The notes beneath the pieces were generated by a model. It made no database searches. It saw only the letters and a program-made list of their open reading frames with translations, and was not told the DNA's origin. The position numbers and the translations under genes were made by a program. From an uncultured Spartobacteria bacterium (GTDB taxonomy: Bacteria; Verrucomicrobiota; Verrucomicrobiia; Chthoniobacterales; Chthoniobacteraceae), in NCBI GenBank assembly GCA_903901425.1, contig CAIURC010000071.1, positions 30,587 through 94,586 of the forward strand: DNA of 64,000 bases, given 5' to 3'. Shown one piece after another: positions 1-64,000 of the stretch. Position 1 is the first letter of the stretch. Each line of letters begins with the position of its first letter.

Positions 1-270
1 GCGGATCACAAAACCGTGGATGGAACTCGGCAGGTCCGCCAGATGCCGGAGATATTTGCCGTTCGGTCCGTAGACTTGGATCCCGCCTTTCTGCCCTTCG
101 ACACTCACATAAACGTTGCCGGCTGAATCCACCGCAATTTCGCCATGGCCATTTCCGATAGTTTCCATCCCTTCAGGAGGGGTGATGAAGTTCGGGACGA
201 ACTCGTAGCTGGGATCGGCCCAGAGAGGGAGTGCGGTGGCGAGGAGGAGGGGAAACAGGAGTTTTTTCAT
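1..270 (-). CDS. Secreted NHL/six-bladed beta-propeller protein, 5' part only
   Basis: The first 90 codons of a gene that runs off the left edge of the window. The protein starts MKKLLFPLLLATALPLWA, a clear signal peptide, so it is exported. Residues 40-57 contain GHGEIAVDSAGNVYVS and are followed by IQVYGPNGKYLRHL, the repeat pattern of NHL-type beta-propeller blades. No catalytic residues can be judged from the fragment. It is upstream-to-left of the efflux operon on the same strand but separated from it by a terminator-like hairpin, so it is probably its own transcript. Confidence 0.75.
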   Translation of the reverse strand, partial: MKKLLFPLLLATALPLWADPSYEFVPNFITPPEGMETIGNGHGEIAVDSAGNVYVSVEGQKGGIQVYGPNGKYLRHLADLPSSIHGFVIR

Positions 271-367
271 GAAACAATGGGGTGCTCAGGGGCGGGGTGA
301 TATCGATGAGGAAAGCCCGGAATCGCGGGTTTTCGTCCGGTCGATTCTAGGACTCGGTTGCAGTGCC

Positions 368-389
368 GGAAACCCCCCTTTTGAGGGGG
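368..389 (-). terminator. Rho-independent terminator-like hairpin after the efflux operon
   Basis: Read on the minus strand, CCCCCT and AGGGGG (374-389) pair around a CAAA loop and are followed by GTTT. It lies just past the stop of the TolC-like gene, where the RND operon transcript would end. The U-tract is short, so termination may be partial. Confidence 0.5.
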
Positions 390-401
390 ATTCAACGGTG
401 G

Positions 402-1799
402 TTATTTGGACGTTTTCTTCGCGGCGGCTGCCGCGGTGGACGGCGCCTCCGGAGGTGTTCCGCCCACGGCCCGGTTCAAAAGGAACTGGGCCTTGTTGTG
501 GTCGGCGACAAGCCGGATCCATTCCAGCCGTGCCCGGCTCAGTTCCTGAGCGGAAACAATCACCTCCAGAACGTTGCCCACGGCGAACTCCCGGCGGTCC
601 CTGGTGAGTTCGAGGGTCTGACGGGCCGCTTCCACTGCCCGGTGCGCAATCTGAATCTGGTCCGAGAGGCTCCGGGTCCGTGCCCAGCCTTCCATCACCT
701 GCCTGCCAATTTCGTCCCGGACTTTTTCTGCGGAGAGTTCTGAGAGCGCGAGTCGGGCATTTGCGGCTTGGGTTCTGGAGGGGTCAAAGAGGCCGCCGGG
801 TCCGATTCGCCAGCCCACGCCAATCTGGTAATCGGCCGATTCCCCGGAGCGCGAGCGTTCGCCTTGGATGTTGCCACCGAGCACGCCGATCGAGGCGAGA
901 CCTGAGACGGTGGGCAGGAGGGGGCCGTAGAGTGCGCCGGACCGGGCGTGTTGCGCGGCTGCAATCTGGGCAGCACTCAGCCGGGCTTCCGGCCTGCGTG
1001 CGCCTGCCTCGGACAGCAGCTTTTCAAGAGGCTGATCCTTGGAAACAAAGTCGATGGGAAGCAGGGGGGACTTGGAGTCGAGAAGGGTTCCGGGTTGAAG
1101 GTGCAGAATCTGGACCAGACGGGCAGAAGCAATCTGCGCAGCCTCCTGGGACTGCCTCAGGGCAAGTTGGTCCCGTTCATGCTGAACCTTTACCCGGAGT
1201 TCTTCACCACGGAACGCGATTCCCGCTGCAACGGCGGTCTCAACCTGCCGGAGGTAGTCGGCGGAAATCTGCATGGCGGCCCCGGACACCGTTGCGGCAG
1301 CCTTGGCATGCAGCAGGTCAAAAAAGGCGGTTGCTGCAAGAAGCAGGCTTTCCTGACGCTGCGATTCCTCGGCAAAAACGGCGGCCCGCGCCTGTTGTTT
1401 TGCAGCGAGCGTTTTGAACAGGGCGTCTCCGGTGTCCACCTGCAAGCTGAGAGAGGGCCCGTAGGACCATGCCACCCGGTCGGCTTCGATGATCTGGCCC
1501 TCGATGTTTTGAATGAGGTTGTCGTGTCTGCGGTAGGAGGCGCCGGCAAACAGCGTCGGGGCAAATTGCAGGTACGCCGCGCTCTTCTGGGCATACGCCT
1601 CGGCCACCCGTTTCTTGGCCATTTGAAGGTCCAGGCTGCGCGCACCGGCGAGTTGCAGCGCAGTGGCCAGATCAATTTCCTGCGTGGGAACCGAAGCCGC
1701 CCGGGCCGTAAAAGATCCCCCAGCGCCCGCAAACACCAGAGCTGCGATCCACCGGGTTGCCGGAAGAGAAAGACGGAGCGAGAGACGCATGGGGTTCAT
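402..1799 (-). CDS. TolC-family outer membrane efflux protein
   Basis: A 465-residue protein with an N-terminal signal peptide (about residues 1-34, ending TARAAS). The rest is Ala/Gln/Leu/Arg-rich and helical, the usual make-up of outer membrane factor proteins, which trimerise into a barrel plus periplasmic tunnel. It is the last gene of a three-gene minus-strand operon: the RND pump and the periplasmic adaptor precede it. Its start overlaps the adaptor stop by four bases (ATGA), which suggests translational coupling. The length fits the family. The C-terminus is Ala/Lys-rich and probably disordered. Substrate is unknown. Confidence 0.88.
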   Translation of the reverse strand: MNPMRLSLRLSLPATRWIAALVFAGAGGSFTARAASVPTQEIDLATALQLAGARSLDLQMAKKRVAEAYAQKSAAYLQFAPTLFAGASYRRHDNLIQNIEGQIIEADRVAWSYGPSLSLQVDTGDALFKTLAAKQQARAAVFAEESQRQESLLLAATAFFDLLHAKAAATVSGAAMQISADYLRQVETAVAAGIAFRGEELRVKVQHERDQLALRQSQEAAQIASARLVQILHLQPGTLLDSKSPLLPIDFVSKDQPLEKLLSEAGARRPEARLSAAQIAAAQHARSGALYGPLLPTVSGLASIGVLGGNIQGERSRSGESADYQIGVGWRIGPGGLFDPSRTQAANARLALSELSAEKVRDEIGRQVMEGWARTRSLSDQIQIAHRAVEAARQTLELTRDRREFAVGNVLEVIVSAQELSRARLEWIRLVADHNKAQFLLNRAVGGTPPEAPSTAAAAAKKTSK

Positions 1800-2845
1800 C
1801 GGGTTTGTGTAGCCTCACTGGGCAGTGGGGTAACCGGTTGGCCGTCCGTAAATGTGGCTTTTCCGACCACGGCAACGGTTTCTCCCTCCTGCGCTCCGGA
1901 AAGCACCTCGGCATGGGTGCCATCTTGGAACCCCAGAGTGACGGGGGTCTTCCGGAGTTTGCCGGCATCCAGCCTGAACACAAACGCGTTGGTTTTTTCC
2001 ATGGCCACGCAGTGGGCCGGGATGCGGAGCGTGTTGGCGTGGCGTTCCACGCCGATCCGGAGAGTCGCATACAAGCCGGGCCGCAGTCCGAGTTCGGCGT
2101 TGGCCAGATCGGCTTCGACCTGCATGGTGCGCGTGGCCTCGTCGATCCCGTAGGAAGCCCGGGAAACCGCGGCCTCGAGCGGCTTGCCAGCCAGCGCCTC
2201 GACTTGGATTTTTACCGGCTGTCCGGGCTGGACAAAAACCGCGTCCAGCTCCGGGACTTGGGCCGTGGCGCGAAGCGTGGAGGCATCGGTGACCGTGAAC
2301 ACGGCGGCGGTGCGCGGCGTGCTGCCCGTGCCGGCCGCGGGAACGAAAGCGCCGGCGTCCACGTACCGCGCCGTCACAATCCCGTCGTAAGGGGCGGTGA
2401 TTCTTGCAAAACGGAGCAGGGTGCGCGTCCTCTCAAGCGAGGCTTGGGCCATTTCTGCGTTGGCGCGGGCTTTGTCGAGGGCTTGCGGCAGGACAAGGTC
2501 CGGCGCTTTCCGGCGCGCCTCAGTGAGGCGTTGGAGTTCAAGGTCGGCCACCTTGGCGTCGGCTTCAAACTTGCGTTGATCGGCCACCAGTTCGGGCACC
2601 TCCAGTTCAGCCAGCAACTGGCCGGCCTTAACCCGGTCCCCCGTGTCGGCGGAGAGGGTGTGCACGTAACCGGCCACCTTCGCGTACAGAGTCGTTTGCT
2701 GGTTTGCTCGGAGTGTTCCCGGAATGCTCACATACCTGAGGACATCCCCGCGCTGGAGCGTGCTGGTTTTTACCGGCACGGGATCCGCGGCAGAAGCGGA
2801 AAGGCCGAAGGCGGCTGAGATGAGAAGAAGGGCGGTACGGTTCAT
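1796..2845 (-). CDS. RND efflux periplasmic adaptor (membrane fusion protein)
   Basis: A 349-residue protein with a signal peptide (MNRTALLLISAAFGLSASA). It has the split lipoyl/barrel-sandwich hallmark: one half near residues 55-85 (AKVAGYVHTLSADTGDRVKAG) and the returning half near 145-165 (ITAPYDGIVTARYVDAGAFV), separated by a helical hairpin. Beta-barrel and membrane-proximal domains follow. It would join the inner membrane RND pump upstream to the TolC-like channel downstream. The start is one base after the pump stop and the stop overlaps the next start, so all three are co-translated. There is no sign of a metal-binding N-terminus, so a drug or solvent substrate is as likely as metals. 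Confidence 0.88.
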   Translation of the reverse strand: MNRTALLLISAAFGLSASAADPVPVKTSTLQRGDVLRYVSIPGTLRANQQTTLYAKVAGYVHTLSADTGDRVKAGQLLAELEVPELVADQRKFEADAKVADLELQRLTEARRKAPDLVLPQALDKARANAEMAQASLERTRTLLRFARITAPYDGIVTARYVDAGAFVPAAGTGSTPRTAAVFTVTDASTLRATAQVPELDAVFVQPGQPVKIQVEALAGKPLEAAVSRASYGIDEATRTMQVEADLANAELGLRPGLYATLRIGVERHANTLRIPAHCVAMEKTNAFVFRLDAGKLRKTPVTLGFQDGTHAEVLSGAQEGETVAVVGKATFTDGQPVTPLPSEATQTR

Positions 2846-2846
2846 T

Positions 2847-5800
2847 TCAGGCGGAAGTGCTGGGGGTGAAATGGGGGCTTCGAGGGTCGTCAGGGGAGAG
2901 GGAGGCGGGACCGGGCTTGGCCAGGAGGGCGAATGCGGCCGGGACTAAAAGCAGCGTGGCTCCTGTGGCAGCGAGGAGGCCGCCCACCACCGCCCTGCCC
3001 AGGGGCGCCGCTTGGGAGCCGCCCTCACCCCAGCCCACAGCCATGGGCAGCATCCCGGCAATCATGGCAACGCTGGTCATCAGAATGGGCCGAAGCCGGC
3101 TGGTGGCTCCCACGAGGGCGGCTTCCACTGGGCTTGCCCCGTTCTGAAGCGAGCGCTGTGCAAAGGTGGTCAGCAGGATCGCATTCGCCACCGCGACCCC
3201 CGCGGCCATGATTGTTCCAATCGCGGATTGAATGTTCAGCGATGTGCCGGTCAGAAGAAGGGCTGTGGCGACTCCGAGAAGGACCGGTGGGAGCGAGCAC
3301 AGCGCGGCCAATGCAAGGCGCACGGACTGGAACGCGGCGGTCAGAAGCAGGAAAATCGCGACCACTGCGACGCCAAGCCCGGTCTTAAACCCGGTCAGCA
3401 GTTCTTGGAGCGGCGGAAACTGGCCCCGGAGAGTCACCGAAGTTTTTGCAGGCGGCGCCCCGGCCGCGTCGATCGCCTTCTGGACCAGGTGCGCTGCGGA
3501 TCCGAGATCGATGCGGTGCAGGTTTGCGGTGATGCTCACCACGCGAGCCATGTTGTACCGTTCGTACTGGCCGACGGCGGTTCCCTGGGAGACCGTGGCC
3601 ACGTTGCGGAGGAGCACCGGGTTGGATTCGCGGTTTGCAACGGGCAGGTTGCGGAGATCCTCCGCGGAAGACGTCTTGGACTGTGGGATTTGGATCTGGA
3701 GGTTGTAACTGACACCGGTTTTTGGATCGGCCCAGTAGTTGGGCAGGGTGAACCGGCTGGACGTGGTTGCAGCCACCAGAGAGCGGGTGACATCGGCGGT
3801 TTTCACTCCGAGCAGACCGGCCCGTTCCCGGTTTACCTCCACGTTGAGCGTGGGAAAGTCGAGGGTCTGCACGGGTTGAACGTCCCGGAGTCCCGGGATC
3901 TTGCGCAGTTCCGCCTCGATCTTTGCAGCATGCTCCCGGCTGGCAGCAAGGTCGGGGCCTGCCACAGCCACTTCAATGGGCGTGTTTGAACCGAAGCTCA
4001 TGACCTTTGAAACAATGTCATTCGGCTCAAACGAAAGCCGGGTTCCGGGAAGTTCAGCCGCCAGTGCGGCCCGCAGTTTCTCCCGGAGCACCGGGACGGA
4101 TGGGGTGCCGGGTTTGAGTTGCACGGCCAGCCATGCTTCCTCGGGACCGCCGTTCCAGAGGTGGATGAGGTTGACCGGATAGTTCGGGGCATGCACGCCC
4201 ACCAGACCCATGGTGAGCGCAATCCGCGCCTCGCCGGCTTCCCGACGGATGATTTCCAGCGCCCGGAGCGCCATCTGTTCGGTTCGGTCAATGTGGGTGC
4301 CCGCCGGTGCCCGCAGCCGGAGTGCCAACTGCCCCGAATCCGATTCCGGAAAGATTTCTGTTCCCAGCCAGCGTCCGAAAATGCTGGTCAGCAGAACGCA
4401 CCCGGCCAGGGATGCGGGCACCAGCAGCCCGCGCATGGCAACGCAGGCGCGGAGCAGTGGGGTGTAGAGGGTTTGGAACCCGGCTGGGTTATTCGATCCC
4501 GCCGGGTGGGGTTTCAACATCCAGACGCAGAGGACGGGCACGAGCGTGGATGAAAGAAGATATGAAAAACCCATGGCGAAGGCGACTGCCATTGCCAGAG
4601 GAGAAAACAGGGCCCGGGCAGGGCCCGTCATGAACAGTGCGGGGATAAATGCGGCCAGCACGCACAGGAGCGCCAGGAGACGCGGGCCTGCGGTTTCTAC
4701 GGCTGCATTCAGGGCTGCCCGTGCTAGGGGGGCGCCGCGTTCCAGATGGGCGTGCAAGTTTTCGACAGTGACCGTGGCTTCATCCACCAGAATGCCAACG
4801 GCCAGAGCCAGCCCACCCAGGGTCATGAGGTTCAGACTCTGGTCGCAGAGCCAAAGTGCGAGGGTGGCGGAGAGGAGTGCCACGGGGATGTTGATCACCA
4901 CCACCAAAGCCGACCGCAGGTCCCGGAGGAAAAGGAGGATTGCGATGCCGGTGAGCAGCGAGCCCAGAAGGCCTTCCCGGAAGAGTTCATGCAACGCCCG
5001 GAGAACCACAGGCGACTGGTCGAATTCGAAGGTCACCAGGACGTCCTCGGGAACCGCCGCCTTAAACTTGGGGAGGTTGGCTTTCACCAGATCCACCACG
5101 GCCAAGGTGGAGGCATCCGCCCGCTTGGTGACCGGGATGTAGACGGTGCGTTTCCCGTTCACCAGCGCGTAACTGGTGACCAAGTCGGCCTGGTCGTCCA
5201 CGCTGGCAACGTCCCGCACAAACACGGTGGCCTGCGAGGTGGAACGCAGAGGGACGGATTCCAGGTCCTTGATGTTGCGCGGAATCGCGTTGACGGGAAC
5301 CAGCGGATAGCTGTCCCCGATCCGGACATTGCCCGAGGGACTGACCAAGTTGGACTGTGCGATGGCGGAAACCACCTCGTCTGGAGGGATCCCGAGGGCC
5401 CGGATCCGGTCGGGGTTGAGGTTCACTACAATCGTCCGGGCCGATCCGCCAAAAGGCGGGGGAGCCGAGACCCCGGGAAGCGTTGCAAACAGGGGGCGGA
5501 CTTGGTTGAGGGCCGCGTCCTGCATCTGGGCCACCGTGCGTTGGGGGTTGTCCGTCGAGAACACGAGGTGGCCGACCGGGACGGAGCCGGCATCAAAGCG
5601 GGTGACAAAAGGGCCTGGAGTGCCTGGCGGCATGAACGCCCGTGCCCGGTTGACGTAAGCGACCGTTTCGGAGAGGGCGGCTGACATGTCCGTGCCGGGA
5701 TGGAACTGGAGCTTCATCAGGGAGGCGCCCTGGATGGACTTGGACTCCACGTGTTCGATGCCGGTGATGTAGAGGAAATGGTACTCGTAGTAGTAGGTGA

Positions 5801-5987
5801 GGTAGCCTTCCATCTGTGCCGGATCCATTCCCCCGTACGGCTGGGCTACGTAGATGGTTGGCACGCCCAAGGGCGGGAAAATGTCCCGGTGCATCCGTTT
5901 CAGGGCAAACACGCTGCAGAGCAAAAGTGCGGCCAGCAGCACGAGCACCGTGACCGGGCGGCGCAGGGAATAGAGAGCAAGGTTCAC
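2847..5987 (-). CDS. RND-family inner membrane efflux transporter
   Basis: A 1046-residue protein, the normal size for an AcrB/CzcA-type pump. The start MNLALYSLRRPVTVLVLLAALLL gives the first membrane helix. The first porter loop follows (DIFPPLGVPTIYVAQPYGGM), then a central set of helices near 335-540 including GGLALAVGILVDEATVTVEN (helix 4 region with the proton-relay acidic residues), and a second helix set near 865-1030. It exports substrates by proton antiport with the adaptor and channel encoded just downstream. A TPR gene is transcribed divergently across a 161-bp gap. The substrate cannot be told from the sequence. Confidence 0.9.
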   Translation of the reverse strand: MNLALYSLRRPVTVLVLLAALLLCSVFALKRMHRDIFPPLGVPTIYVAQPYGGMDPAQMEGYLTYYYEYHFLYITGIEHVESKSIQGASLMKLQFHPGTDMSAALSETVAYVNRARAFMPPGTPGPFVTRFDAGSVPVGHLVFSTDNPQRTVAQMQDAALNQVRPLFATLPGVSAPPPFGGSARTIVVNLNPDRIRALGIPPDEVVSAIAQSNLVSPSGNVRIGDSYPLVPVNAIPRNIKDLESVPLRSTSQATVFVRDVASVDDQADLVTSYALVNGKRTVYIPVTKRADASTLAVVDLVKANLPKFKAAVPEDVLVTFEFDQSPVVLRALHELFREGLLGSLLTGIAILLFLRDLRSALVVVINIPVALLSATLALWLCDQSLNLMTLGGLALAVGILVDEATVTVENLHAHLERGAPLARAALNAAVETAGPRLLALLCVLAAFIPALFMTGPARALFSPLAMAVAFAMGFSYLLSSTLVPVLCVWMLKPHPAGSNNPAGFQTLYTPLLRACVAMRGLLVPASLAGCVLLTSIFGRWLGTEIFPESDSGQLALRLRAPAGTHIDRTEQMALRALEIIRREAGEARIALTMGLVGVHAPNYPVNLIHLWNGGPEEAWLAVQLKPGTPSVPVLREKLRAALAAELPGTRLSFEPNDIVSKVMSFGSNTPIEVAVAGPDLAASREHAAKIEAELRKIPGLRDVQPVQTLDFPTLNVEVNRERAGLLGVKTADVTRSLVAATTSSRFTLPNYWADPKTGVSYNLQIQIPQSKTSSAEDLRNLPVANRESNPVLLRNVATVSQGTAVGQYERYNMARVVSITANLHRIDLGSAAHLVQKAIDAAGAPPAKTSVTLRGQFPPLQELLTGFKTGLGVAVVAIFLLLTAAFQSVRLALAALCSLPPVLLGVATALLLTGTSLNIQSAIGTIMAAGVAVANAILLTTFAQRSLQNGASPVEAALVGATSRLRPILMTSVAMIAGMLPMAVGWGEGGSQAAPLGRAVVGGLLAATGATLLLVPAAFALLAKPGPASLSPDDPRSPHFTPSTSA

Positions 5988-6148
5988 GCGGGGCGGTGTG
6001 GAAACGGGGGATGGTGGATCGGGGTGGTCCGGGGAGTAAACCCGAAAACCGCTGGGAAGTTGCGCTCCGGAGTGCCAGGGAGGGGACTTGGGGCGCTTGC
6101 ACGGTGGAGCGGAACTGTGGGAGGATTCCGGGTGTGGACCCCACTGAA

Positions 6149-7852
6149 ATGACCGCGTTGCCGCCCCGGAAAGGGGTTCCGTGGAGACGCGTGGCGGTTT
6201 GGGTTCTGGTGTTGGGGGGGATAATCGGGGTTCTCGTCTCAGCCAAACCGGTGTACCGGGAGTCCAAAGCCTGGCGTGCGAGGCGGCTCGGGCTCGAAGT
6301 TGAGGCGCTGATTTCTCAGGGGCGGCTGGATGTCGCTTTTGAAAAGGCGCGGGCAGCTTATCAACTCAAACCCGATGAGCCCGCTTCGATGCGCGCCGTA
6401 GCGAGAATCGAGGGGGCCTCCCGGCGCCACCAGTCGGCACTCGGGTTTTGGAAGAAACTGGCCGAATCCCGTGCAATGGAACCGGGGGACCGCAAACGCA
6501 TGGCCGAGGATTTGCTCCGGGCGGGCCTTGCGGGAGCCGCAGACCAAGAAATTCGCGAACTTCTCAAGGCGGGGTCTGAGGACGCGCATCTGGAGCGGTT
6601 GGCGGCCCAGGCTTCCTTCAACTTGGGGAATCGGGCGGACGCTCTGCGGCACGCGGAACGCGCTGTGGGTTTGGATCCCGAGAACCCAGAGGGTCGGCTT
6701 CTGCTCGGGTTGCTGCTCTGGGACGTGCCGGAACCCGCGGGTCAAAACCGGGGCATGGATTTGGTGTGCGGAGTGGCTGCCGATAAAGGTCGGGCGGGCT
6801 TGGACGCGCTTTTGGCGTTGAGCCGCAGGGACGGCCTTGGAGAAGAACGGGCGGAGCGGCTCGCGGAGTTGGTTGCGGTGCATCCGCTCGCCTCAAGCGC
6901 GCAGAAGCTTTTGGCTTTGGATATCCGGTTGAAGGCTCATCCTCAGAGGGCTGATGAGCTGAAGGAGGCGGCTTTAAAAAGAGCGAGCACCGGAAGCCCT
7001 GAAGACCGGCGTGCGCTAGGGGTGTGGTTCAACAACCGGAAGGAGTACGGACGGGCTTTGGAGGCGGTTCCCATGTCTGAGGCCGCCCGGCGCAAAGACC
7101 TTCTTCTGGTCCATCTGGACGCTTTGGCTGCCCTGAAGCGGTGGGATGAGGTATCCGCGGTGTTGGCTGGGAAAGACGCCCCTTTGGACGAGGTCTACCG
7201 GGAACTGTTTCTGGCAAGAAGCGCCATGGAACGGGGCGAGGACGGCGTGGCAGACGTTCATTGGCGCCGAGCGCATCTGGCCGCAGCGGTGTCCACGGAC
7301 CAGGCATGGTATGTGGCAGGATACGCCGAACGGCTCGGACGCGCCGATCAGGCTGAGGTCGCTTACCGCAACCTGACCAGCAACGCCACCACTGCAAGAC
7401 CGGCATTTGAAGCGCTTTTGCGGATCGTTGAACGCCGGGACGACGCCCCTGCAGTGGCCGCACTGCTTCGAGCCATGAGGGAAAGATGGCCTGCAGATCT
7501 TGCCGTTGAAAACGATGCCGCCTACTTCAACCTTCTCCTCGGGGAGTCCGTGGCCGGGTCGACGGAATCCGCCCGAAAACTGGTTGCTGCAGATCCGGCC
7601 AGCCTCCCGCATCGAACCACGCTGGCGCTCGGGCTCTTGAAGTCTGGCGATCCCGGGGCGGCCTTAAAGGTGTATTCCGGATTGAACATCCCGTGGAACC
7701 AGGTCCCGGCCAGCCAGCGGTGCGTCTACTGTGCGGTTCTGGCAGCCAACGGCAGGCTGGAGGATGCCCGGGCCCTCCTGCGCGAGATTGACACGGGACA
7801 GCTGCGCCGGGTGGAGCGCAGGCTTTTGGAAAGCCTCGGCTCCGGCGGTTGA
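6149..7852 (+). CDS. Membrane-anchored TPR-repeat protein
   Basis: A 567-residue protein starting MTALPPRKGV. One membrane helix lies near residues 15-32, and the long remainder is a series of helix pairs of TPR type, for example ALRHAERAVGLDPENPEGRL and ARAAYQLKPDEPASMRA. TPR arrays bind other proteins; no enzyme motif is seen. I prefer the ATG at 6149 because the frame upstream of it, though open, is Trp/Arg-rich and unlike a protein N-terminus. It is followed by a response regulator gene on the same strand about 100 bases downstream. Its role is unknown; a scaffold for an envelope process is the plainest guess. Confidence 0.75.
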   Translation: MTALPPRKGVPWRRVAVWVLVLGGIIGVLVSAKPVYRESKAWRARRLGLEVEALISQGRLDVAFEKARAAYQLKPDEPASMRAVARIEGASRRHQSALGFWKKLAESRAMEPGDRKRMAEDLLRAGLAGAADQEIRELLKAGSEDAHLERLAAQASFNLGNRADALRHAERAVGLDPENPEGRLLLGLLLWDVPEPAGQNRGMDLVCGVAADKGRAGLDALLALSRRDGLGEERAERLAELVAVHPLASSAQKLLALDIRLKAHPQRADELKEAALKRASTGSPEDRRALGVWFNNRKEYGRALEAVPMSEAARRKDLLLVHLDALAALKRWDEVSAVLAGKDAPLDEVYRELFLARSAMERGEDGVADVHWRRAHLAAAVSTDQAWYVAGYAERLGRADQAEVAYRNLTSNATTARPAFEALLRIVERRDDAPAVAALLRAMRERWPADLAVENDAAYFNLLLGESVAGSTESARKLVAADPASLPHRTTLALGLLKSGDPGAALKVYSGLNIPWNQVPASQRCVYCAVLAANGRLEDARALLREIDTGQLRRVERRLLESLGSGG

Positions 7853-7949
7853 ACCGCGACGGACGCGTTTCCCGATGCGGATTTCAGGTCGGCCGGGCGC
7901 GTTCCGGGATCGACAGGGGGTGCTGGCTGCGGGGGAGGGTTGTGGCCTT

Positions 7950-8693
7950 ATGAAAACCCCTGAAATCGGCGCAGGCAAACCAAGCTCGGATTCCCCGAAC
8001 AGTTCGGTGGCGGGAAAAATTCGGATTCATTTGGTGGAGGATCATCCGGTCTATCGACACGGTTTGACCCGGCTTTTGTCGTCAGAGCCGGACATGGAGC
8101 TGGCCGGGGTTTCCGCCTCCGGTGAAGAGGCGTTGAAGCAGGTGGGCGACGGTGTGGACGTGGTGGTCAGCGATTTGATTCTGCCGGGCATGTCGGGTGT
8201 GCAGCTCATTGCGCAGCTCAAGGAGGCGAAACCCGGTTTGGGCGTGGTCGCACTGTCCATGCACGATGGATCCCATTACGCGCTGGCAGCCCTCCAAGCA
8301 GGAGCGCGCGCCTATGTCATCAAGCACGAGGCGTCCGGCTTTGTCACGGAGGCGATCCGGGCCGTGTACCGGGGCGGCGTCCATTTCAGCCCGCGCCACC
8401 GTGGAATGCTCATTTTTCAAGCGCTGGCCGGGGAGTGGCGCGGGGAATCGGTGCTCAAACGGCTTTCTGCCCGGGAGTTGGAGATTCTCAGGATGCTGGG
8501 GCGGGGACGCAGTACGCGGCAGGTCGCGGAGGCTTTGGAAATCAGTGTGAAAACGGTTGAAACGCACCGTGCGCACATCAAGGACAAACTCAACTTTCCG
8601 GATGCTGAAACCATGGTGCACTTCGCCGCGGACTGGGTCGGCCTCGAGCAGGGCCGGGCGCATTGTGAACTGGAGCCAGTTCCAGCCGGGTAA
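7950..8693 (+). CDS. NarL/FixJ-type response regulator
   Basis: A 247-residue protein with a receiver domain (about residues 24-140) and a C-terminal LuxR helix-turn-helix. The acidic pair E30-D31, the phospho-acceptor D75 (VVSDLILPGM) and K125 (VIKHE) are in place. The DNA-binding part runs about 175-235 (LSARELEILRMLGRGRST, then VAEALEISVKTVETHR). A purine run, gggggaggg, lies about 10 bases before the ATG as ribosome-binding site. No histidine kinase gene is next to it, so its sensor is encoded elsewhere. The receiver and HTH resemble those of the second regulator at 42.1-42.9 kb. Confidence 0.9.
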   Translation: MKTPEIGAGKPSSDSPNSSVAGKIRIHLVEDHPVYRHGLTRLLSSEPDMELAGVSASGEEALKQVGDGVDVVVSDLILPGMSGVQLIAQLKEAKPGLGVVALSMHDGSHYALAALQAGARAYVIKHEASGFVTEAIRAVYRGGVHFSPRHRGMLIFQALAGEWRGESVLKRLSARELEILRMLGRGRSTRQVAEALEISVKTVETHRAHIKDKLNFPDAETMVHFAADWVGLEQGRAHCELEPVPAG

Positions 8694-9308
8694 GCGTTGG
8701 GCGAATTGCCGTTCGGAACTGTGATGAAAGGGCTGCGTGGCATGAAGACAAAACATCCGGCGTTGGATTTGGAGATGGCCGTGGCGGAGGGAATCCGGCA
8801 GCGGGGGTTCCATCTTCTGTTTGAGGCGGACGTGCGCGCGATTGCTGGGGAGAGGAACGGGAGTGAGCAGGCGCGGGCAGAGCAAATTCAAAGGTTCGCC
8901 CGGAGCCGGCAATGGATTGCCGTGGTAGGTTTCGGGGCTAGATCGGCCCTGATCCGGCGGCAGGCAGCCGCGGCGCGGGTCCGGGAGATCTGGGGCAGGG
9001 AATCTGATGGGGCGGGCCGGGATGCTCCCTGCGTGGTAAACCCGGTTTCCTGAACCGGGGCAGCGAGCGGGGGCGGCGGCGCGGATTTGGGTTCGGACGG
9101 TGGTGGGGCAGCGCAGAAGGTCAGCAAAAAAAGGGGGGCCCGCATGCCCTGTGCTCTGGGGCATGCGCGCCCCCGGAGCCCCCTCTTCAAGGCCGGAAAG
9201 GCTCTGGAATGTAGGGTATCCAATCCGGGCCTGCGAATGGCCTTGAAACTGCTCGGAAAAAAAAGCCCCGAAATTTTGTCCAGAAAACCAAAACCGCGCG
9301 GTAGCCCC
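8694..9308. other. 615-bp stretch without a supported gene
   Basis: Open frames here exist on both strands but show no domain, no good start context and strongly biased composition. The only clear structure is the stem-loop at 9126-9174. I see no tRNA, tmRNA or other recognisable RNA. Confidence 0.5.
9126..9174 (-). terminator. Strong GC stem-loop with a minus-strand U-tract
   Basis: A 16-bp stem with one mismatch pairs 9134-9149 (GGGGGCCCGCATGCCC) with 9159-9174. On the minus strand the stem is followed by seven T residues (plus-strand A-run 9126-9132), the classic intrinsic terminator layout. No minus-strand gene upstream of it (towards 9310) is convincing, so either a short minus-strand RNA ends here or the hairpin has another job in the sigma-factor leader. 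Confidence 0.5.
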
Positions 9309-9845
9309 ATGATGACACCCCCCAGTCCGGATTCCTATGAACGGTTTGTGCGTCTTTTGTCCGCGCACGAAGGGCGCTTGAAAGCTTTTCTGAGGTCTTT
9401 CCTGCACCGCTGGGAAGACGTGGAGGAAGCCGCCCAGGAAACTTCAATCGTCGCATGGAAAAAATTCCCGGGGTTTGTAGACGGGACAGATTTTGGGGCG
9501 TGGCTCCTGACCATCGGGCGCTTTGAGGCGTTGAAAGTGAGGCGCGCAGTTTTCGGGGACCGCTTGGTTTTTCAGGAGTCCGTCTGGGAGACGGTGCTGG
9601 ATGAGGGGGTGGAGGAGGCGGAACGGTTGGAGACCGAGCGGCATGCCTTGGAGGGGTGCTTGGAGAAACTGGGGGAACGGCAGCGGGAATGGCTGGCTGC
9701 GGTGTACGAACCCGGGGCACGGATCCGAGAGGTCGCCGGGAAGAATGGAAAAAGCGAGGCCGCCTTTTACAAGTTGGTCCAGCGGTTGCGCTTGATCCTC
9801 TTGGAGTGCATCGAGCAGCGCCAACAGCAGGAGGCGGGATTATGA
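9309..9845 (+). CDS. ECF-like sigma-70 family factor
   Basis: A 178-residue protein with region 2 near residues 20-80 (the helix HRWEDVEEAAQETSIVAWKK, then the FGAWLLTIGRFEALK stretch) and region 4 near 115-175, ending in a helix-turn-helix. It would direct RNA polymerase to a small regulon. The stop overlaps the start of the next gene, a membrane protein of the anti-sigma type, in an ATGA. Two ATG codons in a row (9309 and 9312) make either usable. The group resembles the short sigma factors expanded in Planctomycetes and Verrucomicrobia. Probable targets are the DUF1501-PPC-DUF1553 genes downstream, by position only. Confidence 0.82.
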   Translation: MMTPPSPDSYERFVRLLSAHEGRLKAFLRSFLHRWEDVEEAAQETSIVAWKKFPGFVDGTDFGAWLLTIGRFEALKVRRAVFGDRLVFQESVWETVLDEGVEEAERLETERHALEGCLEKLGERQREWLAAVYEPGARIREVAGKNGKSEAAFYKLVQRLRLILLECIEQRQQQEAGL

Positions 9846-10837
9846 GCCAGAAAACAGAGTGGAAAGTGCTGATTGCCCAGTTTTTGGACGGCCGGATCGA
9901 CCAGGCTGCCCTTGAAAAACTCGAGGAACAACTTCAGCGCAATCCCGGCGCACGGCGTCACCTCAGGAGCATGGCGAGTCTTGAAAACGGGCTGCGAGAC
10001 TGGGCCGGGGTCAAGGCCGCGCGCGAGGCGTGGCGAGAGGCTGCCCCGATTTCTCCTGGAGGTGCACGCGCATTCAGAAGCCGCTCATGGCCGGTGGCCG
10101 CAGCGATTGCCGTTGGCGGGATGCTCGTGGGATTCTCAGGGTCCCTCCTTTTTGCCAAAGGGTTGCTCCTCAAAGATCCGCCTGCCATCCGGATCGCGCT
10201 GGGGAACGAGGGCTTCGAAAAGCCTGCAGATCTTGGGACGGGCGGCGTGCCTTCCACGTACGGAATTTGGGGCGGCGACTTTGCCGAGGTGGTGCCGGAA
10301 GATCAGGGGGTGGTTCCTCCCAGGGGGGCGAAATCCATGGTGCGCTTTCTGAGGGCAGACAACCAGAACTCGCCGCCCGGCGAGGTGCAGGGGGTTTCCC
10401 AGCTCTGGCAGGTGGTGGATTTGAGGCCGGTGCGGGTTCGGGAGGGGCGGGGCGCGTTGATGGTGGAACTGGGAGCATGGTTTAATGCGGCGTCTGTGGT
10501 CCCGGAAAAGGGCCATGTGTTTGGAGTGCATCTGACTGCGTTTCAGGGCGGCAGCAAGCTTGCGGGGGAGGCATGGAAAAGCCCGAGGCAAACTGCTCTG
10601 GCGTCTGGGTCGCGTCACCAGAAAGCCGATGAAGATCCGGCCGGATGGCAGTGGGTTTCGGTCCGGATACACGTTCCTGCGGAAGCCGACTCGCTTCTTC
10701 TGAGCGTGTACTGTGGCGAGGGCGTATCCCGGGGTGTCAAACGCACCGAGACCGCAGTGTTCCCCGGCCAATATGTGGCCGGAGTTCGGCTCAACTATTT
10801 CCAGCGCCCCGTCTCGGTGAAAACACCCACCCCCTGA
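9842..10837 (+). CDS. Single-pass membrane protein, probable anti-sigma regulator
   Basis: A 331-residue protein. The cytoplasmic N-terminus (residues 1-80) contains FLDGRIDQAALEKLEEQL and RNPGARRHL, the short helical pattern seen in anti-sigma N-termini. One membrane helix follows at about 83-105, and then a large extracytoplasmic domain of unknown type with beta-rich character. The gene overlaps the sigma factor gene by four bases, the usual arrangement for a sigma and its inhibitor. The outer part could sense a ligand, but no named domain is recognisable. Confidence in the regulatory role rests mainly on position. Confidence 0.65.
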   Translation: MSQKTEWKVLIAQFLDGRIDQAALEKLEEQLQRNPGARRHLRSMASLENGLRDWAGVKAAREAWREAAPISPGGARAFRSRSWPVAAAIAVGGMLVGFSGSLLFAKGLLLKDPPAIRIALGNEGFEKPADLGTGGVPSTYGIWGGDFAEVVPEDQGVVPPRGAKSMVRFLRADNQNSPPGEVQGVSQLWQVVDLRPVRVREGRGALMVELGAWFNAASVVPEKGHVFGVHLTAFQGGSKLAGEAWKSPRQTALASGSRHQKADEDPAGWQWVSVRIHVPAEADSLLLSVYCGEGVSRGVKRTETAVFPGQYVAGVRLNYFQRPVSVKTPTP

Positions 10838-10852
10838 ACTCAAAAGAACACC

Positions 10853-12232
10853 ATGAACTGTAATCCCCAGCATTTCCGTAAACTGAACCGGCGCGGTTTT
10901 ATTCAGGCCGGCACGCTGAGTTATCTTGGGCTTTCACTTGGCGACTATTTCCGGTTGCAGGCCGCTCCGGACATGGCTCTGGGCGCCTTGGACTCCGCGC
11001 CGCGCAAGGAACCCAAGGCGAAGAACGTGATTCAGATCTTCCTTCCCGGGGCCTGTTCGCATCTCGAGTCATGGGATCCGAAGCCAGAGGCGTCCATCGA
11101 CATCCGGGGTCCGTTTGGGGTGGTGAAGACGAAACTGCCTGGGGTGGTGTTTGGGGAGATGATGAGTCGATGTGCCCAAATCGCGGACAAGCTGACCGTG
11201 GTGCGGTCGGTCAGCGGGCGCATTCCGGATCACGCCTTGGCGACGTATCACAGCATGACGGGCTATTTGCCCTCTCCGGCGATTCAGCATCCGCAGATGG
11301 GGGCGATTGTTTCCCACGAGTTGGGGCCCATCAACGAGCTGCCCGCATGGATCGGCGTTCCGGCGAAGCCCGGGGGCGCTTGGACGCCGAACACGGGGTA
11401 CATGGCCTCGAAGTTTGGCTGTTTCAGCGTTGGGGGCGATCCGGGCACGAAGGGGTTTCAGGTGCGCGATATTGCGTTGCCGCACTCGGTTTCCGCAGCC
11501 GATTTTGCCAAGGAGCAGGATTTGCGGGCTGCTGCGGAGTCCTATTTCCGGGGCCGTGAAACGGACGGGCAGGCGCTGGACACGATGGATGAATTTTACC
11601 GGAAAGCCTATGGGCTGCTGGGATCCCCGGCTGCACAGAAGGCGTTTAGTTTGGAAAGCGAGTCGGAGGCGATGCGGGATCTGTACGGGTGCGGGAAGTA
11701 TGCGACCAAATCGCCTCCCAAGATCTTGGGCGTGGGCGAGCGTTTGCTATTTGCGCGCCGGTTGGTGGAGGCGGGGACGCGGTTTGTTTCGGTCACGTAT
11801 GAGGGGGCGGGTACCTGGGATCACCACGGGAAGATCCGGGAGGAGTTCTCCCAGGCCATGCCGGCGTTTGATCATGCGCTGGCGGGTTTGATCACGGATC
11901 TGGATCAGCGGGGGCTTTTGGATTCGACCATGGTGATGGTGATGACCGAGTTCGGGCGCACGCCCAAGGTGAACGCGGCGGCGGGGCGCGATCATCATGC
12001 GCGGAATTACAGCCTCGTGCTGGCCGGAGGCGGCATTACTCGGGGGCAGGTGTACGGAGCCAGCGATGCGATCGGCTACGAGCCAGCCCGGGATGGGGTG
12101 ATGCTCGAGGATTTTCTGGCAACCGCCTACGGGCAACTGGGGATCGACTCGAACAAGCGCATCATGGCGCCCGGGGAGCGTCCCATTGACATTGTGCGGG
12201 AAGGCAAGGTGATCAAGGGGCTGATCGCGTAA
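10853..12232 (+). CDS. DUF1501 family protein with Tat-type signal
   Basis: A 459-residue protein. The N-terminus contains NRRGFIQAG followed by a hydrophobic stretch, a twin-arginine export signal. The body matches the DUF1501 family of sulfatase-like fold proteins: IQIFLPGACSHLESWDPKPE near residue 60, LVVRSVSGRIPDHALATYHS-like central part, and TEFGRTPKVNAAAGRDHHAR near 370. This family is typical of Planctomycetes and Verrucomicrobia and travels with DUF1549/DUF1553 cytochrome-like genes, as here. The biochemical role is not established. It opens a compact set of four same-strand genes with gaps of 9-18 bases. Confidence 0.88.
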   Translation: MNCNPQHFRKLNRRGFIQAGTLSYLGLSLGDYFRLQAAPDMALGALDSAPRKEPKAKNVIQIFLPGACSHLESWDPKPEASIDIRGPFGVVKTKLPGVVFGEMMSRCAQIADKLTVVRSVSGRIPDHALATYHSMTGYLPSPAIQHPQMGAIVSHELGPINELPAWIGVPAKPGGAWTPNTGYMASKFGCFSVGGDPGTKGFQVRDIALPHSVSAADFAKEQDLRAAAESYFRGRETDGQALDTMDEFYRKAYGLLGSPAAQKAFSLESESEAMRDLYGCGKYATKSPPKILGVGERLLFARRLVEAGTRFVSVTYEGAGTWDHHGKIREEFSQAMPAFDHALAGLITDLDQRGLLDSTMVMVMTEFGRTPKVNAAAGRDHHARNYSLVLAGGGITRGQVYGASDAIGYEPARDGVMLEDFLATAYGQLGIDSNKRIMAPGERPIDIVREGKVIKGLIA

Positions 12233-12244
12233 CGACATTCAACA

Positions 12245-14821
12245 ATGAGTCCTAACGCCTTTCCGGTTGTCCGTTTTTCGGGAGTGCAGTCCCGGCGTCT
12301 GTTCTGGGCGGGTTGGTTGGTTCTTCTGGCGCTTTTTGGAGTCCCAGAAGCGTCGGGATTCAACCAGTATGTGGTGGAGGCGCTGCTTCCGCGCGGTGGG
12401 CAAAAGGGGACCACCGTGGAGGTGACCCTCTATGGCAACTATCTTGAGCACCCGCGGGAGTTGGTTTCCAACCGGGGGGGGATTCGCGCGGTATCGTTCG
12501 AGGAGCCTCAAGCGAGGAAGGATCCGATTTTCATGTTGCCCAGTGCGAATCCGCAGATCCTGCGGGCGACCCTTGAAATTGCGCCGGACTGTCCACTGGG
12601 ACAGCACATGCTTTTTCTGAGGACGGATCGTTTTCTGTCCGAGCCGGTGCTGTTCGAGGTAGGAGAGTTTCCGGTGGTGAATGCGGAGGAAAAAAGGGTG
12701 GGAGAGGATGACGAACCCGCGCGCGCCCAACCGGTGCCGAGGCAGTGCACGGTGCACGGGCAGATCCAGGCGGATCCGAAAGTGCCGGACCGGGATTGTT
12801 ACGCGGTGAATGCGCGAAAGGGGGAGCGGCTCTCTGTGGATCTGGAGGCGGTGCGTGTGGCCTCCATGCATTACATGGGGGAGAACGACTGTCAGCTCCG
12901 GTTGTTTGGTCCGGATGGAAAGCTGCTTGCGGCCTGTGACGACACCCCGCTTTACGTGCAGGACCCATTTTTGAGCGTGGAAGCGCCGATGGACGGGCGT
13001 TACGTGATCGAGGTCTCGCAGCATCCCGGCGCGATCTTTACGAGGTTTGCCTATTACCTGTTGCACGTGGGGGCTTTTCCGAGGCCGGAGGTGGTTTATC
13101 CGGCGGGCGGACGGCCAGGGGAAACGCTGGAGTTGCAGTGGCTCGGGGACGCGCGTTCAGGACTGCGCGAAACGTTGGTGTTTCCCGAACTGAAGAGGCC
13201 GCAGAGTCCGATCACGTTTTTGGATTATCATCCTGCGGATTCGGGCGGGCGTGCGCAGAGCCCGCTGCCGCTGCGGGTCACTCCGCATCCCAACGGGTTT
13301 GAAAGCGAACCGAACGACGCGGCGGAGAACGCGAAGCCTTTCTCCATTCCAGCAGCACTCAACGGGGTCATCGGTGCCGAGGGGGACATGGATTTATGGC
13401 GGTTTCATGCCGAAAAAGGGGAGGCGCTGGATGTGCGGGTGTATGCGCGTTCGTTGGGAACCCCGTTAGATCCGAAAATTTGGATCCGGTCGGTAGGCGG
13501 TCCTTCTGGGGAGGGCAAACCGGTAGCTCTGAGCGATGACAGCACGATGGCGGAGCGCGGCTATTACTCGTTCACGATCGTGGCAAAAGACACGCTGGAT
13601 CCGGCCCTGGCTTTTGTGGCGAAAGAAACCGGCGACTACCTGCTGGGGATTGAGGATACCCGTGGGCTGGGGGGCACGCAGTTTGTGTATCGGATCGAAG
13701 TGCAGAAGCACCGGGATAGCGTTGGCGTGTATCCGAGTCGGACGGGACGGACGGCGAGCTACGACTGGACGACGCGGGAGGCGATTCTGCAGGTCCCCAA
13801 GGGAGGGCGTTGGACGGTGAAGATGGGGATTTCAGAGGGACTGGGAACGGCGTTGGGAGGCGACAGCTTTGTGCTTGAGGCAGTGGGATTGCCGGAAGGG
13901 GTGAGCATGGAGGCGCCGGTAGTGACGCCGTCGAAGACGGGCAAGGAATTTCCGGTCCATTTCAATGCAAAGCCAGATGCGAAGCCCGGGGTGAGTTTCA
14001 TCCGAGTGGTGGCGCGCCCGTTGAACGCGGAGCGGGAGGTGGATTCGGTTTGTCAGCGGGGTTTTGTGTATTCGAATCGCCGGGGGGGATTGGGCTGGAC
14101 GCGGGTTTGGATGGAGGACTTGGCGTTGGCAGTGGTGGAAGAAGCACCGTTTTGGTTGGAGGTGGAGCCGCCCCGTGCGGGGTTGGTGCGGGCAGGGAAC
14201 TTGGAGTTGGGGGTGAAGGTGCACCGGCAACCGGGTTGGAATGAACCGGTGCAGATCAAGTTGGACTACCTGCCTCCGGGAGTGGAGCAGGGATATCCCG
14301 TGGATGTCGGCCCAGGTGAGACGGAGGGCAAGGTGGATCTGAAGGCGAGCTCGGATGCTCCTCTGCATCCGTGGAAGGTGTGCGTCATTGGGACGTCGAC
14401 GGATGGGGACGTGCAGAGGGGGACGGGTTGCCGGTTGGTGAGTTCGGCGCTGGTGGATCTGCCGGTGACGCAGCCCTATGTGACCCTGGAACTGGCCCGG
14501 GCCAGTGTGCGGCGTGGGAGCGTGGGGGAGATCACGGCCACGCTCAAACAGATCAAGGAGTTCACGGGCGTCGCCCGCGCCTCCCTCATCGGGCTCCCCT
14601 TTGGGGTAAAGCTCATTGAGCCTTTTCCGGAAATCACGGCGAAGGATCAGGTTTGCACTTTCCGGATTGAAGCTACCGCAGATGCGCTGCTGGGGCAGTA
14701 CAAGCAGATCCAGGCGGAGCTTGCAGTTCCCGAAGCCGGAGAAGTGGTCCGCCAGCAGACGGGGTCCGGGGTGCTGCGGGTGGATCCCGCGAGCACGGCT
14801 GCCGCATCCCAAACACCCTGA
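12245..14821 (+). CDS. Large secreted PPC-domain protein
   Basis: An 858-residue exported protein; the hydrophobic stretch at about residues 20-38 (RLFWAGWLVLLALFGVP) serves as signal. It contains bacterial pre-peptidase C-terminal (PPC)-type beta-sandwich modules, seen in DRDCYAVNARKGERLSVDL near 180 and again in GDMDLWRFHAEKGEALDVRV near 375. No peptidase active site is visible. It lies between the DUF1501 and DUF1549/DUF1553 genes, the usual order for this gene set. It is probably an envelope or secreted structural/binding partner of the neighbouring cytochrome-like proteins. Confidence 0.8.
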   Translation: MSPNAFPVVRFSGVQSRRLFWAGWLVLLALFGVPEASGFNQYVVEALLPRGGQKGTTVEVTLYGNYLEHPRELVSNRGGIRAVSFEEPQARKDPIFMLPSANPQILRATLEIAPDCPLGQHMLFLRTDRFLSEPVLFEVGEFPVVNAEEKRVGEDDEPARAQPVPRQCTVHGQIQADPKVPDRDCYAVNARKGERLSVDLEAVRVASMHYMGENDCQLRLFGPDGKLLAACDDTPLYVQDPFLSVEAPMDGRYVIEVSQHPGAIFTRFAYYLLHVGAFPRPEVVYPAGGRPGETLELQWLGDARSGLRETLVFPELKRPQSPITFLDYHPADSGGRAQSPLPLRVTPHPNGFESEPNDAAENAKPFSIPAALNGVIGAEGDMDLWRFHAEKGEALDVRVYARSLGTPLDPKIWIRSVGGPSGEGKPVALSDDSTMAERGYYSFTIVAKDTLDPALAFVAKETGDYLLGIEDTRGLGGTQFVYRIEVQKHRDSVGVYPSRTGRTASYDWTTREAILQVPKGGRWTVKMGISEGLGTALGGDSFVLEAVGLPEGVSMEAPVVTPSKTGKEFPVHFNAKPDAKPGVSFIRVVARPLNAEREVDSVCQRGFVYSNRRGGLGWTRVWMEDLALAVVEEAPFWLEVEPPRAGLVRAGNLELGVKVHRQPGWNEPVQIKLDYLPPGVEQGYPVDVGPGETEGKVDLKASSDAPLHPWKVCVIGTSTDGDVQRGTGCRLVSSALVDLPVTQPYVTLELARASVRRGSVGEITATLKQIKEFTGVARASLIGLPFGVKLIEPFPEITAKDQVCTFRIEATADALLGQYKQIQAELAVPEAGEVVRQQTGSGVLRVDPASTAAASQTP

Positions 14822-14830
14822 TTTTCCCTT

Positions 14831-17113
14831 ATGAACGCTCTCCCACGTTTTGTTTGCATGGTGATTCTGTGTGCCCTGAGCGGGTCTGGACTTTCGTTTG
14901 CCGCCGGGAACCCGGGGCCGCTTCCGGCCAAAGCGAGTGAAACGACCGCAGACCAGGCTTCCGGCGGAAAAACCGGCGTGGCAAGGGCGCTGGACTTGAG
15001 TTTCCGTGAAGACGTGATGCCGGTTTTTTTCCGGGCCAACTGCAACTCTGGGGGGTGCCATGGCGCGGCTGCGGGAAAAGACGGGTTCCGTTTGTCGTTG
15101 TTCGGCTACGATGCAGCGGGGGACTATTACCGGCTGACTCAACAGATGCTGGGGCGACGGGTGAATGTGGCGGCCCCGGATGAGAGCCTGTTGTTGCTGA
15201 AAGCGACGGGGGCGGTGCCGCACACGGGGGGCACCCTTTTTTCCAAGGACTCGGAGCATTACCGGGTGCTGCGGGAGTGGATCCGGCAGGGCGCGGTGGA
15301 CGATTTAGAGACGGTGGCGGAGGTGACGGGGATCCGGGTGGAACCGGAGCGGATGGTGTTTGAGGGAGGGGGGCAAAATCGCCCGCTGAAGGTGATTGCC
15401 TCCTATTCGGATGGACGGACGCGCGACATGACCGCGTTGTCGCTCTTTCTCTCCAACAACAAGACGACGGCGGACGTGGACGACGATGGAGTGGTGCATG
15501 CGGGCCGGCGTGGGGCGACCGATGTCTTTGCGCGCTTTAACCGGTTTACTGTGGGGATTGCGGTCACAGTGCTTCCGCGCGGGGACAATTTCGAATGGCC
15601 TGCGGATGCGGTTGCGCGGAACACGTTGGATGAGGCGGTGTTTCAGAAACTCAAAAGTCTCCGGATCCAGCCTTCAAAACGGTGTGAGGATGGGGAGTTT
15701 CTGAGGCGGGTGACGCTGGATTTGGTCGGGTTGCCTCCCACGGAGGAAGAAGCGCGGGCATTTTTGGCGGATGGATCCCCGGACAAGCGCGAGCGTCTGG
15801 TGGACCGGCTTTTGGAGCGGCCGGAGTACGCGGATGTGTGGGCAAGTCGATGGGCGGACTGGGTGAAGTTGATGGGAGACACCTTCAGTGGTGGCGGGAC
15901 CGACAACAAAAACGCGGTGGGGTACTTCCAGTGGATCACCGAACAGTTTCAGAAAAACGTTCCTCTCGATGTGTTTCTGAGGGAACAGATCACCAGCAAG
16001 GGCAGCACAATTTTGCAGCCCATGAGCAACTTTTACACGATGCTGCCCACGCTCGGTAAATACGATCCCAAGGAGATGGCGCAGCGGGTGGCGCAGCTGA
16101 CCATGGGCATCCGGATCGGATGCGCGGAATGTCATAACCATCCGTTTGATCGGTGGACCCAGGATGATTACTACGGGTTTGTGAGCTTTTTCACTGGGGT
16201 GCAGCGGAAGAAGGGCAGTGAGGAGCGGGAGTTTTACGTGTACGACGACCGGCAGCACCGGCCGGCGCTCCATCAACTCGATCAGCGCCCGATGCCCGCA
16301 AAATTCCTGGGCGGCGAGAAGCCTGAGATTCGGGGGCGGGACCCGCGGATTGCTTTGGCGGAGTGGATCACTTCGGCAGAGAACCGGCTGTTTGCAAACA
16401 GCATGGCCAACCGGATCTGGGCGCAGTTTTTTGGGCGGGGCGTGGTGGAGCCGGTAGACGATCTCCGCATCACCAATCCGCCGAGCAACGTGGAGCTTTT
16501 TGAGGAACTGGGACGGCGCTTGGTGGCGCATGGGTTTGACCAGAAAAAGTTGATTCGGGAGATTGTGACCTCGGCGACCTACCAGTTGAGCAGTGCCGTG
16601 AATGCCTCCAACAGGGAGGATGAGCGGCAGTTCTCGCATTCGATGGTGCGGCGTCTGTCGGCGGTCGCGGCGCTGGATGCAGTGGCATCGGTGACCGGAG
16701 TGGATACCGTATGGAAAACGCAGCCAGGACTCTACCGAGCGGCGCAGATGTTCAATCCGGGGATCCGGAACGGGTCGTATTTTCTGACGTGCTTTGGTCA
16801 GTCCGAACGGGTCTCGGTGGACGCGGGGAGCGACAATCGTGAGCCGTCTCTCTCGCAGACGATGCACCTGATTTCCGGGGATACGGTTCGGGATCGGATT
16901 CGGGTTTCTGGTGTGATTCGGGAATGGATGAACCAGGGGGCGAGTCCGGAGCGGGTGGTGGAGTCGTTGTATTTGCGCTCTCTCTGCCGGCAGCCCTCGG
17001 AGGCGGAGTTGGCCGTGTTTTGGAGGGTTTCTGGGTCGAGCCCGGCACAGGCGGATTACGAACGGCTGTGGTGGGCGCTGATGAATTCCACCGAGTTTCT
17101 TTTCCAACACTGA
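14831..17113 (+). CDS. DUF1549/DUF1553 protein with N-terminal haem-binding motif
   Basis: A 760-residue exported protein with signal peptide (about 1-25). Residues 71-77 read CNSGGCH, a CX4CH variant of the c-type haem site. It is followed by an Ig-like part (ITVLP region near 230) and then DUF1549 (about 265-470, with RIGCAECHNHPFDRWTQDDY holding a second CXXCH, C-A-E-C-H) and DUF1553 (about 500-755, with NSMANRIWAQFFGRGVVEPV). These proteins are hallmarks of Planctomycetes and Verrucomicrobia and are thought to be multi-domain cytochromes of unknown substrate. It is tightly spaced with the PPC gene before and the WD40 gene after. Confidence 0.9.
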   Translation: MNALPRFVCMVILCALSGSGLSFAAGNPGPLPAKASETTADQASGGKTGVARALDLSFREDVMPVFFRANCNSGGCHGAAAGKDGFRLSLFGYDAAGDYYRLTQQMLGRRVNVAAPDESLLLLKATGAVPHTGGTLFSKDSEHYRVLREWIRQGAVDDLETVAEVTGIRVEPERMVFEGGGQNRPLKVIASYSDGRTRDMTALSLFLSNNKTTADVDDDGVVHAGRRGATDVFARFNRFTVGIAVTVLPRGDNFEWPADAVARNTLDEAVFQKLKSLRIQPSKRCEDGEFLRRVTLDLVGLPPTEEEARAFLADGSPDKRERLVDRLLERPEYADVWASRWADWVKLMGDTFSGGGTDNKNAVGYFQWITEQFQKNVPLDVFLREQITSKGSTILQPMSNFYTMLPTLGKYDPKEMAQRVAQLTMGIRIGCAECHNHPFDRWTQDDYYGFVSFFTGVQRKKGSEEREFYVYDDRQHRPALHQLDQRPMPAKFLGGEKPEIRGRDPRIALAEWITSAENRLFANSMANRIWAQFFGRGVVEPVDDLRITNPPSNVELFEELGRRLVAHGFDQKKLIREIVTSATYQLSSAVNASNREDERQFSHSMVRRLSAVAALDAVASVTGVDTVWKTQPGLYRAAQMFNPGIRNGSYFLTCFGQSERVSVDAGSDNREPSLSQTMHLISGDTVRDRIRVSGVIREWMNQGASPERVVESLYLRSLCRQPSEAELAVFWRVSGSSPAQADYERLWWALMNSTEFLFQH

Positions 17114-17131
17114 GTCTTCGCATTTTTTTCG

Positions 17132-18508
17132 ATGAAAACTTCCTTTGTTTCGGTGATGAGCGTCCTGGTACTGGCGGTGCCTGTGTCTCGCGGAATTGCT
17201 GCTGCGCCAACGTGGGAGGACGATATTCGTCCGATTTTCAAAAGCCGTTGCTTCAAGTGCCATGGGGAGGACGAGCAGAAGTCGGATCTGAGTTTGCACA
17301 CGCTGGGTGCCGCGTTGAAGGGGGGCTCCAGCGGGGAGGTGCTCAAGAAGGGGCGTCCCAACTCCAGTCTGTTGGTGCAATCCATCGAGCATGCCGAAGG
17401 GGTGGAGAAAATGCCGCCCAAGGCGTTGAAGATGCCTGAGGAGGAGATCGAGTTGATCCGGCAGTGGATTTTGGCGGGAATGCCAGCGGGGGCGGGAAAT
17501 ATGCCACAGGCGGCGCGGTTGGTATTTGCGGCCGTACCGGCTGGCGAACGACCGGAGAAACCGGCGATGCCCTCGGGGTTGCCTGCGGATGAGCCAGTTA
17601 CCGGACTGTCCAACCCGGTGACCGCACTGGCAGCGAGTCCGTGGGCACCGCTGGTGGCGATAGGGGGCGAGGGGCGGGTGCGGTTTGTGCACGCGGAAAC
17701 AAAGGAGTCGCTGGGGGCCGTGCCGTTCCCTGAGGGGATTCCGCAGGTTCTCCGCTTCAGCCGGGACGGTGCGCTGCTGCTGGCGGCGGGGGGAAAACCG
17801 GTGCAGTCGGGGAAGGCGGTGCTTTACGAGGTGACCACCGGAAAGCGACTGGGGGCCTTTGGAGATGAGAGCGACACGGTACTGGCGGCGGACTTGAGCG
17901 CTGACAGCCAGTGGGTGGCGCTGGGCGGACCGGGCAAAGCGGTAAAGGTGTTCCGCGTGGCTGATGGGAAACTGGCCTACAAACTCACCAAGCACACGGA
18001 TTGGATTACGGCTCTGGAGTTTTCACCGGACGGGAAGCGGTTGGTTACCGGGGACCGTTCCGGGGGAATCCATGTGTGGGAAGCAGAAGGCGGAGCGCTT
18101 GTTCTGGGGTTGAGTGAGCATAAGGAAAGCATCCATGCGCTGGCCTGGCGGCCGGATGGGAAGGTGGTGGCGAGCGGGAGTGAGGATGGGTCGGTGATTC
18201 TGTGGGGGATCGAGGACGGATTTCCTCTGGCGACGTTGAGCAAGATTCACACGCCCAAGCTGCGGCCCGGTGAATATGGGAAAAAGCCGGGCGGGGTTCT
18301 TGGGCTGGCTTGGACTGGGGAAGGAAATTTGCTGACCACGGGCCGGGATCGAACGAGCCGGCTGTGGGACAGTGTTGGGGGGAAATTGGCCGAGAGTGCG
18401 CCGTTCAAGGAGTTGCCTTCAAAAGTGGCGGGTACATGTGTAGGTAAGCGGGTGGCAATCGGAAATGCGCGCGGGGAATTGACGTGGTGGGAACCGGCCA
18501 CTCAATAG
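17132..18508 (+). CDS. Planctomycete-type cytochrome c domain with WD40 repeats
   Basis: A 458-residue exported protein; the signal peptide ends near residue 24. The haem site CFKCH is at residues 40-44 inside a cytochrome module of about 90 residues (TWEDDIRPIFKSRCFKCHGE and KMPPKALKMPEEEIELIRQW). From about residue 150 to the end are WD40 blades, such as HTDWITALEFSPDGKRLVTG and HKESIHALAWRPDGKVVASG. It is last in the DUF1501-led set and probably forms an envelope complex with the DUF1549/DUF1553 protein. It converges with the polyphosphate kinase gene 33 bases downstream. Confidence 0.9.
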   Translation: MKTSFVSVMSVLVLAVPVSRGIAAAPTWEDDIRPIFKSRCFKCHGEDEQKSDLSLHTLGAALKGGSSGEVLKKGRPNSSLLVQSIEHAEGVEKMPPKALKMPEEEIELIRQWILAGMPAGAGNMPQAARLVFAAVPAGERPEKPAMPSGLPADEPVTGLSNPVTALAASPWAPLVAIGGEGRVRFVHAETKESLGAVPFPEGIPQVLRFSRDGALLLAAGGKPVQSGKAVLYEVTTGKRLGAFGDESDTVLAADLSADSQWVALGGPGKAVKVFRVADGKLAYKLTKHTDWITALEFSPDGKRLVTGDRSGGIHVWEAEGGALVLGLSEHKESIHALAWRPDGKVVASGSEDGSVILWGIEDGFPLATLSKIHTPKLRPGEYGKKPGGVLGLAWTGEGNLLTTGRDRTSRLWDSVGGKLAESAPFKELPSKVAGTCVGKRVAIGNARGELTWWEPATQ

Positions 18509-18541
18509 GAGCCTACAACCCTCTCCGTCACCGCTGCCCGA

Positions 18542-20782
18542 TCAAACGGGTTTTGTGTGCGGGTGGCTCCGAACTTGGAATTCCGCCGTCTTTTTCTGGA
18601 GCCGCCTCTTTTTGGCCTCACCCTGAGCGAGTTTGATGAAGTGGGTCTGGCTGTTAAACCTCTGCGGGGAATCGCCCGATTTGATCCGGTGATATGAGCC
18701 GTCCGGTGCCAGAATCGAGGCCTTTGAGTTGTCTGCGAGTTGTGCACCCAGAATTTCCTCGGTGAGGCGCCGGCGGTGTTCGGGGTCTTCCACGGGGGTC
18801 AGGATTTCGATCCGGCGGAAAAAGTTGCGGGGCATCCAGTCGGCGCTGCCAAAGTAGACCTTTGGAGTGCCAGCGTTTTCAAAATAGAAGATCCGGCTGT
18901 GCTCGAGAAACCGTCCCACGATGGAGCGGACGGTGATCCTTTCGCTGATTCCTGGGAGGCCGGGCTTCAGGCAGCAGATGCCGCGCACGATCAGATCGAT
19001 CTGAACCCCGGCTTGTGAGGCGCGGTAAAGGGCCTCGGTGATTTCGCGGTCCACCAGCGAGTTCATCTTGGCAATGATCCGTGCGGGTTTGCCGCAAAGC
19101 GCGTTGTCGGTTTCGCGGCGGATGAGCGAAAGAAGCGTGTCGTGGAGGGTGAATGGCGCGATCAGCAGTTTCCGGGTGCTCTGGAACCGGCCGATTCCGG
19201 TGAGCAGGTTGAAAAAGTTGGTGGCGTCCTCGCCAAAATCGGGGTGGCAGGTGAGCAGGCTCAGATCCGTGTACAGGCGGGCCGTGGACGGGTTGTAGTT
19301 CCCGGTCCCGATGTGGATGTAGCGGCGAAGCCCGTCCTCGTCCCGGCGAACCACCAGGGCAATCTTGGCGTGCACCTTGTGGTTCACGATCCCGTAAACC
19401 ACATGGACACCCGCCTCCTCCAAGCGGCGGGTCCAGTGGATGTTGTTGGCTTCATCGAACCGCGCCTTCAACTCGGTCACGGCTGTCACTTGTTTGCCGT
19501 TGCTGACCGCGCGCATGAGCGCACCCACAATCCGCGGGTCGCCTCCGGTGCGGTAAAGGGTCTGTTTGATGGCAAGGACGTTCGGGTCGGATGCGGCCTT
19601 CTCGAGAAAATCCACCACGCTGTTAAAGCTCTCGTAGGGATGATGCAGCAGGACGTCCCGTTTCCGGATTACAACAAAAGGATCGGCGCCATTCCGGAAC
19701 GCGGGTGCGAGTGCGGGAAGAAAGGGTTTGTCCCGGAGTTCCGGCGAATGGTCCCCCTCGCAGATGGCCATGAGCCGGCTGGGGTTCAGGGGGCCGTCGA
19801 TCAGGTAGAGGTCGTCCGGGGTGAGGTCGAGAGTCTCCAGAAGGTACTGGTGGATTTCCTGCGGGCAGAGGCAGTCGACTTCCAAACGCACCGCGGCGCC
19901 CTTTCTCCGGTTGTGGAGTTCCTGTTCGACGGCGCTGAGCAGGTTGCGGACGTCCTCTTCGTCAATGTAGAGTTCGCTGTTGCGGGTGACCCGGAAATGC
20001 CAATAGCCGAGGATGGTGGTTCCAGGGAACAGGTCGCCCAGATGTTTTCCAATCACTTGGCCCATAAACGCGTAATGCAGCTCGGTCTCAGCCGAAGGCA
20101 GCCGGATGAGCCGGGGCAGGACCCGCGGGACTTGGACCACGGCAAGGCGCCGGGCGAGGAGCCCGTGCTGTTCGGCCTCCAGTTGAACCACGATGTTCAG
20201 GGACTTGTTCAGCAACTGCGGGAACGGATGAGCGGGATCCAGCCCGAGCGGGGTGAGCACGGGCCGCACCTGGGTCAAATAGTACTGGTCCAGCCAGTCC
20301 CGTGTAGCGCGGGGCAGGGAATCCAGGTCCGGGAAATGGATCTGGTTTTTGGCAAGGGCCGGGATGAGTTCGTGTTTCCAGCACCGGCCGAGCTGTTCGG
20401 TCATGGCCAGAACCCGTTGCCGGATGGCTTTAAACGTTTCCGAAGCCGTGCGTCCGTCGGCGCTGCGCTCGACCAAGTCGCTTTCGATCTGCTGTTTGAT
20501 CCCTGCCACGCGCACCTCAAAAAACTCGTCGAGGTTGGAGCTGGCGATGCTCAGGAACTTGACCCGTTCCAACAGCGGAATGGCCGGGTCGAGTGCCTCG
20601 TTCAACACCCGCTGGTTGAATTCCAGCCAGCTCAGTTCCCGGCTCAGGAAATGTTCCGAGGAGAACTGGCGCTTGGCCTTGAAGTCGCCAGTCCGTCCCG
20701 GAGCCGGAGCGGCAGAAACCACGGCCGCAGGGGGTGGGGGCTGGCCGGATGCCCTCCGGTTTTTGGCCTCAGCACGTTTCAT
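18542..20782 (-). CDS. ppk1: Polyphosphate kinase 1
   Basis: About 746 residues from the ATG at 20782. Makes inorganic polyphosphate from ATP. The N-terminal domain starts at FLSRELSWLEFNQRVLNEA. The first phospholipase-D-like half carries the autophosphorylated histidine in YIHIGTGNYNPSTARLYTD, and the second half includes YFGSADWMPRNFFRRIE. A GTG at 20851 would add 23 residues but would overlap the YlbF-like gene by 31 bases; I prefer the ATG that avoids this. Upstream on the same strand is the YlbF-like gene, so the two may be co-transcribed. Confidence 0.93.
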   Translation of the reverse strand: MKRAEAKNRRASGQPPPPAAVVSAAPAPGRTGDFKAKRQFSSEHFLSRELSWLEFNQRVLNEALDPAIPLLERVKFLSIASSNLDEFFEVRVAGIKQQIESDLVERSADGRTASETFKAIRQRVLAMTEQLGRCWKHELIPALAKNQIHFPDLDSLPRATRDWLDQYYLTQVRPVLTPLGLDPAHPFPQLLNKSLNIVVQLEAEQHGLLARRLAVVQVPRVLPRLIRLPSAETELHYAFMGQVIGKHLGDLFPGTTILGYWHFRVTRNSELYIDEEDVRNLLSAVEQELHNRRKGAAVRLEVDCLCPQEIHQYLLETLDLTPDDLYLIDGPLNPSRLMAICEGDHSPELRDKPFLPALAPAFRNGADPFVVIRKRDVLLHHPYESFNSVVDFLEKAASDPNVLAIKQTLYRTGGDPRIVGALMRAVSNGKQVTAVTELKARFDEANNIHWTRRLEEAGVHVVYGIVNHKVHAKIALVVRRDEDGLRRYIHIGTGNYNPSTARLYTDLSLLTCHPDFGEDATNFFNLLTGIGRFQSTRKLLIAPFTLHDTLLSLIRRETDNALCGKPARIIAKMNSLVDREITEALYRASQAGVQIDLIVRGICCLKPGLPGISERITVRSIVGRFLEHSRIFYFENAGTPKVYFGSADWMPRNFFRRIEILTPVEDPEHRRRLTEEILGAQLADNSKASILAPDGSYHRIKSGDSPQRFNSQTHFIKLAQGEAKKRRLQKKTAEFQVRSHPHTKPV

Positions 20783-20820
20783 GAGGTTCGGGTCATCGGA
20801 GGGAACGCTGTCAGGGATTT

Positions 20821-21216
20821 CTATGCGCAGCCGCAGCCGCCGCCGCAGCACCCGGTGTCGACCTCGTCCAGTTGGGGTGCGCGCCCCAGTTCAAAGGTTT
20901 TCTCGATGAACTTTCCGACGGTCTGCTGGAGCTGCTGGAGCTGGTCCTGCGCATGGAGAAACTCCTGAACCACGATGTTGGAAGTGAGTTCCGACCGGAG
21001 CGATTCAAACTCCTGGATCTCGGAGTTGGAAATCGAATCCCCCTGGTTGGCACGGGCTTGAAGATGGCGGCCCAAGTCGTTCACCTGCTGAAACTGGAAC
21101 TTCAAGGGTTCGTCGGAGAGAAACCGGTCGAGCCCCTGCTTGATCCGTTCGAAATCGGGCCGTGCGGTGACGGCGCTACACAGGGACTGGAGGGGCGGGA
21201 GCAGGGTGTCTTCCAT
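20821..21216 (-). CDS. YlbF-family protein with cysteine-rich tail
   Basis: A 131-residue helical protein matching the YlbF/YmcA family (VVQEFLHAQDQLQQLQQTVGK in the C-terminal helix). Members act as small helical adaptors; some bind an iron-sulphur cluster with partners in RNA turnover. The C-terminus ends in a run of five cysteines among glycines (CCGGGCGCA), a plausible metal or cluster ligand set. It lies just before polyphosphate kinase on the same strand. Its function in this organism is unknown. Confidence 0.75.
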   Translation of the reverse strand: MEDTLLPPLQSLCSAVTARPDFERIKQGLDRFLSDEPLKFQFQQVNDLGRHLQARANQGDSISNSEIQEFESLRSELTSNIVVQEFLHAQDQLQQLQQTVGKFIEKTFELGRAPQLDEVDTGCCGGGCGCA

Positions 21217-21287
21217 GGTGAAATAAAGGTGTTCAGGAAAAGGTACGGCACGCGGAGCCGGAAAGCAAACGCTGGCCGCGGAACCGG

Positions 21288-22649
21288 TTACCGGGCAGCC
21301 AGCGAGATCCCGCGCACCTTCTTGTACAGGGTTACCGCGTAAGTGTCTGTCATTCCGGAAACAAAATCGAAAATTCCCAGCAACCTGTCGTAGGCGGAGG
21401 CCGCTGGAATCCGGCCCGGCCCCAGAGATTCGGCAGGTAGAAGTAGCAGGAGTTTCCGGCTCCGCGGAGCCGGTTTGCCACCGTTCTGCGCGTGGTCGTT
21501 GAGGGCCGACACAAAGACGTCCAGCAGGCCTCCGAGGACCTCAAAGCCGGCCGCCTCGATTTCCACGCCGCGGGGCGTGGAGTAGATGGTTTCTCGCGAG
21601 ATCTTTTCAATGTGTGCCCATGCCACACGGTCCGGTCCGGCGTCGATCAGCGGCGTGTCAAAACTGCCGTCCAGAAGCGCAGCCTCGTTCTCAAGAAAAA
21701 GCTCCGCGCACTTTTCGATCGCGGCGCCGATGGCAATCGAGCGCAGGATCTGGACACGGCGACCGTCCGAGTGCGCGGTTTCCAGGCGGGTGGGGCGAAG
21801 GGGGCCGGGGATGAGCTCCATGAACGCGTCCCGGACCGTTGCATAACCAAGGTGGCCGAGGCGGAAGCCGTCCTCAAAATCCACCAATCGGTAACAGATG
21901 TCGTCTGCGGCCTCGACCAGAAACGCGAGGGGATGCCTCGCCCACGCCGTGTCCGAGGAATTCCGTGGAAGGAGTTCGCATGCGGCTGCCACTGAACGGA
22001 ACTCCGCCAGTTCGCTGCGGTAAAAGCCGAACTTCTTGGTGCTGGCACCCGAGGGCAGATCCCCGGTCCCCAGGTCCGCGGCGCGGGGGTATTTGGTAAA
22101 CGCTCCCAGAGTTGCAAAGGTCAGTTGCAGGCCACCCGGGTTGTCCGGCATCTGAAGTTTTGTCAGGAGCCGGAACCCCTGTGCGTTCCCTTCGTACCGC
22201 GCAAAATCCGCGTGTTCGGCTGGGGTGAGTTCCTGTGCGGCAACTCTGGCGTGCGAAGAATTGAGGAACCAGTGGCGGATGGCGTCTTCACCCGAATGGC
22301 CAAACGGGGGGTTGCCCAAATCATGGGCGAGGGCGGCGGCACTGGTGATTTCCCCGAAATCGGAGGGCGGAATGTCTGTCAGGGCATGGCGCTGGCAGAG
22401 GACAGCGCCCACGCGTGCCCCGAGTGATCGTGCCACGGAAGCGACTTCCAGAGAATGTGTGAGCCTTGTCCGGACATAGTCGTTGTCGGCCAACGGAAAG
22501 ACCTGGGTTTTGTCCTGGAGCCGGCGAAATGCGGTGGAGAACGTAATCCGGTCACCGTCCCGGCGGAACTCCGACCGGAGAGGGTTATGCGGGGCGGGTC
22601 TTGGTTTTTTGCCGATCCGGTTTTGATTGAGGAGTGCCAGCCAGTTCAC
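21288..22649 (-). CDS. dGTPase-like dNTP triphosphohydrolase
   Basis: A 453-residue HD-domain enzyme that cleaves dNTPs to nucleoside and triphosphate. The N-terminus VNWLALLNQNRIG fits the family, and the start is a GTG whose bases overlap the ABC-F stop (GTGA); a start 33 bases further upstream is possible but would overlap more. Metal-binding motifs are TRLTHSLEVASVAR (first His) and ALAHDLGNPPFGHSGEDA (HD pair). The length fits dGTPase. Such enzymes trim the dNTP pool and in some bacteria limit phage growth. Confidence 0.9.
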   Translation of the reverse strand: MNWLALLNQNRIGKKPRPAPHNPLRSEFRRDGDRITFSTAFRRLQDKTQVFPLADNDYVRTRLTHSLEVASVARSLGARVGAVLCQRHALTDIPPSDFGEITSAAALAHDLGNPPFGHSGEDAIRHWFLNSSHARVAAQELTPAEHADFARYEGNAQGFRLLTKLQMPDNPGGLQLTFATLGAFTKYPRAADLGTGDLPSGASTKKFGFYRSELAEFRSVAAACELLPRNSSDTAWARHPLAFLVEAADDICYRLVDFEDGFRLGHLGYATVRDAFMELIPGPLRPTRLETAHSDGRRVQILRSIAIGAAIEKCAELFLENEAALLDGSFDTPLIDAGPDRVAWAHIEKISRETIYSTPRGVEIEAAGFEVLGGLLDVFVSALNDHAQNGGKPAPRSRKLLLLLPAESLGPGRIPAASAYDRLLGIFDFVSGMTDTYAVTLYKKVRGISLAAR

Positions 22650-24598
22650 GAGGTTTGGAGTTCGGAGGCAGCTTTTTCCCAAGCGGCGTTGGCCTCTTGG
22701 AGTTGGTCGGAGACGGCTAGCATTTCCCGGTTCAAAGCCATGGCGTTTCCGCCTGGGGCGTATGCAGCGGGATCCTCGAGGGCAGCGGTGAGGGAGGCGA
22801 GTTTGGCTTCCAAAGCCACCACCTCCATCTCGAGCTTGGCCACCGCTTTTTCCCGGTCCCGGAGTTGTTTGGCGGCCTGTTTGCGCTGTTCGGCCTCGGC
22901 GCGTTTCTGTTCTTTGAACTCCCGCAGGCCAGGCCCGGAGCGGGATTGGGAGTCTGCGGGATCCAGATCGGGCTGTAAATTGGCGAGGCCTTCGCCGGCG
23001 GTGAGCGCGGCGCGGGCGGAGGTGGCCCGGGTTTTTTCGAGGAAATACTGGTAATCGCCGGCGTAGGGGGTGGTGGTTCCGGCGGACACGTGCAGGACGG
23101 AGGAGGCGATGGACCGGATGAAATGGACGTCGTGGCTGATAAAGATGAGGGTGCCTTCGAACTGCTGGAGTGCCTGAATGAGGGCATCGATGGAGCCCAC
23201 GTCCAAGTGGGTGGTGGGTTCATCCATCAACAGCAGGTTGGGCGGGTCGAGCAGCAGTTTGACCAGCGCAAGGCGCGATTTTTCGCCCCCGCTGAGAACC
23301 GCTACGGGCTTGAACACGTCGTCGCCGCGGAAAAGGAAGGAGCCGAGGACGGTCCGGCATGTCTGCTCGCTTTGGGGGTTGGGCGAATCCATCGCCGCCT
23401 CCAGTACGGTCTGGCGGGGATTCAAAACCTCGGTGCGTTGTTGGGAAAAGTAGCCGGTCCGCACATTGTGCCCGAGCGCGCGTTCACCGGTTTGCGGTTG
23501 GAGAATCCCGGCGAGGAGTTTGATCAGCGTGGATTTGCCGGCGCCGTTCGGGCCCACCAGCACCGTACGCTGGCCGCGTTCGGCTTCAAAATTCAGGTTT
23601 TGATAAACGGTCAGGTCCCCGTAGCCGAACCGGATGTTTTTGAGCGAGATCACGCGGGTCCCGCTCCGGGCGGGCTGCGGGAAATGAAACTTGATGGATT
23701 TGGCGTCCGCCACAGGCGCCTCAATTTTTTCCATCCGGGCGATCTGCTTGAGTTTGCTCTGGGCTTGCGAGGCTTTGCTGGCCTTGGCCCGAAAACGGTC
23801 GGCGAATTCCTGGAGGGCGGCGATTTCGCGCTGCTGGTTTTTATAGGCGGCTAGCTGTTGTTCGGCGCGCGCAGCCTTTTGCTCCTGGTAGCTGTCCCAA
23901 TTGCCTTTGTAGCGGTGCAGGGTGCCGTGGGCGATTTCCACGATGCTGCCCACGAGCTGGTTGAGGAACTCGCGGTCGTGCGAGATCATGAGGATGGCTC
24001 CGGGATAGGAGCGGAGATAATCCTGAAACCACTGGAGGCTTTCCAAATCGAGATGGTTGGTGGGCTCGTCCAGAAGCAGGAGGTCGGGTTCCATGACCAG
24101 CAACCGGGCCAGATGGGCCCGCATGATCCAACCCCCGCTCAGGGCACGCGCGGCGCGATCCATGTCGCTCTCCCGGAAGGCCAGGCCGGCGAGGATTTTC
24201 TTGGCTTTGGGTTCGAGTTGCCAGCCGCCCTGTTCGTCAAAAACCCGCAACGCCTCGTGATAGGCGTCCTCGTCTGGGGCCTCGCCTTTTTCGTGGAGAC
24301 GAATGGTGTTTTTCGCAGCTGCAAGTTCGGGCGAGATGGCAGTGGCCAGTTCCAAGACCGTCTCGTTTCCAGCAGGAGCGCTTTCCTGCGGGAGAAAACC
24401 GATCCGCACATTGCGTTCCCATGCAATCCGGCCGGAATCCGGCGTGGCTTCTCCGAGGAGCAAAGAGAACAGGGTGGACTTGCCCGCCCCGTTCGGCCCC
24501 ACCAAACCAATCCGGTCACCCCGGTTGACTTGGAGGCTGGCTTCCTGAAAAAGGACGCGTCCGGAAAACGACTTGCTGACTTGTGCAACGGTAAGCAT
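22646..24598 (-). CDS. ABC-F family ATPase
   Basis: A 650-residue soluble protein with two ABC cassettes and no membrane helices, the ABC-F layout. Walker A motifs are GLVGPNGAGKSTLF near residue 35 and VLVGPNGAGKSTLIK near 345. Signature motifs are ALSGGW and VLSGGEKSRLALVKLLLD, and Walker B motifs are LLLLDEPTNHLD and LLLMDEPTTHLD. An inter-domain linker of charged helices (about 240-310) and a C-terminal coiled coil are present. These proteins work on the ribosome. It overlaps the dGTPase gene by four bases. Confidence 0.93.
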   Translation of the reverse strand: MLTVAQVSKSFSGRVLFQEASLQVNRGDRIGLVGPNGAGKSTLFSLLLGEATPDSGRIAWERNVRIGFLPQESAPAGNETVLELATAISPELAAAKNTIRLHEKGEAPDEDAYHEALRVFDEQGGWQLEPKAKKILAGLAFRESDMDRAARALSGGWIMRAHLARLLVMEPDLLLLDEPTNHLDLESLQWFQDYLRSYPGAILMISHDREFLNQLVGSIVEIAHGTLHRYKGNWDSYQEQKAARAEQQLAAYKNQQREIAALQEFADRFRAKASKASQAQSKLKQIARMEKIEAPVADAKSIKFHFPQPARSGTRVISLKNIRFGYGDLTVYQNLNFEAERGQRTVLVGPNGAGKSTLIKLLAGILQPQTGERALGHNVRTGYFSQQRTEVLNPRQTVLEAAMDSPNPQSEQTCRTVLGSFLFRGDDVFKPVAVLSGGEKSRLALVKLLLDPPNLLLMDEPTTHLDVGSIDALIQALQQFEGTLIFISHDVHFIRSIASSVLHVSAGTTTPYAGDYQYFLEKTRATSARAALTAGEGLANLQPDLDPADSQSRSGPGLREFKEQKRAEAEQRKQAAKQLRDREKAVAKLEMEVVALEAKLASLTAALEDPAAYAPGGNAMALNREMLAVSDQLQEANAAWEKAASELQTS

Positions 24599-24770
24599 GG
24601 CAGGGATTCAGCCAGCAGTCTTGCGATCCGGAGGCCGGGTGCAAGAGTTTCGCCGGGAGAAAAGCGGGGTTGCGTCCGGACGCGGACGCGATTCCGCATC
24701 AGGGCGCCTGCGCATGCGGTGAGTCGCCCGAGGGCCACATACACCGCATTTGTCCAACTCTGCCCGGGTT

Positions 24771-26789
24771 TTAGGCCTTGGCCGACTGAAACTTGGTCCG
24801 GATGGCCTCCACCACGCTGGGATCTGCCAAGGTGGTGACGTTGCCCAGTTCGCGGCCCTCAGAAATGTCGCGGAGCAACCGGCGCATGATTTTCCCGGAC
24901 CGGGTCTTGGGGAGGTCCGGCACGAACACGATCCGTTCGGGCCGGGCGAACTTGCCGATCTTGGCGTCCACCATGGCGTTGAGTTTTTTGGCGAGATCGG
25001 TTTCGTCCACCTTGCCGGCAAAAGCGGATTTGAGGATGACGAAAGCCATGAGGCCCTGGCCTTTGAGTTCGTGTTTGACGCCGACCACAGCGGATTCGGC
25101 GACTGCTTCGTGTTCGATGAAGACCGCTTCGAGTTCAGCGGTGCCGATCCGGTGTCCGGAGACGTTGACGACGTCATCGACCCGGCCGGTGATCCAGAGG
25201 TAACCGTCTTTGTCGCGGATGGCGCCATCGCCCGGGAAATAGTACTGGCCGCCCCAGCGGTTCCAGTAGGTGTCGATGTAGCGCTGGGGATCTCCGAAAA
25301 TGCCCTGGGTGATGCCGGGCCATGGCTTCCTGATGGCCAGAATGCCGTGATCGGTTTCGTTGCCGTGCTCGTCCAGGACGGCAGCATCGATCCCGAAGAA
25401 GGGCAGGGTGGCTGAACCGGGCTTGGTGGGGGTGCAGCCTGGGATGGGGGTGATCATGTGGCCGCCGGTCTCGGTCTGCCACCAGGTGTCCACAATCGGG
25501 CAGCGTTCCGCGCCGACGTTCTTGTGGAACCACAGCCAGGCCTCGGGATTGATGGGTTCTCCCACGGAGCCGAGGAGGCGGAGCGAGGAGAGATCGTGTT
25601 TTTTGAGCCAGTCATCGCCCCATTTCATGAAGGCGCGAATGGCTGTGGGAGCGGTGTAAAAGATGGTGACCTTGTGGTCCTGGATGATCTTCCAGAACCG
25701 CCCAAAATCGGGGGCGTCGGGTGCGCCCTCGTACATCAGCACCGAGGCTCCGTTGAGCAGGGGGCCGTAAACCACGTAGGTGTGGCCGGTTACCCAGCCC
25801 ACGTCGGCGGTACACCAGAAGAGGTCGTCCCCGCGGAGATCAAAGGAATACTTGTTTGTGGTGTAGGCATGGACCATGTAGCCGCCCACGCTGTGCATGA
25901 TGCCCTTGGGTTTGCCCGTGGAGCCCGAGGTGTACAGGAGGAAGAGCATCTCGTTGGATTCGAGCGCTTCCGCGGGACACTCGGAGGAAACCCCCGATGC
26001 CGCTTCGTGGTACCAAACATCCCGGCCAGGCTTCATTTGGCAGCTCGGGTCGGGCTTGCCGGAGTGCCGTTCCAGCACCAGCACATGAGCGCAGGAGGGG
26101 CATTCCGCCACCGCTTCATCTACGGTCTGTTTGAGCGCCAGAAACTTTCCGCGCCGGTATCCGCCGTCCATGGTGATCACCGCTTTGGAACTGGCGTCGT
26201 TGACACGGTCCCGGATGGCTTCCGCAGAGAAACCGCCGAAAACAACGGAATGAATCACGCCGATCCGGGCACAGGCCAGCACGGCGATGGCCAGTTCGGG
26301 CACCATGGGCATGTAAATGGCCACGGTGTCGCCTTTTTTGAGGCCGAGTCCCTTGAGGACATTCGCGAATCGGCACACCTCGGAGAGGAGTTCCCGGTAG
26401 GTGATTTTGCGGATCTCAGACGCACTCCCGGCCTCGGTGGGTTCTGCCTCGTAAACAATCGCGGTTTTGTCGCCGAGTCCTTTGGCGATTTGGGCGTCCA
26501 GACAGTTGTAGGCGATGTTGGTCTTGCCGTCGACGAACCAGCGGAAAAACGGCTTCCTGCTTTCGTCCAGCACTGCCGACCAGCGCTCGAACCAGTGGAG
26601 TTGCGAGGCTTCATCTCCCCAAAACCCGTCCAGATCCTGAATGGACCGCTCGTACAGGGCCCGGTAGCCGTCCAGCCCCTGAACCCTCGCCTTTTGGACA
26701 AAGTCCGTGGAGGGATGGAAAATCTGGTCGGCCGAGGCAAATCCCTCGGCGCTGGCTTTGCGGACGTCATCAATTTCTTCGGTGCTCAT
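24771..26789 (-). CDS. acs: Acetyl-CoA synthetase
   Basis: A 672-residue enzyme that makes acetyl-CoA from acetate, ATP and CoA through acetyl-AMP. The AMP-binding motif LLYTSGSTGKPKGIMHS, the DTWWQTETGGHMITP stretch, the hinge region WITGRVDDVVNVSGHR and the C-terminal catalytic lysine motif PKTRSGKIMRR are all present. That lysine is the usual acetylation control site. Length is typical. It is divergent from the sulfatase gene across a 272-bp gap and about 170 bases upstream of the ABC-F gene on the same strand. Confidence 0.95.
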   Translation of the reverse strand: MSTEEIDDVRKASAEGFASADQIFHPSTDFVQKARVQGLDGYRALYERSIQDLDGFWGDEASQLHWFERWSAVLDESRKPFFRWFVDGKTNIAYNCLDAQIAKGLGDKTAIVYEAEPTEAGSASEIRKITYRELLSEVCRFANVLKGLGLKKGDTVAIYMPMVPELAIAVLACARIGVIHSVVFGGFSAEAIRDRVNDASSKAVITMDGGYRRGKFLALKQTVDEAVAECPSCAHVLVLERHSGKPDPSCQMKPGRDVWYHEAASGVSSECPAEALESNEMLFLLYTSGSTGKPKGIMHSVGGYMVHAYTTNKYSFDLRGDDLFWCTADVGWVTGHTYVVYGPLLNGASVLMYEGAPDAPDFGRFWKIIQDHKVTIFYTAPTAIRAFMKWGDDWLKKHDLSSLRLLGSVGEPINPEAWLWFHKNVGAERCPIVDTWWQTETGGHMITPIPGCTPTKPGSATLPFFGIDAAVLDEHGNETDHGILAIRKPWPGITQGIFGDPQRYIDTYWNRWGGQYYFPGDGAIRDKDGYLWITGRVDDVVNVSGHRIGTAELEAVFIEHEAVAESAVVGVKHELKGQGLMAFVILKSAFAGKVDETDLAKKLNAMVDAKIGKFARPERIVFVPDLPKTRSGKIMRRLLRDISEGRELGNVTTLADPSVVEAIRTKFQSAKA

Positions 26790-27061
26790 TGGGGAAGGGG
26801 TGGGGTGGAGGATCGGGGAAAGGCGGGCAGATTAACGGGGGGAGCCGGGGCGTGGGCAACAAAAACCCGGCACAAAAGATCAATAATTTCCTGTTCCTGA
26901 TCAAAAAAGCGGGGGCCAGCCAAGGCCCCGGGATCCGGCGAAGGTGCGGCTCGGGAAACGGGTGTGGGGCTTACGCAAAATCGTAAAAGTTTCCCGGTTG
27001 AACGGGCAGTGCTGGAGGGGTTCACTGCAGTGGGCAATCCACCGGCCCTTTTTTTCTCCCC
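26790..27061. other. Divergent intergenic region, acs / sulfatase
   Basis: A 272-bp gap between two genes read in opposite directions, so promoters for both must lie here. The stretch near 26870-26905 is relatively AT-rich (aaaagatcaataatttcctg), but I cannot place a convincing -35/-10 pair. No gene seen. Confidence 0.4.
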
Positions 27062-28414
27062 ATGAAATGCGCGCTTCTGCTCCTCGCCCTGGTGACCCCG
27101 TTTTTCGTCCTCGATGCGGGCGAGGCGCGGAAACCCAACGTCGTGCTGATTTTGGCGGACGACCTCGGGTACGGAGATCTGGGCTGCTACGGAGGGAAGG
27201 TGATTCCGACACCGAACCTGGACCGGATGGCGAGGGAGGGAATGCGGTTTACACAGGCCTATGCGGGGAGTGCGGTCTGCGCTCCTTCGCGCTGTGCGCT
27301 CATGACGGGCATGCATACCGGGCACGGACAGGTACGCGCGAACACCCAGGTCGGACCCGAGGGACAGCAACCACTGGAGTCTGGAACCCTGACGCTGGCT
27401 GGCGTCTTAAAACAGGCCGGGTACCGGACAGGCGCGTTTGGAAAATGGGGTCTGGGTGGTCCGGGCAGCAGCGGTGAGCCGTCCCGGGTGGGGTTCGACG
27501 AGTTTTTCGGCTATTTGGACCAGGCTCTGGCTCACGAGTATTATCCGCCCATGCTCCGGAGGCACTCGGAGGCGGTGCCGATGGACGGAAAGACGTACTC
27601 GCACGGGGCGATTTTCGATGCCGCGCTGGAGTTTGTTCGGAAATCGGGGAGCACGCCCTTTTTTCTCTACCTGCCGGTGTGTCTGCCCCATGGAAAACTG
27701 GACGTCCCGGATGCGGCGGCTTTTGCGGAAAAGCGCTGGTCGCAGCCCCTGAAAAACTACGCGGCAATGGTGGCTTTGCTGGACAGGGATGTGGGGCGTC
27801 TGCTGGAGGTGGTGGACGAGAACACCGTGGTTTTTTTTGCGAGCGATAACGGGCCAGAGGTGGTGTATTTCCAGAAGCTCGTGCCCGAGTACATCCGCGA
27901 ACTCAACAGCAATGGTCCGCTCCGCGGATTTAAACGGGACCTCTACGAGGGGGGGATCCGAGTGCCGTTGATTGTCCGGTGGCCGGGCAAGGTGAAGCCC
28001 GGTGTGAGCGGGCATGTGTGCGCGTTCTGGGATTTTTTGCCAACGCTGGCAGAGTTGGTGGGCCAGAACCTTCCGGAAGCCGGGGACGGGATTTCGTTTG
28101 CTCCCACGTTGCTTGGTGTTCCGGGACAGCGGGAACACAGCCACCTCTACTGGGAGTTTCACGAACGCGGATTTGCCCAGGCCGTTCGGTTTGGGGACTG
28201 GAAAGCGATCAAACGCGGCCCGGATGCGGCCGTGGAGCTTTTTGATTTGGGCCACGATCTCGGGGAGACGGTGGATCTGGCTGGACGCCATCCGGACCAC
28301 GTGGCTCGCGCCCTGGCGCTTTTTGGGTCGAGCCGGACTGAATCCCCTGCGATCCAGCTCAAATCCACCGTCATCCGCGGGAGCGGGTACGCGGATTTCC
28401 GCGACGAACCCTGA
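27062..28414 (+). CDS. Secreted type I sulfatase
   Basis: A 450-residue exported hydrolase; the signal peptide ends near residue 20. It has the metal-binding NVVLILADDLGYGDLGCYG (residues 26-44, Asp33-34) and the sulfatase motif AVCAPSRCALMTG, in which C73 is the residue converted to formylglycine. A second metal part is FFASDNGPEV near 258. It would remove sulfate from polysaccharides or other organic sulfates; Verrucomicrobia often use many of these. The formylglycine-making enzyme needed for it is not seen here; the FGE-fold domains at 48-64 kb are DGR targets, not an obvious maturase. Confidence 0.93.
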   Translation: MKCALLLLALVTPFFVLDAGEARKPNVVLILADDLGYGDLGCYGGKVIPTPNLDRMAREGMRFTQAYAGSAVCAPSRCALMTGMHTGHGQVRANTQVGPEGQQPLESGTLTLAGVLKQAGYRTGAFGKWGLGGPGSSGEPSRVGFDEFFGYLDQALAHEYYPPMLRRHSEAVPMDGKTYSHGAIFDAALEFVRKSGSTPFFLYLPVCLPHGKLDVPDAAAFAEKRWSQPLKNYAAMVALLDRDVGRLLEVVDENTVVFFASDNGPEVVYFQKLVPEYIRELNSNGPLRGFKRDLYEGGIRVPLIVRWPGKVKPGVSGHVCAFWDFLPTLAELVGQNLPEAGDGISFAPTLLGVPGQREHSHLYWEFHERGFAQAVRFGDWKAIKRGPDAAVELFDLGHDLGETVDLAGRHPDHVARALALFGSSRTESPAIQLKSTVIRGSGYADFRDEP

Positions 28415-28503
28415 TTTCTCCCGGCGATTGAACGGAGCGTCCGGACTGAGTTTGTGGGGATCGTCTGGTCAGGGTTTCGGCCTCAGGGTAGTCTCGGGCA
28501 CGC

Positions 28504-30240
28504 ATGAAAAAGCGGTGCATCTGGTTGAGCTTGGTCTGGGTGGGCTTGAGCGGGGTACCCGTTTTTGGCAAGGAACCGCCTCCATCCGGGGGCCGTTCCG
28601 CTGGTCAACTGCCCCAAGGCCGTTCGCCCCGGCTCGAACTGCGTGACCCCGAGGTTTATCCGAAACCGGTCCGATCCGTGCTCCGGGAGGAAAAAAAGCC
28701 CGATGTGCCTGTGGGAATTTCTCAAGGGCCCGCAGGCACCAACTTGCATGCGTGGATTTATGACCCGAGGGATCCTGCACATCCCTGTGGGGCAGCCGGC
28801 CTTTTCGTTTTGGCGGCCGGAAACTGGAGACTGCATCCGGCGGGAAAGGATGGGGTGGTGCATGTCCAGTTGGGGGAAGGCACTTACTCCGTGGATACGG
28901 TGGAACCGCCGGTCGAAAAAGGACGTGTTCTCCGGAGGCACCGGTACGAGGTTCAGTGCGACAAAAATGGCCGGGTGACGGTGCAGGGAGAGTATCCGCA
29001 GGCGGATGGGGTTTTTGCCCTCAAACTGGATGCGCCTCTGGATGCGAGGGTGGCGGCTGAATTCGAGCGCTTGGAGAAAATTGCCCGGGAGCCGGCCGGG
29101 ACTTTTCAGTCCGGGGCGTTCTGGCAGCTGCTCGATCAATCCGGAGCGGAACGCGGGTTTTCTGTAGATTTGTCGGCTGGATTTCCGAAGGTTCGGACCC
29201 GGCTTCCCTCGTTTGGTCGGATCCGGGCGCTGGTGGTTCCTGTGGATTTCCCGGATGTGCGCGGTGAGAGCGATCCGGTGGGCGAGTTTCGGTCGATGGT
29301 GGAGGCGACCCGGGACTTTTACCACCACCAGTCTTACGGACGGGTGGCGTTTGATTTCACCGTGGTTCCGAACTGGGTGCGGATGCCGTTCAATTCAGAC
29401 CGTTATGGGATGGGAGCAGGAAATGGGAAGGGGGATGCAGGGGCATACATGGCTAGGGTGTTGGAGTTGACGGATACCGACATCGAGTACCGGGCTTGGG
29501 ATGCGGTCTATTTTCTTGTGCCGCCGACCATGCGGATGGACCAGATGGCGTACGGTCCAGCAATCACTTTCCCGCGGGTGACCCGGAGCGGGGTGGTGTG
29601 GAACGGGGCATGTGGCGGAGCCGACATGTACGTGAACGAAGCGCGCGGCGTGGACGGGGCGCGCTGGAAATGGATGGCCCACGAAACCGGGCACGCGTTT
29701 GGTTTGTTTGACGAGGATTGGCGGCATCAAAAGGCGACACTGGGGAGTTGGAGTGTGATGGCCAATTGTTGGTCTTCTCAGGCCATTGAACTTGGGGCAT
29801 GGGACCGTTGCCTCCAGGGATGGCTTTCCGGGGAGGATTTGCGCGCCTTTAAGATCGAGGATTTGAAGGAGCAAGAGGTGGAAATCCCGCTGAGTCCATT
29901 GGTGGTGCAGGGGGCAAATCCGTCTGCACCCAAGGCGGTGCTGGTGGTGATTGATCGTGCATCGGTTCTCGTCTTGGAATCCCGCCGGAACCTTGGCTTT
30001 GACAGGTTGGAGTCAGTCAAGGAGGGGGTGTTGGCTTACACAGTGGACATGCGGCTTCCCACGCAGGGCGGCGGTTACCGCATCCGCCCCCGGAAGGGTT
30101 CGACGTCTAAAGACTTCTCGGAGGGCGCCCTTCGGCCCGGAGACGAAATCGAACTGGAGGGTGTCCGGGTGATGGTTCAGCGATCGGCTTCGGACCTCGA
30201 TGTGGTCAGATTGAAGCGGGTAGGCGCCAAAGAGGAGTAA
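28504..30240 (+). CDS. Secreted M6-like metalloprotease
   Basis: A 578-residue exported protein with signal peptide (about 1-22). After an N-terminal region of unknown fold (to about 235), the catalytic part starts at IRALVVPVDFPDVRGESDPV and includes DFYHHQSYGRVAFDF, a pattern of M6/InhA-like peptidases. The zinc site HETGHAFGLFDED lies at 393-405 (HEXXH plus a downstream Asp). It sits 90 bases after the sulfatase gene on the same strand. Substrate is unknown. The C-terminal third is beta-rich and may bind substrate. Confidence 0.8.
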   Translation: MKKRCIWLSLVWVGLSGVPVFGKEPPPSGGRSAGQLPQGRSPRLELRDPEVYPKPVRSVLREEKKPDVPVGISQGPAGTNLHAWIYDPRDPAHPCGAAGLFVLAAGNWRLHPAGKDGVVHVQLGEGTYSVDTVEPPVEKGRVLRRHRYEVQCDKNGRVTVQGEYPQADGVFALKLDAPLDARVAAEFERLEKIAREPAGTFQSGAFWQLLDQSGAERGFSVDLSAGFPKVRTRLPSFGRIRALVVPVDFPDVRGESDPVGEFRSMVEATRDFYHHQSYGRVAFDFTVVPNWVRMPFNSDRYGMGAGNGKGDAGAYMARVLELTDTDIEYRAWDAVYFLVPPTMRMDQMAYGPAITFPRVTRSGVVWNGACGGADMYVNEARGVDGARWKWMAHETGHAFGLFDEDWRHQKATLGSWSVMANCWSSQAIELGAWDRCLQGWLSGEDLRAFKIEDLKEQEVEIPLSPLVVQGANPSAPKAVLVVIDRASVLVLESRRNLGFDRLESVKEGVLAYTVDMRLPTQGGGYRIRPRKGSTSKDFSEGALRPGDEIELEGVRVMVQRSASDLDVVRLKRVGAKEE

Positions 30241-30276
30241 GGTCCATGGTGTCCATCAGGTCCATAGGGTCCATTG
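30241..30276 (+). repeat. Four-copy 9-bp tandem repeat (GGTCCATNN)
   Basis: Immediately after the metalloprotease stop lie GGTCCATGG, TGTCCATCA, GGTCCATAG and GGTCCATTG in tandem, with one mismatch in copy 2. The seven-base core GGTCCAT is held while the last two bases vary. No function is evident; it may be an intergenic repeat family. Confidence 0.7.
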
Positions 30277-30347
30277 AAAAAACCCGCCCCCATTTCAGAG
30301 CCTTCCGCAGATTTCAGCCGGCAGGCTTTGGGGTGGCCTCCAGCGGG

Positions 30348-31076
30348 TCAACGCCGCTCAAAGAGGGTTTTGAGCGAGGCAGCCACCTCGTCGGCTGTCT
30401 GGATCGCGCGGAGATTCGCCGTATAAGCCGCTTTGACCTCGATCAGGTTCACCATCTGCTCCACGAGGTCCACATTGGAAAGTTCCAGCGCCGAGGTCAG
30501 CACCGGGCCGTTCCCCGGGAGGGAGGCGGCCCCGTTCTCCACAGCCCCCGATGCGGGCGTGGGGCCAAAAAGTCCGCCGCCCAGACTCCGGAGCCCCTGT
30601 GGATTCTGGACTCTGGACAGTTCCACCGTGAAAGCCACGTCACCCCCAGCCGTGATGTATCTTCCCGAACCGTCCTGAGAAACTTCGACTGAAATGGTTC
30701 CCGCGGGCACCGGGGGAAACCCATTGACTGGAAAGCCGTCCGCCGTTGTCACCTGGCCATCGGCCGAGATCCGAAAGTTGCCCGACCGAGTGAGCGCCTG
30801 AGAGCCGTCCGGCATTTGGACACTGAAAAATCCGGCGCCGCCCGAGGCGAAATCCAGAGGGTTGCCAGTGGGGGAGATGGGGCCCTGGGAAAAATCGGTG
30901 GTCACCGAGGCGGCAACCGCACCCCCATTCGGTGAGGCTCCTGCCGCTTCTGAAATCTGGACGCGCCGGGATTTGAACCCCGGAGTCAGGCTGTTTGCGA
31001 CGTTGTTCGCGGTGGCAGCCAACCGGGTTTGGAGGGCCGTGAGTGCAGAAGCCGAACTGGAGACGCCTGACAACAC
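30348..31076 (-). CDS. Flagellar basal-body rod protein, FlgF/FlgG type
   Basis: A 242-residue protein. The N-terminus has the rod-protein helix ending in ATANNVANSLTPGFKSRRVQ. The middle has the FlgF/G-type stretch FFSVQMPDGSQALTRSGNF, and the C-terminus has the matching helix LELSNVDLVEQMVNLIEVK. These parts form the coiled outer layer of the rod or hook. No other flagellar gene is in the window, so it is an orphan here; either the motility genes are scattered or the gene is a relic or recruited copy. It is transcribed against the metalloprotease gene. Confidence 0.82.
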   Translation of the reverse strand: MLSGVSSSASALTALQTRLAATANNVANSLTPGFKSRRVQISEAAGASPNGGAVAASVTTDFSQGPISPTGNPLDFASGGAGFFSVQMPDGSQALTRSGNFRISADGQVTTADGFPVNGFPPVPAGTISVEVSQDGSGRYITAGGDVAFTVELSRVQNPQGLRSLGGGLFGPTPASGAVENGAASLPGNGPVLTSALELSNVDLVEQMVNLIEVKAAYTANLRAIQTADEVAASLKTLFERR

Positions 31077-31169
31077 ACCTCTGCAATCGGCGTTTTCCGG
31101 AAGACTTGAGGGGAAAAATGGGCAGACCGCCGTGCTGCCTGAGGGGCAGACCGGTTTGACCGGTTGGAG

Positions 31170-32105
31170 TCAGAGGAAGTTTAGAACTCCGGGCAACCGG
31201 AGAAGGACAATGAGCAGCGACACGGAGAGTAGACTCAGAACGGTGGAGTAAAACACGGCGGCGGTGGCAAAGTCGGCGTCGGCTTGGAATTCGTGGGCCA
31301 GGAGCGCGGTGTTGACTGCGGTGGGAAACGAGGTGGACAGGATCAGAATGGCGGCCTGTTCCCCGTGGAAGTCAAAAAGGCGCACGATCAGGAGTGCAAT
31401 GGCAGGACCGCCCAGAAGCCTGAGAAGAAGTGCCCACGTGAGGCGCGAAAAGTTTTCTGGAGGCCGGGTTTGAGAGAGTTGCGCTCCCAGCGTGACCAAG
31501 GCCAGACCCACCAGAGCGTTGTGGAGGTAATCGACTGGGACCCAGAACCAGCGCCAACTGGTTACCGGCACTTCGGTGATCCGGACCATGAGCGCTGCCG
31601 AGACAGCCCAGATCGACGGTTGTTTGAGGATAGGCATCAAAGCCTTCCTCAGCGAGGTTTGGGGGCCGGAAGTCAGAGCAAGGCCGAGGGTGAACAGAGT
31701 GACATTTTGGGTCAGCACCACAAAAACCTGCAGAATTGGACCCATGGCCGGATAGGCAAGCGCCATGAGCGGGACCCCGAAATTGCCGGAGTTAAAAAAC
31801 ATTGTGGCCAACTGGAGACTGCGGATTTGGGGTGGGGTGTCCCTCCGGAGTTTTCCAATGCACCACGAGCCAAGGAACATGGCGGCGACCACGGCCAGGG
31901 TGAAGCCCATGACGCGGAGCGCAAACGAGGCGCCCAGAGAGGAGGTCACCACCTGGTGAAAGATGAACGCAGGCACCACCAGAAAGATGTTGAGTTTGAC
32001 CAAGGTGGTCAGGTCCAACTGGCAGACGCGGTCCAACACCCAGCCCAGCCCGATCAGGGCAAGAATGGGCAGTAGGATTTGGGAAAAGACCTGCCAGAGA
32101 AGCAC
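31170..32105 (-). CDS. AEC-family transporter (auxin efflux carrier type)
   Basis: A 311-residue integral membrane protein with about ten hydrophobic helices arranged as two halves. Typical pieces are FFNSGNFGVPLMALAYPAMG after the third helix and SFPTAVNTALLAHEFQADAD near the end, the two broken-helix motifs of the family. It would export or import organic acids or similar small molecules. The next gene on the strand, the SGNH hydrolase, lies 45 bases upstream, so the two could share a transcript. Substrate is unknown. Confidence 0.85.
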   Translation of the reverse strand: MLLWQVFSQILLPILALIGLGWVLDRVCQLDLTTLVKLNIFLVVPAFIFHQVVTSSLGASFALRVMGFTLAVVAAMFLGSWCIGKLRRDTPPQIRSLQLATMFFNSGNFGVPLMALAYPAMGPILQVFVVLTQNVTLFTLGLALTSGPQTSLRKALMPILKQPSIWAVSAALMVRITEVPVTSWRWFWVPVDYLHNALVGLALVTLGAQLSQTRPPENFSRLTWALLLRLLGGPAIALLIVRLFDFHGEQAAILILSTSFPTAVNTALLAHEFQADADFATAAVFYSTVLSLLSVSLLIVLLRLPGVLNFL

Positions 32106-32149
32106 GGCAGGGTTTTACGGGGACACCCCCCGGCCGGCAAGAAAGGGGT

Positions 32150-33469
32150 TCAGGGAATCCACTCCCCGCAGAGCAGGATCGCACCCCCGTACCAGACGTG
32201 GTCTTTGAACCGGGCCGGGTCCTTGATGAAGTCGGCCCGGTTGCGTTCAAACAGGATTTTTTCCTTGTCCAGTGGCCCCGGCAGAACCCGGACCCGGACC
32301 TCGTGGACCGCTTCAGGATCCAGACCAGTCGCCAGTGTCACCGAGCCGATCCGGGAATATACGCAGTACGAATCAAACCGGCGCCGCTCCGAGATCTTGC
32401 CATCCACAGAAACCTCCAAAAGCCCGGAGTCGGGCGTCAGCAGGTCGTACAGCTTGACCGAATGGCCTTTAAACCGGAGCCGGAGCTCGGCGCCCGGTTC
32501 GCCTTTCCATACCTGGCCAATCCGATTGGAGAAGTTCTTTGAAAAAACGTGATCGGCGGGAAGTTCCGTCCAAGAGCCGGATTTGGTAGCTGCAGCCAGC
32601 GGCACCACGGCTGTGTTCTGGTAGTGGAGAGGGTCGAGCGGGGAGGGAAGAGAGCGCGCGCCTGTTTTGTCAGAGGCCAGTTTTGGCAGGGACCGGATCC
32701 AGGCTTGGGAATACAGGGCGTGTCCGGTGTCCACATAGGGGTGGACGCCGTCCATGGAGAACGGGATTTTGCCGTCCGGGCTGAGAGGAATGGGGGAGGC
32801 TTGGTTGGGGGCATCGCCGGAGACCCGTTCGACCTTGGCTTCCGGGGCGCGCATGAGCAGTTTGCCTTCGGATTCGAGCCGGACCGCCTCGAGGCCCAGG
32901 TGAACGGTAGGGATGCCGTAGTGGTCCGCCACCACTTCCATGGTGGCTGCAGAACGGTTGAGTTGGCCGGCCCGGAGCTCGGGAAGAAGGGACTCGGTGA
33001 ACGTGTAGACGAAACAAATGTCGCACTCCGGGAGGAGGTGCCACGTTTTGCGGACAATCCCTTCCATGGCCCGGACAATCTCCTTGGGCAGAGCGCCACC
33101 GTCGTTGACTGCGAATTCGATGAAGAGCAGGTCCGGGTGGTGCTGGAGCGCGTCCTTTTCGACGCGGTAGGCGCCCAGATCGCTGCCGGTGCCTCCAATT
33201 GCGGCATTGATTTCCTCAAACTTGGACTGCGGGTAGGTTTCGCGGAAATGGGCCAGAGTTTTGACCCGGTAGCCAGGCTGTGCGGTGATGCTGCCCCCGA
33301 GGTAAGCCACCTTCAGGCGGGAGCCGGACTGTGCTTTTTTGAGGAAATTCGGGAGGCCGTTGCGCGGGACGCACTCCTGGGTTTTCCGGGCGGGCGGGAA
33401 GGAAGCGGGCTCAGCCGCATGCACTGCGAGAGCCGGCGTGAGAGCGAGCAGGGGGAGCAGGGGGGACAT
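32150..33469 (-). CDS. Secreted SGNH/GDSL hydrolase
   Basis: A 439-residue exported protein with signal peptide (about 1-18). It has the block I nucleophile motif VAYLGGSITAQPGYR (Ser in GGSIT), the block II Gly AIGGTGSD, the block III Asn FAVNDGG and a block V DGVHPYVDTGH with the catalytic Asp and His. These serine hydrolases remove acyl or acetyl groups from sugars and lipids. A C-terminal beta-rich domain (about 290-430) probably binds carbohydrate. It lies next to the AEC transporter and the Kup gene on the same strand. Confidence 0.82.
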   Translation of the reverse strand: MSPLLPLLALTPALAVHAAEPASFPPARKTQECVPRNGLPNFLKKAQSGSRLKVAYLGGSITAQPGYRVKTLAHFRETYPQSKFEEINAAIGGTGSDLGAYRVEKDALQHHPDLLFIEFAVNDGGALPKEIVRAMEGIVRKTWHLLPECDICFVYTFTESLLPELRAGQLNRSAATMEVVADHYGIPTVHLGLEAVRLESEGKLLMRAPEAKVERVSGDAPNQASPIPLSPDGKIPFSMDGVHPYVDTGHALYSQAWIRSLPKLASDKTGARSLPSPLDPLHYQNTAVVPLAAATKSGSWTELPADHVFSKNFSNRIGQVWKGEPGAELRLRFKGHSVKLYDLLTPDSGLLEVSVDGKISERRRFDSYCVYSRIGSVTLATGLDPEAVHEVRVRVLPGPLDKEKILFERNRADFIKDPARFKDHVWYGGAILLCGEWIP

Positions 33470-33494
33470 GGGATCTGGGGGGGGAGGTTTTGGG

Positions 33495-35462
33495 TCAGAT
33501 TTCTACGACCTGACTGACTTCATAGACGCGTTCCGGGGGCAGTTGAAAGAAGTCAGCAGCGTTTTCCGCGTGTTTGCTCAGAAACACGAACACGTGTTCG
33601 CGCCAGAGCGCCATGCCGCGTTTCTTGGCGGTGGGAATGATCCGTTCCTTGCCCACAAAGAAGGTGGCGCGGTCGGGATCGATGCAGAGCCCAGCCTCCG
33701 ATGAGGCGCGCAGGACTTCGTGAATCCGGGGTTGTTCCATGAAGCCAAACTGCGCAACGACCCGGTGGAAATCCTCGGTGAGATCAGAAACGGAGACCCG
33801 TTCCGGGTGGGGAACGTAGGGGCGGCTCTGGTCGGTCTGGATGGTGAGCAGCACGTTCCGGGAATGGAGCAACTGGTTGTGCTTGATGTTTTTGATCAGT
33901 GCATTCGGGGTGCCGGCGGGGTTTCCGGCCAGAAACACGGCGGTGCCCGGGCTGCGGTGGAGTTTGTGATGTTCGTCCAAGGTGCCAGCCATGGCGATGG
34001 AGGCGATGAAATCATCGAGCGGCATCGGGGGCGCCATCTGTTTCTGGAGCAACGCCCGCCCGGTTTTCCAAGTGGTCATCAGGGTGAAGATGGCCAGCCC
34101 AAGCACCAACGGAAACCATCCCCCGGAACTGATCTTGAAGGTGTTGGATGAAAAAAAGGTGAGCTCAATGCATTCAAAAACCGCGCATACAATCAGGGCG
34201 CGGGTGGCGCTCCATTTCCAAAGTCTTTGGGATGCGAAGAAAAAGAGGGCCGTGGTGGCCAGCATGGTGAGTGTCACCGCGATGCCGTAAGCGCCTGCAA
34301 GGTTGGATGAGGTCTTGAAGGTGAGAACCAGGGCGAGGCATCCAATCGCCAGGAGGATGTTCACCTTGGGAATGTAGATTTGGCCGTGTTCATCCTGCGA
34401 GGTGTGGCAGATCTCCATGCGCGGGATGTACCCCATCTGGATCCCCTGCATGGTAAGTGAAAAGACCCCGGAAATCAGGGCTTGGGAGGCGATGATCGCC
34501 GCAGCGGTGGCAATAGCCACCAGCGGATAATGGCCCCATGCCGGTGCCAGCGCAAAAAATGGGTGGAAATTCGGATCCTTCACAAACTCCGGATGAGCGA
34601 GGGTGAGGGCTCCCTGGCCCAAGTAGTTGAGGATGAGCGATGGGAAGACGATCCAGACCCAGGCCCGTGCGATGGGTTTGCGGCCAAAGTGCCCCATGTC
34701 GGCATAGAGGGCTTCGCCCCCGGTGACCACAAGGAAAACGCTTCCCAAGATTTTGAGGCCACTCCAGCCGTGGGTGAAGAGGAAATGGAGTCCGTGCCAC
34801 GGGTTGAATGCGTGGAAGACGGCCGGATGATCCGCGATGTGGGAGAGGCCAAGGACCGCAAGGAGCACAAACCATCCGAGCATGATCCGTCCGAACCACC
34901 CCCCCAAAGCGCCTGTGCCTTTGTACTGCACCGAAAAGAGGGCCGTGATGATGCCTACGGTCAACAGGAGAACCGAAAGGGAGGGCGACCCGGCGGCAGG
35001 ATCCGAATGGAGGACTGGGGTCGCGGAAGCGGGCCGGATGCTGAGTCCTTCCACGGCGGAAAGCACCGACATGGCCGGCGTGATGACACCGTCCCCGTAG
35101 AGCAGGGCGGCGCCAAAGATGCCAAGGGCGACCATGCGGACGGTACGCGCGGCGTTCTGTTTGGTGGCATCCGGGAACGCCAGAGACAGAAGGGCCAGGA
35201 TCCCTCCTTCGCCGTGGTTGTCGGCGCGCATGATCAACGCGAGGTACTTGATGGAGACCAGAGTGAACAGGCTCCAGATGATCAGGGAGAGAAGGCCGAC
35301 AATGTCCGCGGCCTGATGCGGGCCATGGTCAAGGCAGCCATGGAACGCATCGTGGTGGAGACATTCTTTGAATGCGTAAAGAACGCTGGTGCCGATGTCC
35401 CCGTAAACAACGCCCAGTGCGGCGATAGACCGCGCAAGGGTCTGATGAGAATTGGAGTGCAT
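33495..35462 (-). CDS. kup: Kup-family potassium uptake permease
   Basis: A 655-residue membrane protein with the family opening LGVVYGDIGTSVLYAFKEC at about residue 17 and about twelve membrane helices to residue 470. The tail of about 180 residues is the usual soluble C-terminal domain. It takes up K+ with protons. The start (ATG at 35462) follows about 120 bases after fabF-side sequence, and its stop is 26 bases before the SGNH gene. No regulatory site is obvious. Confidence 0.93.
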   Translation of the reverse strand: MHSNSHQTLARSIAALGVVYGDIGTSVLYAFKECLHHDAFHGCLDHGPHQAADIVGLLSLIIWSLFTLVSIKYLALIMRADNHGEGGILALLSLAFPDATKQNAARTVRMVALGIFGAALLYGDGVITPAMSVLSAVEGLSIRPASATPVLHSDPAAGSPSLSVLLLTVGIITALFSVQYKGTGALGGWFGRIMLGWFVLLAVLGLSHIADHPAVFHAFNPWHGLHFLFTHGWSGLKILGSVFLVVTGGEALYADMGHFGRKPIARAWVWIVFPSLILNYLGQGALTLAHPEFVKDPNFHPFFALAPAWGHYPLVAIATAAAIIASQALISGVFSLTMQGIQMGYIPRMEICHTSQDEHGQIYIPKVNILLAIGCLALVLTFKTSSNLAGAYGIAVTLTMLATTALFFFASQRLWKWSATRALIVCAVFECIELTFFSSNTFKISSGGWFPLVLGLAIFTLMTTWKTGRALLQKQMAPPMPLDDFIASIAMAGTLDEHHKLHRSPGTAVFLAGNPAGTPNALIKNIKHNQLLHSRNVLLTIQTDQSRPYVPHPERVSVSDLTEDFHRVVAQFGFMEQPRIHEVLRASSEAGLCIDPDRATFFVGKERIIPTAKKRGMALWREHVFVFLSKHAENAADFFQLPPERVYEVSQVVEI

Positions 35463-35584
35463 GAACCAAGTACCCGGTTGAATGATTTTTAGGAACGGCA
35501 GGAAGGCAAGACTTCCTTGAACCGGGGGGCGCCCCTTCCTTGCGGTCGGGGCGGCGACTCAGGAGAGCACGGAGAAAATCGGCT

Positions 35585-36856
35585 TCAGCCCTCGAAAGCG
35601 CGGAAGACCAAAGTGGCGTTGTGTCCGCCGAATCCGAAGGAGTTGTTGACCGCGATCCGGATCTTCTGTTCCCGGGCAGTGTGCGGGACGTAGTCCAAGT
35701 CGCACTGGGGATCGGGATTGTCGAGGTTGATGGTCGGCGGAATGACGCCGTCCCGGATTGCCAAGACGCAGGCGATGCTCTCGACAGCACCCGCCGCTCC
35801 CAAGAGGTGGCCGGTCATGGATTTGGTGGAACTGACCACCAAGCCGGAGGTGCCACCGGCGCGCCGGGCATGGTCGCCGAAAAGGGCTTTGACGGCTTTG
35901 GTCTCGCAGACGTCACCCACCGGCGTGGAAGTGCCATGGGCGTTGACGTAATCCACGTCGGTGGGGAGGATCCCGGCCTTGTCCAGAGCCATCTTCATGC
36001 AGCGGGCAGCGCCCTGGCCTTCCGGGAGCGGCGCGCTCATGTGGTAGGCATCCGCGCTCAGGCCGTATCCGATGATTTCGCCGTAGATCCGGGCCCCGCG
36101 CTGGAGGGCGTGCTGGAGTTCCTCGAGGATGAGGACCCCCGCGCCTTCGCCCATCACGAAGCCGTCCCGGTCAGAGTCGAAGGGGCGGGAAGCCTTGGTG
36201 GGTTCATCGTTGCGGGTGGAAAGGGCTTTCATAGCGCCAAATCCACCGATGCCGAGCGGAACCACAGACGCTTCCGAGCCGCCTGCGGCGAACACATCCG
36301 CATCCCCCTCCTTGATCATGCGCCAAGCTTCGCCGAGGGAATGCGCCGCGGTGGAGCAGGCGGAGACCGGGGCAAAGTTGGGTCCCTGCCAACCCAGATC
36401 CATGGAAACCAGCCCGCTGCCCATGTTGGCGATCATCATGGGGATCATGAACGGAGAGATGCGGCCCGGGCCTTTGTGGATGAGCGCGGTGTGATTGTCT
36501 TCGAGGCTTTTGAGGCCGCCAATTCCGCTGCCGATCATCACTCCGAACCGCGGAAGTTCGGATTCCGGAACGGACTCCAAGCCCGCATCGGTCACGGCCA
36601 TTTTTGCGGCCCCCATGGCCAGTTGGCAGTACCGGTCGGCACGGCGGACATCCTTGGGGACCTTGAACCATTTGACGGGTTCGAAGTTTCGCACCTCGCC
36701 AGCGATCCTGCAGTCGTAGGCGGAAACATCAAATGCGGTGACGGGGCCGATGCCGCTGACACCGTGGGTGAGGTTGCTCCAGAAGGAGGCAAGATCATTT
36801 CCCACGGGCGAAACAACGCCCATTCCTGTGACAACGACACGACGCGGCTGGCTCAT
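35585..36856 (-). CDS. fabF: Beta-ketoacyl-ACP synthase II
   Basis: A 423-residue condensing enzyme for fatty acid elongation. The nucleophile is C167 in PVSACSTAAHSLGEAW; the two catalytic histidines follow in VNAHGTSTPVGD and STKSMTGHLLGAAGA. N-terminal RVVVTGMGVVSPVGND is the family start. Length fits FabF rather than FabB by the GF-type C-terminus (NNSFGFGGHNATLVF). The acyl carrier protein gene usually found next to fabF is not here; its neighbours are kup and guaB. Confidence 0.94.
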   Translation of the reverse strand: MSQPRRVVVTGMGVVSPVGNDLASFWSNLTHGVSGIGPVTAFDVSAYDCRIAGEVRNFEPVKWFKVPKDVRRADRYCQLAMGAAKMAVTDAGLESVPESELPRFGVMIGSGIGGLKSLEDNHTALIHKGPGRISPFMIPMMIANMGSGLVSMDLGWQGPNFAPVSACSTAAHSLGEAWRMIKEGDADVFAAGGSEASVVPLGIGGFGAMKALSTRNDEPTKASRPFDSDRDGFVMGEGAGVLILEELQHALQRGARIYGEIIGYGLSADAYHMSAPLPEGQGAARCMKMALDKAGILPTDVDYVNAHGTSTPVGDVCETKAVKALFGDHARRAGGTSGLVVSSTKSMTGHLLGAAGAVESIACVLAIRDGVIPPTINLDNPDPQCDLDYVPHTAREQKIRIAVNNSFGFGGHNATLVFRAFEG

Positions 36857-36926
36857 AAGGTCTAGAAAACTACGAGAAAGGCTTTCAGAAGCGGATGCAA
36901 ATGGAAAGTGGCGGAAAAGGGGACGA

Positions 36927-38480
36927 TCACCCGCCGGCTTTGACCTCGATGATGTCGTGGGGCGAGCTTTCGCGCTGGCCAGCCGGTGTGACCCGGATGT
37001 ACCGGGCCTTGGACCGGAGTTCTTCCAGAGTCCTGGCTCCCAGATACCCCATCCCGCTCTGAAGCCCCCCAGCCAGCTGGGTCAGCACGGTATCGATGGG
37101 GGGGCTGACCTCTTTGAGCGCTTCGACGCCTTCCGCCGCCACCTTCCGCGTGGCGTCCCTGCCGCTGTGCCCATACCGCGCGGCGCTGCCGGCCTGCATC
37201 GCCGCCAGACTGCCCATCCCCCGGTACTGCTTGTACATTTTTCCGTTGATCTCAACAATCTGGCCCGGAGATTCCGGGCAGCCCGCCAACAGGCCTCCGC
37301 AAATCACCCCGTGCGCCAGCGTGAGCGCTTTGACCACGTCTCCGGATTTTGTCACGCCCCCATCCGCCAGGATTTTTACGCCGCGCTTTTCCGCGGCACG
37401 CGACGCGACGTACACGGCGGTGAGCTGGGGGACGCCAACGCCGGCGACAATCCGTGTGGTGCAGATGGAGCCTGGCCCCTGGCCAACTTTGACGATGTTG
37501 GCGCCGCAATCTGCGAGGAAATCAACGCCGTCGCCGCTGGTCACATTGCCGGCAATGATGGGCAGGTCCTTGAACGCATCCCGGATCAGCCGGACGGTGT
37601 CTCCCACGCCTTTGCTAAACCCATGCGCTGTGGACACGGCCACAACGTCCAGACCCCGTTCGACCATGGCACCCACATGCTGCAGGATCCGGTTTTTGTC
37701 CAAGGCCCCGGAAGCGTCCCGGGTCGCCGTGACCGCTGCTCCACACAGGAGGCGGAAACTGCTGTCCCGTGCAGGTTTGAGATGCGCCTGGCGTTCGTTG
37801 ACGATCCGTTCAATGTCGCTGGCGGTGAACAGGCCGCGGAGCCGGTCTTGTTCGTCGACGACCAGGAGTTTGTGGATCCCGATGTGTTCGGAAAAAAAGC
37901 GATCAGCGCGCTGGATGGGGTTGGAAGCAATCTCGCGTTCGTGGACGGTGTGAACGGCTTCGCGGGGGGTCATGGCGCGTGCCACGGAGATCCCCGCGTA
38001 CCGGGGCCGGACAACCTGCCCAGGGAGCAGGCCCAGAAGTCGGCCTTGGGCGTCGACCACAGGAAAAGAGCGGAACGTGAACCCCTTGTCCTCCACCAGA
38101 GCGAGGATTTCGCCGATCTGTTGGTCTGGCGAGACCTTGATCGGATCGGAGATGAGCCCGTGGACGTTGTTTTTAACCCGGGAGACTTCGTGGAGTTGCT
38201 GCCGTTCCGGCATGTTGCAGTGGATGAGGCCCAAGCCGCCCGCAAGCGCCATCGCGATGGCCATGGTCGATTCGGTGACCGTGTCCATGTCGGCAGAAAG
38301 GATGGGCAGGTGCAGGTGCAACCGGTCGTGGAGCACGGAATCCAGCAAGGTTTCCCTCGGGAGGACATCCGAATACAGCGTGGCAAGAGTGACGTCGTCG
38401 TAGGTGAGCGCCAGGCCGGTGTGGTCCGCAAAAAATTCCGGGGCCGACTTGTAAAACTGGGCGTCTGTGAGTGCTGCCAT
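36927..38480 (-). CDS. guaB: IMP dehydrogenase
   Basis: A 517-residue enzyme that makes XMP from IMP with NAD, the first committed step to GMP. The TIM barrel is interrupted by two CBS domains (about residues 95-215). The active-site loop [18 protein letters not shown] holds the catalytic Cys, and the flap region EGVEALK is present near the C-terminus. I use the ATG at 38480; a TTG 15 bases further upstream is less likely. Divergent plus-strand genes are absent nearby. Confidence 0.93.
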
Positions 38481-38564
38481 GCGGAAGAATGTCAACGGAG
38501 CTTCGGGTAGAAAAGGGTAAAGTAACTGCGGGTCGGATGGCGGGCACCGGTTCGCTTCCGGTGT

Positions 38565-38804
38565 TCAGAGCCGGGAGAGCCGGATCCGTTCGTTCGACGT
38601 GCCGCAGTTCGGGCAACTGGGCAGCGGTTCAGCAGATTCGTCTCGGAACGTGAATGCGCAAAGCCTGCAGCGGACGGCGTGTTTGAATGCGCGGCGTTCG
38701 CGCCGCTTGCGCCGGATCCAGTTTCCAATCGCATCGGCAAGCACCAGTCCCGCCATGAGCGAGAGGTAAATCACAATCAGCGTATGGAGGCTGACTTCGA
38801 TCAT
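38565..38804 (-). CDS. Small membrane protein with zinc-ribbon tail
   Basis: A 79-residue protein: one membrane helix (about residues 5-26, LHTLIVIYLSLMAGLVLADA), a basic stretch (RRKRRERRAFKHA), then CRLCAFTF and CPNC about 20 residues apart, a zinc-ribbon-like four-cysteine set. Its ATG overlaps the stop of the TonB-like gene upstream (ATGA), so it belongs to the ExbB-ExbD-TonB-like operon. A role is unknown, but coupling suggests a tie to that energy-transducing complex. Confidence 0.65.
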   Translation of the reverse strand: MIEVSLHTLIVIYLSLMAGLVLADAIGNWIRRKRRERRAFKHAVRCRLCAFTFRDESAEPLPSCPNCGTSNERIRLSRL

Positions 38805-39577
38805 GGTTTTTCGGTCGGACCCGGTCCTGCAGGCAGCTTGGGCCCTTGCGCTGAGGAGTCTCCCCATTCCACAGTGGCAAATCCCCACGAAACCGCAGTG
38901 CGCGCCGGTTGGAACTGGAGTTCCCGCAGGGATTCGGCCGCCGCCTCGTCCAAGGAGTCTTCGCCGCTGCTGGTTTGTAGGAAAACAAAGCGGACCGCGC
39001 CGCCGTCGGTGACTCCCAGCAGAAACCTCGGAGATGGCATGGGACGGGCAGGACTCAGGGCTGCGAGCTTTGCCGGAATCCCCGAGGCGCGCGTCTGAAG
39101 TTCGGGCGAAAGCTGGACCCGGGCAGGATTGGGCAGGCGTGGCGGCGCCGGTGGGGGGGATTTCCGGGGCGTTGTTCTCAGCAAGGTGAGTGGAGAGAAA
39201 ATGGGCGGGGCGGCTCCGGCCTGTGACTCGTCAGGCGGTGATGCCGGTTCGGTGTGAATGGATTGAAAGGAGGGGCGATAGGCCGGTTCAGCCAGAGGTA
39301 GGTGATCGGAGTCCGCCGGCGGCGGTGCCATGAGCGCCGGGTTGTGGGTGTCGATCCACTGGAGCAGCGGGGCGTGTTCAGGCAGCGAATTGTTGAGGAG
39401 CACCACCCGGGGAGGAGCGGAGGGAAGGCTGGGATGATTGGGGTAAACCACCCTGAACAGGAAAAAGCTGGCTGCATGGGCCAGCGCAGAAACCGGGACA
39501 AACAGCCACAGCCAGCCCGGAAGCCACCTGCTGGGTTCCCAGCGGAAGAGCAGTGGGAAGTTTTGGGGCAATTTCAC
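38801..39577 (-). CDS. TonB-like protein
   Basis: About 258 residues from the GTG at 39577. It has one membrane helix (WLWLFVPVSALAHAASFFLF), a long Pro-rich periplasmic linker, and a C-terminal domain resembling the TonB end (ESLRELQFQPARTAVSWGFATVEW near the end). With ExbB and ExbD it would pass proton-motive energy to outer membrane transporters. An ATG at 39628 is open but overlaps exbD by 32 bases; the GTG leaves a normal gap. The N-terminal residues are the least certain part. Confidence 0.7.
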   Translation of the reverse strand: MKLPQNFPLLFRWEPSRWLPGWLWLFVPVSALAHAASFFLFRVVYPNHPSLPSAPPRVVLLNNSLPEHAPLLQWIDTHNPALMAPPPADSDHLPLAEPAYRPSFQSIHTEPASPPDESQAGAAPPIFSPLTLLRTTPRKSPPPAPPRLPNPARVQLSPELQTRASGIPAKLAALSPARPMPSPRFLLGVTDGGAVRFVFLQTSSGEDSLDEAAAESLRELQFQPARTAVSWGFATVEWGDSSAQGPKLPAGPGPTEKP

Positions 39578-39596
39578 GGGAACACCGGTGCGGGCG

Positions 39597-40001
39597 TCAT
39601 TTCCTGAGCGGTTCAGTGGCGAGGACAATCGAGTAGCCCTGCGCCAGGCCGGTGTTCATCACCTGAACCACGAAATCATACGGGGTGCGCTGGTCCGCCC
39701 GGATGATCAGGGAACCGCCCCGCTTCGGGGAGTCGTGGAGGCGCTGGCCCAGTTCATCCACCGACACCTTCTGGTCCCTGTGGTACAGAGTCGGGATCGG
39801 GGCGGAGACAATGCTCACCAGTTGGGTGTTTTCACGCGGCTCAAGCGAGAACGGGGAGGTGGGCAGGGAAACCGCAAGGCCAGGCAGCAGAATGAACCGG
39901 GAACTGAGCGCAAAAAAGATCAGGACCAGAAAGAGCACGTTGACCAGCGGAATGGCGCAGATCAGCGCGGGGTTGAATCGGAAATTGCGCTGGAGTTTCA
40001 C
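39597..40001 (-). CDS. ExbD/TolR-type biopolymer transport protein
   Basis: A 134-residue protein with one membrane helix near residues 12-35 (ALICAIPLVNVLFLVLIFFALS) and a periplasmic domain with the ExbD pattern (GGSLIIRADQRTPYDFVVQVM). The membrane Asp that carries protons in ExbD (usually D25) is not obvious here; the helix reads PLVNVLF, so the proton relay may differ. It is between the ExbB-like gene upstream and the TonB-like gene downstream. Confidence 0.8.
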   Translation of the reverse strand: MKLQRNFRFNPALICAIPLVNVLFLVLIFFALSSRFILLPGLAVSLPTSPFSLEPRENTQLVSIVSAPIPTLYHRDQKVSVDELGQRLHDSPKRGGSLIIRADQRTPYDFVVQVMNTGLAQGYSIVLATEPLRK

Positions 40002-40141
40002 CTCGGAACGGAAGGGATGCGGCAGTCGGTGGATGGCCGGGTGCAGTTCAACGGGTTCGGCCAGTCAAAAAAGCGGGGCATGGAGCAAATCCCGGGCGTC
40101 TCGCTGGGGGGAGGGGGGGGCGGGAGCCGTAACCCCCGGTT

Positions 40142-40813
40142 TCAATCGGCGTGCTGCCGCGCCAAGGACGGGTTGGCGGGGGGAAACCCGATGATTTCGG
40201 GGGATTGTCTCTGGTCGCAGAGCAGGTTGACGACCTCGATGCCGGCCCGTTCGATGTCGTGGAGAAGGGCGTTCACCCGGGCGGAAAGGTAGGTGTAGCC
40301 GATGGCAGAGGGAATGGCCACCACCAGCCCCGCGGCCGTGGTCAGCAGGCACTGATAGATCCCACTTGCAATGTCGGTCGACCCCGCAAATCCGCTCTGG
40401 GTGGAAACATTCACGAAAGTCTCAATCAGCCCGGTGACCGTTCCCAACAACCCCAGCAGGGGCGCCACAAATCCAATCGCGGCAATGATGCCCAAGCGCC
40501 GCTCCAGTCTCGGAACCTCCAACTGGCCAGCTTCCTGCACGATCTCCTTGAGTTCCGTCCTTGAAGCGTCGTGACGGAGAATCGCTGCATGAATCACCCG
40601 CGGAACCGGGCCCGGGGTTGCGGCGCATTCATGGAGCGCCTCCGCGAAGCTGCGCCTTTGAAGAAGGGTGGAAAGACCCCGCATAAAATCGCCGACCCGG
40701 ATGGAGGCCCGGTGGAAATAGGAGACTCTTTCGAGGAAAACGGCGCCGGCAAGGACGCTGCAGAAGAGGATGAGCCACATCAGGGGCCCGCCTTTTTGCA
40801 TGTAATCAATCAT
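40142..40813 (-). CDS. ExbB/TolQ-type proton channel protein
   Basis: A 223-residue protein from the ATG at 40813. The first helix (GGPLMWLILFCSVLAGAVFLE) is followed by the cytoplasmic loop and the MotA/TolQ/ExbB block: RRLGIIAAIGFVAPLLGLLG, TVTGLIETF, then GIYQCLLTTAAGLVVAIPSA. It is the stator-like channel that drives TonB with ExbD, encoded next on the strand. An upstream in-frame extension to 40888 is unlikely. A 140-base gap without a gene separates it from exbD. Confidence 0.88.
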   Translation of the reverse strand: MIDYMQKGGPLMWLILFCSVLAGAVFLERVSYFHRASIRVGDFMRGLSTLLQRRSFAEALHECAATPGPVPRVIHAAILRHDASRTELKEIVQEAGQLEVPRLERRLGIIAAIGFVAPLLGLLGTVTGLIETFVNVSTQSGFAGSTDIASGIYQCLLTTAAGLVVAIPSAIGYTYLSARVNALLHDIERAGIEVVNLLCDQRQSPEIIGFPPANPSLARQHAD

Positions 40814-40974
40814 GGCTGTCTTGAAGCATATAACGGGGAAGAGGGGTGAAAGCAAGGCCCCCGGGAGTTGGCCAGGCGCGGACCCCAACGGGTTGGGGGT
40901 GCTGCAGAAGACGGGCGCAACATATGGAACCGGTCTTGATCCCCAATTCCACCCCCATTAGGTTCTCCAACCTC

Positions 40975-41478
40975 ATGCGTCTGGTTTCCATCGATCCTTC
41001 CCTGCGCGGTACCGGGTTTGCCATCCTTGAGCAGAACGGGACTGCAATCCGGGCCTTGGAATACGGCACCATCCGCAACAGCGCCAAGTTGCTGCCATCC
41101 GGGTGTTTGGTGGCCATCCATGAACGGGTTTTAGACCTCCTCCACCGCTACGAACCGGAATGCGCCGTTTTCGAGGCCGTCATCTATGTGCAGAGTTACC
41201 GGACTGCCATCACGCTCGGGTCGGCCCGAGGGGCTGCGCTTTTGGCGGCAGCCGGGCGTGGTCTTCCCATCTACGAGTACGCGCCCAAGCGGGTCAAACA
41301 GTCGGTGGTCGGGCACGGGGGCGCCGAGAAGAGCCAGGTCGGTTTCATGGTCCGGGCCCTGCTGGGTCTCACTGAAACGCCCGATCCCGATGCTGCCGAT
41401 GCGATCGCGATCGGGATTACCCACTTTCAAGTGCTCAAGAGCGCCCGCCAGGGCTTGTTGGAGATGGAGCAGATATGA
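40975..41478 (+). CDS. ruvC: RuvC-type Holliday junction endonuclease
   Basis: A 167-residue nuclease that cuts Holliday junctions with RuvAB. Key acids are D7 in SIDPSLRGTGFA, the Glu in FEAVIYVQSYRTAITLGSARG and the C-terminal DPDAADAIAIGITH. The basic YAPKRVKQSVVGHGGAEKSQV part matches the substrate-binding region. The family opening is a little unusual (SIDPSLR rather than GIDPG), so activity is likely but not proven. Another ATG 51 bases upstream is open, but the one used matches the family start. It overlaps lipB by four bases. Confidence 0.88.
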   Translation: MRLVSIDPSLRGTGFAILEQNGTAIRALEYGTIRNSAKLLPSGCLVAIHERVLDLLHRYEPECAVFEAVIYVQSYRTAITLGSARGAALLAAAGRGLPIYEYAPKRVKQSVVGHGGAEKSQVGFMVRALLGLTETPDPDAADAIAIGITHFQVLKSARQGLLEMEQI

Positions 41479-42092
41479 TCCAGACACGATGGCTGGGCCG
41501 GATGCCTTATCCCGAGGCCTTGGATTTGCAGGAACAGACCGTCAAAGAGCGGATCGCCGGGACCGTCGGGGACCAACTCCTCCTGCTTGAACACGAACCG
41601 GTCTACACGATTGGCCGGTTGCCGGACCAAAGCAGCCTCCGGGAACCGGATCGGCTGGAGCATCCGGTCATCCAGGTCGGGCGGGGCGGTCAGGCCACCT
41701 ATCATGGCCCAGGCCAACTCATCGGTTACCCGATTCTGGATCTGCGGACCCGGGGTCAGGATCTGCACCGGTACATGCGGGCGCTGGAATCCGTGCTGAT
41801 TGAGGCCCTTGGAAAGTACGGGCTTTCCGGGGAACGCCAGGAGGGGTTGACCGGGGTCTGGGTTGGCCAACGCAAAATCGCCTCCATTGGGGTGGGGGTC
41901 CGGCGCTGGATCAGCTTGCACGGTTTTGCGCTGGTAGTGGGCGGGGATTTGAGTCCTTTTGAAAAAATCACGCCCTGCGGGATCCAAGGCGTTCAGATCA
42001 CCAGCGTGAGCCGGGAACTGGGCCGAGAGGTGGAGGTGCGGGAAATGGCCGATGTCGTGGCGGGGATTTTTGAGCGGGATAGCGGCTGGTGA
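41475..42092 (+). CDS. lipB: Octanoyl-[ACP]:protein N-octanoyltransferase
   Basis: A 205-residue enzyme that transfers octanoyl groups from acyl carrier protein to lipoyl domains. The motif GRGGQATYHGPGQLIGYPIL lies near residue 72, and the catalytic residues are in KIASIGVGVRRWISLHGFA (Lys) and PCGIQGVQITSVS (Cys in TPCGI). Its ATG overlaps the ruvC stop, so the two genes are co-translated, an unusual pairing. Lipoate synthase is not in the window. Confidence 0.92.
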   Translation: MIQTRWLGRMPYPEALDLQEQTVKERIAGTVGDQLLLLEHEPVYTIGRLPDQSSLREPDRLEHPVIQVGRGGQATYHGPGQLIGYPILDLRTRGQDLHRYMRALESVLIEALGKYGLSGERQEGLTGVWVGQRKIASIGVGVRRWISLHGFALVVGGDLSPFEKITPCGIQGVQITSVSRELGREVEVREMADVVAGIFERDSGW

Positions 42093-42122
42093 TTCCCGGT
42101 TGTTGGAAGCCCGGGGCAGGGG

Positions 42123-42929
42123 TCAACCCTGTTCCTGAGCCACCCAGTCAATTGCGAACCGGACCATTTCACCGGCGTCCCTGAATCCCAGTTTTTCTTT
42201 GATGTGCGCGCGATGGGTTTCGATGGTTTTGATGCTCAGATGCAGTTCGCCGGCAACTTCGCGGGTGCCAAACCCTTTGCCGAGGAGCTGCAGGACCTCC
42301 AGTTCGCGGTCGGAGAGTTTGTCGACGGGAGACCCCATTCCGCCGTCCAAGGACTGAATCGCCTTGAAAATGAGCCGTTCCCCGAAACACGAACTCACAT
42401 AGATTTCACCGGCGAGAACCTTGCGGAGTGCGGTGATCATGTCGCGGGTGGCTTCCGCTTTCATGACGTAGCCTCGTGCCCCGGCACGCAGCGCGCGCAG
42501 CGCGTACAGGGATTCGTCATGCATGGAAACCATCAGCAGGGGGAGGCGCGGATTTTCCGCCAGCATCAGCTTGATGAGCTCGATTCCGTTGGTGCCCTGA
42601 AGCGAGATATCCAGCACAGCCACGTCCGGTTTGAGTTCGCGCATTGAAGCCAGGGCCGCCGGTGCACACTCGGCCTCCCCGCACACCCAGAGGTCAGACT
42701 CAGCGCTAATCAAGGCGCTGATCCCGTTCCGGAAAACCGGATGATCGTCCACAATCATCACCTTGCGCCGCGTATCGGTCTTTCCGGCAGACTCGGACGG
42801 GGGAGCCGGTTTTTCTGGGCTGGGTACCGGCGAGCCGTGGCCCGAGGGATTCACCGTGGTCCGGCTAGGAACCGGAGTTTTGAATGAGGGGACGGCGGGC
42901 TGATGAAGCGTGGGAGAGAGGGTAAGCAT
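42123..42929 (-). CDS. LuxR-type response regulator with Pro-rich N-terminus
   Basis: A 268-residue regulator: receiver domain at about 56-170 with the phospho-acceptor D107 (VAVLDISLQGT), acidic pair D61-D62, and a LuxR helix-turn-helix at about 205-265 (LSDRELEVLQLLGKGFGTR). The first 55 residues are a Pro/Ser-rich extension not normally part of the family. No kinase is adjacent. It resembles the regulator at 7.95-8.69 kb. An inverted repeat lies about 70 bases upstream of its start, which could be an operator. Confidence 0.88.
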   Translation of the reverse strand: MLTLSPTLHQPAVPSFKTPVPSRTTVNPSGHGSPVPSPEKPAPPSESAGKTDTRRKVMIVDDHPVFRNGISALISAESDLWVCGEAECAPAALASMRELKPDVAVLDISLQGTNGIELIKLMLAENPRLPLLMVSMHDESLYALRALRAGARGYVMKAEATRDMITALRKVLAGEIYVSSCFGERLIFKAIQSLDGGMGSPVDKLSDRELEVLQLLGKGFGTREVAGELHLSIKTIETHRAHIKEKLGFRDAGEMVRFAIDWVAQEQG

Positions 42930-42998
42930 GGAGACGGGAAAATGATGGGAATGGGTGAAAAAATGTTTTTCGTGCGTTTGTTGGCTGTTTCTAATTCA

Positions 42999-43013
42999 GG
43001 TATTTCAGATACC
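42999..43013 (-). promoter_or_regulatory. Inverted repeat upstream of the response regulator
   Basis: GGTAT and ATACC flank TTCAG, in a relatively AT-rich patch (42960-43035) between the two minus-strand genes. It could be an operator for the regulator at 42123-42929; nothing else supports it. Confidence 0.3.
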
Positions 43014-43069
43014 CATAAACGGTCGACGCTAATTTAAAAGTCGGGCTGACCCCCGAAAGGAATCAGCGC

Positions 43070-43372
43070 TCAGGCCGAAGCTGCCAGCTCCGCCCGCTCA
43101 ATGAGGCGGTCCCAGTCCGCCCAAGCTTCCTCAGACAACAGCGGGTTGCCCGGGTGCACCCAAAACTCGGGGCCCGCTGCACACTCAGGCGTCGGACACC
43201 GTAGAAGCGCCCGTTTCGCGCTAAACCAGCGGATCCGCACTTCCCGCCCAGAGAAGGTGCGTTCGCAGAGTGTGCAGTGGCGTTTCTCATCGCAATCAGC
43301 CCATGCATGGTGCGGGTCCAGGCGTTGTAGGATTGCAAGGCGTCGGGAGTCAGAGTTCGGAGAGAGGCGCAT
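43070..43372 (-). CDS. Small conserved-looking protein with cysteine pairs
   Basis: A 100-residue protein with CDEKRHCTLCERTFSG and RCPTPECAAGPEFWV, suggesting a zinc-binding module. I do not recognise a named family with certainty; the HCTLC...CPTPEC layout looks like a small zinc-finger-type protein. The AT-rich stretch just upstream at 43398-43441 probably holds its promoter. It is followed by the response regulator gene on the same strand about 140 bases later. Confidence 0.55.
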   Translation of the reverse strand: MRLSPNSDSRRLAILQRLDPHHAWADCDEKRHCTLCERTFSGREVRIRWFSAKRALLRCPTPECAAGPEFWVHPGNPLLSEEAWADWDRLIERAELAASA

Positions 43373-43397
43373 GGGAATCGGGCAGAGTCGGAGGGCT

Positions 43398-43441
43398 TAG
43401 AAATTTTGTTAAATATTAAAGATGTTTTATTTTGTTTTTAA
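43398..43441 (-). promoter_or_regulatory. AT-rich island, probable promoter region
   Basis: About 44 bases with an A+T share far above the surrounding DNA (for example TTTTGTTAAATATTAAAG). It lies just upstream of the small minus-strand gene at 43070-43372. I cannot choose one clear -35/-10 pair, so this is a region call. The rest of 43373-43685 has no supported gene. Confidence 0.4.
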
Positions 43442-43685
43442 TGGGATCATCGCCAGAAGGCGGGCAGAACCCGGAGGCACCCTGGAAGCAAGGCGTGTGC
43501 CTCCGGAAAGTGGCGGAGTGAAAGAGGCGAAAAAATAGCCGGTTTGGAGCAGAGAAATGTGGAAGCCATGGCCTTCACTTTCTCCAGAAAAGCCCGGCAC
43601 GCCATCGGGCGGCTGCCTGTTGGTTGGGGGCGGGATTCGCCGAATTGGCTCGCGCCTGCTCTGCCGCAGGGATGATCTGAAACCC

Positions 43686-45173
43686 GTGAACACCCCCCCC
43701 ACGAATAGCGAACCCCTCCCCGCGTTGGATCCCGGTTGGGACTGGGCCGCCCCCGATCGCGCGGAATTGGAACGGGTACTTCCCCGGTTCCTCAAAAGAC
43801 AACGCTGGTTCGGATCCAAGGACCGGCCGCTTCTCAGCGCGCGGATCGTGGGTCATGCCAGCGTTCAGGAAAGGTGGTGGTGGTTCCGGGTCCGGGTGGA
43901 TCAGGAGCCGGGCGAATATTTGATCGCCCTCGGATACGATTCGGGAGAACTGGGCCACAGAATCCTGCGGGAATCGCCAGAGGCCGTTCTGGGCGTATCT
44001 CCCACGGATTCCGGGGCAAGTGCGGGTGAGGGGGTGCTCTTTGACGCGCTCTGGGACGACGCGTTCGGCTGCGCGGTTCTGGAACTGGCTGCCTCCGAGA
44101 AACAGACAGGCGATTCCGCCCAACTCCGCGCCAGAGCGTGTTCCGGCGCGGAGATTCAGGCCTGGCGGACGCTGCCCCCGAAGCGAATGGGCGTTGAACA
44201 GAGCAACAGCGCCGTGGTGTACGGCCACCGCGGGATTCTCAAATTCTTCCGGAAAGCCCAGAACGGCGGGCTCCGGGAGGCGGAGTTTCTCCGGCACCTG
44301 AGAGGAATCCAACCGCGGGTCCCCGCATGTTACGGGACGCTGGAGTGGGCGGGGGGAGTGGCTGCGCTTTTTGTGGAGTTTCGGGAAAACCAGGGAGACG
44401 CATGGCAGCGTGCACTGGCCGGTCTTCATGAGATGGCCGGGGACGATTCAGGCCAGGTTTTGGAACGGGAAACCCGGCTGGGCCGGTTGCTGGGGCGGCG
44501 TACGGGCGAAATGCACCGGGCATTGGCGGAAGACACGGGGGACAATTTCGGGAGGGAGCCGATGGATGCGGGTTGGCGGTGTGCGGCGGTCGAAGCCATG
44601 GAACGCACCAGCTTGGGGGTGCGTGGCAGGCTGGTGGACTGGCTCAAAACTGCAGATTCCCCCGAGGGAGCAGCGGTGCAGGAGGGGTGGGAAACGCTCC
44701 TCGGCCGGGTGCGGGAACTCAAAAATCGCGCTTTTGACGGAGTGCGGATCCAGGTGCACGGCGACTATCATCTGGGTCAGGTGCTCTGGACGGGCGCGGA
44801 TTTTGTGCTCATCGACTTCGAGGGCGAACCCGGCCGTCCGGTGGAAGAGCGTTGGGAAAAGCGGCCCGCACTGGTGGACGTGGCGGGAATGCTCCGTTCG
44901 TTCGATTACGCGGCACGGGTCGCCGAGGACAACCGGGCTACCGGGCCCGATGCGGCGCGGCGGTGGCGCTCCGCCGTGAGTGCGGCGTTCTGGGAGGGTT
45001 ACTTGGCGGAGGTGGCCGGCACGGGCCTGGTGCCCAAAGAGGAGGGCGAGGCCACGGAACTGCTGCGCGTGTTTCTCGTTGAAAAAGCAGTGTACGAACT
45101 CGGGTACGAGCTGATGTACCGGCCCCAGATGGCGTCTGTGCCGCTCGGGGCGCTCCGGGATTTTCTGGGGTGA
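43686..45173 (+). CDS. Maltokinase
   Basis: A 495-residue aminoglycoside-phosphotransferase-fold kinase that makes maltose 1-phosphate from maltose and ATP. The family opening RQRWFGSKDRPLL is near residue 35. The substrate loop GVEQSNSAVVYG is in the middle, the catalytic loop VQVHGDYHLGQVLW-like motif (IQVHGDYHLGQV) lies near 357, and the metal loop FVLIDFEGEPG follows. I start it at a GTG (43686); upstream frame is open but unlike a protein. Maltose 1-phosphate feeds GlgE-type glucan synthesis; neither GlgE nor trehalose synthase is in this window. It converges with the cyclase gene, 12 bases apart. Confidence 0.88.
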   Translation: MNTPPTNSEPLPALDPGWDWAAPDRAELERVLPRFLKRQRWFGSKDRPLLSARIVGHASVQERWWWFRVRVDQEPGEYLIALGYDSGELGHRILRESPEAVLGVSPTDSGASAGEGVLFDALWDDAFGCAVLELAASEKQTGDSAQLRARACSGAEIQAWRTLPPKRMGVEQSNSAVVYGHRGILKFFRKAQNGGLREAEFLRHLRGIQPRVPACYGTLEWAGGVAALFVEFRENQGDAWQRALAGLHEMAGDDSGQVLERETRLGRLLGRRTGEMHRALAEDTGDNFGREPMDAGWRCAAVEAMERTSLGVRGRLVDWLKTADSPEGAAVQEGWETLLGRVRELKNRAFDGVRIQVHGDYHLGQVLWTGADFVLIDFEGEPGRPVEERWEKRPALVDVAGMLRSFDYAARVAEDNRATGPDAARRWRSAVSAAFWEGYLAEVAGTGLVPKEEGEATELLRVFLVEKAVYELGYELMYRPQMASVPLGALRDFLG

Positions 45174-45185
45174 CCCCGGTCGGCG

Positions 45186-47369
45186 TTATTTTTCCTCGAG
45201 GGTGTGTGCGCCGTCCCAGTCCGGCCCGGGTGGGTTCGCCTCGAGATGGTTGATCCGTTTAAGGTACATCTGACAGAGGAAATCGTCGCCCTGGAGGGTC
45301 TGCAATACGGACTCGAACCGTGCGCGCGCCTCAGACCAGCGTTGGGTCCGGAAAAGCTGGATGGCCTCGTGGTAGGTGTCCAGCCATGCCGGCGGGGGAA
45401 CGTCCGGAAACGAGAGCGGGGTGAAGGTTTCCACCGGCTTTTTCTTGCCCTTGAACCGGGACAAATCCACGCAGCGGTACACGAACTTGCCCCGGGTGAG
45501 CGCTTCGACGCTCCCGCCAATGAGGATATCGACATGGTACTGCTTGGTGGCGCTCTCAAACCGGGCCGCGGTATTCACCGCGTCCCCAAGAAGCGTGAAT
45601 TCGCGGCGGTCCGGACTGCCGATCTCGCCCACCACCACTTCCCCGTAGTTTACTCCGATGCCGATTTTCATCTCGATCCGGGAGGGATCGGCTTTCCAGC
45701 CCGCGTTGAGTTCCTCAAGTGCTGGCCGCATCGAAAGGGCGGTGCGGACCGCCAGCAGCGCATCCTGTTCCGGGGAAAGGGAATGGGTGTCGCCCCAGGC
45801 CGCCATGATGGCGTCCCCGATGAATTTCTGGAGGGTGCCGCTGTTTCCCAGAATGAGCCGGACCATCCGGTCGAAGTACTCGTTGAGCTGGCCCACCAAG
45901 GCCACGGCGTCGCTGGTTTCGAAGATTGAGGTGAACCCGCGGACGTCGCTGAACAGGATGCAGACGTTCTTTTTCTCGCCCTTGAGCATTTCGGCGAAGT
46001 CGCCCGAATGTTCGACCACGAGGCTGGCGATATTTTTCGAAACGTACCGGTCCAGCACCCCGCGCACGAGCGCACGTTCAAGTTGGGAGGTGGTGAAGGT
46101 GAGGACCAGGCCAAACACGCCAATGGTCAGCGCGCAGAAGTCCGCCGGACCCGTGGGCACCAGCAGGTTGTGTTGGTTGAACAGGTGCTGGGTGCTGAAA
46201 AAAATCGCAGAAACCACTGCGGAAAGACATCCGAACTGGATCAGCGCGGTTTGGAACCGGGTCAGGCAGAGGATGCAGAGCAGGGTCGACAAAAGGCACA
46301 AAGCCGTGCCGCTCCACGGTGGCGCGTCGTGCATCGGGGTGCCCGAGAGGAGCGCGCCAAGAATCTGCGCGTGGATCTCCACGCCGGGGGTGGTGGTGGC
46401 GTTCTCTCCAAACGGCGTTTTGTGGGAATCATGGAACGTCTCGGTGATCGGCCCAATCAGGACGAGCTTGTCTTTGAAAAGGGTGCCGCCCTGGAACTTC
46501 GGGTCGGTTTTCAGAAGGCGGTCGATGAAGATTTCCTCCAGGGGAATGTAGGTGTAGGTGGTCGGCGGCCCTTGGTAGTTGATGAGCTGCTCGTAGCCGT
46601 CCGGGCCCTTGCGTCCCATAAACTTCTCGTAGGCGAGCGTGGCAAAAGCCTTCAGGTTTTTGGAGTCGTCCGGAACCCCCATTTCGCGCAGCTCCGAGGT
46701 GCGGTAGGAAACGCGCCGGACCACGTTGTCGCTGTCCGGATAAAGCACGCAGTAGCCGGTGATGTCGTCGCCGTTTTCTCCCACCAGGGTCGGGTGCGGC
46801 AGGATGAACTGTTTGCCCGTTCGCGTGCTCTCGTTGTTCTCAATCACCATCGTGCTGCCCAGCACCAGTTTTTCCCGGTGACGCTGGATCGCTGCCGAAA
46901 ACGCTTCGTTGCCCGGTCGTTCCCCGGGAAAAAGAATGTCGATCGCAATCGTTTTGGCACCCAGTTCAGCCAGACGGTCCACCACATGCGCCCAAAACTC
47001 CCGGGGCGGCGGCCAGCCATTTTCAAGCATCCGGATCGGCGCAATTTCCCCGGAATACTCCGCAAGCAGGGTCGGGTCCTGCGTGCTGGCTGTAATCCCC
47101 AAAAGCACAATGTCAGGATGCTTCTGGGTGTTTCCCCGGAGCCGGAACCGCGAGTCCAACCGGGAAAGGTCCAGTTTTTGGAACGGGATGAACTGCTGAT
47201 AAATCGGGGACAGGGTGAGGCCGAACATCAGAAGGCCAAACACCACGATCATCGGTGCCCGGTTCTTGCGGAGAAACTTCGGCGTTTTCCGCAGGAACGG
47301 ATATTTTCTAAGAAGATTTTGCAGCCAGCCCACGCTCCGTATGCAACGCCCTGTGCCTCTCCGATGCAA
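45186..47369 (-). CDS. CHASE2-domain adenylate/guanylate cyclase
   Basis: Up to 727 residues. A first membrane helix (APMIVVFGLLMFGLTLSPIY) is followed by a CHASE2 sensor domain outside the membrane (about 75-355, with IAIDILFPGERPGNEAF). A cluster of three helices follows (about 365-440), then a class III cyclase domain (about 475-665) with CILFSDVRGFTSIFE, IGDAIMAAWGDTHSL and MKIGIGVNYGEVVVGEIG. It makes cyclic nucleotide in response to an outside signal. The start is uncertain; a GTG at 47333 is an alternative. It is divergent from the sigma factor that leads the caspase-DGR region, so the two could share control sequences. Confidence 0.9.
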   Translation of the reverse strand: MHRRGTGRCIRSVGWLQNLLRKYPFLRKTPKFLRKNRAPMIVVFGLLMFGLTLSPIYQQFIPFQKLDLSRLDSRFRLRGNTQKHPDIVLLGITASTQDPTLLAEYSGEIAPIRMLENGWPPPREFWAHVVDRLAELGAKTIAIDILFPGERPGNEAFSAAIQRHREKLVLGSTMVIENNESTRTGKQFILPHPTLVGENGDDITGYCVLYPDSDNVVRRVSYRTSELREMGVPDDSKNLKAFATLAYEKFMGRKGPDGYEQLINYQGPPTTYTYIPLEEIFIDRLLKTDPKFQGGTLFKDKLVLIGPITETFHDSHKTPFGENATTTPGVEIHAQILGALLSGTPMHDAPPWSGTALCLLSTLLCILCLTRFQTALIQFGCLSAVVSAIFFSTQHLFNQHNLLVPTGPADFCALTIGVFGLVLTFTTSQLERALVRGVLDRYVSKNIASLVVEHSGDFAEMLKGEKKNVCILFSDVRGFTSIFETSDAVALVGQLNEYFDRMVRLILGNSGTLQKFIGDAIMAAWGDTHSLSPEQDALLAVRTALSMRPALEELNAGWKADPSRIEMKIGIGVNYGEVVVGEIGSPDRREFTLLGDAVNTAARFESATKQYHVDILIGGSVEALTRGKFVYRCVDLSRFKGKKKPVETFTPLSFPDVPPPAWLDTYHEAIQLFRTQRWSEARARFESVLQTLQGDDFLCQMYLKRINHLEANPPGPDWDGAHTLEEK

Positions 47370-47541
47370 GGGGATTGCCCGGCGCCGATCTGGCGAAGCC
47401 CAAAGACACCGGCGCGGTTTTCAAGGTGCCCCGCCGCACTCCGCGGGGGGGGAAAGCGGCAAGGGGAGGGGCGGTTTCTCACTACAGCCTCGGGAAAAAC
47501 CCTTCCGCATCGCGCTTTTTGGCGACACACTCCCATACGTT

Positions 47542-48108
47542 GTGTCCATCGATCCCACACAGCTTCGGTGTCCCGAGGAAAACCGCAGTGCCGCTGCGTG
47601 GGAGGAAGCCTACCCCCTGCTTTGGGACGCCGGAATGCGGATTGCCCGGCTCCGGTTGGCGGGCAGCCAGTTTGAATCTGACCGCGAGGATCTGGTCTCT
47701 GTGGCTGTCCAGCAGTTCATTCGGGGGCTCGTCTCTGGCGAAACAGAATCCTTCAATCAACTGGCTTCCTGGGACGATTGTCTGGGTATGTTCCGTCATA
47801 TCGTCCGGCTTCGAACCACCGATTTTCTCCGTGCCCGGGGCCGGAACCGGGAGGATGCCGTGGAGGAACTGCCCGAGTTGCCCGTCGAAGACCGGGACGC
47901 CCTACCGTTTACTGCTCCGGAACTCTTGGCTGCCGTGGATGCGTTGGAGCCGGACCCGCCGGTGCCTCAAGTGTTCCGGGACCGGTTTCTGGAGGGGCGC
48001 AGCACGGATGAAATCGCCCGGCTGCGCAGCATCAACCGGAACACGCTGTGCAGCTATTACGCGAAGGGGCTGCGGACCCTGCGGGAACGGCTGGGAGGTT
48101 TGACATGA
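47542..48108 (+). CDS. ECF-like sigma factor heading the caspase-DGR locus
   Basis: About 188 residues from a GTG at 47542; the frame is open further upstream to a candidate ATG near 47341, so the start is uncertain. Region 2 is in QQFIRGLVSGETESFNQLAS and DDCLGMFRHIVRLRTTDFLR; region 4 is FLEGRSTDEIARLRSINR, ending ERLGGLT. The stop overlaps the next gene's ATG (ATGA), and that gene overlaps CASP1 the same way, so sigma, membrane regulator and caspase are one co-translated set. A plausible role is auto-control of this caspase-DGR locus. Confidence 0.72.
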   Translation: MSIDPTQLRCPEENRSAAAWEEAYPLLWDAGMRIARLRLAGSQFESDREDLVSVAVQQFIRGLVSGETESFNQLASWDDCLGMFRHIVRLRTTDFLRARGRNREDAVEELPELPVEDRDALPFTAPELLAAVDALEPDPPVPQVFRDRFLEGRSTDEIARLRSINRNTLCSYYAKGLRTLRERLGGLT

Positions 48109-48698
48109 ACGAAAAGGAAGTCCTTGAGCAGCATGCCGATGTGCTGGCGGGAATTGAAAACGTGCCGCCTGCAGCCGATGTGCCGGTTCCAGAGCGGCGT
48201 TTGAGCGAATTTGAGTGCGTCCGGAGGGAGACTCTGGCTGCGCGAGGAGCCTCGCCCGCGCCCATGGAAACAAAGATCGTGCGGCCCGTTTTTTTGCGGT
48301 TTGTCCTGCAGGCGGCTGCTGCGGTGCTGCTTCTGGGCGGGTTGTATTTGCAGTTCCGCCCGCAGTCGGTCCGGACGGCCCGCGTGGTGGTCACGTCGCC
48401 TGGGGACGAAATTGAGTCGACCCGGCCCCGGATCGCGTGGACGAGCAGGGACGGTGCCAGTCAGCGGTACGACGTCTGGATCCTTCCGGCAGAGGGCGAC
48501 CCGTTGACGGTGCCTGCGTTGTTCAAGCGGGAAAACGTGGTGTCGCCGGTGGAGTTTTCCGCGCTTGAGCCGGGTAAGGGTGTTTTGGCCACCGCTCTGG
48601 AGCAGGGCACCGACTACCGGGTGCTGGTGTGTCTGGCCGGGGCGGGTAGAATGGCCGGGGTTCCTGTCCATTTCCGAACATCAAAATCCTCACGATGA
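48105..48698 (+). CDS. Single-pass membrane protein, probable anti-sigma partner
   Basis: A 197-residue protein with a short cytoplasmic N-terminus (about 1-60), one membrane helix near residues 62-84 (VFLRFVLQAAAAVLLLGGLY) and an outer domain of about 110 residues with a beta-sandwich-like pattern (PRIAWTSRDGASQRYDVWIL). Position between a sigma factor and a secreted caspase, with four-base overlaps on both sides, fits an anti-sigma sensor. Its outer part may sense the same event as the caspase. No named domain is clear. Confidence 0.6.
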   Translation: MNEKEVLEQHADVLAGIENVPPAADVPVPERRLSEFECVRRETLAARGASPAPMETKIVRPVFLRFVLQAAAAVLLLGGLYLQFRPQSVRTARVVVTSPGDEIESTRPRIAWTSRDGASQRYDVWILPAEGDPLTVPALFKRENVVSPVEFSALEPGKGVLATALEQGTDYRVLVCLAGAGRMAGVPVHFRTSKSSR

Positions 48699-50620
48699 AA
48701 ACATTTCTGGGTACGTTGGTTCTTGGAGTCTGGATGTCGCTTGCCGCGCGGGCCGAGCGTGTAGCGCTGGTGATGGGGAACAACGTCTACGCAAACCTTC
48801 CCAGCCAGATGCAGCTCCAGAGTCCGGTGTCGGATGCTGCAGACGTTGCGGCTGCGCTCAAAAAACTCGGGTACCGGATTATTGGAGAAAAACCCCTGAC
48901 CAACGGGACGCGGGAGGCGATGACGGGTGCTGCGGAGGCGTTTGCTGCGGCTGCGAAATCTGCGGAGGCGGCGGTGTTTTACTATTCCGGGCACGGGATT
49001 CAGGTGGGCGAGGACAATTACCTTTTGCCGACGGACACGCCCAAGCTGACGGCGCTTTCGATGCTCAAAAACCGGTGCATTCTGCTGCGGGACACGATCA
49101 TGGTGGGGTTGGAAGAGGCGGGTGCGGGGAACAAGGTGATTATTTTGGACTGTTGCCGGGACAACCCGTTCAGCGCGCAGTTGGATGCGGCGCTGTCGCA
49201 GGTGGGCAAGAGCGTGAAGACAAAGTCGGTGGGGGAGATGACGGGGTACGGCCCCGGGTTTTACTTGGCGTTTGCGACCAGCCCGGGATCGACGGCGCTG
49301 GATGGGAACGGGAAGCGGAACAGCCCGTTTACCGGGGCGATGCTGAAGGTGTTGGAGACGAAGTCGGGAGAGGACATCGATTTCTTTTTCCGGGAAGTGA
49401 AAAAGAGCCTGCCACGGGATCAGGTGAGCTGGACGAACCACAGTTTGCAGTCGGGATTCGCGCTGGGGTTGGGGCGGCCCGTGGAGGAGGGAGCGTTGAT
49501 GGCGGAACGCGGACGGTTGGAGGAGGAGCGGAGGAAACTGGAATTGGTGAAGCTGGAAACCGAGAGGCGGGCGTTGGAGGAGGAAAGGAAGCGTCTGGAG
49601 ATGGCGAAGCTGACGCCGCCGGGTGGTTCCGGTACGCCGCCTGCAAAGGTGGGGGCTGGGGATGCCGAGGGGCGGGAGGCGGGTCAGGCGATGCAGAACG
49701 GGATGGGGACGGTGTTTCGGTGGTGTCCGGCTGGGGAGTTCCTGATGGGCAGCAGCGAATCGGAGAAACAGAGTTTTGCGAAGTGGGGTTTTTCTACGGA
49801 TGACGAAACCCGACACCGGGTGGTGCTGAGCAAGGGGTTCTGGCTGAGCGAGCACGAGACCACGCAGGGAGAATGGACGGCGGTGACAGGGCGCACGGTG
49901 AGGGACCAAGCCAAGAGGATGCTCGAAGACGACACGAAATATGCGGCGGTTGGCAACAAAACGCTGCGCGAGTTCTATGGGCTGAAGAGGACGGACGATC
50001 CCATGCGTTTAATCCATGCGGAGGGCGATTCTGTGCCTGTGTATTTTGTGAGTTGGCCGGAGGCGGTGCAGTATTGCGAACGGCTGACGGAACGGGAGCG
50101 TGGTTTGGGAACTCTGCCCGCGGGATGGAAGTATGCGCTGCCGACGGAGGCGCAATGGGAGTACGCGTGCCGAGCGGGAACCCAGACGTCGATTTACAGC
50201 GGGGAACTGAGGATCGTGGGGAAGAACAACGCGCCTGGGTTGGATGAGATTGCGTGGTATGGGGGGAACAGCAGTGACGGGTACAGTGGCCGGGGAGCGG
50301 ATACGTCTGGCTGGCCTGAGAAGCAGTATCCTGGGGGAGTGGCTGGGGCGCGGAAGGTTGGGCAGAAGCGAGCAAATGCGTGGGGGATGCAGGACATGCT
50401 GGGGAACGTGTTTGAGTGGTGTTCCGACTGGTACAAGGCGGACATCACGGGTGTACGCGTCGATCCCACGGGGGCGCCTTCGGGCGTCGACCGGGTGTGC
50501 CGCGGCGGCAGCTGGGGCAGCGCTGCCGTCGTCTGTCGCGCCGCCTACCGCTTCGGGAGCGTACCCGGCATCCGGAGCAACAACCTTGGATTCCGTCCCG
50601 CCCTAGTTCCATCCAGATGA
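48695..50620 (+). CDS. CASP1: secreted caspase-like/coiled-coil/FGE-fold protein, DGR target
   Basis: A 641-residue protein. Signal peptide at 1-20 (MKTFLGTLVLGVWMSLAARA). The caspase-like domain runs about 21-255 with the catalytic His in YYSGHGIQ (H100) and Cys in ILDCCRDNP (C153/C154; the second aligns with the metacaspase nucleophile). A charged coiled coil lies near 265-307, and the C-terminal FGE-fold (C-type lectin-like) domain runs about 330-641 with AGEFLMGS, LPTEAQWEYACRAGT and NVFEWCSDWY. The last 46 residues hold the variable repeat. It is the only target with the longer, more diverged FGE domain, and it is coupled to the sigma/anti-sigma genes. The FGE fold is a known DGR-variable ligand-binding scaffold. 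Ligand and substrate unknown. Confidence 0.88.
   Translation: MKTFLGTLVLGVWMSLAARAERVALVMGNNVYANLPSQMQLQSPVSDAADVAAALKKLGYRIIGEKPLTNGTREAMTGAAEAFAAAAKSAEAAVFYYSGHGIQVGEDNYLLPTDTPKLTALSMLKNRCILLRDTIMVGLEEAGAGNKVIILDCCRDNPFSAQLDAALSQVGKSVKTKSVGEMTGYGPGFYLAFATSPGSTALDGNGKRNSPFTGAMLKVLETKSGEDIDFFFREVKKSLPRDQVSWTNHSLQSGFALGLGRPVEEGALMAERGRLEEERRKLELVKLETERRALEEERKRLEMAKLTPPGGSGTPPAKVGAGDAEGREAGQAMQNGMGTVFRWCPAGEFLMGSSESEKQSFAKWGFSTDDETRHRVVLSKGFWLSEHETTQGEWTAVTGRTVRDQAKRMLEDDTKYAAVGNKTLREFYGLKRTDDPMRLIHAEGDSVPVYFVSWPEAVQYCERLTERERGLGTLPAGWKYALPTEAQWEYACRAGTQTSIYSGELRIVGKNNAPGLDEIAWYGGNSSDGYSGRGADTSGWPEKQYPGGVAGARKVGQKRANAWGMQDMLGNVFEWCSDWYKADITGVRVDPTGAPSGVDRVCRGGSWGSAAVVCRAAYRFGSVPGIRSNNLGFRPALVPSR
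50482..50603 (+). repeat. DGR variable repeat VR1
   Basis: 122 bp aligned without gaps to the TR at 52161-52282. Sixteen differences, all at TR adenines. The residues at the variable codons are D, C, G, S, A, V, Y, F, S, V, I and S, with two AAC positions near the end still Asn. The last 14 bases before the stop are shared by all four VR genes, and the GC run CCGTCCCGCCC at the 3' end is the likely initiation-of-mutagenic-homing site. Confidence 0.95.
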
Positions 50621-50682
50621 AAGCGGAGCGTTGGGCGAGCGGAGCGAGGAGCCGGAGCGAGGGACGAGCGGAGGCGGGGTAG
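50621..50682 (+). repeat. Purine-rich flank shared after VR1 and VR4
   Basis: About 60 bp after the CASP1 stop, rich in GAGCG and GGAG motifs, nearly identical to 63828-63890 after CASP4. After CASP2 and CASP3 the same flank is shorter by about 29 bp, the loss lying between two GAGCGGAG copies. It has no complementary arms, so it is not a hairpin. Confidence 0.75.
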
Positions 50683-50711
50683 GAGGAAATTTGAAAGCCG
50701 AGATGTAAGAA

Positions 50712-51185
50712 ATGGGGTTAAAGTTTTTCCATGTATTCAGCCGTGACCCTGGCGCAATGGAGACGGAGCTGAACAGTTTTCTCGCCAGACACCGTGTGGT
50801 GAATGTGGAGCGGCGGTTTGTGGAGAGTGGAGCAGAATCGTTTTGGGCGATCTGCGTGGATTATTTGGAAGGGAATGGCGGAGGTGGAGCCGTGCATGGT
50901 TCGCCGGGTCGCTCGGAGCGGAAAGTGGATTACAAAGAGGTGCTTTCAGCGGAACAGTTTGCGGTGTTTGCGAAGCTCAGAGAGTTGCGAAAGAGTGTTG
51001 CGGAGAGGGAGGCTGTGCCCGTGTATGCGGTGTTCACCAATGAGCAGCTTGCGGCGATGGTTCAGGGGGGCGTCGATAGCCGGAGCAAGTTGCGGAGTAT
51101 CGAGGGGATTGGCGATGCGAAGGTTGAGAAATACGGCGAAGTTTTTCTCGGGTTGCTGGCCGCAAGCGCTCCAACTCCTGGATGA
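50712..51185 (+). CDS. HRDC-domain protein, DGR accessory
   Basis: A 157-residue protein. The C-terminal part (about 75-155) is an HRDC domain: FAKLRELRKSVAEREAVPVY, VFTNEQLAAM and LRSIEGIGDAKVEKYGEVFL are the recognisable pieces. HRDC domains bind nucleic acid in RecQ and RNase D. The N-terminal 70 residues (MGLKFFHVFSRDPGAME onwards) match nothing I can name. It overlaps the RT gene by four bases and follows CASP1 by 92 bases. HRDC proteins occur as DGR accessories in place of the better-known Avd, and no Avd is seen here. Confidence 0.85.
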   Translation: MGLKFFHVFSRDPGAMETELNSFLARHRVVNVERRFVESGAESFWAICVDYLEGNGGGGAVHGSPGRSERKVDYKEVLSAEQFAVFAKLRELRKSVAEREAVPVYAVFTNEQLAAMVQGGVDSRSKLRSIEGIGDAKVEKYGEVFLGLLAASAPTPG

Positions 51186-52177
51186 AAAGAGTGGGAGGAA
51201 TTTATGAGGGGATTTGGGAGTGGGAAAACCTGAGGCGGGCGTTTTGCCGGGCTCGCAAAGGCAGTGGAAGGAGTCAGGAAGTTCAGTGTTTTGAGCGGGA
51301 TCTGTGGGAAAACCTCCGGAGGATTCAGGAGGAGTTGAGGGAGGAACGCGTGGTTCTGCATGGGTTCAGGCAGTTCCGGATTCATGATCCCAAGGAGCGG
51401 CTCATTACCGCTCCGGCCTTCCGGGACCGGGTGTTGCATCATGCGCTCATGGGGGTTTGCGAGCCGCAGTTCGAAAAGTGGCAATTGGCGGAGAGTTTTG
51501 CCTGCCGCCGTGGGAAGGGGCGGTTGGCGGCGCTAAAATGGGCGACGGAGCGTGCCCGGCAGTACCGGTGGTTTGTGAAAATGGATGTGCGGAAGTACTT
51601 TGAAAGCGTGTCCCACCATATCCTGTGGGAGGCGCTCCGGAAAAAGTTCAAGGATGCGAGGGTGCTAGAGCTGTTCCGTCAGATGATCAATGCCCATGAG
51701 TCTCGCCCCGGGCATGGGTTGCCAATCGGAAGTCTGGTCAGCCAGCACCTCGCCAACTTTTACTTGGTCCCCTTGGATCGCTTCGTCAAAGAGACCCTGC
51801 GCGCCCCGGGCTATGTGCGGTACATGGATGATTTTGTGCTCTGGGGAGAGGATCCGGCTCAGATCCGAATTTGGTGGGAACAAATCCGGCAGTTTCTGGA
51901 GGTCAAACTGTGTCTGGAGCTGAAACCCGGGACGCACGCAAACCGTACGGAGCACGGGATGGATTTTTGTGGGTTCCGGATTTTTCGGGGATGGCGTGTT
52001 CTCAATCGGCGATCCAAGAAGCGGCTTGTGGGAAGGCTCAAGGAACTTCGGGCGCTGGAAGGCAGGGTTGCAGAGCAGACGCTGCAAAGGCGTGCCGAAG
52101 CGGTTTTTGCCTTTACCAAGGAGGGGCACACCTTGAAGGATCGAAGGTGGGCGCTGGCCAGGGCGTCAACCGGGTGA
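51182..52177 (+). CDS. DGR-type reverse transcriptase
   Basis: A 331-residue reverse transcriptase. Catalytic acids are D135 (MDVRKYF) and the YMDD at 214-217 (YVRYMDDFVLW). Residues 182-188 read IGSLVSQ, the (I/V/L)GXXXSQ motif that marks DGR RTs, in place of the QGXXXSP form of group II intron and retron enzymes. There is no maturase or endonuclease domain. It would copy the TR RNA with errors at adenines and supply cDNA for homing into the four VRs. Its ATG overlaps the HRDC stop, and its last 17 bases are the first 17 of the TR. Confidence 0.96.
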   Translation: MKRVGGIYEGIWEWENLRRAFCRARKGSGRSQEVQCFERDLWENLRRIQEELREERVVLHGFRQFRIHDPKERLITAPAFRDRVLHHALMGVCEPQFEKWQLAESFACRRGKGRLAALKWATERARQYRWFVKMDVRKYFESVSHHILWEALRKKFKDARVLELFRQMINAHESRPGHGLPIGSLVSQHLANFYLVPLDRFVKETLRAPGYVRYMDDFVLWGEDPAQIRIWWEQIRQFLEVKLCLELKPGTHANRTEHGMDFCGFRIFRGWRVLNRRSKKRLVGRLKELRALEGRVAEQTLQRRAEAVFAFTKEGHTLKDRRWALARASTG

Positions 52178-52282
52178 ACCGCGGCGGCAGCTGGAACAAC
52201 GATGCCGTCAACTGTCGCGCCGCCAACCGCAACGGGAACGAACCCGGCAACCGGAACAACAACCTTGGATTCCGTCCCGCCC
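52161..52282 (+). repeat. DGR template repeat (TR)
   Basis: 122 bp with 29 adenines, 24 of them in twelve AAC codons in the reading frame of the targets. AAC codons can become many residues by change of the two adenines without giving a stop. It matches the four VRs without gaps from GGGCGTC to CCGTCCCGCCC; the bases right after (C, AG, C, TCCA) differ from the VR side at two C/T positions, as expected when IMH and IMH-star differ. The 5' end lies inside the RT gene. Confidence 0.97.
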
Positions 52283-52298
52283 CAGCTCCACCCGCCCG

Positions 52299-52318
52299 GG
52301 TTCCGTAGAGAACCTTTT
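52299..52318 (+). terminator. Weak terminator-like hairpin after the TR
   Basis: GGTTC and GAACC pair around CGTAGA and are followed by TTTT, 17 bases after the TR ends. It could set the 3' end of the TR RNA. The stem is only five base pairs, so this is a weak call. Confidence 0.35.
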
Positions 52319-52553
52319 GGATGGAACCGGCCAGTGACCCGGTCCCGGTGATTTGGGTTGCCGGGCAAATGCAGTCCCTGCCGTTCTGGTGCTGGTAGTA
52401 GAAGCGTGGATGCGCTTCTGCGAACGCTCCAGGGCGGCCTTTTATTTGTCGGGTAATTGAGCGGAAAAACCCCGCAATCAACCGTCCATCTCCGGCGATG
52501 GGTCTGGTGTGGACGCCGCGGAGTGCGGCGCCGCGAACCCTAAAAAACCCAAT
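52319..52553 (+). other. Leader of the first Cys-rich gene
   Basis: No gene is supported here. The last ~80 bases (from about 52472, GCAATCAACCGTC then GGCGATGGGT) are repeated almost exactly upstream of the second Cys-rich gene (58820-58902), and more loosely at 63911-63945. This makes it a shared leader or promoter of the caspase modules, but no clear -10/-35 pair is evident. Confidence 0.5.
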
Positions 52554-52811
52554 ATGAAACTGCTGATCCTTGCCACTGTGAGCCTTCTGTCTGCTGGTTG
52601 CGTCCAGGCCAGCGACTGTTACACCCCGCGCCGGTCCGGGTATTGCGCCCCCGTGTACCGCTACACCCGACAGGTCGGATGCCGGACCGAGTACCGCTGT
52701 GGGACCGACCATTGCGGACGCCGGGTGATGTACCCGGTCCGGGTGGTGACCTATGCGGACTACTACTCGGACGGTTCTGTCCGGACGTACACCCGGAGTG
52801 GTGCGCTGTGA
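52554..52811 (+). CDS. Tiny secreted Cys/Tyr-rich protein, copy 1
   Basis: An 85-residue protein: signal sequence ending LSAGC, perhaps a lipoprotein (C16), then a Tyr/Arg/Cys-rich body with C22, C31, C43, C49 and C54. I recognise no family. It heads the CASP2 module, about 78 bases before the OmpA-like gene. The second copy at 58903-59160 has only two residue differences. Disulphides in the periplasm are plausible. Confidence 0.7.
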   Translation: MKLLILATVSLLSAGCVQASDCYTPRRSGYCAPVYRYTRQVGCRTEYRCGTDHCGRRVMYPVRVVTYADYYSDGSVRTYTRSGAL

Positions 52812-52888
52812 GGGCGCATGTCCTGTTTCTGGCTGGGAGCAAACGGGGTCTGGTCGGAGGAGGAGGTTTGTGTTACACGCGATGCGTT

Positions 52889-53428
52889 ATGAAACGGTTG
52901 CACCTGATCCTTCTCCTCTTCGCCGCCCTCCGCGTGGTGGCTGCAGACCCCGAGGTGGTTCCCGCCGAACAGATTGCCCGGAAATGGAAACGGACCAAGT
53001 CCATCAACGGGCCCACGGAAAAAATCCGCAAAGGGTTGGAGGTTGAGGTGGGCACCCAGCCTGTGGAGGTGAAGGTGGATGCCGACACCGCGGTGAGTTT
53101 CCAGAACATCCAGTTCCAGCGGGACAGCGCGGAGCTGCTGGACGGAGTCACGGCCGCGCAGATCGGGGAGATTGCGCGTGCGATGAAACAGGCCGGGAGC
53201 GAGCGGTTCTTGATCGAGGGTCACACCTGCGATCTGGGCAGCGACGCGCATAACCTCGGGCTTTCCCAGCAGCGGGCATTGGCAGTCAAGCGGGCGTTGG
53301 AATGGCATGGTGTAGAGCCCGGGCGGTTGCAGGTGCTCGGGTTCGGGGAATCGGATCCGGTGATAGCCAATACGGACGAAACCGCGCGCGCCAAAAATCG
53401 CCGGGTGCAGATTTACCGGAAACTCTGA
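52889..53428 (+). CDS. OmpA-like protein, copy 1
   Basis: A 179-residue exported protein (signal MKRLHLILLLFAALRVVAA). The C-terminal half is an OmpA-type peptidoglycan-binding domain: IQFQRDSAELLDGV, FLIEGHTCDLGSDAHNLGLS, QRALAVKRALEWHG and RAKNRRVQIYRKL. No membrane barrel is present, so it is a periplasmic cell-wall binder. Its TGA shares one base with the CASP2 ATG, so the two are made together. A role as wall anchor or sensor for the caspase is a guess from position. Confidence 0.85.
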   Translation: MKRLHLILLLFAALRVVAADPEVVPAEQIARKWKRTKSINGPTEKIRKGLEVEVGTQPVEVKVDADTAVSFQNIQFQRDSAELLDGVTAAQIGEIARAMKQAGSERFLIEGHTCDLGSDAHNLGLSQQRALAVKRALEWHGVEPGRLQVLGFGESDPVIANTDETARAKNRRVQIYRKL

Positions 53429-55122
53429 TGCCTATGAAACCGAAGGCGCTGATGGTGTTTGTGGTGGCCGTGGGAGCCATGGGAGCCGTGCGAGTGTTTG
53501 CGGAGGAATTGCCGCGGGAGGCGCTGGTGATGGGGGTTGGGGAATATGCCGGGGCGAGCTACAAGGGGAAAACGATCCGGAACCTGCCCGGGATCACAAC
53601 GGCGGATTTGCCGTTGATGAAGGCGAAGCTGGAGTTGCTTGGGTTCCGCGTCCGAGTGGTATCCAATCCGACGCGGAAAGAGGCGGAACAGGAGGTGGAC
53701 GCGTTCTCAGCGCGGATCAAGGAACGGCCCGGGGTGTCGCTGTTTTACTTTTCCGGGCACGGAGGTGAGTACAAGGGGAAGAACTACTTGATCCCGCGGG
53801 AAGCGAGCATCGGGAGTGCCGCGGATTTGGAGGACAAAGCGCTCAACGCGCAGCGGGTGTTGAACGGGATGGAAGAAAGCGGGGCGACGGTGAACCTGGT
53901 TTTCTTGGACTGTTGCCGGGAGGATTTGGGGAAGAGCGTGGGCGGTGCGGAGTTGGCGCCGTTGAAAGCGCGCGGGAGTTTTGTGGGGTTTGCAACGCGG
54001 AGCGGGGATTTTGCGGATCCCGAGGAGAAGGGGAGTCCGTACACGCGTTTTTTGTTGAAGCACCTTGGGACGCCCGGGATCAGCGTTTCGGACATGTACG
54101 CCGGGGTGATCTCGGACGTGAAGAACTACTCCAAGCGGGTGCTTGGGGAGGAAAGGCGGCCCGGTTTTTACTCGGAGTTGGATGCGCCGTTTTATTTCGT
54201 GCCGGCGAGTTTTGTGAAGCCGGTTGAGGCGGCTGGGCGTGCGGTGGAGGAGGGCGCGTTGATGGCAGAACGTGAGCGCTTGGAAAAGGCGCGGATTGCG
54301 TTGGAAGAGGAAAGGAAGCGTCTGGAGATGGCAAAGCTGACACTGCCCAAGACTGCGGTGCCGCCCCCGGCTGCGGATCCGGATCCGGCAAAGGCGGAAA
54401 CGGGCGCGGTGGGAAAGACGCTGGAGGTGGGGTTGCCGGGTGGAAAGGTGATGAGGTTCTGCTACTGTCCACCCGGGAAGTTCACGATGGGGAGTCCGGT
54501 GAGCGAGCCGGGGCATGAGAGCGATGAGGACCAAGTATCCGTGACGATCAGCCAAGAATTTTGGATGGCGGAAACCGAGGTGACTCAGGCGCAGTGGGAA
54601 TCGGTGATGGGAACGAATCCGAGTTATTTCAAGGGAGCGAGCCTGCCTGTGGAGCGGGTGAGTTGGGAGGACGCGCAGGAAATGGTGAGGAAGCTCACCC
54701 AGACTGGTCTTGCACCCTCTGGTTTCAAGTTTGCCCTCCCAACGGAGGCGCAATGGGAGTACGCATGCAGGGCAGGGACGCAGACGGCGTATGCGTTTGG
54801 AAGCCAGTTGACCCCGCAGGAGGCAAACTTTGGGAAAGGAGCAGATGGGCAGACGGTTTCCGTGAAAACGTACCGTCCAAACCGGTGGGGATTGTACGAT
54901 ATGCACGGGAATGTGTGGGAGTGGTGTAGCGATTTGTTGGGCGACAGGCTTCAAGGAGGCGTGGATCCCAGAGGTGCGTCTTCGGGCGTCCTCCGGGTGT
55001 TCCGCGGCGGCGGCTGGTTCAGCGATGCCGTCGGCTGTCGCGCCGCCGGCCGCGGCGGGGGCGAACCCGGCGACCGGGGCGACTTCCTTGGATTCCGTCC
55101 CGCCCTAGTTCCATCCAGATGA
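53428..55122 (+). CDS. CASP2: secreted caspase-like/coiled-coil/FGE-fold protein, DGR target
   Basis: A 564-residue protein. Signal at about 1-25 (FVVAVGAMGAVRVFAEE). Caspase-like domain to about 260, with catalytic H111 (FYFSGHGGEYKG) and C162/C163 (VFLDCCREDL). Coiled coil near 278-305 (RERLEKARIALEEERKRLEM), a Pro-rich linker, and an FGE-fold domain (about 340-564) with PGKFTMGSPVSEPGHESDED, VTQAQWESVMG, LPTEAQWEYACRAGT and GLYDMHGNVWEWCSD. The last 46 residues are the VR. Its caspase domain is close to CASP3's; its FGE domain is close to CASP3's and CASP4's. It would act outside the cytoplasm. Ligand unknown. Confidence 0.9.
   Translation: MPMKPKALMVFVVAVGAMGAVRVFAEELPREALVMGVGEYAGASYKGKTIRNLPGITTADLPLMKAKLELLGFRVRVVSNPTRKEAEQEVDAFSARIKERPGVSLFYFSGHGGEYKGKNYLIPREASIGSAADLEDKALNAQRVLNGMEESGATVNLVFLDCCREDLGKSVGGAELAPLKARGSFVGFATRSGDFADPEEKGSPYTRFLLKHLGTPGISVSDMYAGVISDVKNYSKRVLGEERRPGFYSELDAPFYFVPASFVKPVEAAGRAVEEGALMAERERLEKARIALEEERKRLEMAKLTLPKTAVPPPAADPDPAKAETGAVGKTLEVGLPGGKVMRFCYCPPGKFTMGSPVSEPGHESDEDQVSVTISQEFWMAETEVTQAQWESVMGTNPSYFKGASLPVERVSWEDAQEMVRKLTQTGLAPSGFKFALPTEAQWEYACRAGTQTAYAFGSQLTPQEANFGKGADGQTVSVKTYRPNRWGLYDMHGNVWEWCSDLLGDRLQGGVDPRGASSGVLRVFRGGGWFSDAVGCRAAGRGGGEPGDRGDFLGFRPALVPSR
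54984..55105 (+). repeat. DGR variable repeat VR2
   Basis: 122 bp aligned to the TR without gaps; 22 differences, all at TR adenines, the most of the four. Residues at variable codons are L, F, G, F, S, G, G, G, G, D, G, D and F. The 3' end and the stop context match the other VRs. Confidence 0.95.
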
Positions 55123-55142
55123 GTGCGGAGCCCTGGGCGAGC

Positions 55143-55161
55143 GGAGGCGGGGGTAGCCTCC
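55143..55161 (+). repeat. Short inverted repeat after CASP2
   Basis: GGAGGC and GCCTCC around GGGGGTA. It lies between the convergent CASP2 and AbiEii-like genes. No T-run follows, so its role as terminator is not shown. Confidence 0.35.
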
Positions 55162-55173
55162 CCAGAGAGATAT

Positions 55174-56094
55174 TTATTCTGCGGCGATTTTCTCCAAGGG
55201 TTCAATCGCATCGACCAGCAGGCGTTCTCCCACGGTGCGAAGCTGAGCAAGAGTGGGTGGATTCGCTACAAGAAGGCCGTATGCGCAGGTGTGGAGGGCT
55301 TCGGAGAAGTCTTCGATATGGTGCGCTTCCAGAAGTTGGCGAACACCCTGACCTGCTTGAACGGCAAGCTGTCGCCAGCGGGCCGGGAAACGCACCTGCA
55401 ATGCATCCGCCCATAGAGATGCCCATTCCAACAGGGTGTCTTCGGTTTTCCTTTCTGCCAGTAATGCCAGGGCAAGAACTCGGCCGAGATCCTTGTTTGT
55501 GGGTTTGATGCGGCGCCCGCCCATCAGCCCGCTCATGGTCTGTGGGCCGATGGATGGATGGTGCAGCAGGTTGGCCAGAGCCATCATTTCTGGCCTTACC
55601 ACGCAAATCCCAAACTCGGTGCTGACAGGCTGGTAGTCGGCCAGCGCGAGAAAGCCAAAGCTGCACAGGCTGAAGTGACCTTTCGAGGTAGGAAGGCGGA
55701 TGTAGCGCTGGCCCAGGTCGTTCTGGTTCTCTGGGACAGTGAGAAGTTCGATGAACCATTCCGTCGAGTCGGGAGGCCGGAGCCGGGCCACGGGCAGGTC
55801 TTCATCCGGGGTGTCCACGGTGCCCGGTGCCGGGAATTGATCCGTTGGATGGAAGGTACAATTGGCAGCAAATAGGCGCTCCGTGACGGCAATCCCTGCG
55901 GGAATATCCCGAAAACGAGGGGAGAGCATGCAGTCAGCATCCTTGGTCCGGACTTGGAGCGCAGGGCTGTCTCCGAAGAAGCTGTAGCCTGCCGCCAAAC
56001 TGCCAATGACGATCAGGTTTGCTTTGCAATCGTCGGGAACCGCTGCAGCCACCTGAGCCAAAGCTGCGCGAGGGGAGATCTGGGATTGGCTCAA
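55174..56094 (-). CDS. AbiEii-like nucleotidyltransferase, putative toxin
   Basis: A 306-residue protein with an N-terminal nucleotidyltransferase site: GSLAAGYSFFG (G31-S32) followed by VRTKDADCML with D52 and D54, the two-Asp signature of this fold. The rest is helical. It resembles AbiEii-type toxins that add nucleotides to tRNA and block growth. Its start overlaps the stop of the AbiEi-like gene (ATGA), antitoxin first, as in type IV AbiE systems. The family match is by motif and layout, so alternatives among nucleotidyltransferases remain. Confidence 0.65.
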   Translation of the reverse strand: MSQSQISPRAALAQVAAAVPDDCKANLIVIGSLAAGYSFFGDSPALQVRTKDADCMLSPRFRDIPAGIAVTERLFAANCTFHPTDQFPAPGTVDTPDEDLPVARLRPPDSTEWFIELLTVPENQNDLGQRYIRLPTSKGHFSLCSFGFLALADYQPVSTEFGICVVRPEMMALANLLHHPSIGPQTMSGLMGGRRIKPTNKDLGRVLALALLAERKTEDTLLEWASLWADALQVRFPARWRQLAVQAGQGVRQLLEAHHIEDFSEALHTCAYGLLVANPPTLAQLRTVGERLLVDAIEPLEKIAAE

Positions 56095-57041
56095 GGGGAG
56101 GTTCGTTTTTTTGGGGTGAGAACGCGAAGGAAATCCAAGGCTTGGGAATCGAGACGCATTTCATGGAGATCAAGCAGGCACTCCACAGGATCTGCCCAGA
56201 GAATCCCGCCGGCATCGGCCTCAGAAAAACGGTGGGGATAACGGAGCACATGGATCACCAACCGGGCGGGTTCACCGTTTTCCGCAGACTTCAATGCGGG
56301 ATCAAGTTGGCGGAGGAATCGCGTGTCTGGCTGGCCGGTCTGGCAGTGCAGCGTCAGGTCGAGTCTCGTTGTGCCGACCAAGTCGAGGGCAGGATACAGT
56401 CGCTGGGCTCCAAGGACGCCCGGAATCGCAACTCCATCGGGCTTGAGCTTCCGAAGCCGGGAAAGCAGGGAATCGAAGGAACGGGGCTGGCCCGAGGCGT
56501 CGGCAAAGCGGAGTGTTTGGCGCACTTTTTCGGAGTTTGCCACGAGGCGGAACCATTCGTCCTCGGGGAATGCTTTCAGTTCCACGCTACGGTCGGAGTG
56601 ACGGATCAGTTGCTTTTCGAGCCTTTCCAAGGCGGCGGCCATGGTGGGATAGCTGCACCCGGCTGCTCCGCCCAGCCAGCGCGAAGTGAGCGGACCGGCT
56701 TGCCGGATCCATTGATTGATCAGGATGCGGAGGATGTCGTAGCCTCGGTCAGATTGTCCCCGGGTTTTGGGCAGGGCGCTTTTTTCAACGTGATCGATCA
56801 CGGTCTGGATGCTTTCCCGTTCCTGCTGGCTCAATTGGCCCAGTGTTTGTTCCGGGCTGCCTCCGCGATGAATCACCAGCGCCAAGCGACGCATGATTTC
56901 AGGGCGAAATATTTTCTGAACGCCTGCCCACTCCGATTGGAGCCGATCTTCACTGATGTGCGGTTCATTCAGAATGATGACCGCGCGGAGGTGGGCTTGA
57001 GAGTGGCGCTGCCGCACGCCTGTCACCAGACGGCACGACAT
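56091..57041 (-). CDS. AbiEi-like winged-helix antitoxin/regulator
   Basis: A 316-residue protein from an ATG at 57041, preceded by TTGAGGAC as ribosome-binding site. A winged-helix part (TSRWLGGAAGCSYPTMAAAL) is followed by a C-terminal domain that ends GILWADPVECLLDLHEMR, the pattern of AbiEi antitoxins. AbiEi proteins silence the operon by binding DNA and neutralise the toxin. The frame is open to 57404, but that would run over the antitoxin gene on the other strand. The coupled downstream gene is the putative toxin. Confidence 0.65.
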   Translation of the reverse strand: MSCRLVTGVRQRHSQAHLRAVIILNEPHISEDRLQSEWAGVQKIFRPEIMRRLALVIHRGGSPEQTLGQLSQQERESIQTVIDHVEKSALPKTRGQSDRGYDILRILINQWIRQAGPLTSRWLGGAAGCSYPTMAAALERLEKQLIRHSDRSVELKAFPEDEWFRLVANSEKVRQTLRFADASGQPRSFDSLLSRLRKLKPDGVAIPGVLGAQRLYPALDLVGTTRLDLTLHCQTGQPDTRFLRQLDPALKSAENGEPARLVIHVLRYPHRFSEADAGGILWADPVECLLDLHEMRLDSQALDFLRVLTPKKRTSP

Positions 57042-57132
57042 CCACGTTGTCCTCAAGGGGCACGCCGAGGGCGAGGCGATCTCCGCAGGCCTCGGTCCCC
57101 CGAAGTCGCCACCCTTCAACGTGGCGCTGGCC

Positions 57133-57163
57133 TTGACCTCGATTCTTTCGTGATATAAATATC
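57133..57163 (+). promoter_or_regulatory. Promoter and operator-like repeat for the Phd/VapB-VapC pair
   Basis: TTGACC (57133-57138) and TATAAAT (57154-57160) are spaced 15-16 bases apart. GATAT and ATATC around AA (57152-57163) overlap the -10, a likely site for antitoxin binding. The ATG at 57168 is only seven bases after the -10, so the transcript may be leaderless. Confidence 0.55.
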
Positions 57164-57167
57164 TATC

Positions 57168-57422
57168 ATGAAAACCGCAACCGTGGCCGACCTTCGCAAC
57201 CATTTTCGGCGCGTCTCCGCGTGGATCGAGAACGGCGAAACGGTGGAAATTGTCAAGCGGGGCCGGATCTTTGCCCGGCTCGTTCCGCCGGTTCCCGCCG
57301 AAAAGCCCGTGCCAAAGGTGGATTGGGCCGCACAACGCAAGGCCATTTGGGGCAATCGCGTTTTCAGCGCGGCGGAGGTGAAGGCAATGGAAGATTTCGA
57401 GCATGAAGGGGAGGAAGGTTGA
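57168..57422 (+). CDS. Phd/YefM-type antitoxin
   Basis: An 84-residue protein with the family start MKTATVADLRNHFRRVSAWI, followed by ENGETVEIVKRGRIFARLVP and an acidic C-terminus (MEDFEHEGEEG), which usually wraps the toxin. It binds its own promoter through the N-terminal fold. Its stop overlaps the toxin start (TTGA). Confidence 0.85.
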   Translation: MKTATVADLRNHFRRVSAWIENGETVEIVKRGRIFARLVPPVPAEKPVPKVDWAAQRKAIWGNRVFSAAEVKAMEDFEHEGEEG

Positions 57423-57874
57423 ACGCCTTTGCCGATACTTCCCTGTTGTGCGCTCTCTACCGGGAACAGGATAATTCTTCCGATGCGGACCGGCTCATGC
57501 AGCGGGAATCCGCGCCGGTTCACGTTTCTTCCTTGGTGCTTTTCGAGTTTCGGCAATCGCTTCGCCTGCAAGCCTTCCGGTTTTCGAAGGATCGAACGCA
57601 GGGATTTTCAAAGACGGAAGCGCACCGAATGCTTGAAACTTTGCAAGCAAACATCGTGGCGGGCCGCCTCATGATCCCGCCCATTGAGGATTGGGCCAAG
57701 GTTTACAGCATCGCCGAAGAGCTTTCCGCACAATACACCATGCAAGGAGGGCACCGGAGTTTCGATGTCTTGCACGTCGCGACCGCGCTTCATTTGAAGT
57801 CGGGGTGTTTTATGACGTTCGACATCCGCCAAGCCGCGCTCGCCAAGGCTGCCGGTCTCAAGGTGAGACCATGA
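57419..57874 (+). CDS. VapC-type PIN-domain toxin
   Basis: A 151-residue PIN-domain ribonuclease starting at a TTG that overlaps the antitoxin stop. The first catalytic Asp is in NAFADTSLLCALYREQ (D5), and later acidic residues lie in RSFDVLHVATALHL and CFMTFDIRQAALA. Such toxins cut RNA and stop growth until the antitoxin returns. The pair looks intact. Confidence 0.82.
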   Translation: MNAFADTSLLCALYREQDNSSDADRLMQRESAPVHVSSLVLFEFRQSLRLQAFRFSKDRTQGFSKTEAHRMLETLQANIVAGRLMIPPIEDWAKVYSIAEELSAQYTMQGGHRSFDVLHVATALHLKSGCFMTFDIRQAALAKAAGLKVRP

Positions 57875-58104
57875 TCCCATGCGGCGCGCAATCCCCAACA
57901 CAAGTTTTTGGTGGGGGGCAAACGCTGCTGTCTTGGATGTAACGCTTCATGGGCGAGGTCGTTTTTCGGATGCCGTAAAGACGCCGGGCCGGCACGCGGA
58001 ACGCTGGGGTGAGTGCGAACGGAAAATTTTTTGGAGCCGCGGGAGGCCAACCTTTCTTTGTGACCGGGAGGCGTGTTATTGCATGCGTATAAACAACGGA
58101 TCTT

Positions 58105-58335
58105 ATGCTGCTTGAACTCAAACTCCGCAAAGTCGGCAATTCCTTGGGCGTTGTCCTGCCCAAAGAGGCGCTGAGCTATTTGAAAGTCGGGGAGGGGGAT
58201 GTGATTTGCATCACGGCGGCATCGGAAGGCAGCCTTCGCGTGAGCCCAGCCAAGGCTGATTTTAATCGGCAAATGCAGATCGCTCAGGACGTTGTTGCAC
58301 GGTACCGCAACACCCTCAGGGAACTCGCCAAGTGA
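58105..58335 (+). CDS. AbrB/MazE-type antitoxin
   Basis: A 76-residue swapped-hairpin DNA-binding protein: LRKVGNSLGVVLPKEALSYL is the typical opening. The C-terminal helix (RQMQIAQDVVARYRNTLREL) would bind the toxin. It is followed by a Doc-type gene, the usual partner for this kind of antitoxin. A TATAAA at 58088 may be its -10, without a clear -35. Confidence 0.8.
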   Translation: MLLELKLRKVGNSLGVVLPKEALSYLKVGEGDVICITAASEGSLRVSPAKADFNRQMQIAQDVVARYRNTLRELAK

Positions 58336-58724
58336 CGCGCTAGCACCCCGAGTGGGTTTTGCGTGAAACCGTGCTCTCCCTGCATGAGCAACTGCTCGCC
58401 GAATTCGGTGGCGCGGGTGGAATACGGGACGAAGGCTTGTTGGATTCCGCATTGGGCCGCCCGGAAAATCTGTTTGGATACGGGCAACCCACCCTCAGCC
58501 AACTGGCTGCCTCTTACGTGTTTGGGTTGGTCAAGAATCGCCCGTTTGTAGACGGAAACAAAAGGATTGGCTTCGCGATGGGTGCGCTTTTTCTGCAGCG
58601 CAATGGGCGGAGGTTGGTTGCCACAGAAGCGAATGCCGTCCTCCAGACCCTGGCTCTGGCCGCCGGAGAGATCGGGGAAGACGCGTATGCCTGTTGGTTG
58701 GAAGCGAATTCCGAGGAAATGTGA
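58332..58724 (+). pseudogene. Doc-like Fic-fold toxin, apparently broken
   Basis: The frame starts with a GTG at 58332 that overlaps the antitoxin stop, but its fourth codon is TAG (58341-58343), one transition from CAG. Beyond it the sequence continues as a good Doc/death-on-curing protein (about 121 residues from a TTG at 58359): ETVLSLHEQLLAEFG, GIRDEGLLDSALGRPENLFG and GNKRIGF. The Fic motif, normally HPFXDGNKR, reads RPFVDGNKR: the catalytic His is Arg (codon CGC, one transition from CAC at 58540). Both lesions suggest a neutralised toxin. The TTG could still give a short, inactive protein. Confidence 0.75.
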
Positions 58725-58902
58725 CCGCCAAGACGGGGGGCGGGCGGTTTCACGGCGCGTTGCTGAGGGCGTGCCCTCCAGTGAACATGGCGGAGAACCG
58801 GGGCGCATTTTTGAAAACCCCCGCAATCAACCGTCGATCTCCGGCGATGGGTTGGGTGTGGACGCTGCGGAGTGCGGCGCCGTGAACCCCAAAAAACCCA
58901 AT
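58725..58902 (+). other. Leader of the second Cys-rich gene
   Basis: No gene is supported. The last 80 bases repeat the leader of the first Cys-rich gene (52472-52553) almost exactly, which marks the left edge of the second caspase module. Confidence 0.5.
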
Positions 58903-59160
58903 ATGAAACTGCTGATCCTTGCCACTGTAAGTCTTCTGTCCGCTGGTTGCGTCCAAGCCAGCGACTGTTACACCCCGCGCCGGTCCGGGTATTGTGCCCC
59001 CTTGTACCGCTACACCCGGCAGATCGGGTGCAGGACCGAGTACCGCTGTGGGACGGACCATTGCGGACGCCGGGTGATGTACCCGGTCCGGGTGGTGACC
59101 TATGCGGACTACTACTCGGACGGATCTGTCCGGACGTACACCCGGAGCGGTGCGCTTTAA
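58903..59160 (+). CDS. Tiny secreted Cys/Tyr-rich protein, copy 2
   Basis: An 85-residue protein differing from copy 1 by two residues (Val to Leu in CAPVYR, Val to Ile in RQVGC). All cysteines are kept. Near-identity with many silent changes suggests purifying selection or recent conversion. It heads the CASP3 module. Confidence 0.7.
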   Translation: MKLLILATVSLLSAGCVQASDCYTPRRSGYCAPLYRYTRQIGCRTEYRCGTDHCGRRVMYPVRVVTYADYYSDGSVRTYTRSGAL

Positions 59161-59243
59161 AAACGTTCGGCAGGGTTCATGGGCCGGTCTGTTAGAAGGT
59201 TGGGCTGGCCATAGGAAACCTTCCGTGTTAGGCAGTGGAGCTG

Positions 59244-59660
59244 ATGCAATGGACCCTGATCCTGCTTCTGTTGGGGGGAACCCTCTGGGCCGATCCCGAA
59301 GTGGTGCCCGCCGAGCAGATCGCCCGGAAATGGACCAAGTCCATCCACGGACCCACGGAAAAAATCCGCTATGGGCTGGAGGTGGGCACCCAGCCGGTGG
59401 AGGTGGATGCCGACACCGCGCTGAGTTTCCAGAACATCCAGTTCCAGCGGGACGGCGCGGAACTGCTGGACGGAGTCAAGGCCGCGCAGATCGGGGAGAT
59501 AGCGCGGGCATTGCCAGTCAAGCGGGCGCTGGAATGGCATGGCGTGGAGCCCGGGCGGTTGCAGGTGCTCGGGTTCGGGGACTCGGATCCCGTGACAGCC
59601 AATACGGACGAAACCGCGCGCGCCAAAAACCGACGGGTCCAGATTTACCGGAAACTCTGA
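59244..59660 (+). CDS. OmpA-like protein, copy 2, lacking the wall-binding loop
   Basis: A 138-residue exported protein (signal MQWTLILLLLGGTLWA) close to copy 1 but with one 32-residue (96 bp) and three 2-residue deletions, all in frame. The lost 32 residues hold the peptidoglycan-binding part (the FLIEGHT to LSQQRA stretch), while the ends FQNIQFQRDGAELLDGV and RAKNRRVQIYRKL are kept. Its stop shares one base with the CASP3 start. Keeping the frame after four deletions argues for a made protein, perhaps with a changed role. Confidence 0.78.
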   Translation: MQWTLILLLLGGTLWADPEVVPAEQIARKWTKSIHGPTEKIRYGLEVGTQPVEVDADTALSFQNIQFQRDGAELLDGVKAAQIGEIARALPVKRALEWHGVEPGRLQVLGFGDSDPVTANTDETARAKNRRVQIYRKL

Positions 59661-61396
59661 TGCCTATGAAAACAAGTGTGCTGATGGTGTTTGTGGTGGC
59701 CATGGGAGCCATGGGAGCCGTGCGAGTGTTTGCGGAGGAACTGCCGCGGGAGGCGCTGGTGATGGGGGTTGAGAAGTATCAAGACGCGATCTATGAAGGG
59801 AAAGCGATCCGGGACTTGGCCGGGATCACGACGGCGGATTTGCCGTTGATGAAGGAGAAGCTGGAGTCGCTTGGGTTCCGTGTCCGTTTGGTGTCCAATC
59901 CGACGTGGAAGGAGGCAGAACAGGAGGTGGAAGCGTTTTCAGCGCGGATCAAGGAACGGCCCGGGGTGTCGCTGTTTTATTTTTCCGGGCACGGAGGGGA
60001 GTACAAGGGGAAGAACTACCTGTTACTCCGCGAGTCGCGCATTTGGAGTGCGGAGCATTTGGAGGACAATGCGCTGAACGCGCAGCGGGTACTGGACGGG
60101 ATGGAAAAAAGCGGGGCAACGGTGAACCTGATGTTCTTGGACTGTTCCCGGGAGAATCTGGGGAAGAACATCGGCGGGGCGGAGTCAGGGCCTTTGAATG
60201 CGCCCAGGAGTTTTGTGGGGTTTGCAACGCAGAGCGGCGATGGCGTGGATTCTGAAGTGGAGGGGAGTATTTACACGCGTTTTTTGCTGAAGCACATGGG
60301 GACGCCCGGGATCAGTGTTTCGGACATGTACGCCGGGGTGATCTCGGACGTAAAGCAATACTCCAAGGATGTGCTGGGGACGAAACGGCGGCCGGTGTGT
60401 TACTCTGAGCTGGATGCCCCGTTTTACTTCGTGCCGGCGAGTTTTGTGAAGTCCGGTGAGGCGGCAGGCCGTGCGGTGGAGGAGCGTGCGTTGATGGCAG
60501 AACAAGGACGGTTGGAGGAGGAGCGGAGGAAACTGGAGTTGGTGAAGCTGGAAACTGAAAGGCGTGCGTTGGAAGAGGGGAGGAAGCGTCTGGAGATGGC
60601 AAAGCTGACACCACCCAAGACTGTGGTGCCGCCCCCGGCTGCGGATCCCGATGCGGGTCCGGCAAAGGCGGAAACGGGTGCGGTGGGAAAGACGCTGGAG
60701 GTGGGGTTGCCGGGCGGAAAGGTGATGCGGTTCTGCTACTGTCCGGCCGGGAAGTTCACGATGGGGAGTCCGGTGAGCGAGCCGGGGCATTCAAATGATG
60801 AGAACCAAGTATCCGTGACGATCAGCCAGGGGTTCTGGATGGCGGAAACCGAGGTGACGCAGGGTCAGTGGCAGTCGGTGATCGGATCGAACCCGAGCCG
60901 CTTCAAGGGAGCGAGCCTGCCGGTGGAGCAGGTGAGTTGGGAGGATGCGCAGGAGATGGTCAGGAAACTCAACCAGACGTCCCGGCCGCCCTCGGGGTTC
61001 AAGTTTGCCCTCCCGACGGAGGCGCAGTGGGAGTACGCGTGCCGGGCAGGTACCCAGACGGCGTATGCGTTTGGAAGCCAGTTGACTCCGCAGAAGGCAA
61101 ACTTTGGGAAAGGAGCAGGCGGGCAGACGGTCGCAGTGATGAGCTACGGGCCGAACCGGTGGGGATTATATGAAATGCACGGGAACGTGTGGGAATGGTG
61201 TAGCGATTGGCGCGGCGACGGGCTTCAAGGAGGCGTGGATCCTAGAGGTGATTCTTCGGGCGTCAGCCGGGTGATCCGCGGCGGCGGCTGGGACATCGAT
61301 GCCGTCCGCTGTCGCGCCGCCGACCGCGACGGGAACGCACCCGGCTACCGGCTCAACGTCCTTGGTTTCCGTCCCGCCCTAGTTCCATCCAGATGA
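59660..61396 (+). CDS. CASP3: caspase-like/FGE-fold DGR target, presumed catalytic Cys replaced by Ser
   Basis: A 578-residue protein with the CASP2 layout: signal, caspase-like domain, coiled coil (near 275-320), Pro-rich linker, FGE-fold domain and VR3. The His is kept (FYFSGHGGEYKG, H111), but the cysteine motif reads FLDCSRENL: the second Cys, which aligns with the caspase nucleophile, is Ser163 (TCC versus TGC in the others). The protein is probably an inactive caspase with a variable head. Its FGE domain has LPTEAQWEYACRAGT and GLYEMHGNVWEWCSD. It pairs with the shortened OmpA copy 2. Confidence 0.88.
   Translation: MPMKTSVLMVFVVAMGAMGAVRVFAEELPREALVMGVEKYQDAIYEGKAIRDLAGITTADLPLMKEKLESLGFRVRLVSNPTWKEAEQEVEAFSARIKERPGVSLFYFSGHGGEYKGKNYLLLRESRIWSAEHLEDNALNAQRVLDGMEKSGATVNLMFLDCSRENLGKNIGGAESGPLNAPRSFVGFATQSGDGVDSEVEGSIYTRFLLKHMGTPGISVSDMYAGVISDVKQYSKDVLGTKRRPVCYSELDAPFYFVPASFVKSGEAAGRAVEERALMAEQGRLEEERRKLELVKLETERRALEEGRKRLEMAKLTPPKTVVPPPAADPDAGPAKAETGAVGKTLEVGLPGGKVMRFCYCPAGKFTMGSPVSEPGHSNDENQVSVTISQGFWMAETEVTQGQWQSVIGSNPSRFKGASLPVEQVSWEDAQEMVRKLNQTSRPPSGFKFALPTEAQWEYACRAGTQTAYAFGSQLTPQKANFGKGAGGQTVAVMSYGPNRWGLYEMHGNVWEWCSDWRGDGLQGGVDPRGDSSGVSRVIRGGGWDIDAVRCRAADRDGNAPGYRLNVLGFRPALVPSR
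61258..61379 (+). repeat. DGR variable repeat VR3
   Basis: 122 bp aligned to the TR without gaps; 16 differences, all at TR adenines. Residues at variable codons are S, I, G, D, I, R, D, D, N, A, Y, L, N and V. The synonymous adenine in the GGA glycine codon near the 3' end is also changed (to T). Confidence 0.95.
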
Positions 61397-61491
61397 GTGC
61401 GGAGCCATGGGCGAGCGGAGGCGGGGTGGAGGGGATCCGGCAAACAAAAGACTGTATGAAAATCAGACGCGGTGAGTATAGGATTGGGAGG

Positions 61492-62073
61492 ATGAAGCGG
61501 GTGATTCTGATCCTCTGGATGGGGTTCTCCTTCCACGCGGCATCGGAGGAGCGCCCGGCTGCCGCGAAGCTGGATCTGGATTCGGCGCGCGAGGCGCTGG
61601 CGATCAAGCCCGCCAGAAACCCGGTGAAGAGCATTTCTCCCGTGGTTCGGCGCAGTTACGAGCGGCGTGCCGGAAAGGGGATTGAGTTGGTGTATCGGGA
61701 GGATGGTGGGGTGGAGGAACGGCCATATGTCATGCTACCAATTCTGTTTGTGGTGAACTCCGCAGAACTCTTGGACGGGGTGTCGCGGGAAAATGCGGTG
61801 CGGATGGCCGAGTTGGTGAGCGAGCTTGTGTCTGGCCAGAACGCGCGGTTTGTGATTCAGGGGCACACGAGTGCGGAGGGGGGACGGGAGGCGAACCAGG
61901 CGTTGAGTGCGCTGCGTGCCGAAAGGATCCGTGGGATTTTGACGGAGCGGGGTGTGCCTGAGAGTGCGGTGGGTGTGCTGGGGCTTGGGGCGAGCTGTGC
62001 GCGGTTCCCTGCGGATGCGCCTGAGAAGGAGCTGCAGACAGACCGGCGGGTTTTGATCGTGCGGATGCAATGA
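61492..62073 (+). CDS. OmpA-like protein, copy 3 (diverged)
   Basis: A 193-residue exported protein (signal MKRVILILWMGFSFHAASEE) that is only distantly like copies 1 and 2. The C-terminal part is an OmpA-type domain: PILFVVNSAELLDGVS, NARFVIQGHTSAEGGREANQ, ALSALRAERIRGILTERGV and LQTDRRVLIVRMQ. An ATG at 61456 would add 12 residues. The stop overlaps CASP4's ATG (ATGA). No Cys-rich gene precedes it, so this module differs from the other two. Confidence 0.78.
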   Translation: MKRVILILWMGFSFHAASEERPAAAKLDLDSAREALAIKPARNPVKSISPVVRRSYERRAGKGIELVYREDGGVEERPYVMLPILFVVNSAELLDGVSRENAVRMAELVSELVSGQNARFVIQGHTSAEGGREANQALSALRAERIRGILTERGVPESAVGVLGLGASCARFPADAPEKELQTDRRVLIVRMQ

Positions 62074-63827
62074 AATCAGATCGAATCATGACGGTGTTGC
62101 GGTGGTGCACTCTTTGGGTGTGGGTTTTGGTGTGTCTGTGGGTGGAGCGTGCGGATGGCGGTGAGATTGTGGCGTTGTGCATCGGGAACAACGCCTATGC
62201 AAGGGATGAGGATGTGCTGGATACGCCGGTGAACGATGCGCAGCTCATGCATCGGACGCTGTGCGCGGTGCCCGGTGTGGATGCGTCTGACATTGTGCTT
62301 TTGGAGGATGGGCGTCGGGATCAGATGACGCTTGCGCTGCGGCAGTTCAAAGCGCGCGCAGCCCGGGCGAGGCTGGCGCTGGTGTTTTATTCTGGGCACG
62401 GAGCTGAGGACCAACCCACCGGGTACGACCGAGCGGAGACGTTTTTGCTGCCCGTGGACGCGGTGATTGGGTCGGTGGACGAACTGCCCGACAAGGCCGT
62501 GCCCTTGAAGCTGGTGAGCGAAGCGCTGGATGGAAGTCGTGGGATGGCGCGGGCGGTGATTTTGGATTGTTGCCGGAATGGAGCGCGTGGTGCGACCAAG
62601 GCATTGGTGCGTGCAGGAAAGGATGTTGGGAGTCTGGATGAGCGAGTGAAGAATGCGTTGGGTGGGGCGCAGGTTTCAGAGGGGACCCTGATCGCGTTTG
62701 CGACGAGCCCGGGGCGCAAGTCGGCGGCATTTTTAAAGGAGTCCGACAGCAATAGTCCGTTCACGCTGTTTGTGTGTGAGCAGATGGTGCGGCAGGGAGG
62801 GGATTTGTTTTCAATTGTGAACGAGGCTGGAAAAACGACCAAGGCAAGGACTGAAGGCAGGCAGGTGCCGCATGTGGAACTGCGCGGGGATGCATCGCTG
62901 ATCACCGATTACAAGATTCCGCGTACGATGCGTGCGGATGCACCGGCGGCTCCCGGTGTTGAGGAAGGTGCGTTGATTGCGGAACGTGTGCGCTTGGATA
63001 AAGCGCGGATTGCTTTGGAAGAGGAAAGGAAGCGTCTGGAGATGGCGAAGTTGACGCCGCCCAAGACTGCGGTGCCGCCCCCGGCTGCGGATCCGGATCC
63101 GGCAAAGGCGGAAACGGGCGCGGTGGGAAAGACGCTGGAGGTGGGGTTGCCGGGCGGAAAGGTGATGCGATTCTGCTACTGCCCACCCGGGAAGTTCACG
63201 ATGGGGAGTCCTGGAAGTGAGCCGGGGCATTTTACCGATGAGAACCAAGTGTCGGTGACGATCAGCCAGGGATTTTGGATGGCGGAGACCGAGGTGACGC
63301 AGGGGCAATGGCAATCGGTGATGGGATCGAATCCGAGTTACTTCAAGGGAACGAGCCTGCCGGTGGAGGAGGTGAGTTGGGAGGACGCGCAGGAGATGAT
63401 CAGGAAACTGAACCAGACGGCCCGGCCGCCCTCAGGGTTCAAGTTTGCCCTCCCGACGGAGGCGCAATGGGAGTACGCGTGCAGGGCAGGGACGCAGACG
63501 GCGTATGCGTTTGGAAGCCAGATCACCCAGAAGAACGTGGCATTCGGGTTGAAGCAGAGCGTCCCGGTGAAAAGTTACCGTCCAAACCGGTGGGGTTTGT
63601 ACGATATGCACGGGAATGTGTGGGAGTGGTGTAGCGATTTGTTTGGCGAAAGGCTCCAAGGAGGCGTGGATCCCAGAGGTGCGTCTTCGGGCGTCTACCG
63701 GGTGCGCCGCGGCGGCAGCTGGGGCAGCGATGCCGTCTGCTGTCGCGCCGCCTACCGCGACGGGTTCGTACCCGGCTACCGGAACTACGACCTTGGCTTC
63801 CGTCCCGCCCTAGTTCCATCCAGATGA
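62070..63827 (+). CDS. CASP4: secreted caspase-like/coiled-coil/FGE-fold protein, DGR target
   Basis: A 585-residue protein. A signal lies near 8-30 (VLRWCTLWVWVLVCLWV). The caspase-like domain (to about 290) differs greatly from CASP1-3 but keeps the His in VFYSGHGAED (H110) and Cys in VILDCCRNGA (C167/C168). From the coiled coil on (about 305-335), linker, FGE-fold domain and VR4 are nearly the same as CASP2 and CASP3, with PGKFTMGSPGSEPGH, VTQGQWQSVMG and GLYDMHGNVWEWCSD. This looks like a swap of modules. It is coupled to the third OmpA-like gene. Confidence 0.9.
   Translation: MKSDRIMTVLRWCTLWVWVLVCLWVERADGGEIVALCIGNNAYARDEDVLDTPVNDAQLMHRTLCAVPGVDASDIVLLEDGRRDQMTLALRQFKARAARARLALVFYSGHGAEDQPTGYDRAETFLLPVDAVIGSVDELPDKAVPLKLVSEALDGSRGMARAVILDCCRNGARGATKALVRAGKDVGSLDERVKNALGGAQVSEGTLIAFATSPGRKSAAFLKESDSNSPFTLFVCEQMVRQGGDLFSIVNEAGKTTKARTEGRQVPHVELRGDASLITDYKIPRTMRADAPAAPGVEEGALIAERVRLDKARIALEEERKRLEMAKLTPPKTAVPPPAADPDPAKAETGAVGKTLEVGLPGGKVMRFCYCPPGKFTMGSPGSEPGHFTDENQVSVTISQGFWMAETEVTQGQWQSVMGSNPSYFKGTSLPVEEVSWEDAQEMIRKLNQTARPPSGFKFALPTEAQWEYACRAGTQTAYAFGSQITQKNVAFGLKQSVPVKSYRPNRWGLYDMHGNVWEWCSDLFGERLQGGVDPRGASSGVYRVRRGGSWGSDAVCCRAAYRDGFVPGYRNYDLGFRPALVPSR
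63689..63810 (+). repeat. DGR variable repeat VR4
   Basis: 122 bp aligned to the TR without gaps; 17 differences, all at TR adenines. Residues at variable codons are Y, R, G, S, C, Y, D, F, V, Y, N, Y and D. The synonymous GGA adenine is changed to C. Confidence 0.95.
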
Positions 63828-63890
63828 GTGCGGAGCGCTGGGCGAGCGGAGCGAGGAGCCGGAGCGAGGGACGAGCGGAGGTGGGGAGGG
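63828..63890 (+). repeat. Purine-rich flank after CASP4, as after CASP1
   Basis: Nearly identical to 50621-50682, including the ~29 bp lacking after CASP2 and CASP3. See the flank entry after VR1. Confidence 0.75.
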
Positions 63891-63958
63891 CTTTTTCCGA
63901 AAGAAGCTGGCAATCAAACGCAATCGGGGAGCGATGGGTGCAGTGAATTAAATTGTTT

Positions 63959-64000
63959 ATGAAACTGAAACTGGCGATTTTTTCGGTGCTGGCTGGGCTC
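63959..64000 (+). CDS. Start of a further small secreted protein gene (partial)
   Basis: Fourteen codons, MKLKLAIFSVLAGL, look like the opening of a signal peptide. The leader before it (63911-63945) is loosely like the leaders of the two Cys-rich genes (GCAATCAA, then GCGATGGGT). This suggests a third Cys-rich or related gene and a further module past the window edge. Confidence 0.45.
   Translation, partial: MKLKLAIFSVLAGL

Follow-up and report, generated by a model that had tools for sequence, protein, structure and literature searches.

A single-template diversity-generating retroelement with four caspase–lectin targets and a covarying template-side hairpin in a Verrucomicrobiota bacterium

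The locus described here, from a contig of a Verrucomicrobiota bacterium, is almost certainly a diversity-generating retroelement (DGR) in which one template repeat (TR) serves four target genes. The window analysed was 64,000 nt in length, and its end is the end of the contig (C71). Taking the evidence as a whole, we are highly confident in the reading that the element likely rewrites, from a single TR, the lectin-fold tips of four probably exported caspase-like proteins that would act as sensors. The first-pass annotation had described a DGR with one TR and four targets, and this description is borne out by adenine-only changes, reverse transcriptase (RT) motifs, an accessory gene, a TR adjoining the RT gene and C-terminal variable repeats (VRs) in lectin folds. 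Published DGRs already include examples with four targets, with HRDC partners and with caspase or FGE targets, and the locus adds a further member. The features are listed in Table 1.

Table 1. Features of the DGR locus (positions within the window)
Feature	Position	Strand	Remarks
ECF-sigma-like gene	47515..48108	+	Weak assignment: TIGR02937 35.0 bits (cut-off 42.9), Pfam sigma region 4 below cut-off; upstream of target 1
Small protein	48048..48698	+	Single hydrophobic stretch; anti-sigma-like in position alone; ATGA overlap of its stop with target 1 start
Target 1	48695..50620	+	641 aa; signal-peptide-like start (by eye), caspase (PF00656), FGE (PF03781) with VR1
VR1	50482..50603	+	16 differences from TR, all at A
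VR-side 3' tail, IMH-like	50604..50620	+	TAGTTCCATCCAGATGA; identical 17 bases behind all four VRs
HRDC-domain accessory protein	50712..51185	+	157 aa; PF00570 E 1.5e-17
DGR RT	51182..52177	+	331 aa; PF00078; PDB 8ub7 E 1.4e-39; IGSLVSQ and YMDD; start overlaps HRDC stop (ATGA)
TR	52161..52282	+	122 bp, 29 A and 93 other bases; RT stop inside by 17 nt
TR-side counterpart of VR tail	52283..52299	+	CAGCTCCACCCGCCCGG; differs from VR tail
Covarying hairpin, GTAG/CGAA internal loop	52373..52443	+	3' spacer of TR; models R1 E 2.7e-9, R2 E 6.5e-8 (window in both training sets)
OmpA-like gene 1	52889..53428	+	PF00691 E 6.4e-20 on ORF from 52787; start by eye; stop overlaps target 2 start (TGATG)
Target 2	53428..55122	+	Signal-peptide-like N-terminus, caspase, coiled coil, VR2-bearing FGE; start codon selected, in-frame ATG also at 53302
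VR2	54984..55105	+	22 differences from TR, all at A
OmpA-like gene 2	59235..59660	+	Shortened; PF00691 E 9.5e-07; stop overlaps target 3 start
Target 3	59660..61396	+	Architecture as target 2, VR3; Ser at catalytic Cys position (LDCSREN); start codon chosen
VR3	61258..61379	+	16 differences from TR, all at A
OmpA-like gene 3	61492..62073	+	PF00691 E 4.2e-12 on ORF from 61393; start by eye; stop overlaps target 4 start (ATGA)
Target 4	62070..63827	+	Caspase N-terminus unlike the others, same FGE with VR4
VR4	63689..63810	+	17 differences from TR, all at A

Computed alignment of the TR with the four VRs was gapless over 122 bp and returned the annotated coordinates exactly, as well as the earlier hand counts of 16, 22, 16 and 17 differences. 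The claim of adenine-only variation likewise stood, as 71/71 differences lie at TR adenines and 0/93 non-adenine positions are changed, a pattern with a probability of ~10^-44 if any base were equally changeable. The silent third-position adenine of a GGA codon is altered in two of the four VRs, as had been noted, to T in VR3 and to C in VR4. TR adenines 38, 82 and 99 are the same in all four VRs, and the substitutions at the remaining adenines are uneven (G 36, T 28, C 7). A search pattern in which each A of the TR was replaced by N, with ≤3 mismatches allowed, matched the window exactly five times, each with 0 mismatches (0 expected from 100 shuffles). The whole assembly (5.1 Mb in 224 contigs, 96 % complete) also gave exactly five matches with 0 mismatches, the reversed control giving 0, and contained no further VR copies within three mismatches beyond the TR and the four VRs.

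The genome does contain related genes that lack such repeats. A fifth caspase–FGE gene, full length as P0014, is located on a 3-kb contig (C222), but was rejected as a fifth VR carrier because its best TR alignment is mismatched at 46/93 non-adenine positions; a gene on contig C107 was rejected likewise (47/93). Both are paralogues without a VR. The existence of these paralogues, and the location of targets 2 and 3 within a ~1.9-kb segment of 86 % identity, would suit an explanation in which ordinary gene duplication, point mutation and binding-site selection produced the VRs with no retroelement action. We consider this scarcely credible: the VR flanks diverge by 11–31 % between targets while no non-adenine position differs within the VRs (P per target pair under flank divergence, 10^-15 to 2x10^-5), the silent adenine is changed in two VRs, and a DGR RT, an HRDC gene and a TR lie side by side. 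The contrast between divergent flanks and identical non-adenine positions points to gene duplication followed by repeated overwriting from the TR.

The element may still be active. Alternatively, past diversification may have left the VRs as fixed alleles of a relic DGR, and a near-copy of target 4 listed on another contig (P0149) has the same VR4, with 0/16 adenine-codon residues and 1/200 upstream residues changed; a relative (G044) contains a decayed DGR without an RT. Nevertheless, the RT, HRDC and four target genes are all intact ORFs, no VR has accumulated a non-adenine change, and the protein P0010 keeps 24/24 fixed residues whilst differing at 12/16 variable ones. We consider a relic rather unlikely.

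The first-pass annotation had also called the array large. This holds for the RT lineage, but the array is no record, since DGRs with at least four VRs are already in print (PMC3521204, PMC4891356, PMC6642488). Four VRs for one DGR, as here, are reported from other organisms, namely Pelodictyon, Ralstonia and Pseudogulbenkiania (PMC3521204). Because the window stops at the end of the contig, the four-VR array may continue beyond it. Of 493 related loci we surveyed the best 80, many of them cut by contig ends, and detected a TR/VR set in 61, with one VR in 52, two in eight and three in one. The second VRs at loci L131 and L134 sit in short ORFs and are possibly false, so the multi-VR counts are upper bounds for the sequence in view. 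Adenine changes in the survey (n=1312: G 587, T 531, C 194) show the same deficit of C as this locus; pairs with many non-adenine changes had been removed beforehand, so the 58 non-adenine changes in this spectrum are a lower bound.

The closest solved structure to the RT is that of the Bordetella phage BPP-1 DGR, and the motifs read in the alignment (IGSLVSQ, of the form IGxxxSQ, and YMDD) fit the DGR signature of (I/V/L)GxxxSQ in motif 4 and YxDD in motif 5 (PMC3521204). Reported DGR accessory proteins are Avd, HRDC or MSL (PMC10053308), and here an HRDC gene overlaps the RT gene. Each VR is found at the 3' end of its target ORF, within a lectin-type fold.

The four targets are paralogous, each combining a signal-peptide-like start, a caspase domain and an FGE/TvpA-like lectin fold that bears the VR. 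The proteins are probably exported, judging from N-termini assessed by eye. A predicted target structure had a pTM of 0.48, and the mutual arrangement of the domains is not defined by the model. The gene upstream overlaps each target by 1–4 nt and is OmpA-like in three of the four cases; the small protein encoded upstream of target 1 had no match in Pfam or NCBIfam.

Whether the targets act as caspase sensors is, in our judgement, evenly balanced. They may instead be adhesins or receptors of ordinary ligands, in which the caspase is a structural or regulatory module and no death or defence effector, a somewhat doubtful but quite possible reading. It is favoured by the signal-peptide-like N-termini and OmpA neighbours, by the missing catalytic Cys of target 3, and by the transmembrane segments or signal peptides that accompany binding domains in most cellular DGR target clusters, as reported in PMC8144416. 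Conversely, the His–Cys catalytic pair is present in three of the four targets and, in a 40-row alignment, the His never varies and the Cys shows conservation of at least 90 %. If the targets are caspase sensors, the Ser-for-Cys target 3 may be a decoy or partner.

A caspase domain was found in one of 71 survey targets and is thus not general to related DGRs. Cyanobacterial and Thiohalocapsa DGRs, with reported caspase/CHAT, NACHT or FGE targets, similarly have caspase-type domains fused to or beside a DGR-varied FGE/lectin, and a sensor hypothesis has been proposed for them (PMC7517822, PMC10907252). Those targets are mostly predicted to be cytosolic (exceptions exist), many being associated with MoxR, vWA or STAND NTPases, whereas a Pfam scan of 19 window proteins found no MoxR, vWA, VMAP or STAND NTPase gene. 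We do not class the locus with the VMAP/STAND conflict systems, although its working may be partly similar. The Treponema denticola DGR, whose targets number up to seven or eight and include TvpA (PDB 2y3c), shares the design of one TR with many targets, an HRDC gene overlapping the RT gene, a TvpA-type FGE/lectin fold and exported targets, export being a prediction here (PMC4891356). In contrast, its targets are scattered and no caspase is mentioned in the part of the source used, while here four caspase fusions lie within ~15 kb, three with OmpA-like genes; its TR has A at 38/56 variable columns, compared with 71/71 changes at A here (PMC4891356). In a phylum given only brief mention in the portions of the literature used, targeted hypermutation is here connected with a caspase that is probably exported, and the sharing of one template by four receptors allows the joint diversification of a receptor set to be tested.

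The TR and VRs have a common 3' end, after which the VR tail TAGTTCCATCC and the TR tail CAGCTCCACCC part, in sequence the arrangement of an IMH/IMH* pair. In the relative G020, similar tails lie behind both VRs and behind the TR. No BPP-1-type inverted repeat (stem of 7–10 bp and loop of 4 nt, directly 3' of the VR) was found behind the four VRs. In a reported Escherichia coli reconstitution, loss of the VR hairpin/cruciform impaired repair severely but not completely (PMC12875486), and since repair in part survives, we do not count this element as defining for a DGR. The BPP-1 DGR (AY029185) resembles the locus in RT family, adenine-directed mutagenesis, a structured 3' spacer of the TR, and TR and VR tails that differ; it has Avd and the order avd–TR–spacer–RT, as opposed to HRDC–RT–TR–spacer here, and a hairpin/cruciform after its VR, where the four VRs here have none (PMC3240598, PMC12875486).

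In related DGRs with record titles from several phyla, a strongly covarying hairpin lies on the 3' side of the TR at a distance of 57–128 nt, and its GTAG/CGAA internal loop is conserved across these loci. One of five covariation measures was unexceptional (double-change pairs 10 vs 8.2, reached by 56/500), and 20/62 TR loci gave no R2 match at E<=0.01. The structure is visible only by comparison across loci, the single-sequence minimum-free-energy fold of TR plus spacer being unremarkable (z -0.63). Rfam 15 yielded 0 matches at gathering score in 47000–64000 and 0 at E<=1 in 52150–52560. Two relatives with DGR-type repeats (G045, G053) have no R2 match, so the hairpin is confined to part of DGRs or has diverged. 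The same strand of the BPP-1 spacer has no match to the hairpin, the TR–brt spacer giving none with R1 or R2 at E<=1 (R1 E 8 on the opposite strand only); the best R2 match in BPP-1 2600–3600 (E 0.037) covers the inner part only, just 3' of the VR.

The GC-rich stem, followed in many loci by a T-rich stretch, could be a mere transcription terminator of the RT operon. This seems distinctly improbable given the conserved internal loop, a GGCAAA-like motif upstream of the hairpin in 47/52 cases (loose pattern), the absence of the hairpin from terminator-scan output, and its persistence beside the TR where the TR precedes the RT gene (L108, L132). We consider it likely that the hairpin is instead the RT-binding spacer of the template RNA and loads the RT. 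We know of no solved RNA–protein complex for HRDC-type DGRs, and the hairpin offers a handle on template choice and priming in these elements.

In the mechanism that we propose, a transcript running from the HRDC and RT genes through the TR would include the spacer hairpin, which, by analogy with the BPP-1 spacer, would load the RT and perhaps HRDC and place the start of the cDNA. The predicted RT would miscopy the template RNA at adenines. The cDNA would then enter at the VR-side tail and would not re-enter the TR, whose tail differs, and the copies would overwrite the C-terminal lectin tips of the targets, altering what these bind. Less certain is the final step, in which the targets would reside in the envelope beside OmpA-like partners and a ligand on the variable lectin domain would turn the caspase on or off.

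A broader proposal, to which we give an even chance, is that the hairpin represents an undescribed RNA family, conserved in several phyla, by which a transcript becomes a DGR template: it would recruit the HRDC-type RT, set the cDNA start and mark VR-less TRs, and here would feed an exported, antibody-like array of four caspase–lectins co-varied from one template. The hairpin also points to TRs for which no VR was detected, and provides a means of finding such TRs. When 337 genomes of the phylum were searched with R2, 13 of them yielded a total of 14 matches, of which seven are survey DNA, one is the window and six are new. An RT of the same family was present in 12 of the 14 matched stretches (2.4–3.1 kb fetched), including four of the six new ones. 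One match (L172) is unexplained, and another (L168) was read as a TR remnant.

Computed alignment recovered the single template repeat (TR) and four variable repeats (VRs) described in the first-pass annotation, with 16, 22, 16 and 17 differences from the TR. The claim of adenine-only variation held: all 71 differences are at TR adenines, and the 93 non-adenine positions are identical across all five copies. Given 29 adenines among the 122 TR positions, the chance probability of such an outcome is approximately 10^-44. A search with the TR pattern, in which A was replaced by N and up to 3 mismatches were allowed, gave five matches in the window, five in the 5.1-Mb assembly and none in controls.

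Coordinates of the features discussed (window positions unless a locus is named)
Feature	Position	Strand	Remark
CHASE2 - adenylate/guanylate cyclase protein	45186-47369	minus	adjoins locus
Segment matching start of contig C222	49401-49554		within target 1
VR1	50482-50603		target 1
HRDC accessory gene	50712-51185	plus	
Reverse transcriptase (RT)	51182-52177	plus	
TR	52161-52282		overlaps RT stop by 17 nt
Conserved covarying RNA hairpin region	52283-52443		also among L063-L142
Hairpin	52373-52443		3' of TR
VR2	54984-55105		target 2
Toxin-antitoxin-like pairs	57168-58724		between targets 2 and 3
Target 3	59660-61396		
VR3	61258-61379		target 3
VR4	63689-63810		target 4
End segment shared with contig C222	63860-64000		last 141 bp
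RT ORF of L030	83-1438 (L030)	minus	
Second hairpin copy of L093	4348-4408 (L093)		no visible TR

At TR adenines the VRs carry A 45, G 36, T 28 and C 7 times. The low share of C is general: the 73 related TR/VR pairs that passed the filters set for our survey hold 1312 adenine changes against 58 others, the products being G (587), T (531) and C (194), and C is likewise the rarest product in the available portion of PMC3521204. AAC accounts for 12 of the 40 in-frame codons, none of the codons can turn into a stop codon, and the theoretical diversity is ~10^16 proteins per VR.

In the 600 bp 5' of the VRs, target 1 is 69-71 % identical to the other targets, and targets 2-4 are 88-89 % identical to one another. 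Despite this divergence, 0/93 non-adenine VR positions differ between targets, an outcome whose probability, given the flank divergence, is 10^-15 to 2x10^-5 per pair. The silent adenine of a GGA codon is changed in two VRs, as first noted by eye. Taken together, the unchanged non-adenine positions beside diverged flanks and the silent GGA changes are the signature of repeated overwriting from the TR rather than of drift. Targets 2 and 3 lie in a duplicated segment of 86 % identity. In P0010, a collection protein compared with target 2, 24/24 residues from adenine-free codons are kept and 12/16 from adenine codons differ, with 15/200 upstream residues differing; counting against this pattern, the VR is unchanged in P0149, which copies target 4 on a different contig and has 1/200 upstream residues changed.

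Judged by its sequence, the array is a sound and unusually clean diversity-generating retroelement (DGR). The parts of the literature available to us already contain a DGR with four VRs (PMC3521204), one that combines HRDC with seven targets (PMC4891356), targets of the caspase type (PMC7517822) and targets that are exported (PMC8144416). What is particular to this locus is the set of four caspase-lectin paralogues, probably exported, three with OmpA-like partners, within ~15 kb.

The best six named matches to the RT carry titles of Verrucomicrobiota groups. In G020, from another genus of the same family, a TR aligns over the same 122 positions and has the same 17-nt overlap. Its VRs, on other contigs, show 19 adenine and 0 other changes, and 25 and 2, the latter VR sitting in a protein with a signal-peptide-like start, caspase and FGE domains; an OmpA gene follows the RT. 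By eye, no caspase domain was seen in the FGE targets on the short RT contigs of relatives G001 (which belongs to the genus of the window), G012 and G044, all of which are at contig ends and some cut. Of 493 related loci, the 80 best were surveyed, and a TR/VR set was detected in 61 of these (one VR in 52, two in 8, three in 1), HRDC matched in 73/80, OmpA in 1/80 and caspase (phmmer) in 1/71 target ORFs (L114, Pirellulales by title). In L030 (G044), the RT ORF continues through the TR in the target frame, so that the RT itself would carry a lectin tail encoded by the TR.

Partial conservation between genera is seen in the 3' flank of the TR, which contains a hairpin. In a structure-blind MAFFT alignment of 19 sequences (18 loci and the window), 87.7 % of the hairpin's cells were paired, versus 65.7 when shuffled. 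Covariation was 0.586 versus 0.184 shuffled (reached in 0/500), and at most 0.249 when the structure was slid by one to three columns, a control somewhat in the structure's favour as it had been read earlier from a nearly identical sequence set. Pairs with double changes numbered 10 versus 8.2, equalled in 56/500 shuffles. The stretches of the window scanned against Rfam 15 were without a match. A GGCAAA-like motif lies 5' of the hairpin.

Two covariance models were built, R1 from the 19 aligned sequences and R2 from 40 R1 matches. In 41/41 loci that have both a TR and an R1 match at E<=1, 24 of them outside the training set, the hairpin follows the TR at a distance of 57-128 nt, and it stays with the TR even where the TR is upstream of the RT gene (L108, L132). 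At E<=0.01, R2 matched the window and 50/80 loci, many being its own training loci; 42/43 matches with a known TR lie 57-128 nt behind it, the exception being a second copy without TR in L093. Of 62 TR loci, 42 were matched and 20 were not. R2 also matched 8/18 loci lacking a TR/VR pair in the repeat scan, all 8 with a TR-like AAC-rich stretch directly upstream by eye; none was in the R1 training set, and five entered R2 training via R1.

When 57 related genomes were scanned in full with R2, five of them held six matches and the others none, the five being those with the strongest RT matches; as the main matches are training sequences, this speaks to specificity only. The sixth match was new (L162, G044:C107) and accompanies a VR-like FGE gene and truncated HRDC; neither RT nor TR was seen there, and the locus is a decayed DGR. 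Among 337 genomes of the phylum, R2 gave 14 matches, 12 with an RT nearby, one read as a TR remnant and one unexplained; an RT was present at 4 of the 6 not met before. L172 is, like the second copy in L093, a hairpin match without visible TR, and no RT or HRDC match was found in the 3-kb stretch that holds it. Titles of matched records include Verrucomicrobiota groups, Planctomycetota, Desulfobacteraceae, Hydrogenedentota and Odoribacter, with Acidobacteria and Bipolaricaulota bins by title only.

In BPP-1, according to the available part of PMC12875486, the spacer that follows the TR adopts a fold and recruits bRT-Avd, and one spacer adenine primes cDNA. The hairpin is probably the functional equivalent of this spacer in the RT lineage of the window, although our models give no same-strand match to the BPP-1 spacer. 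No description of the hairpin was found in the literature covered, including the accessible portions of PMC12875486, PMC8867640, PMC6642488, PMC3240598 and PMC10053308; with subscription journals mostly outside this coverage, novelty is unproven, and the hairpin is most likely the part of the locus with the best claim to being new.

Several observations concern the targets and their surroundings. Target 3 has Ser (LDCSREN) where a catalytic Cys would be expected in its caspase domain, and Tyr occupies this position in P0133. P0122 keeps 23/24 fixed VR residues; for P0002, P0122, P0129 and P0130, four caspase-FGE proteins, the longest contig listed is a JGI contig of 14,525 bp, which is perhaps a related array. 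The end of the window shares 97.9 % identity with the sequence that follows a fifth caspase-FGE gene, one without VR, on contig C222 (L143), and the start of C222 matches target 1 at 96.8 % identity; the two contigs may perhaps be neighbours in the assembly graph. The toxin-antitoxin-like pairs are Phd/PIN, with Phd below the cut-off, and MazE/Fic.
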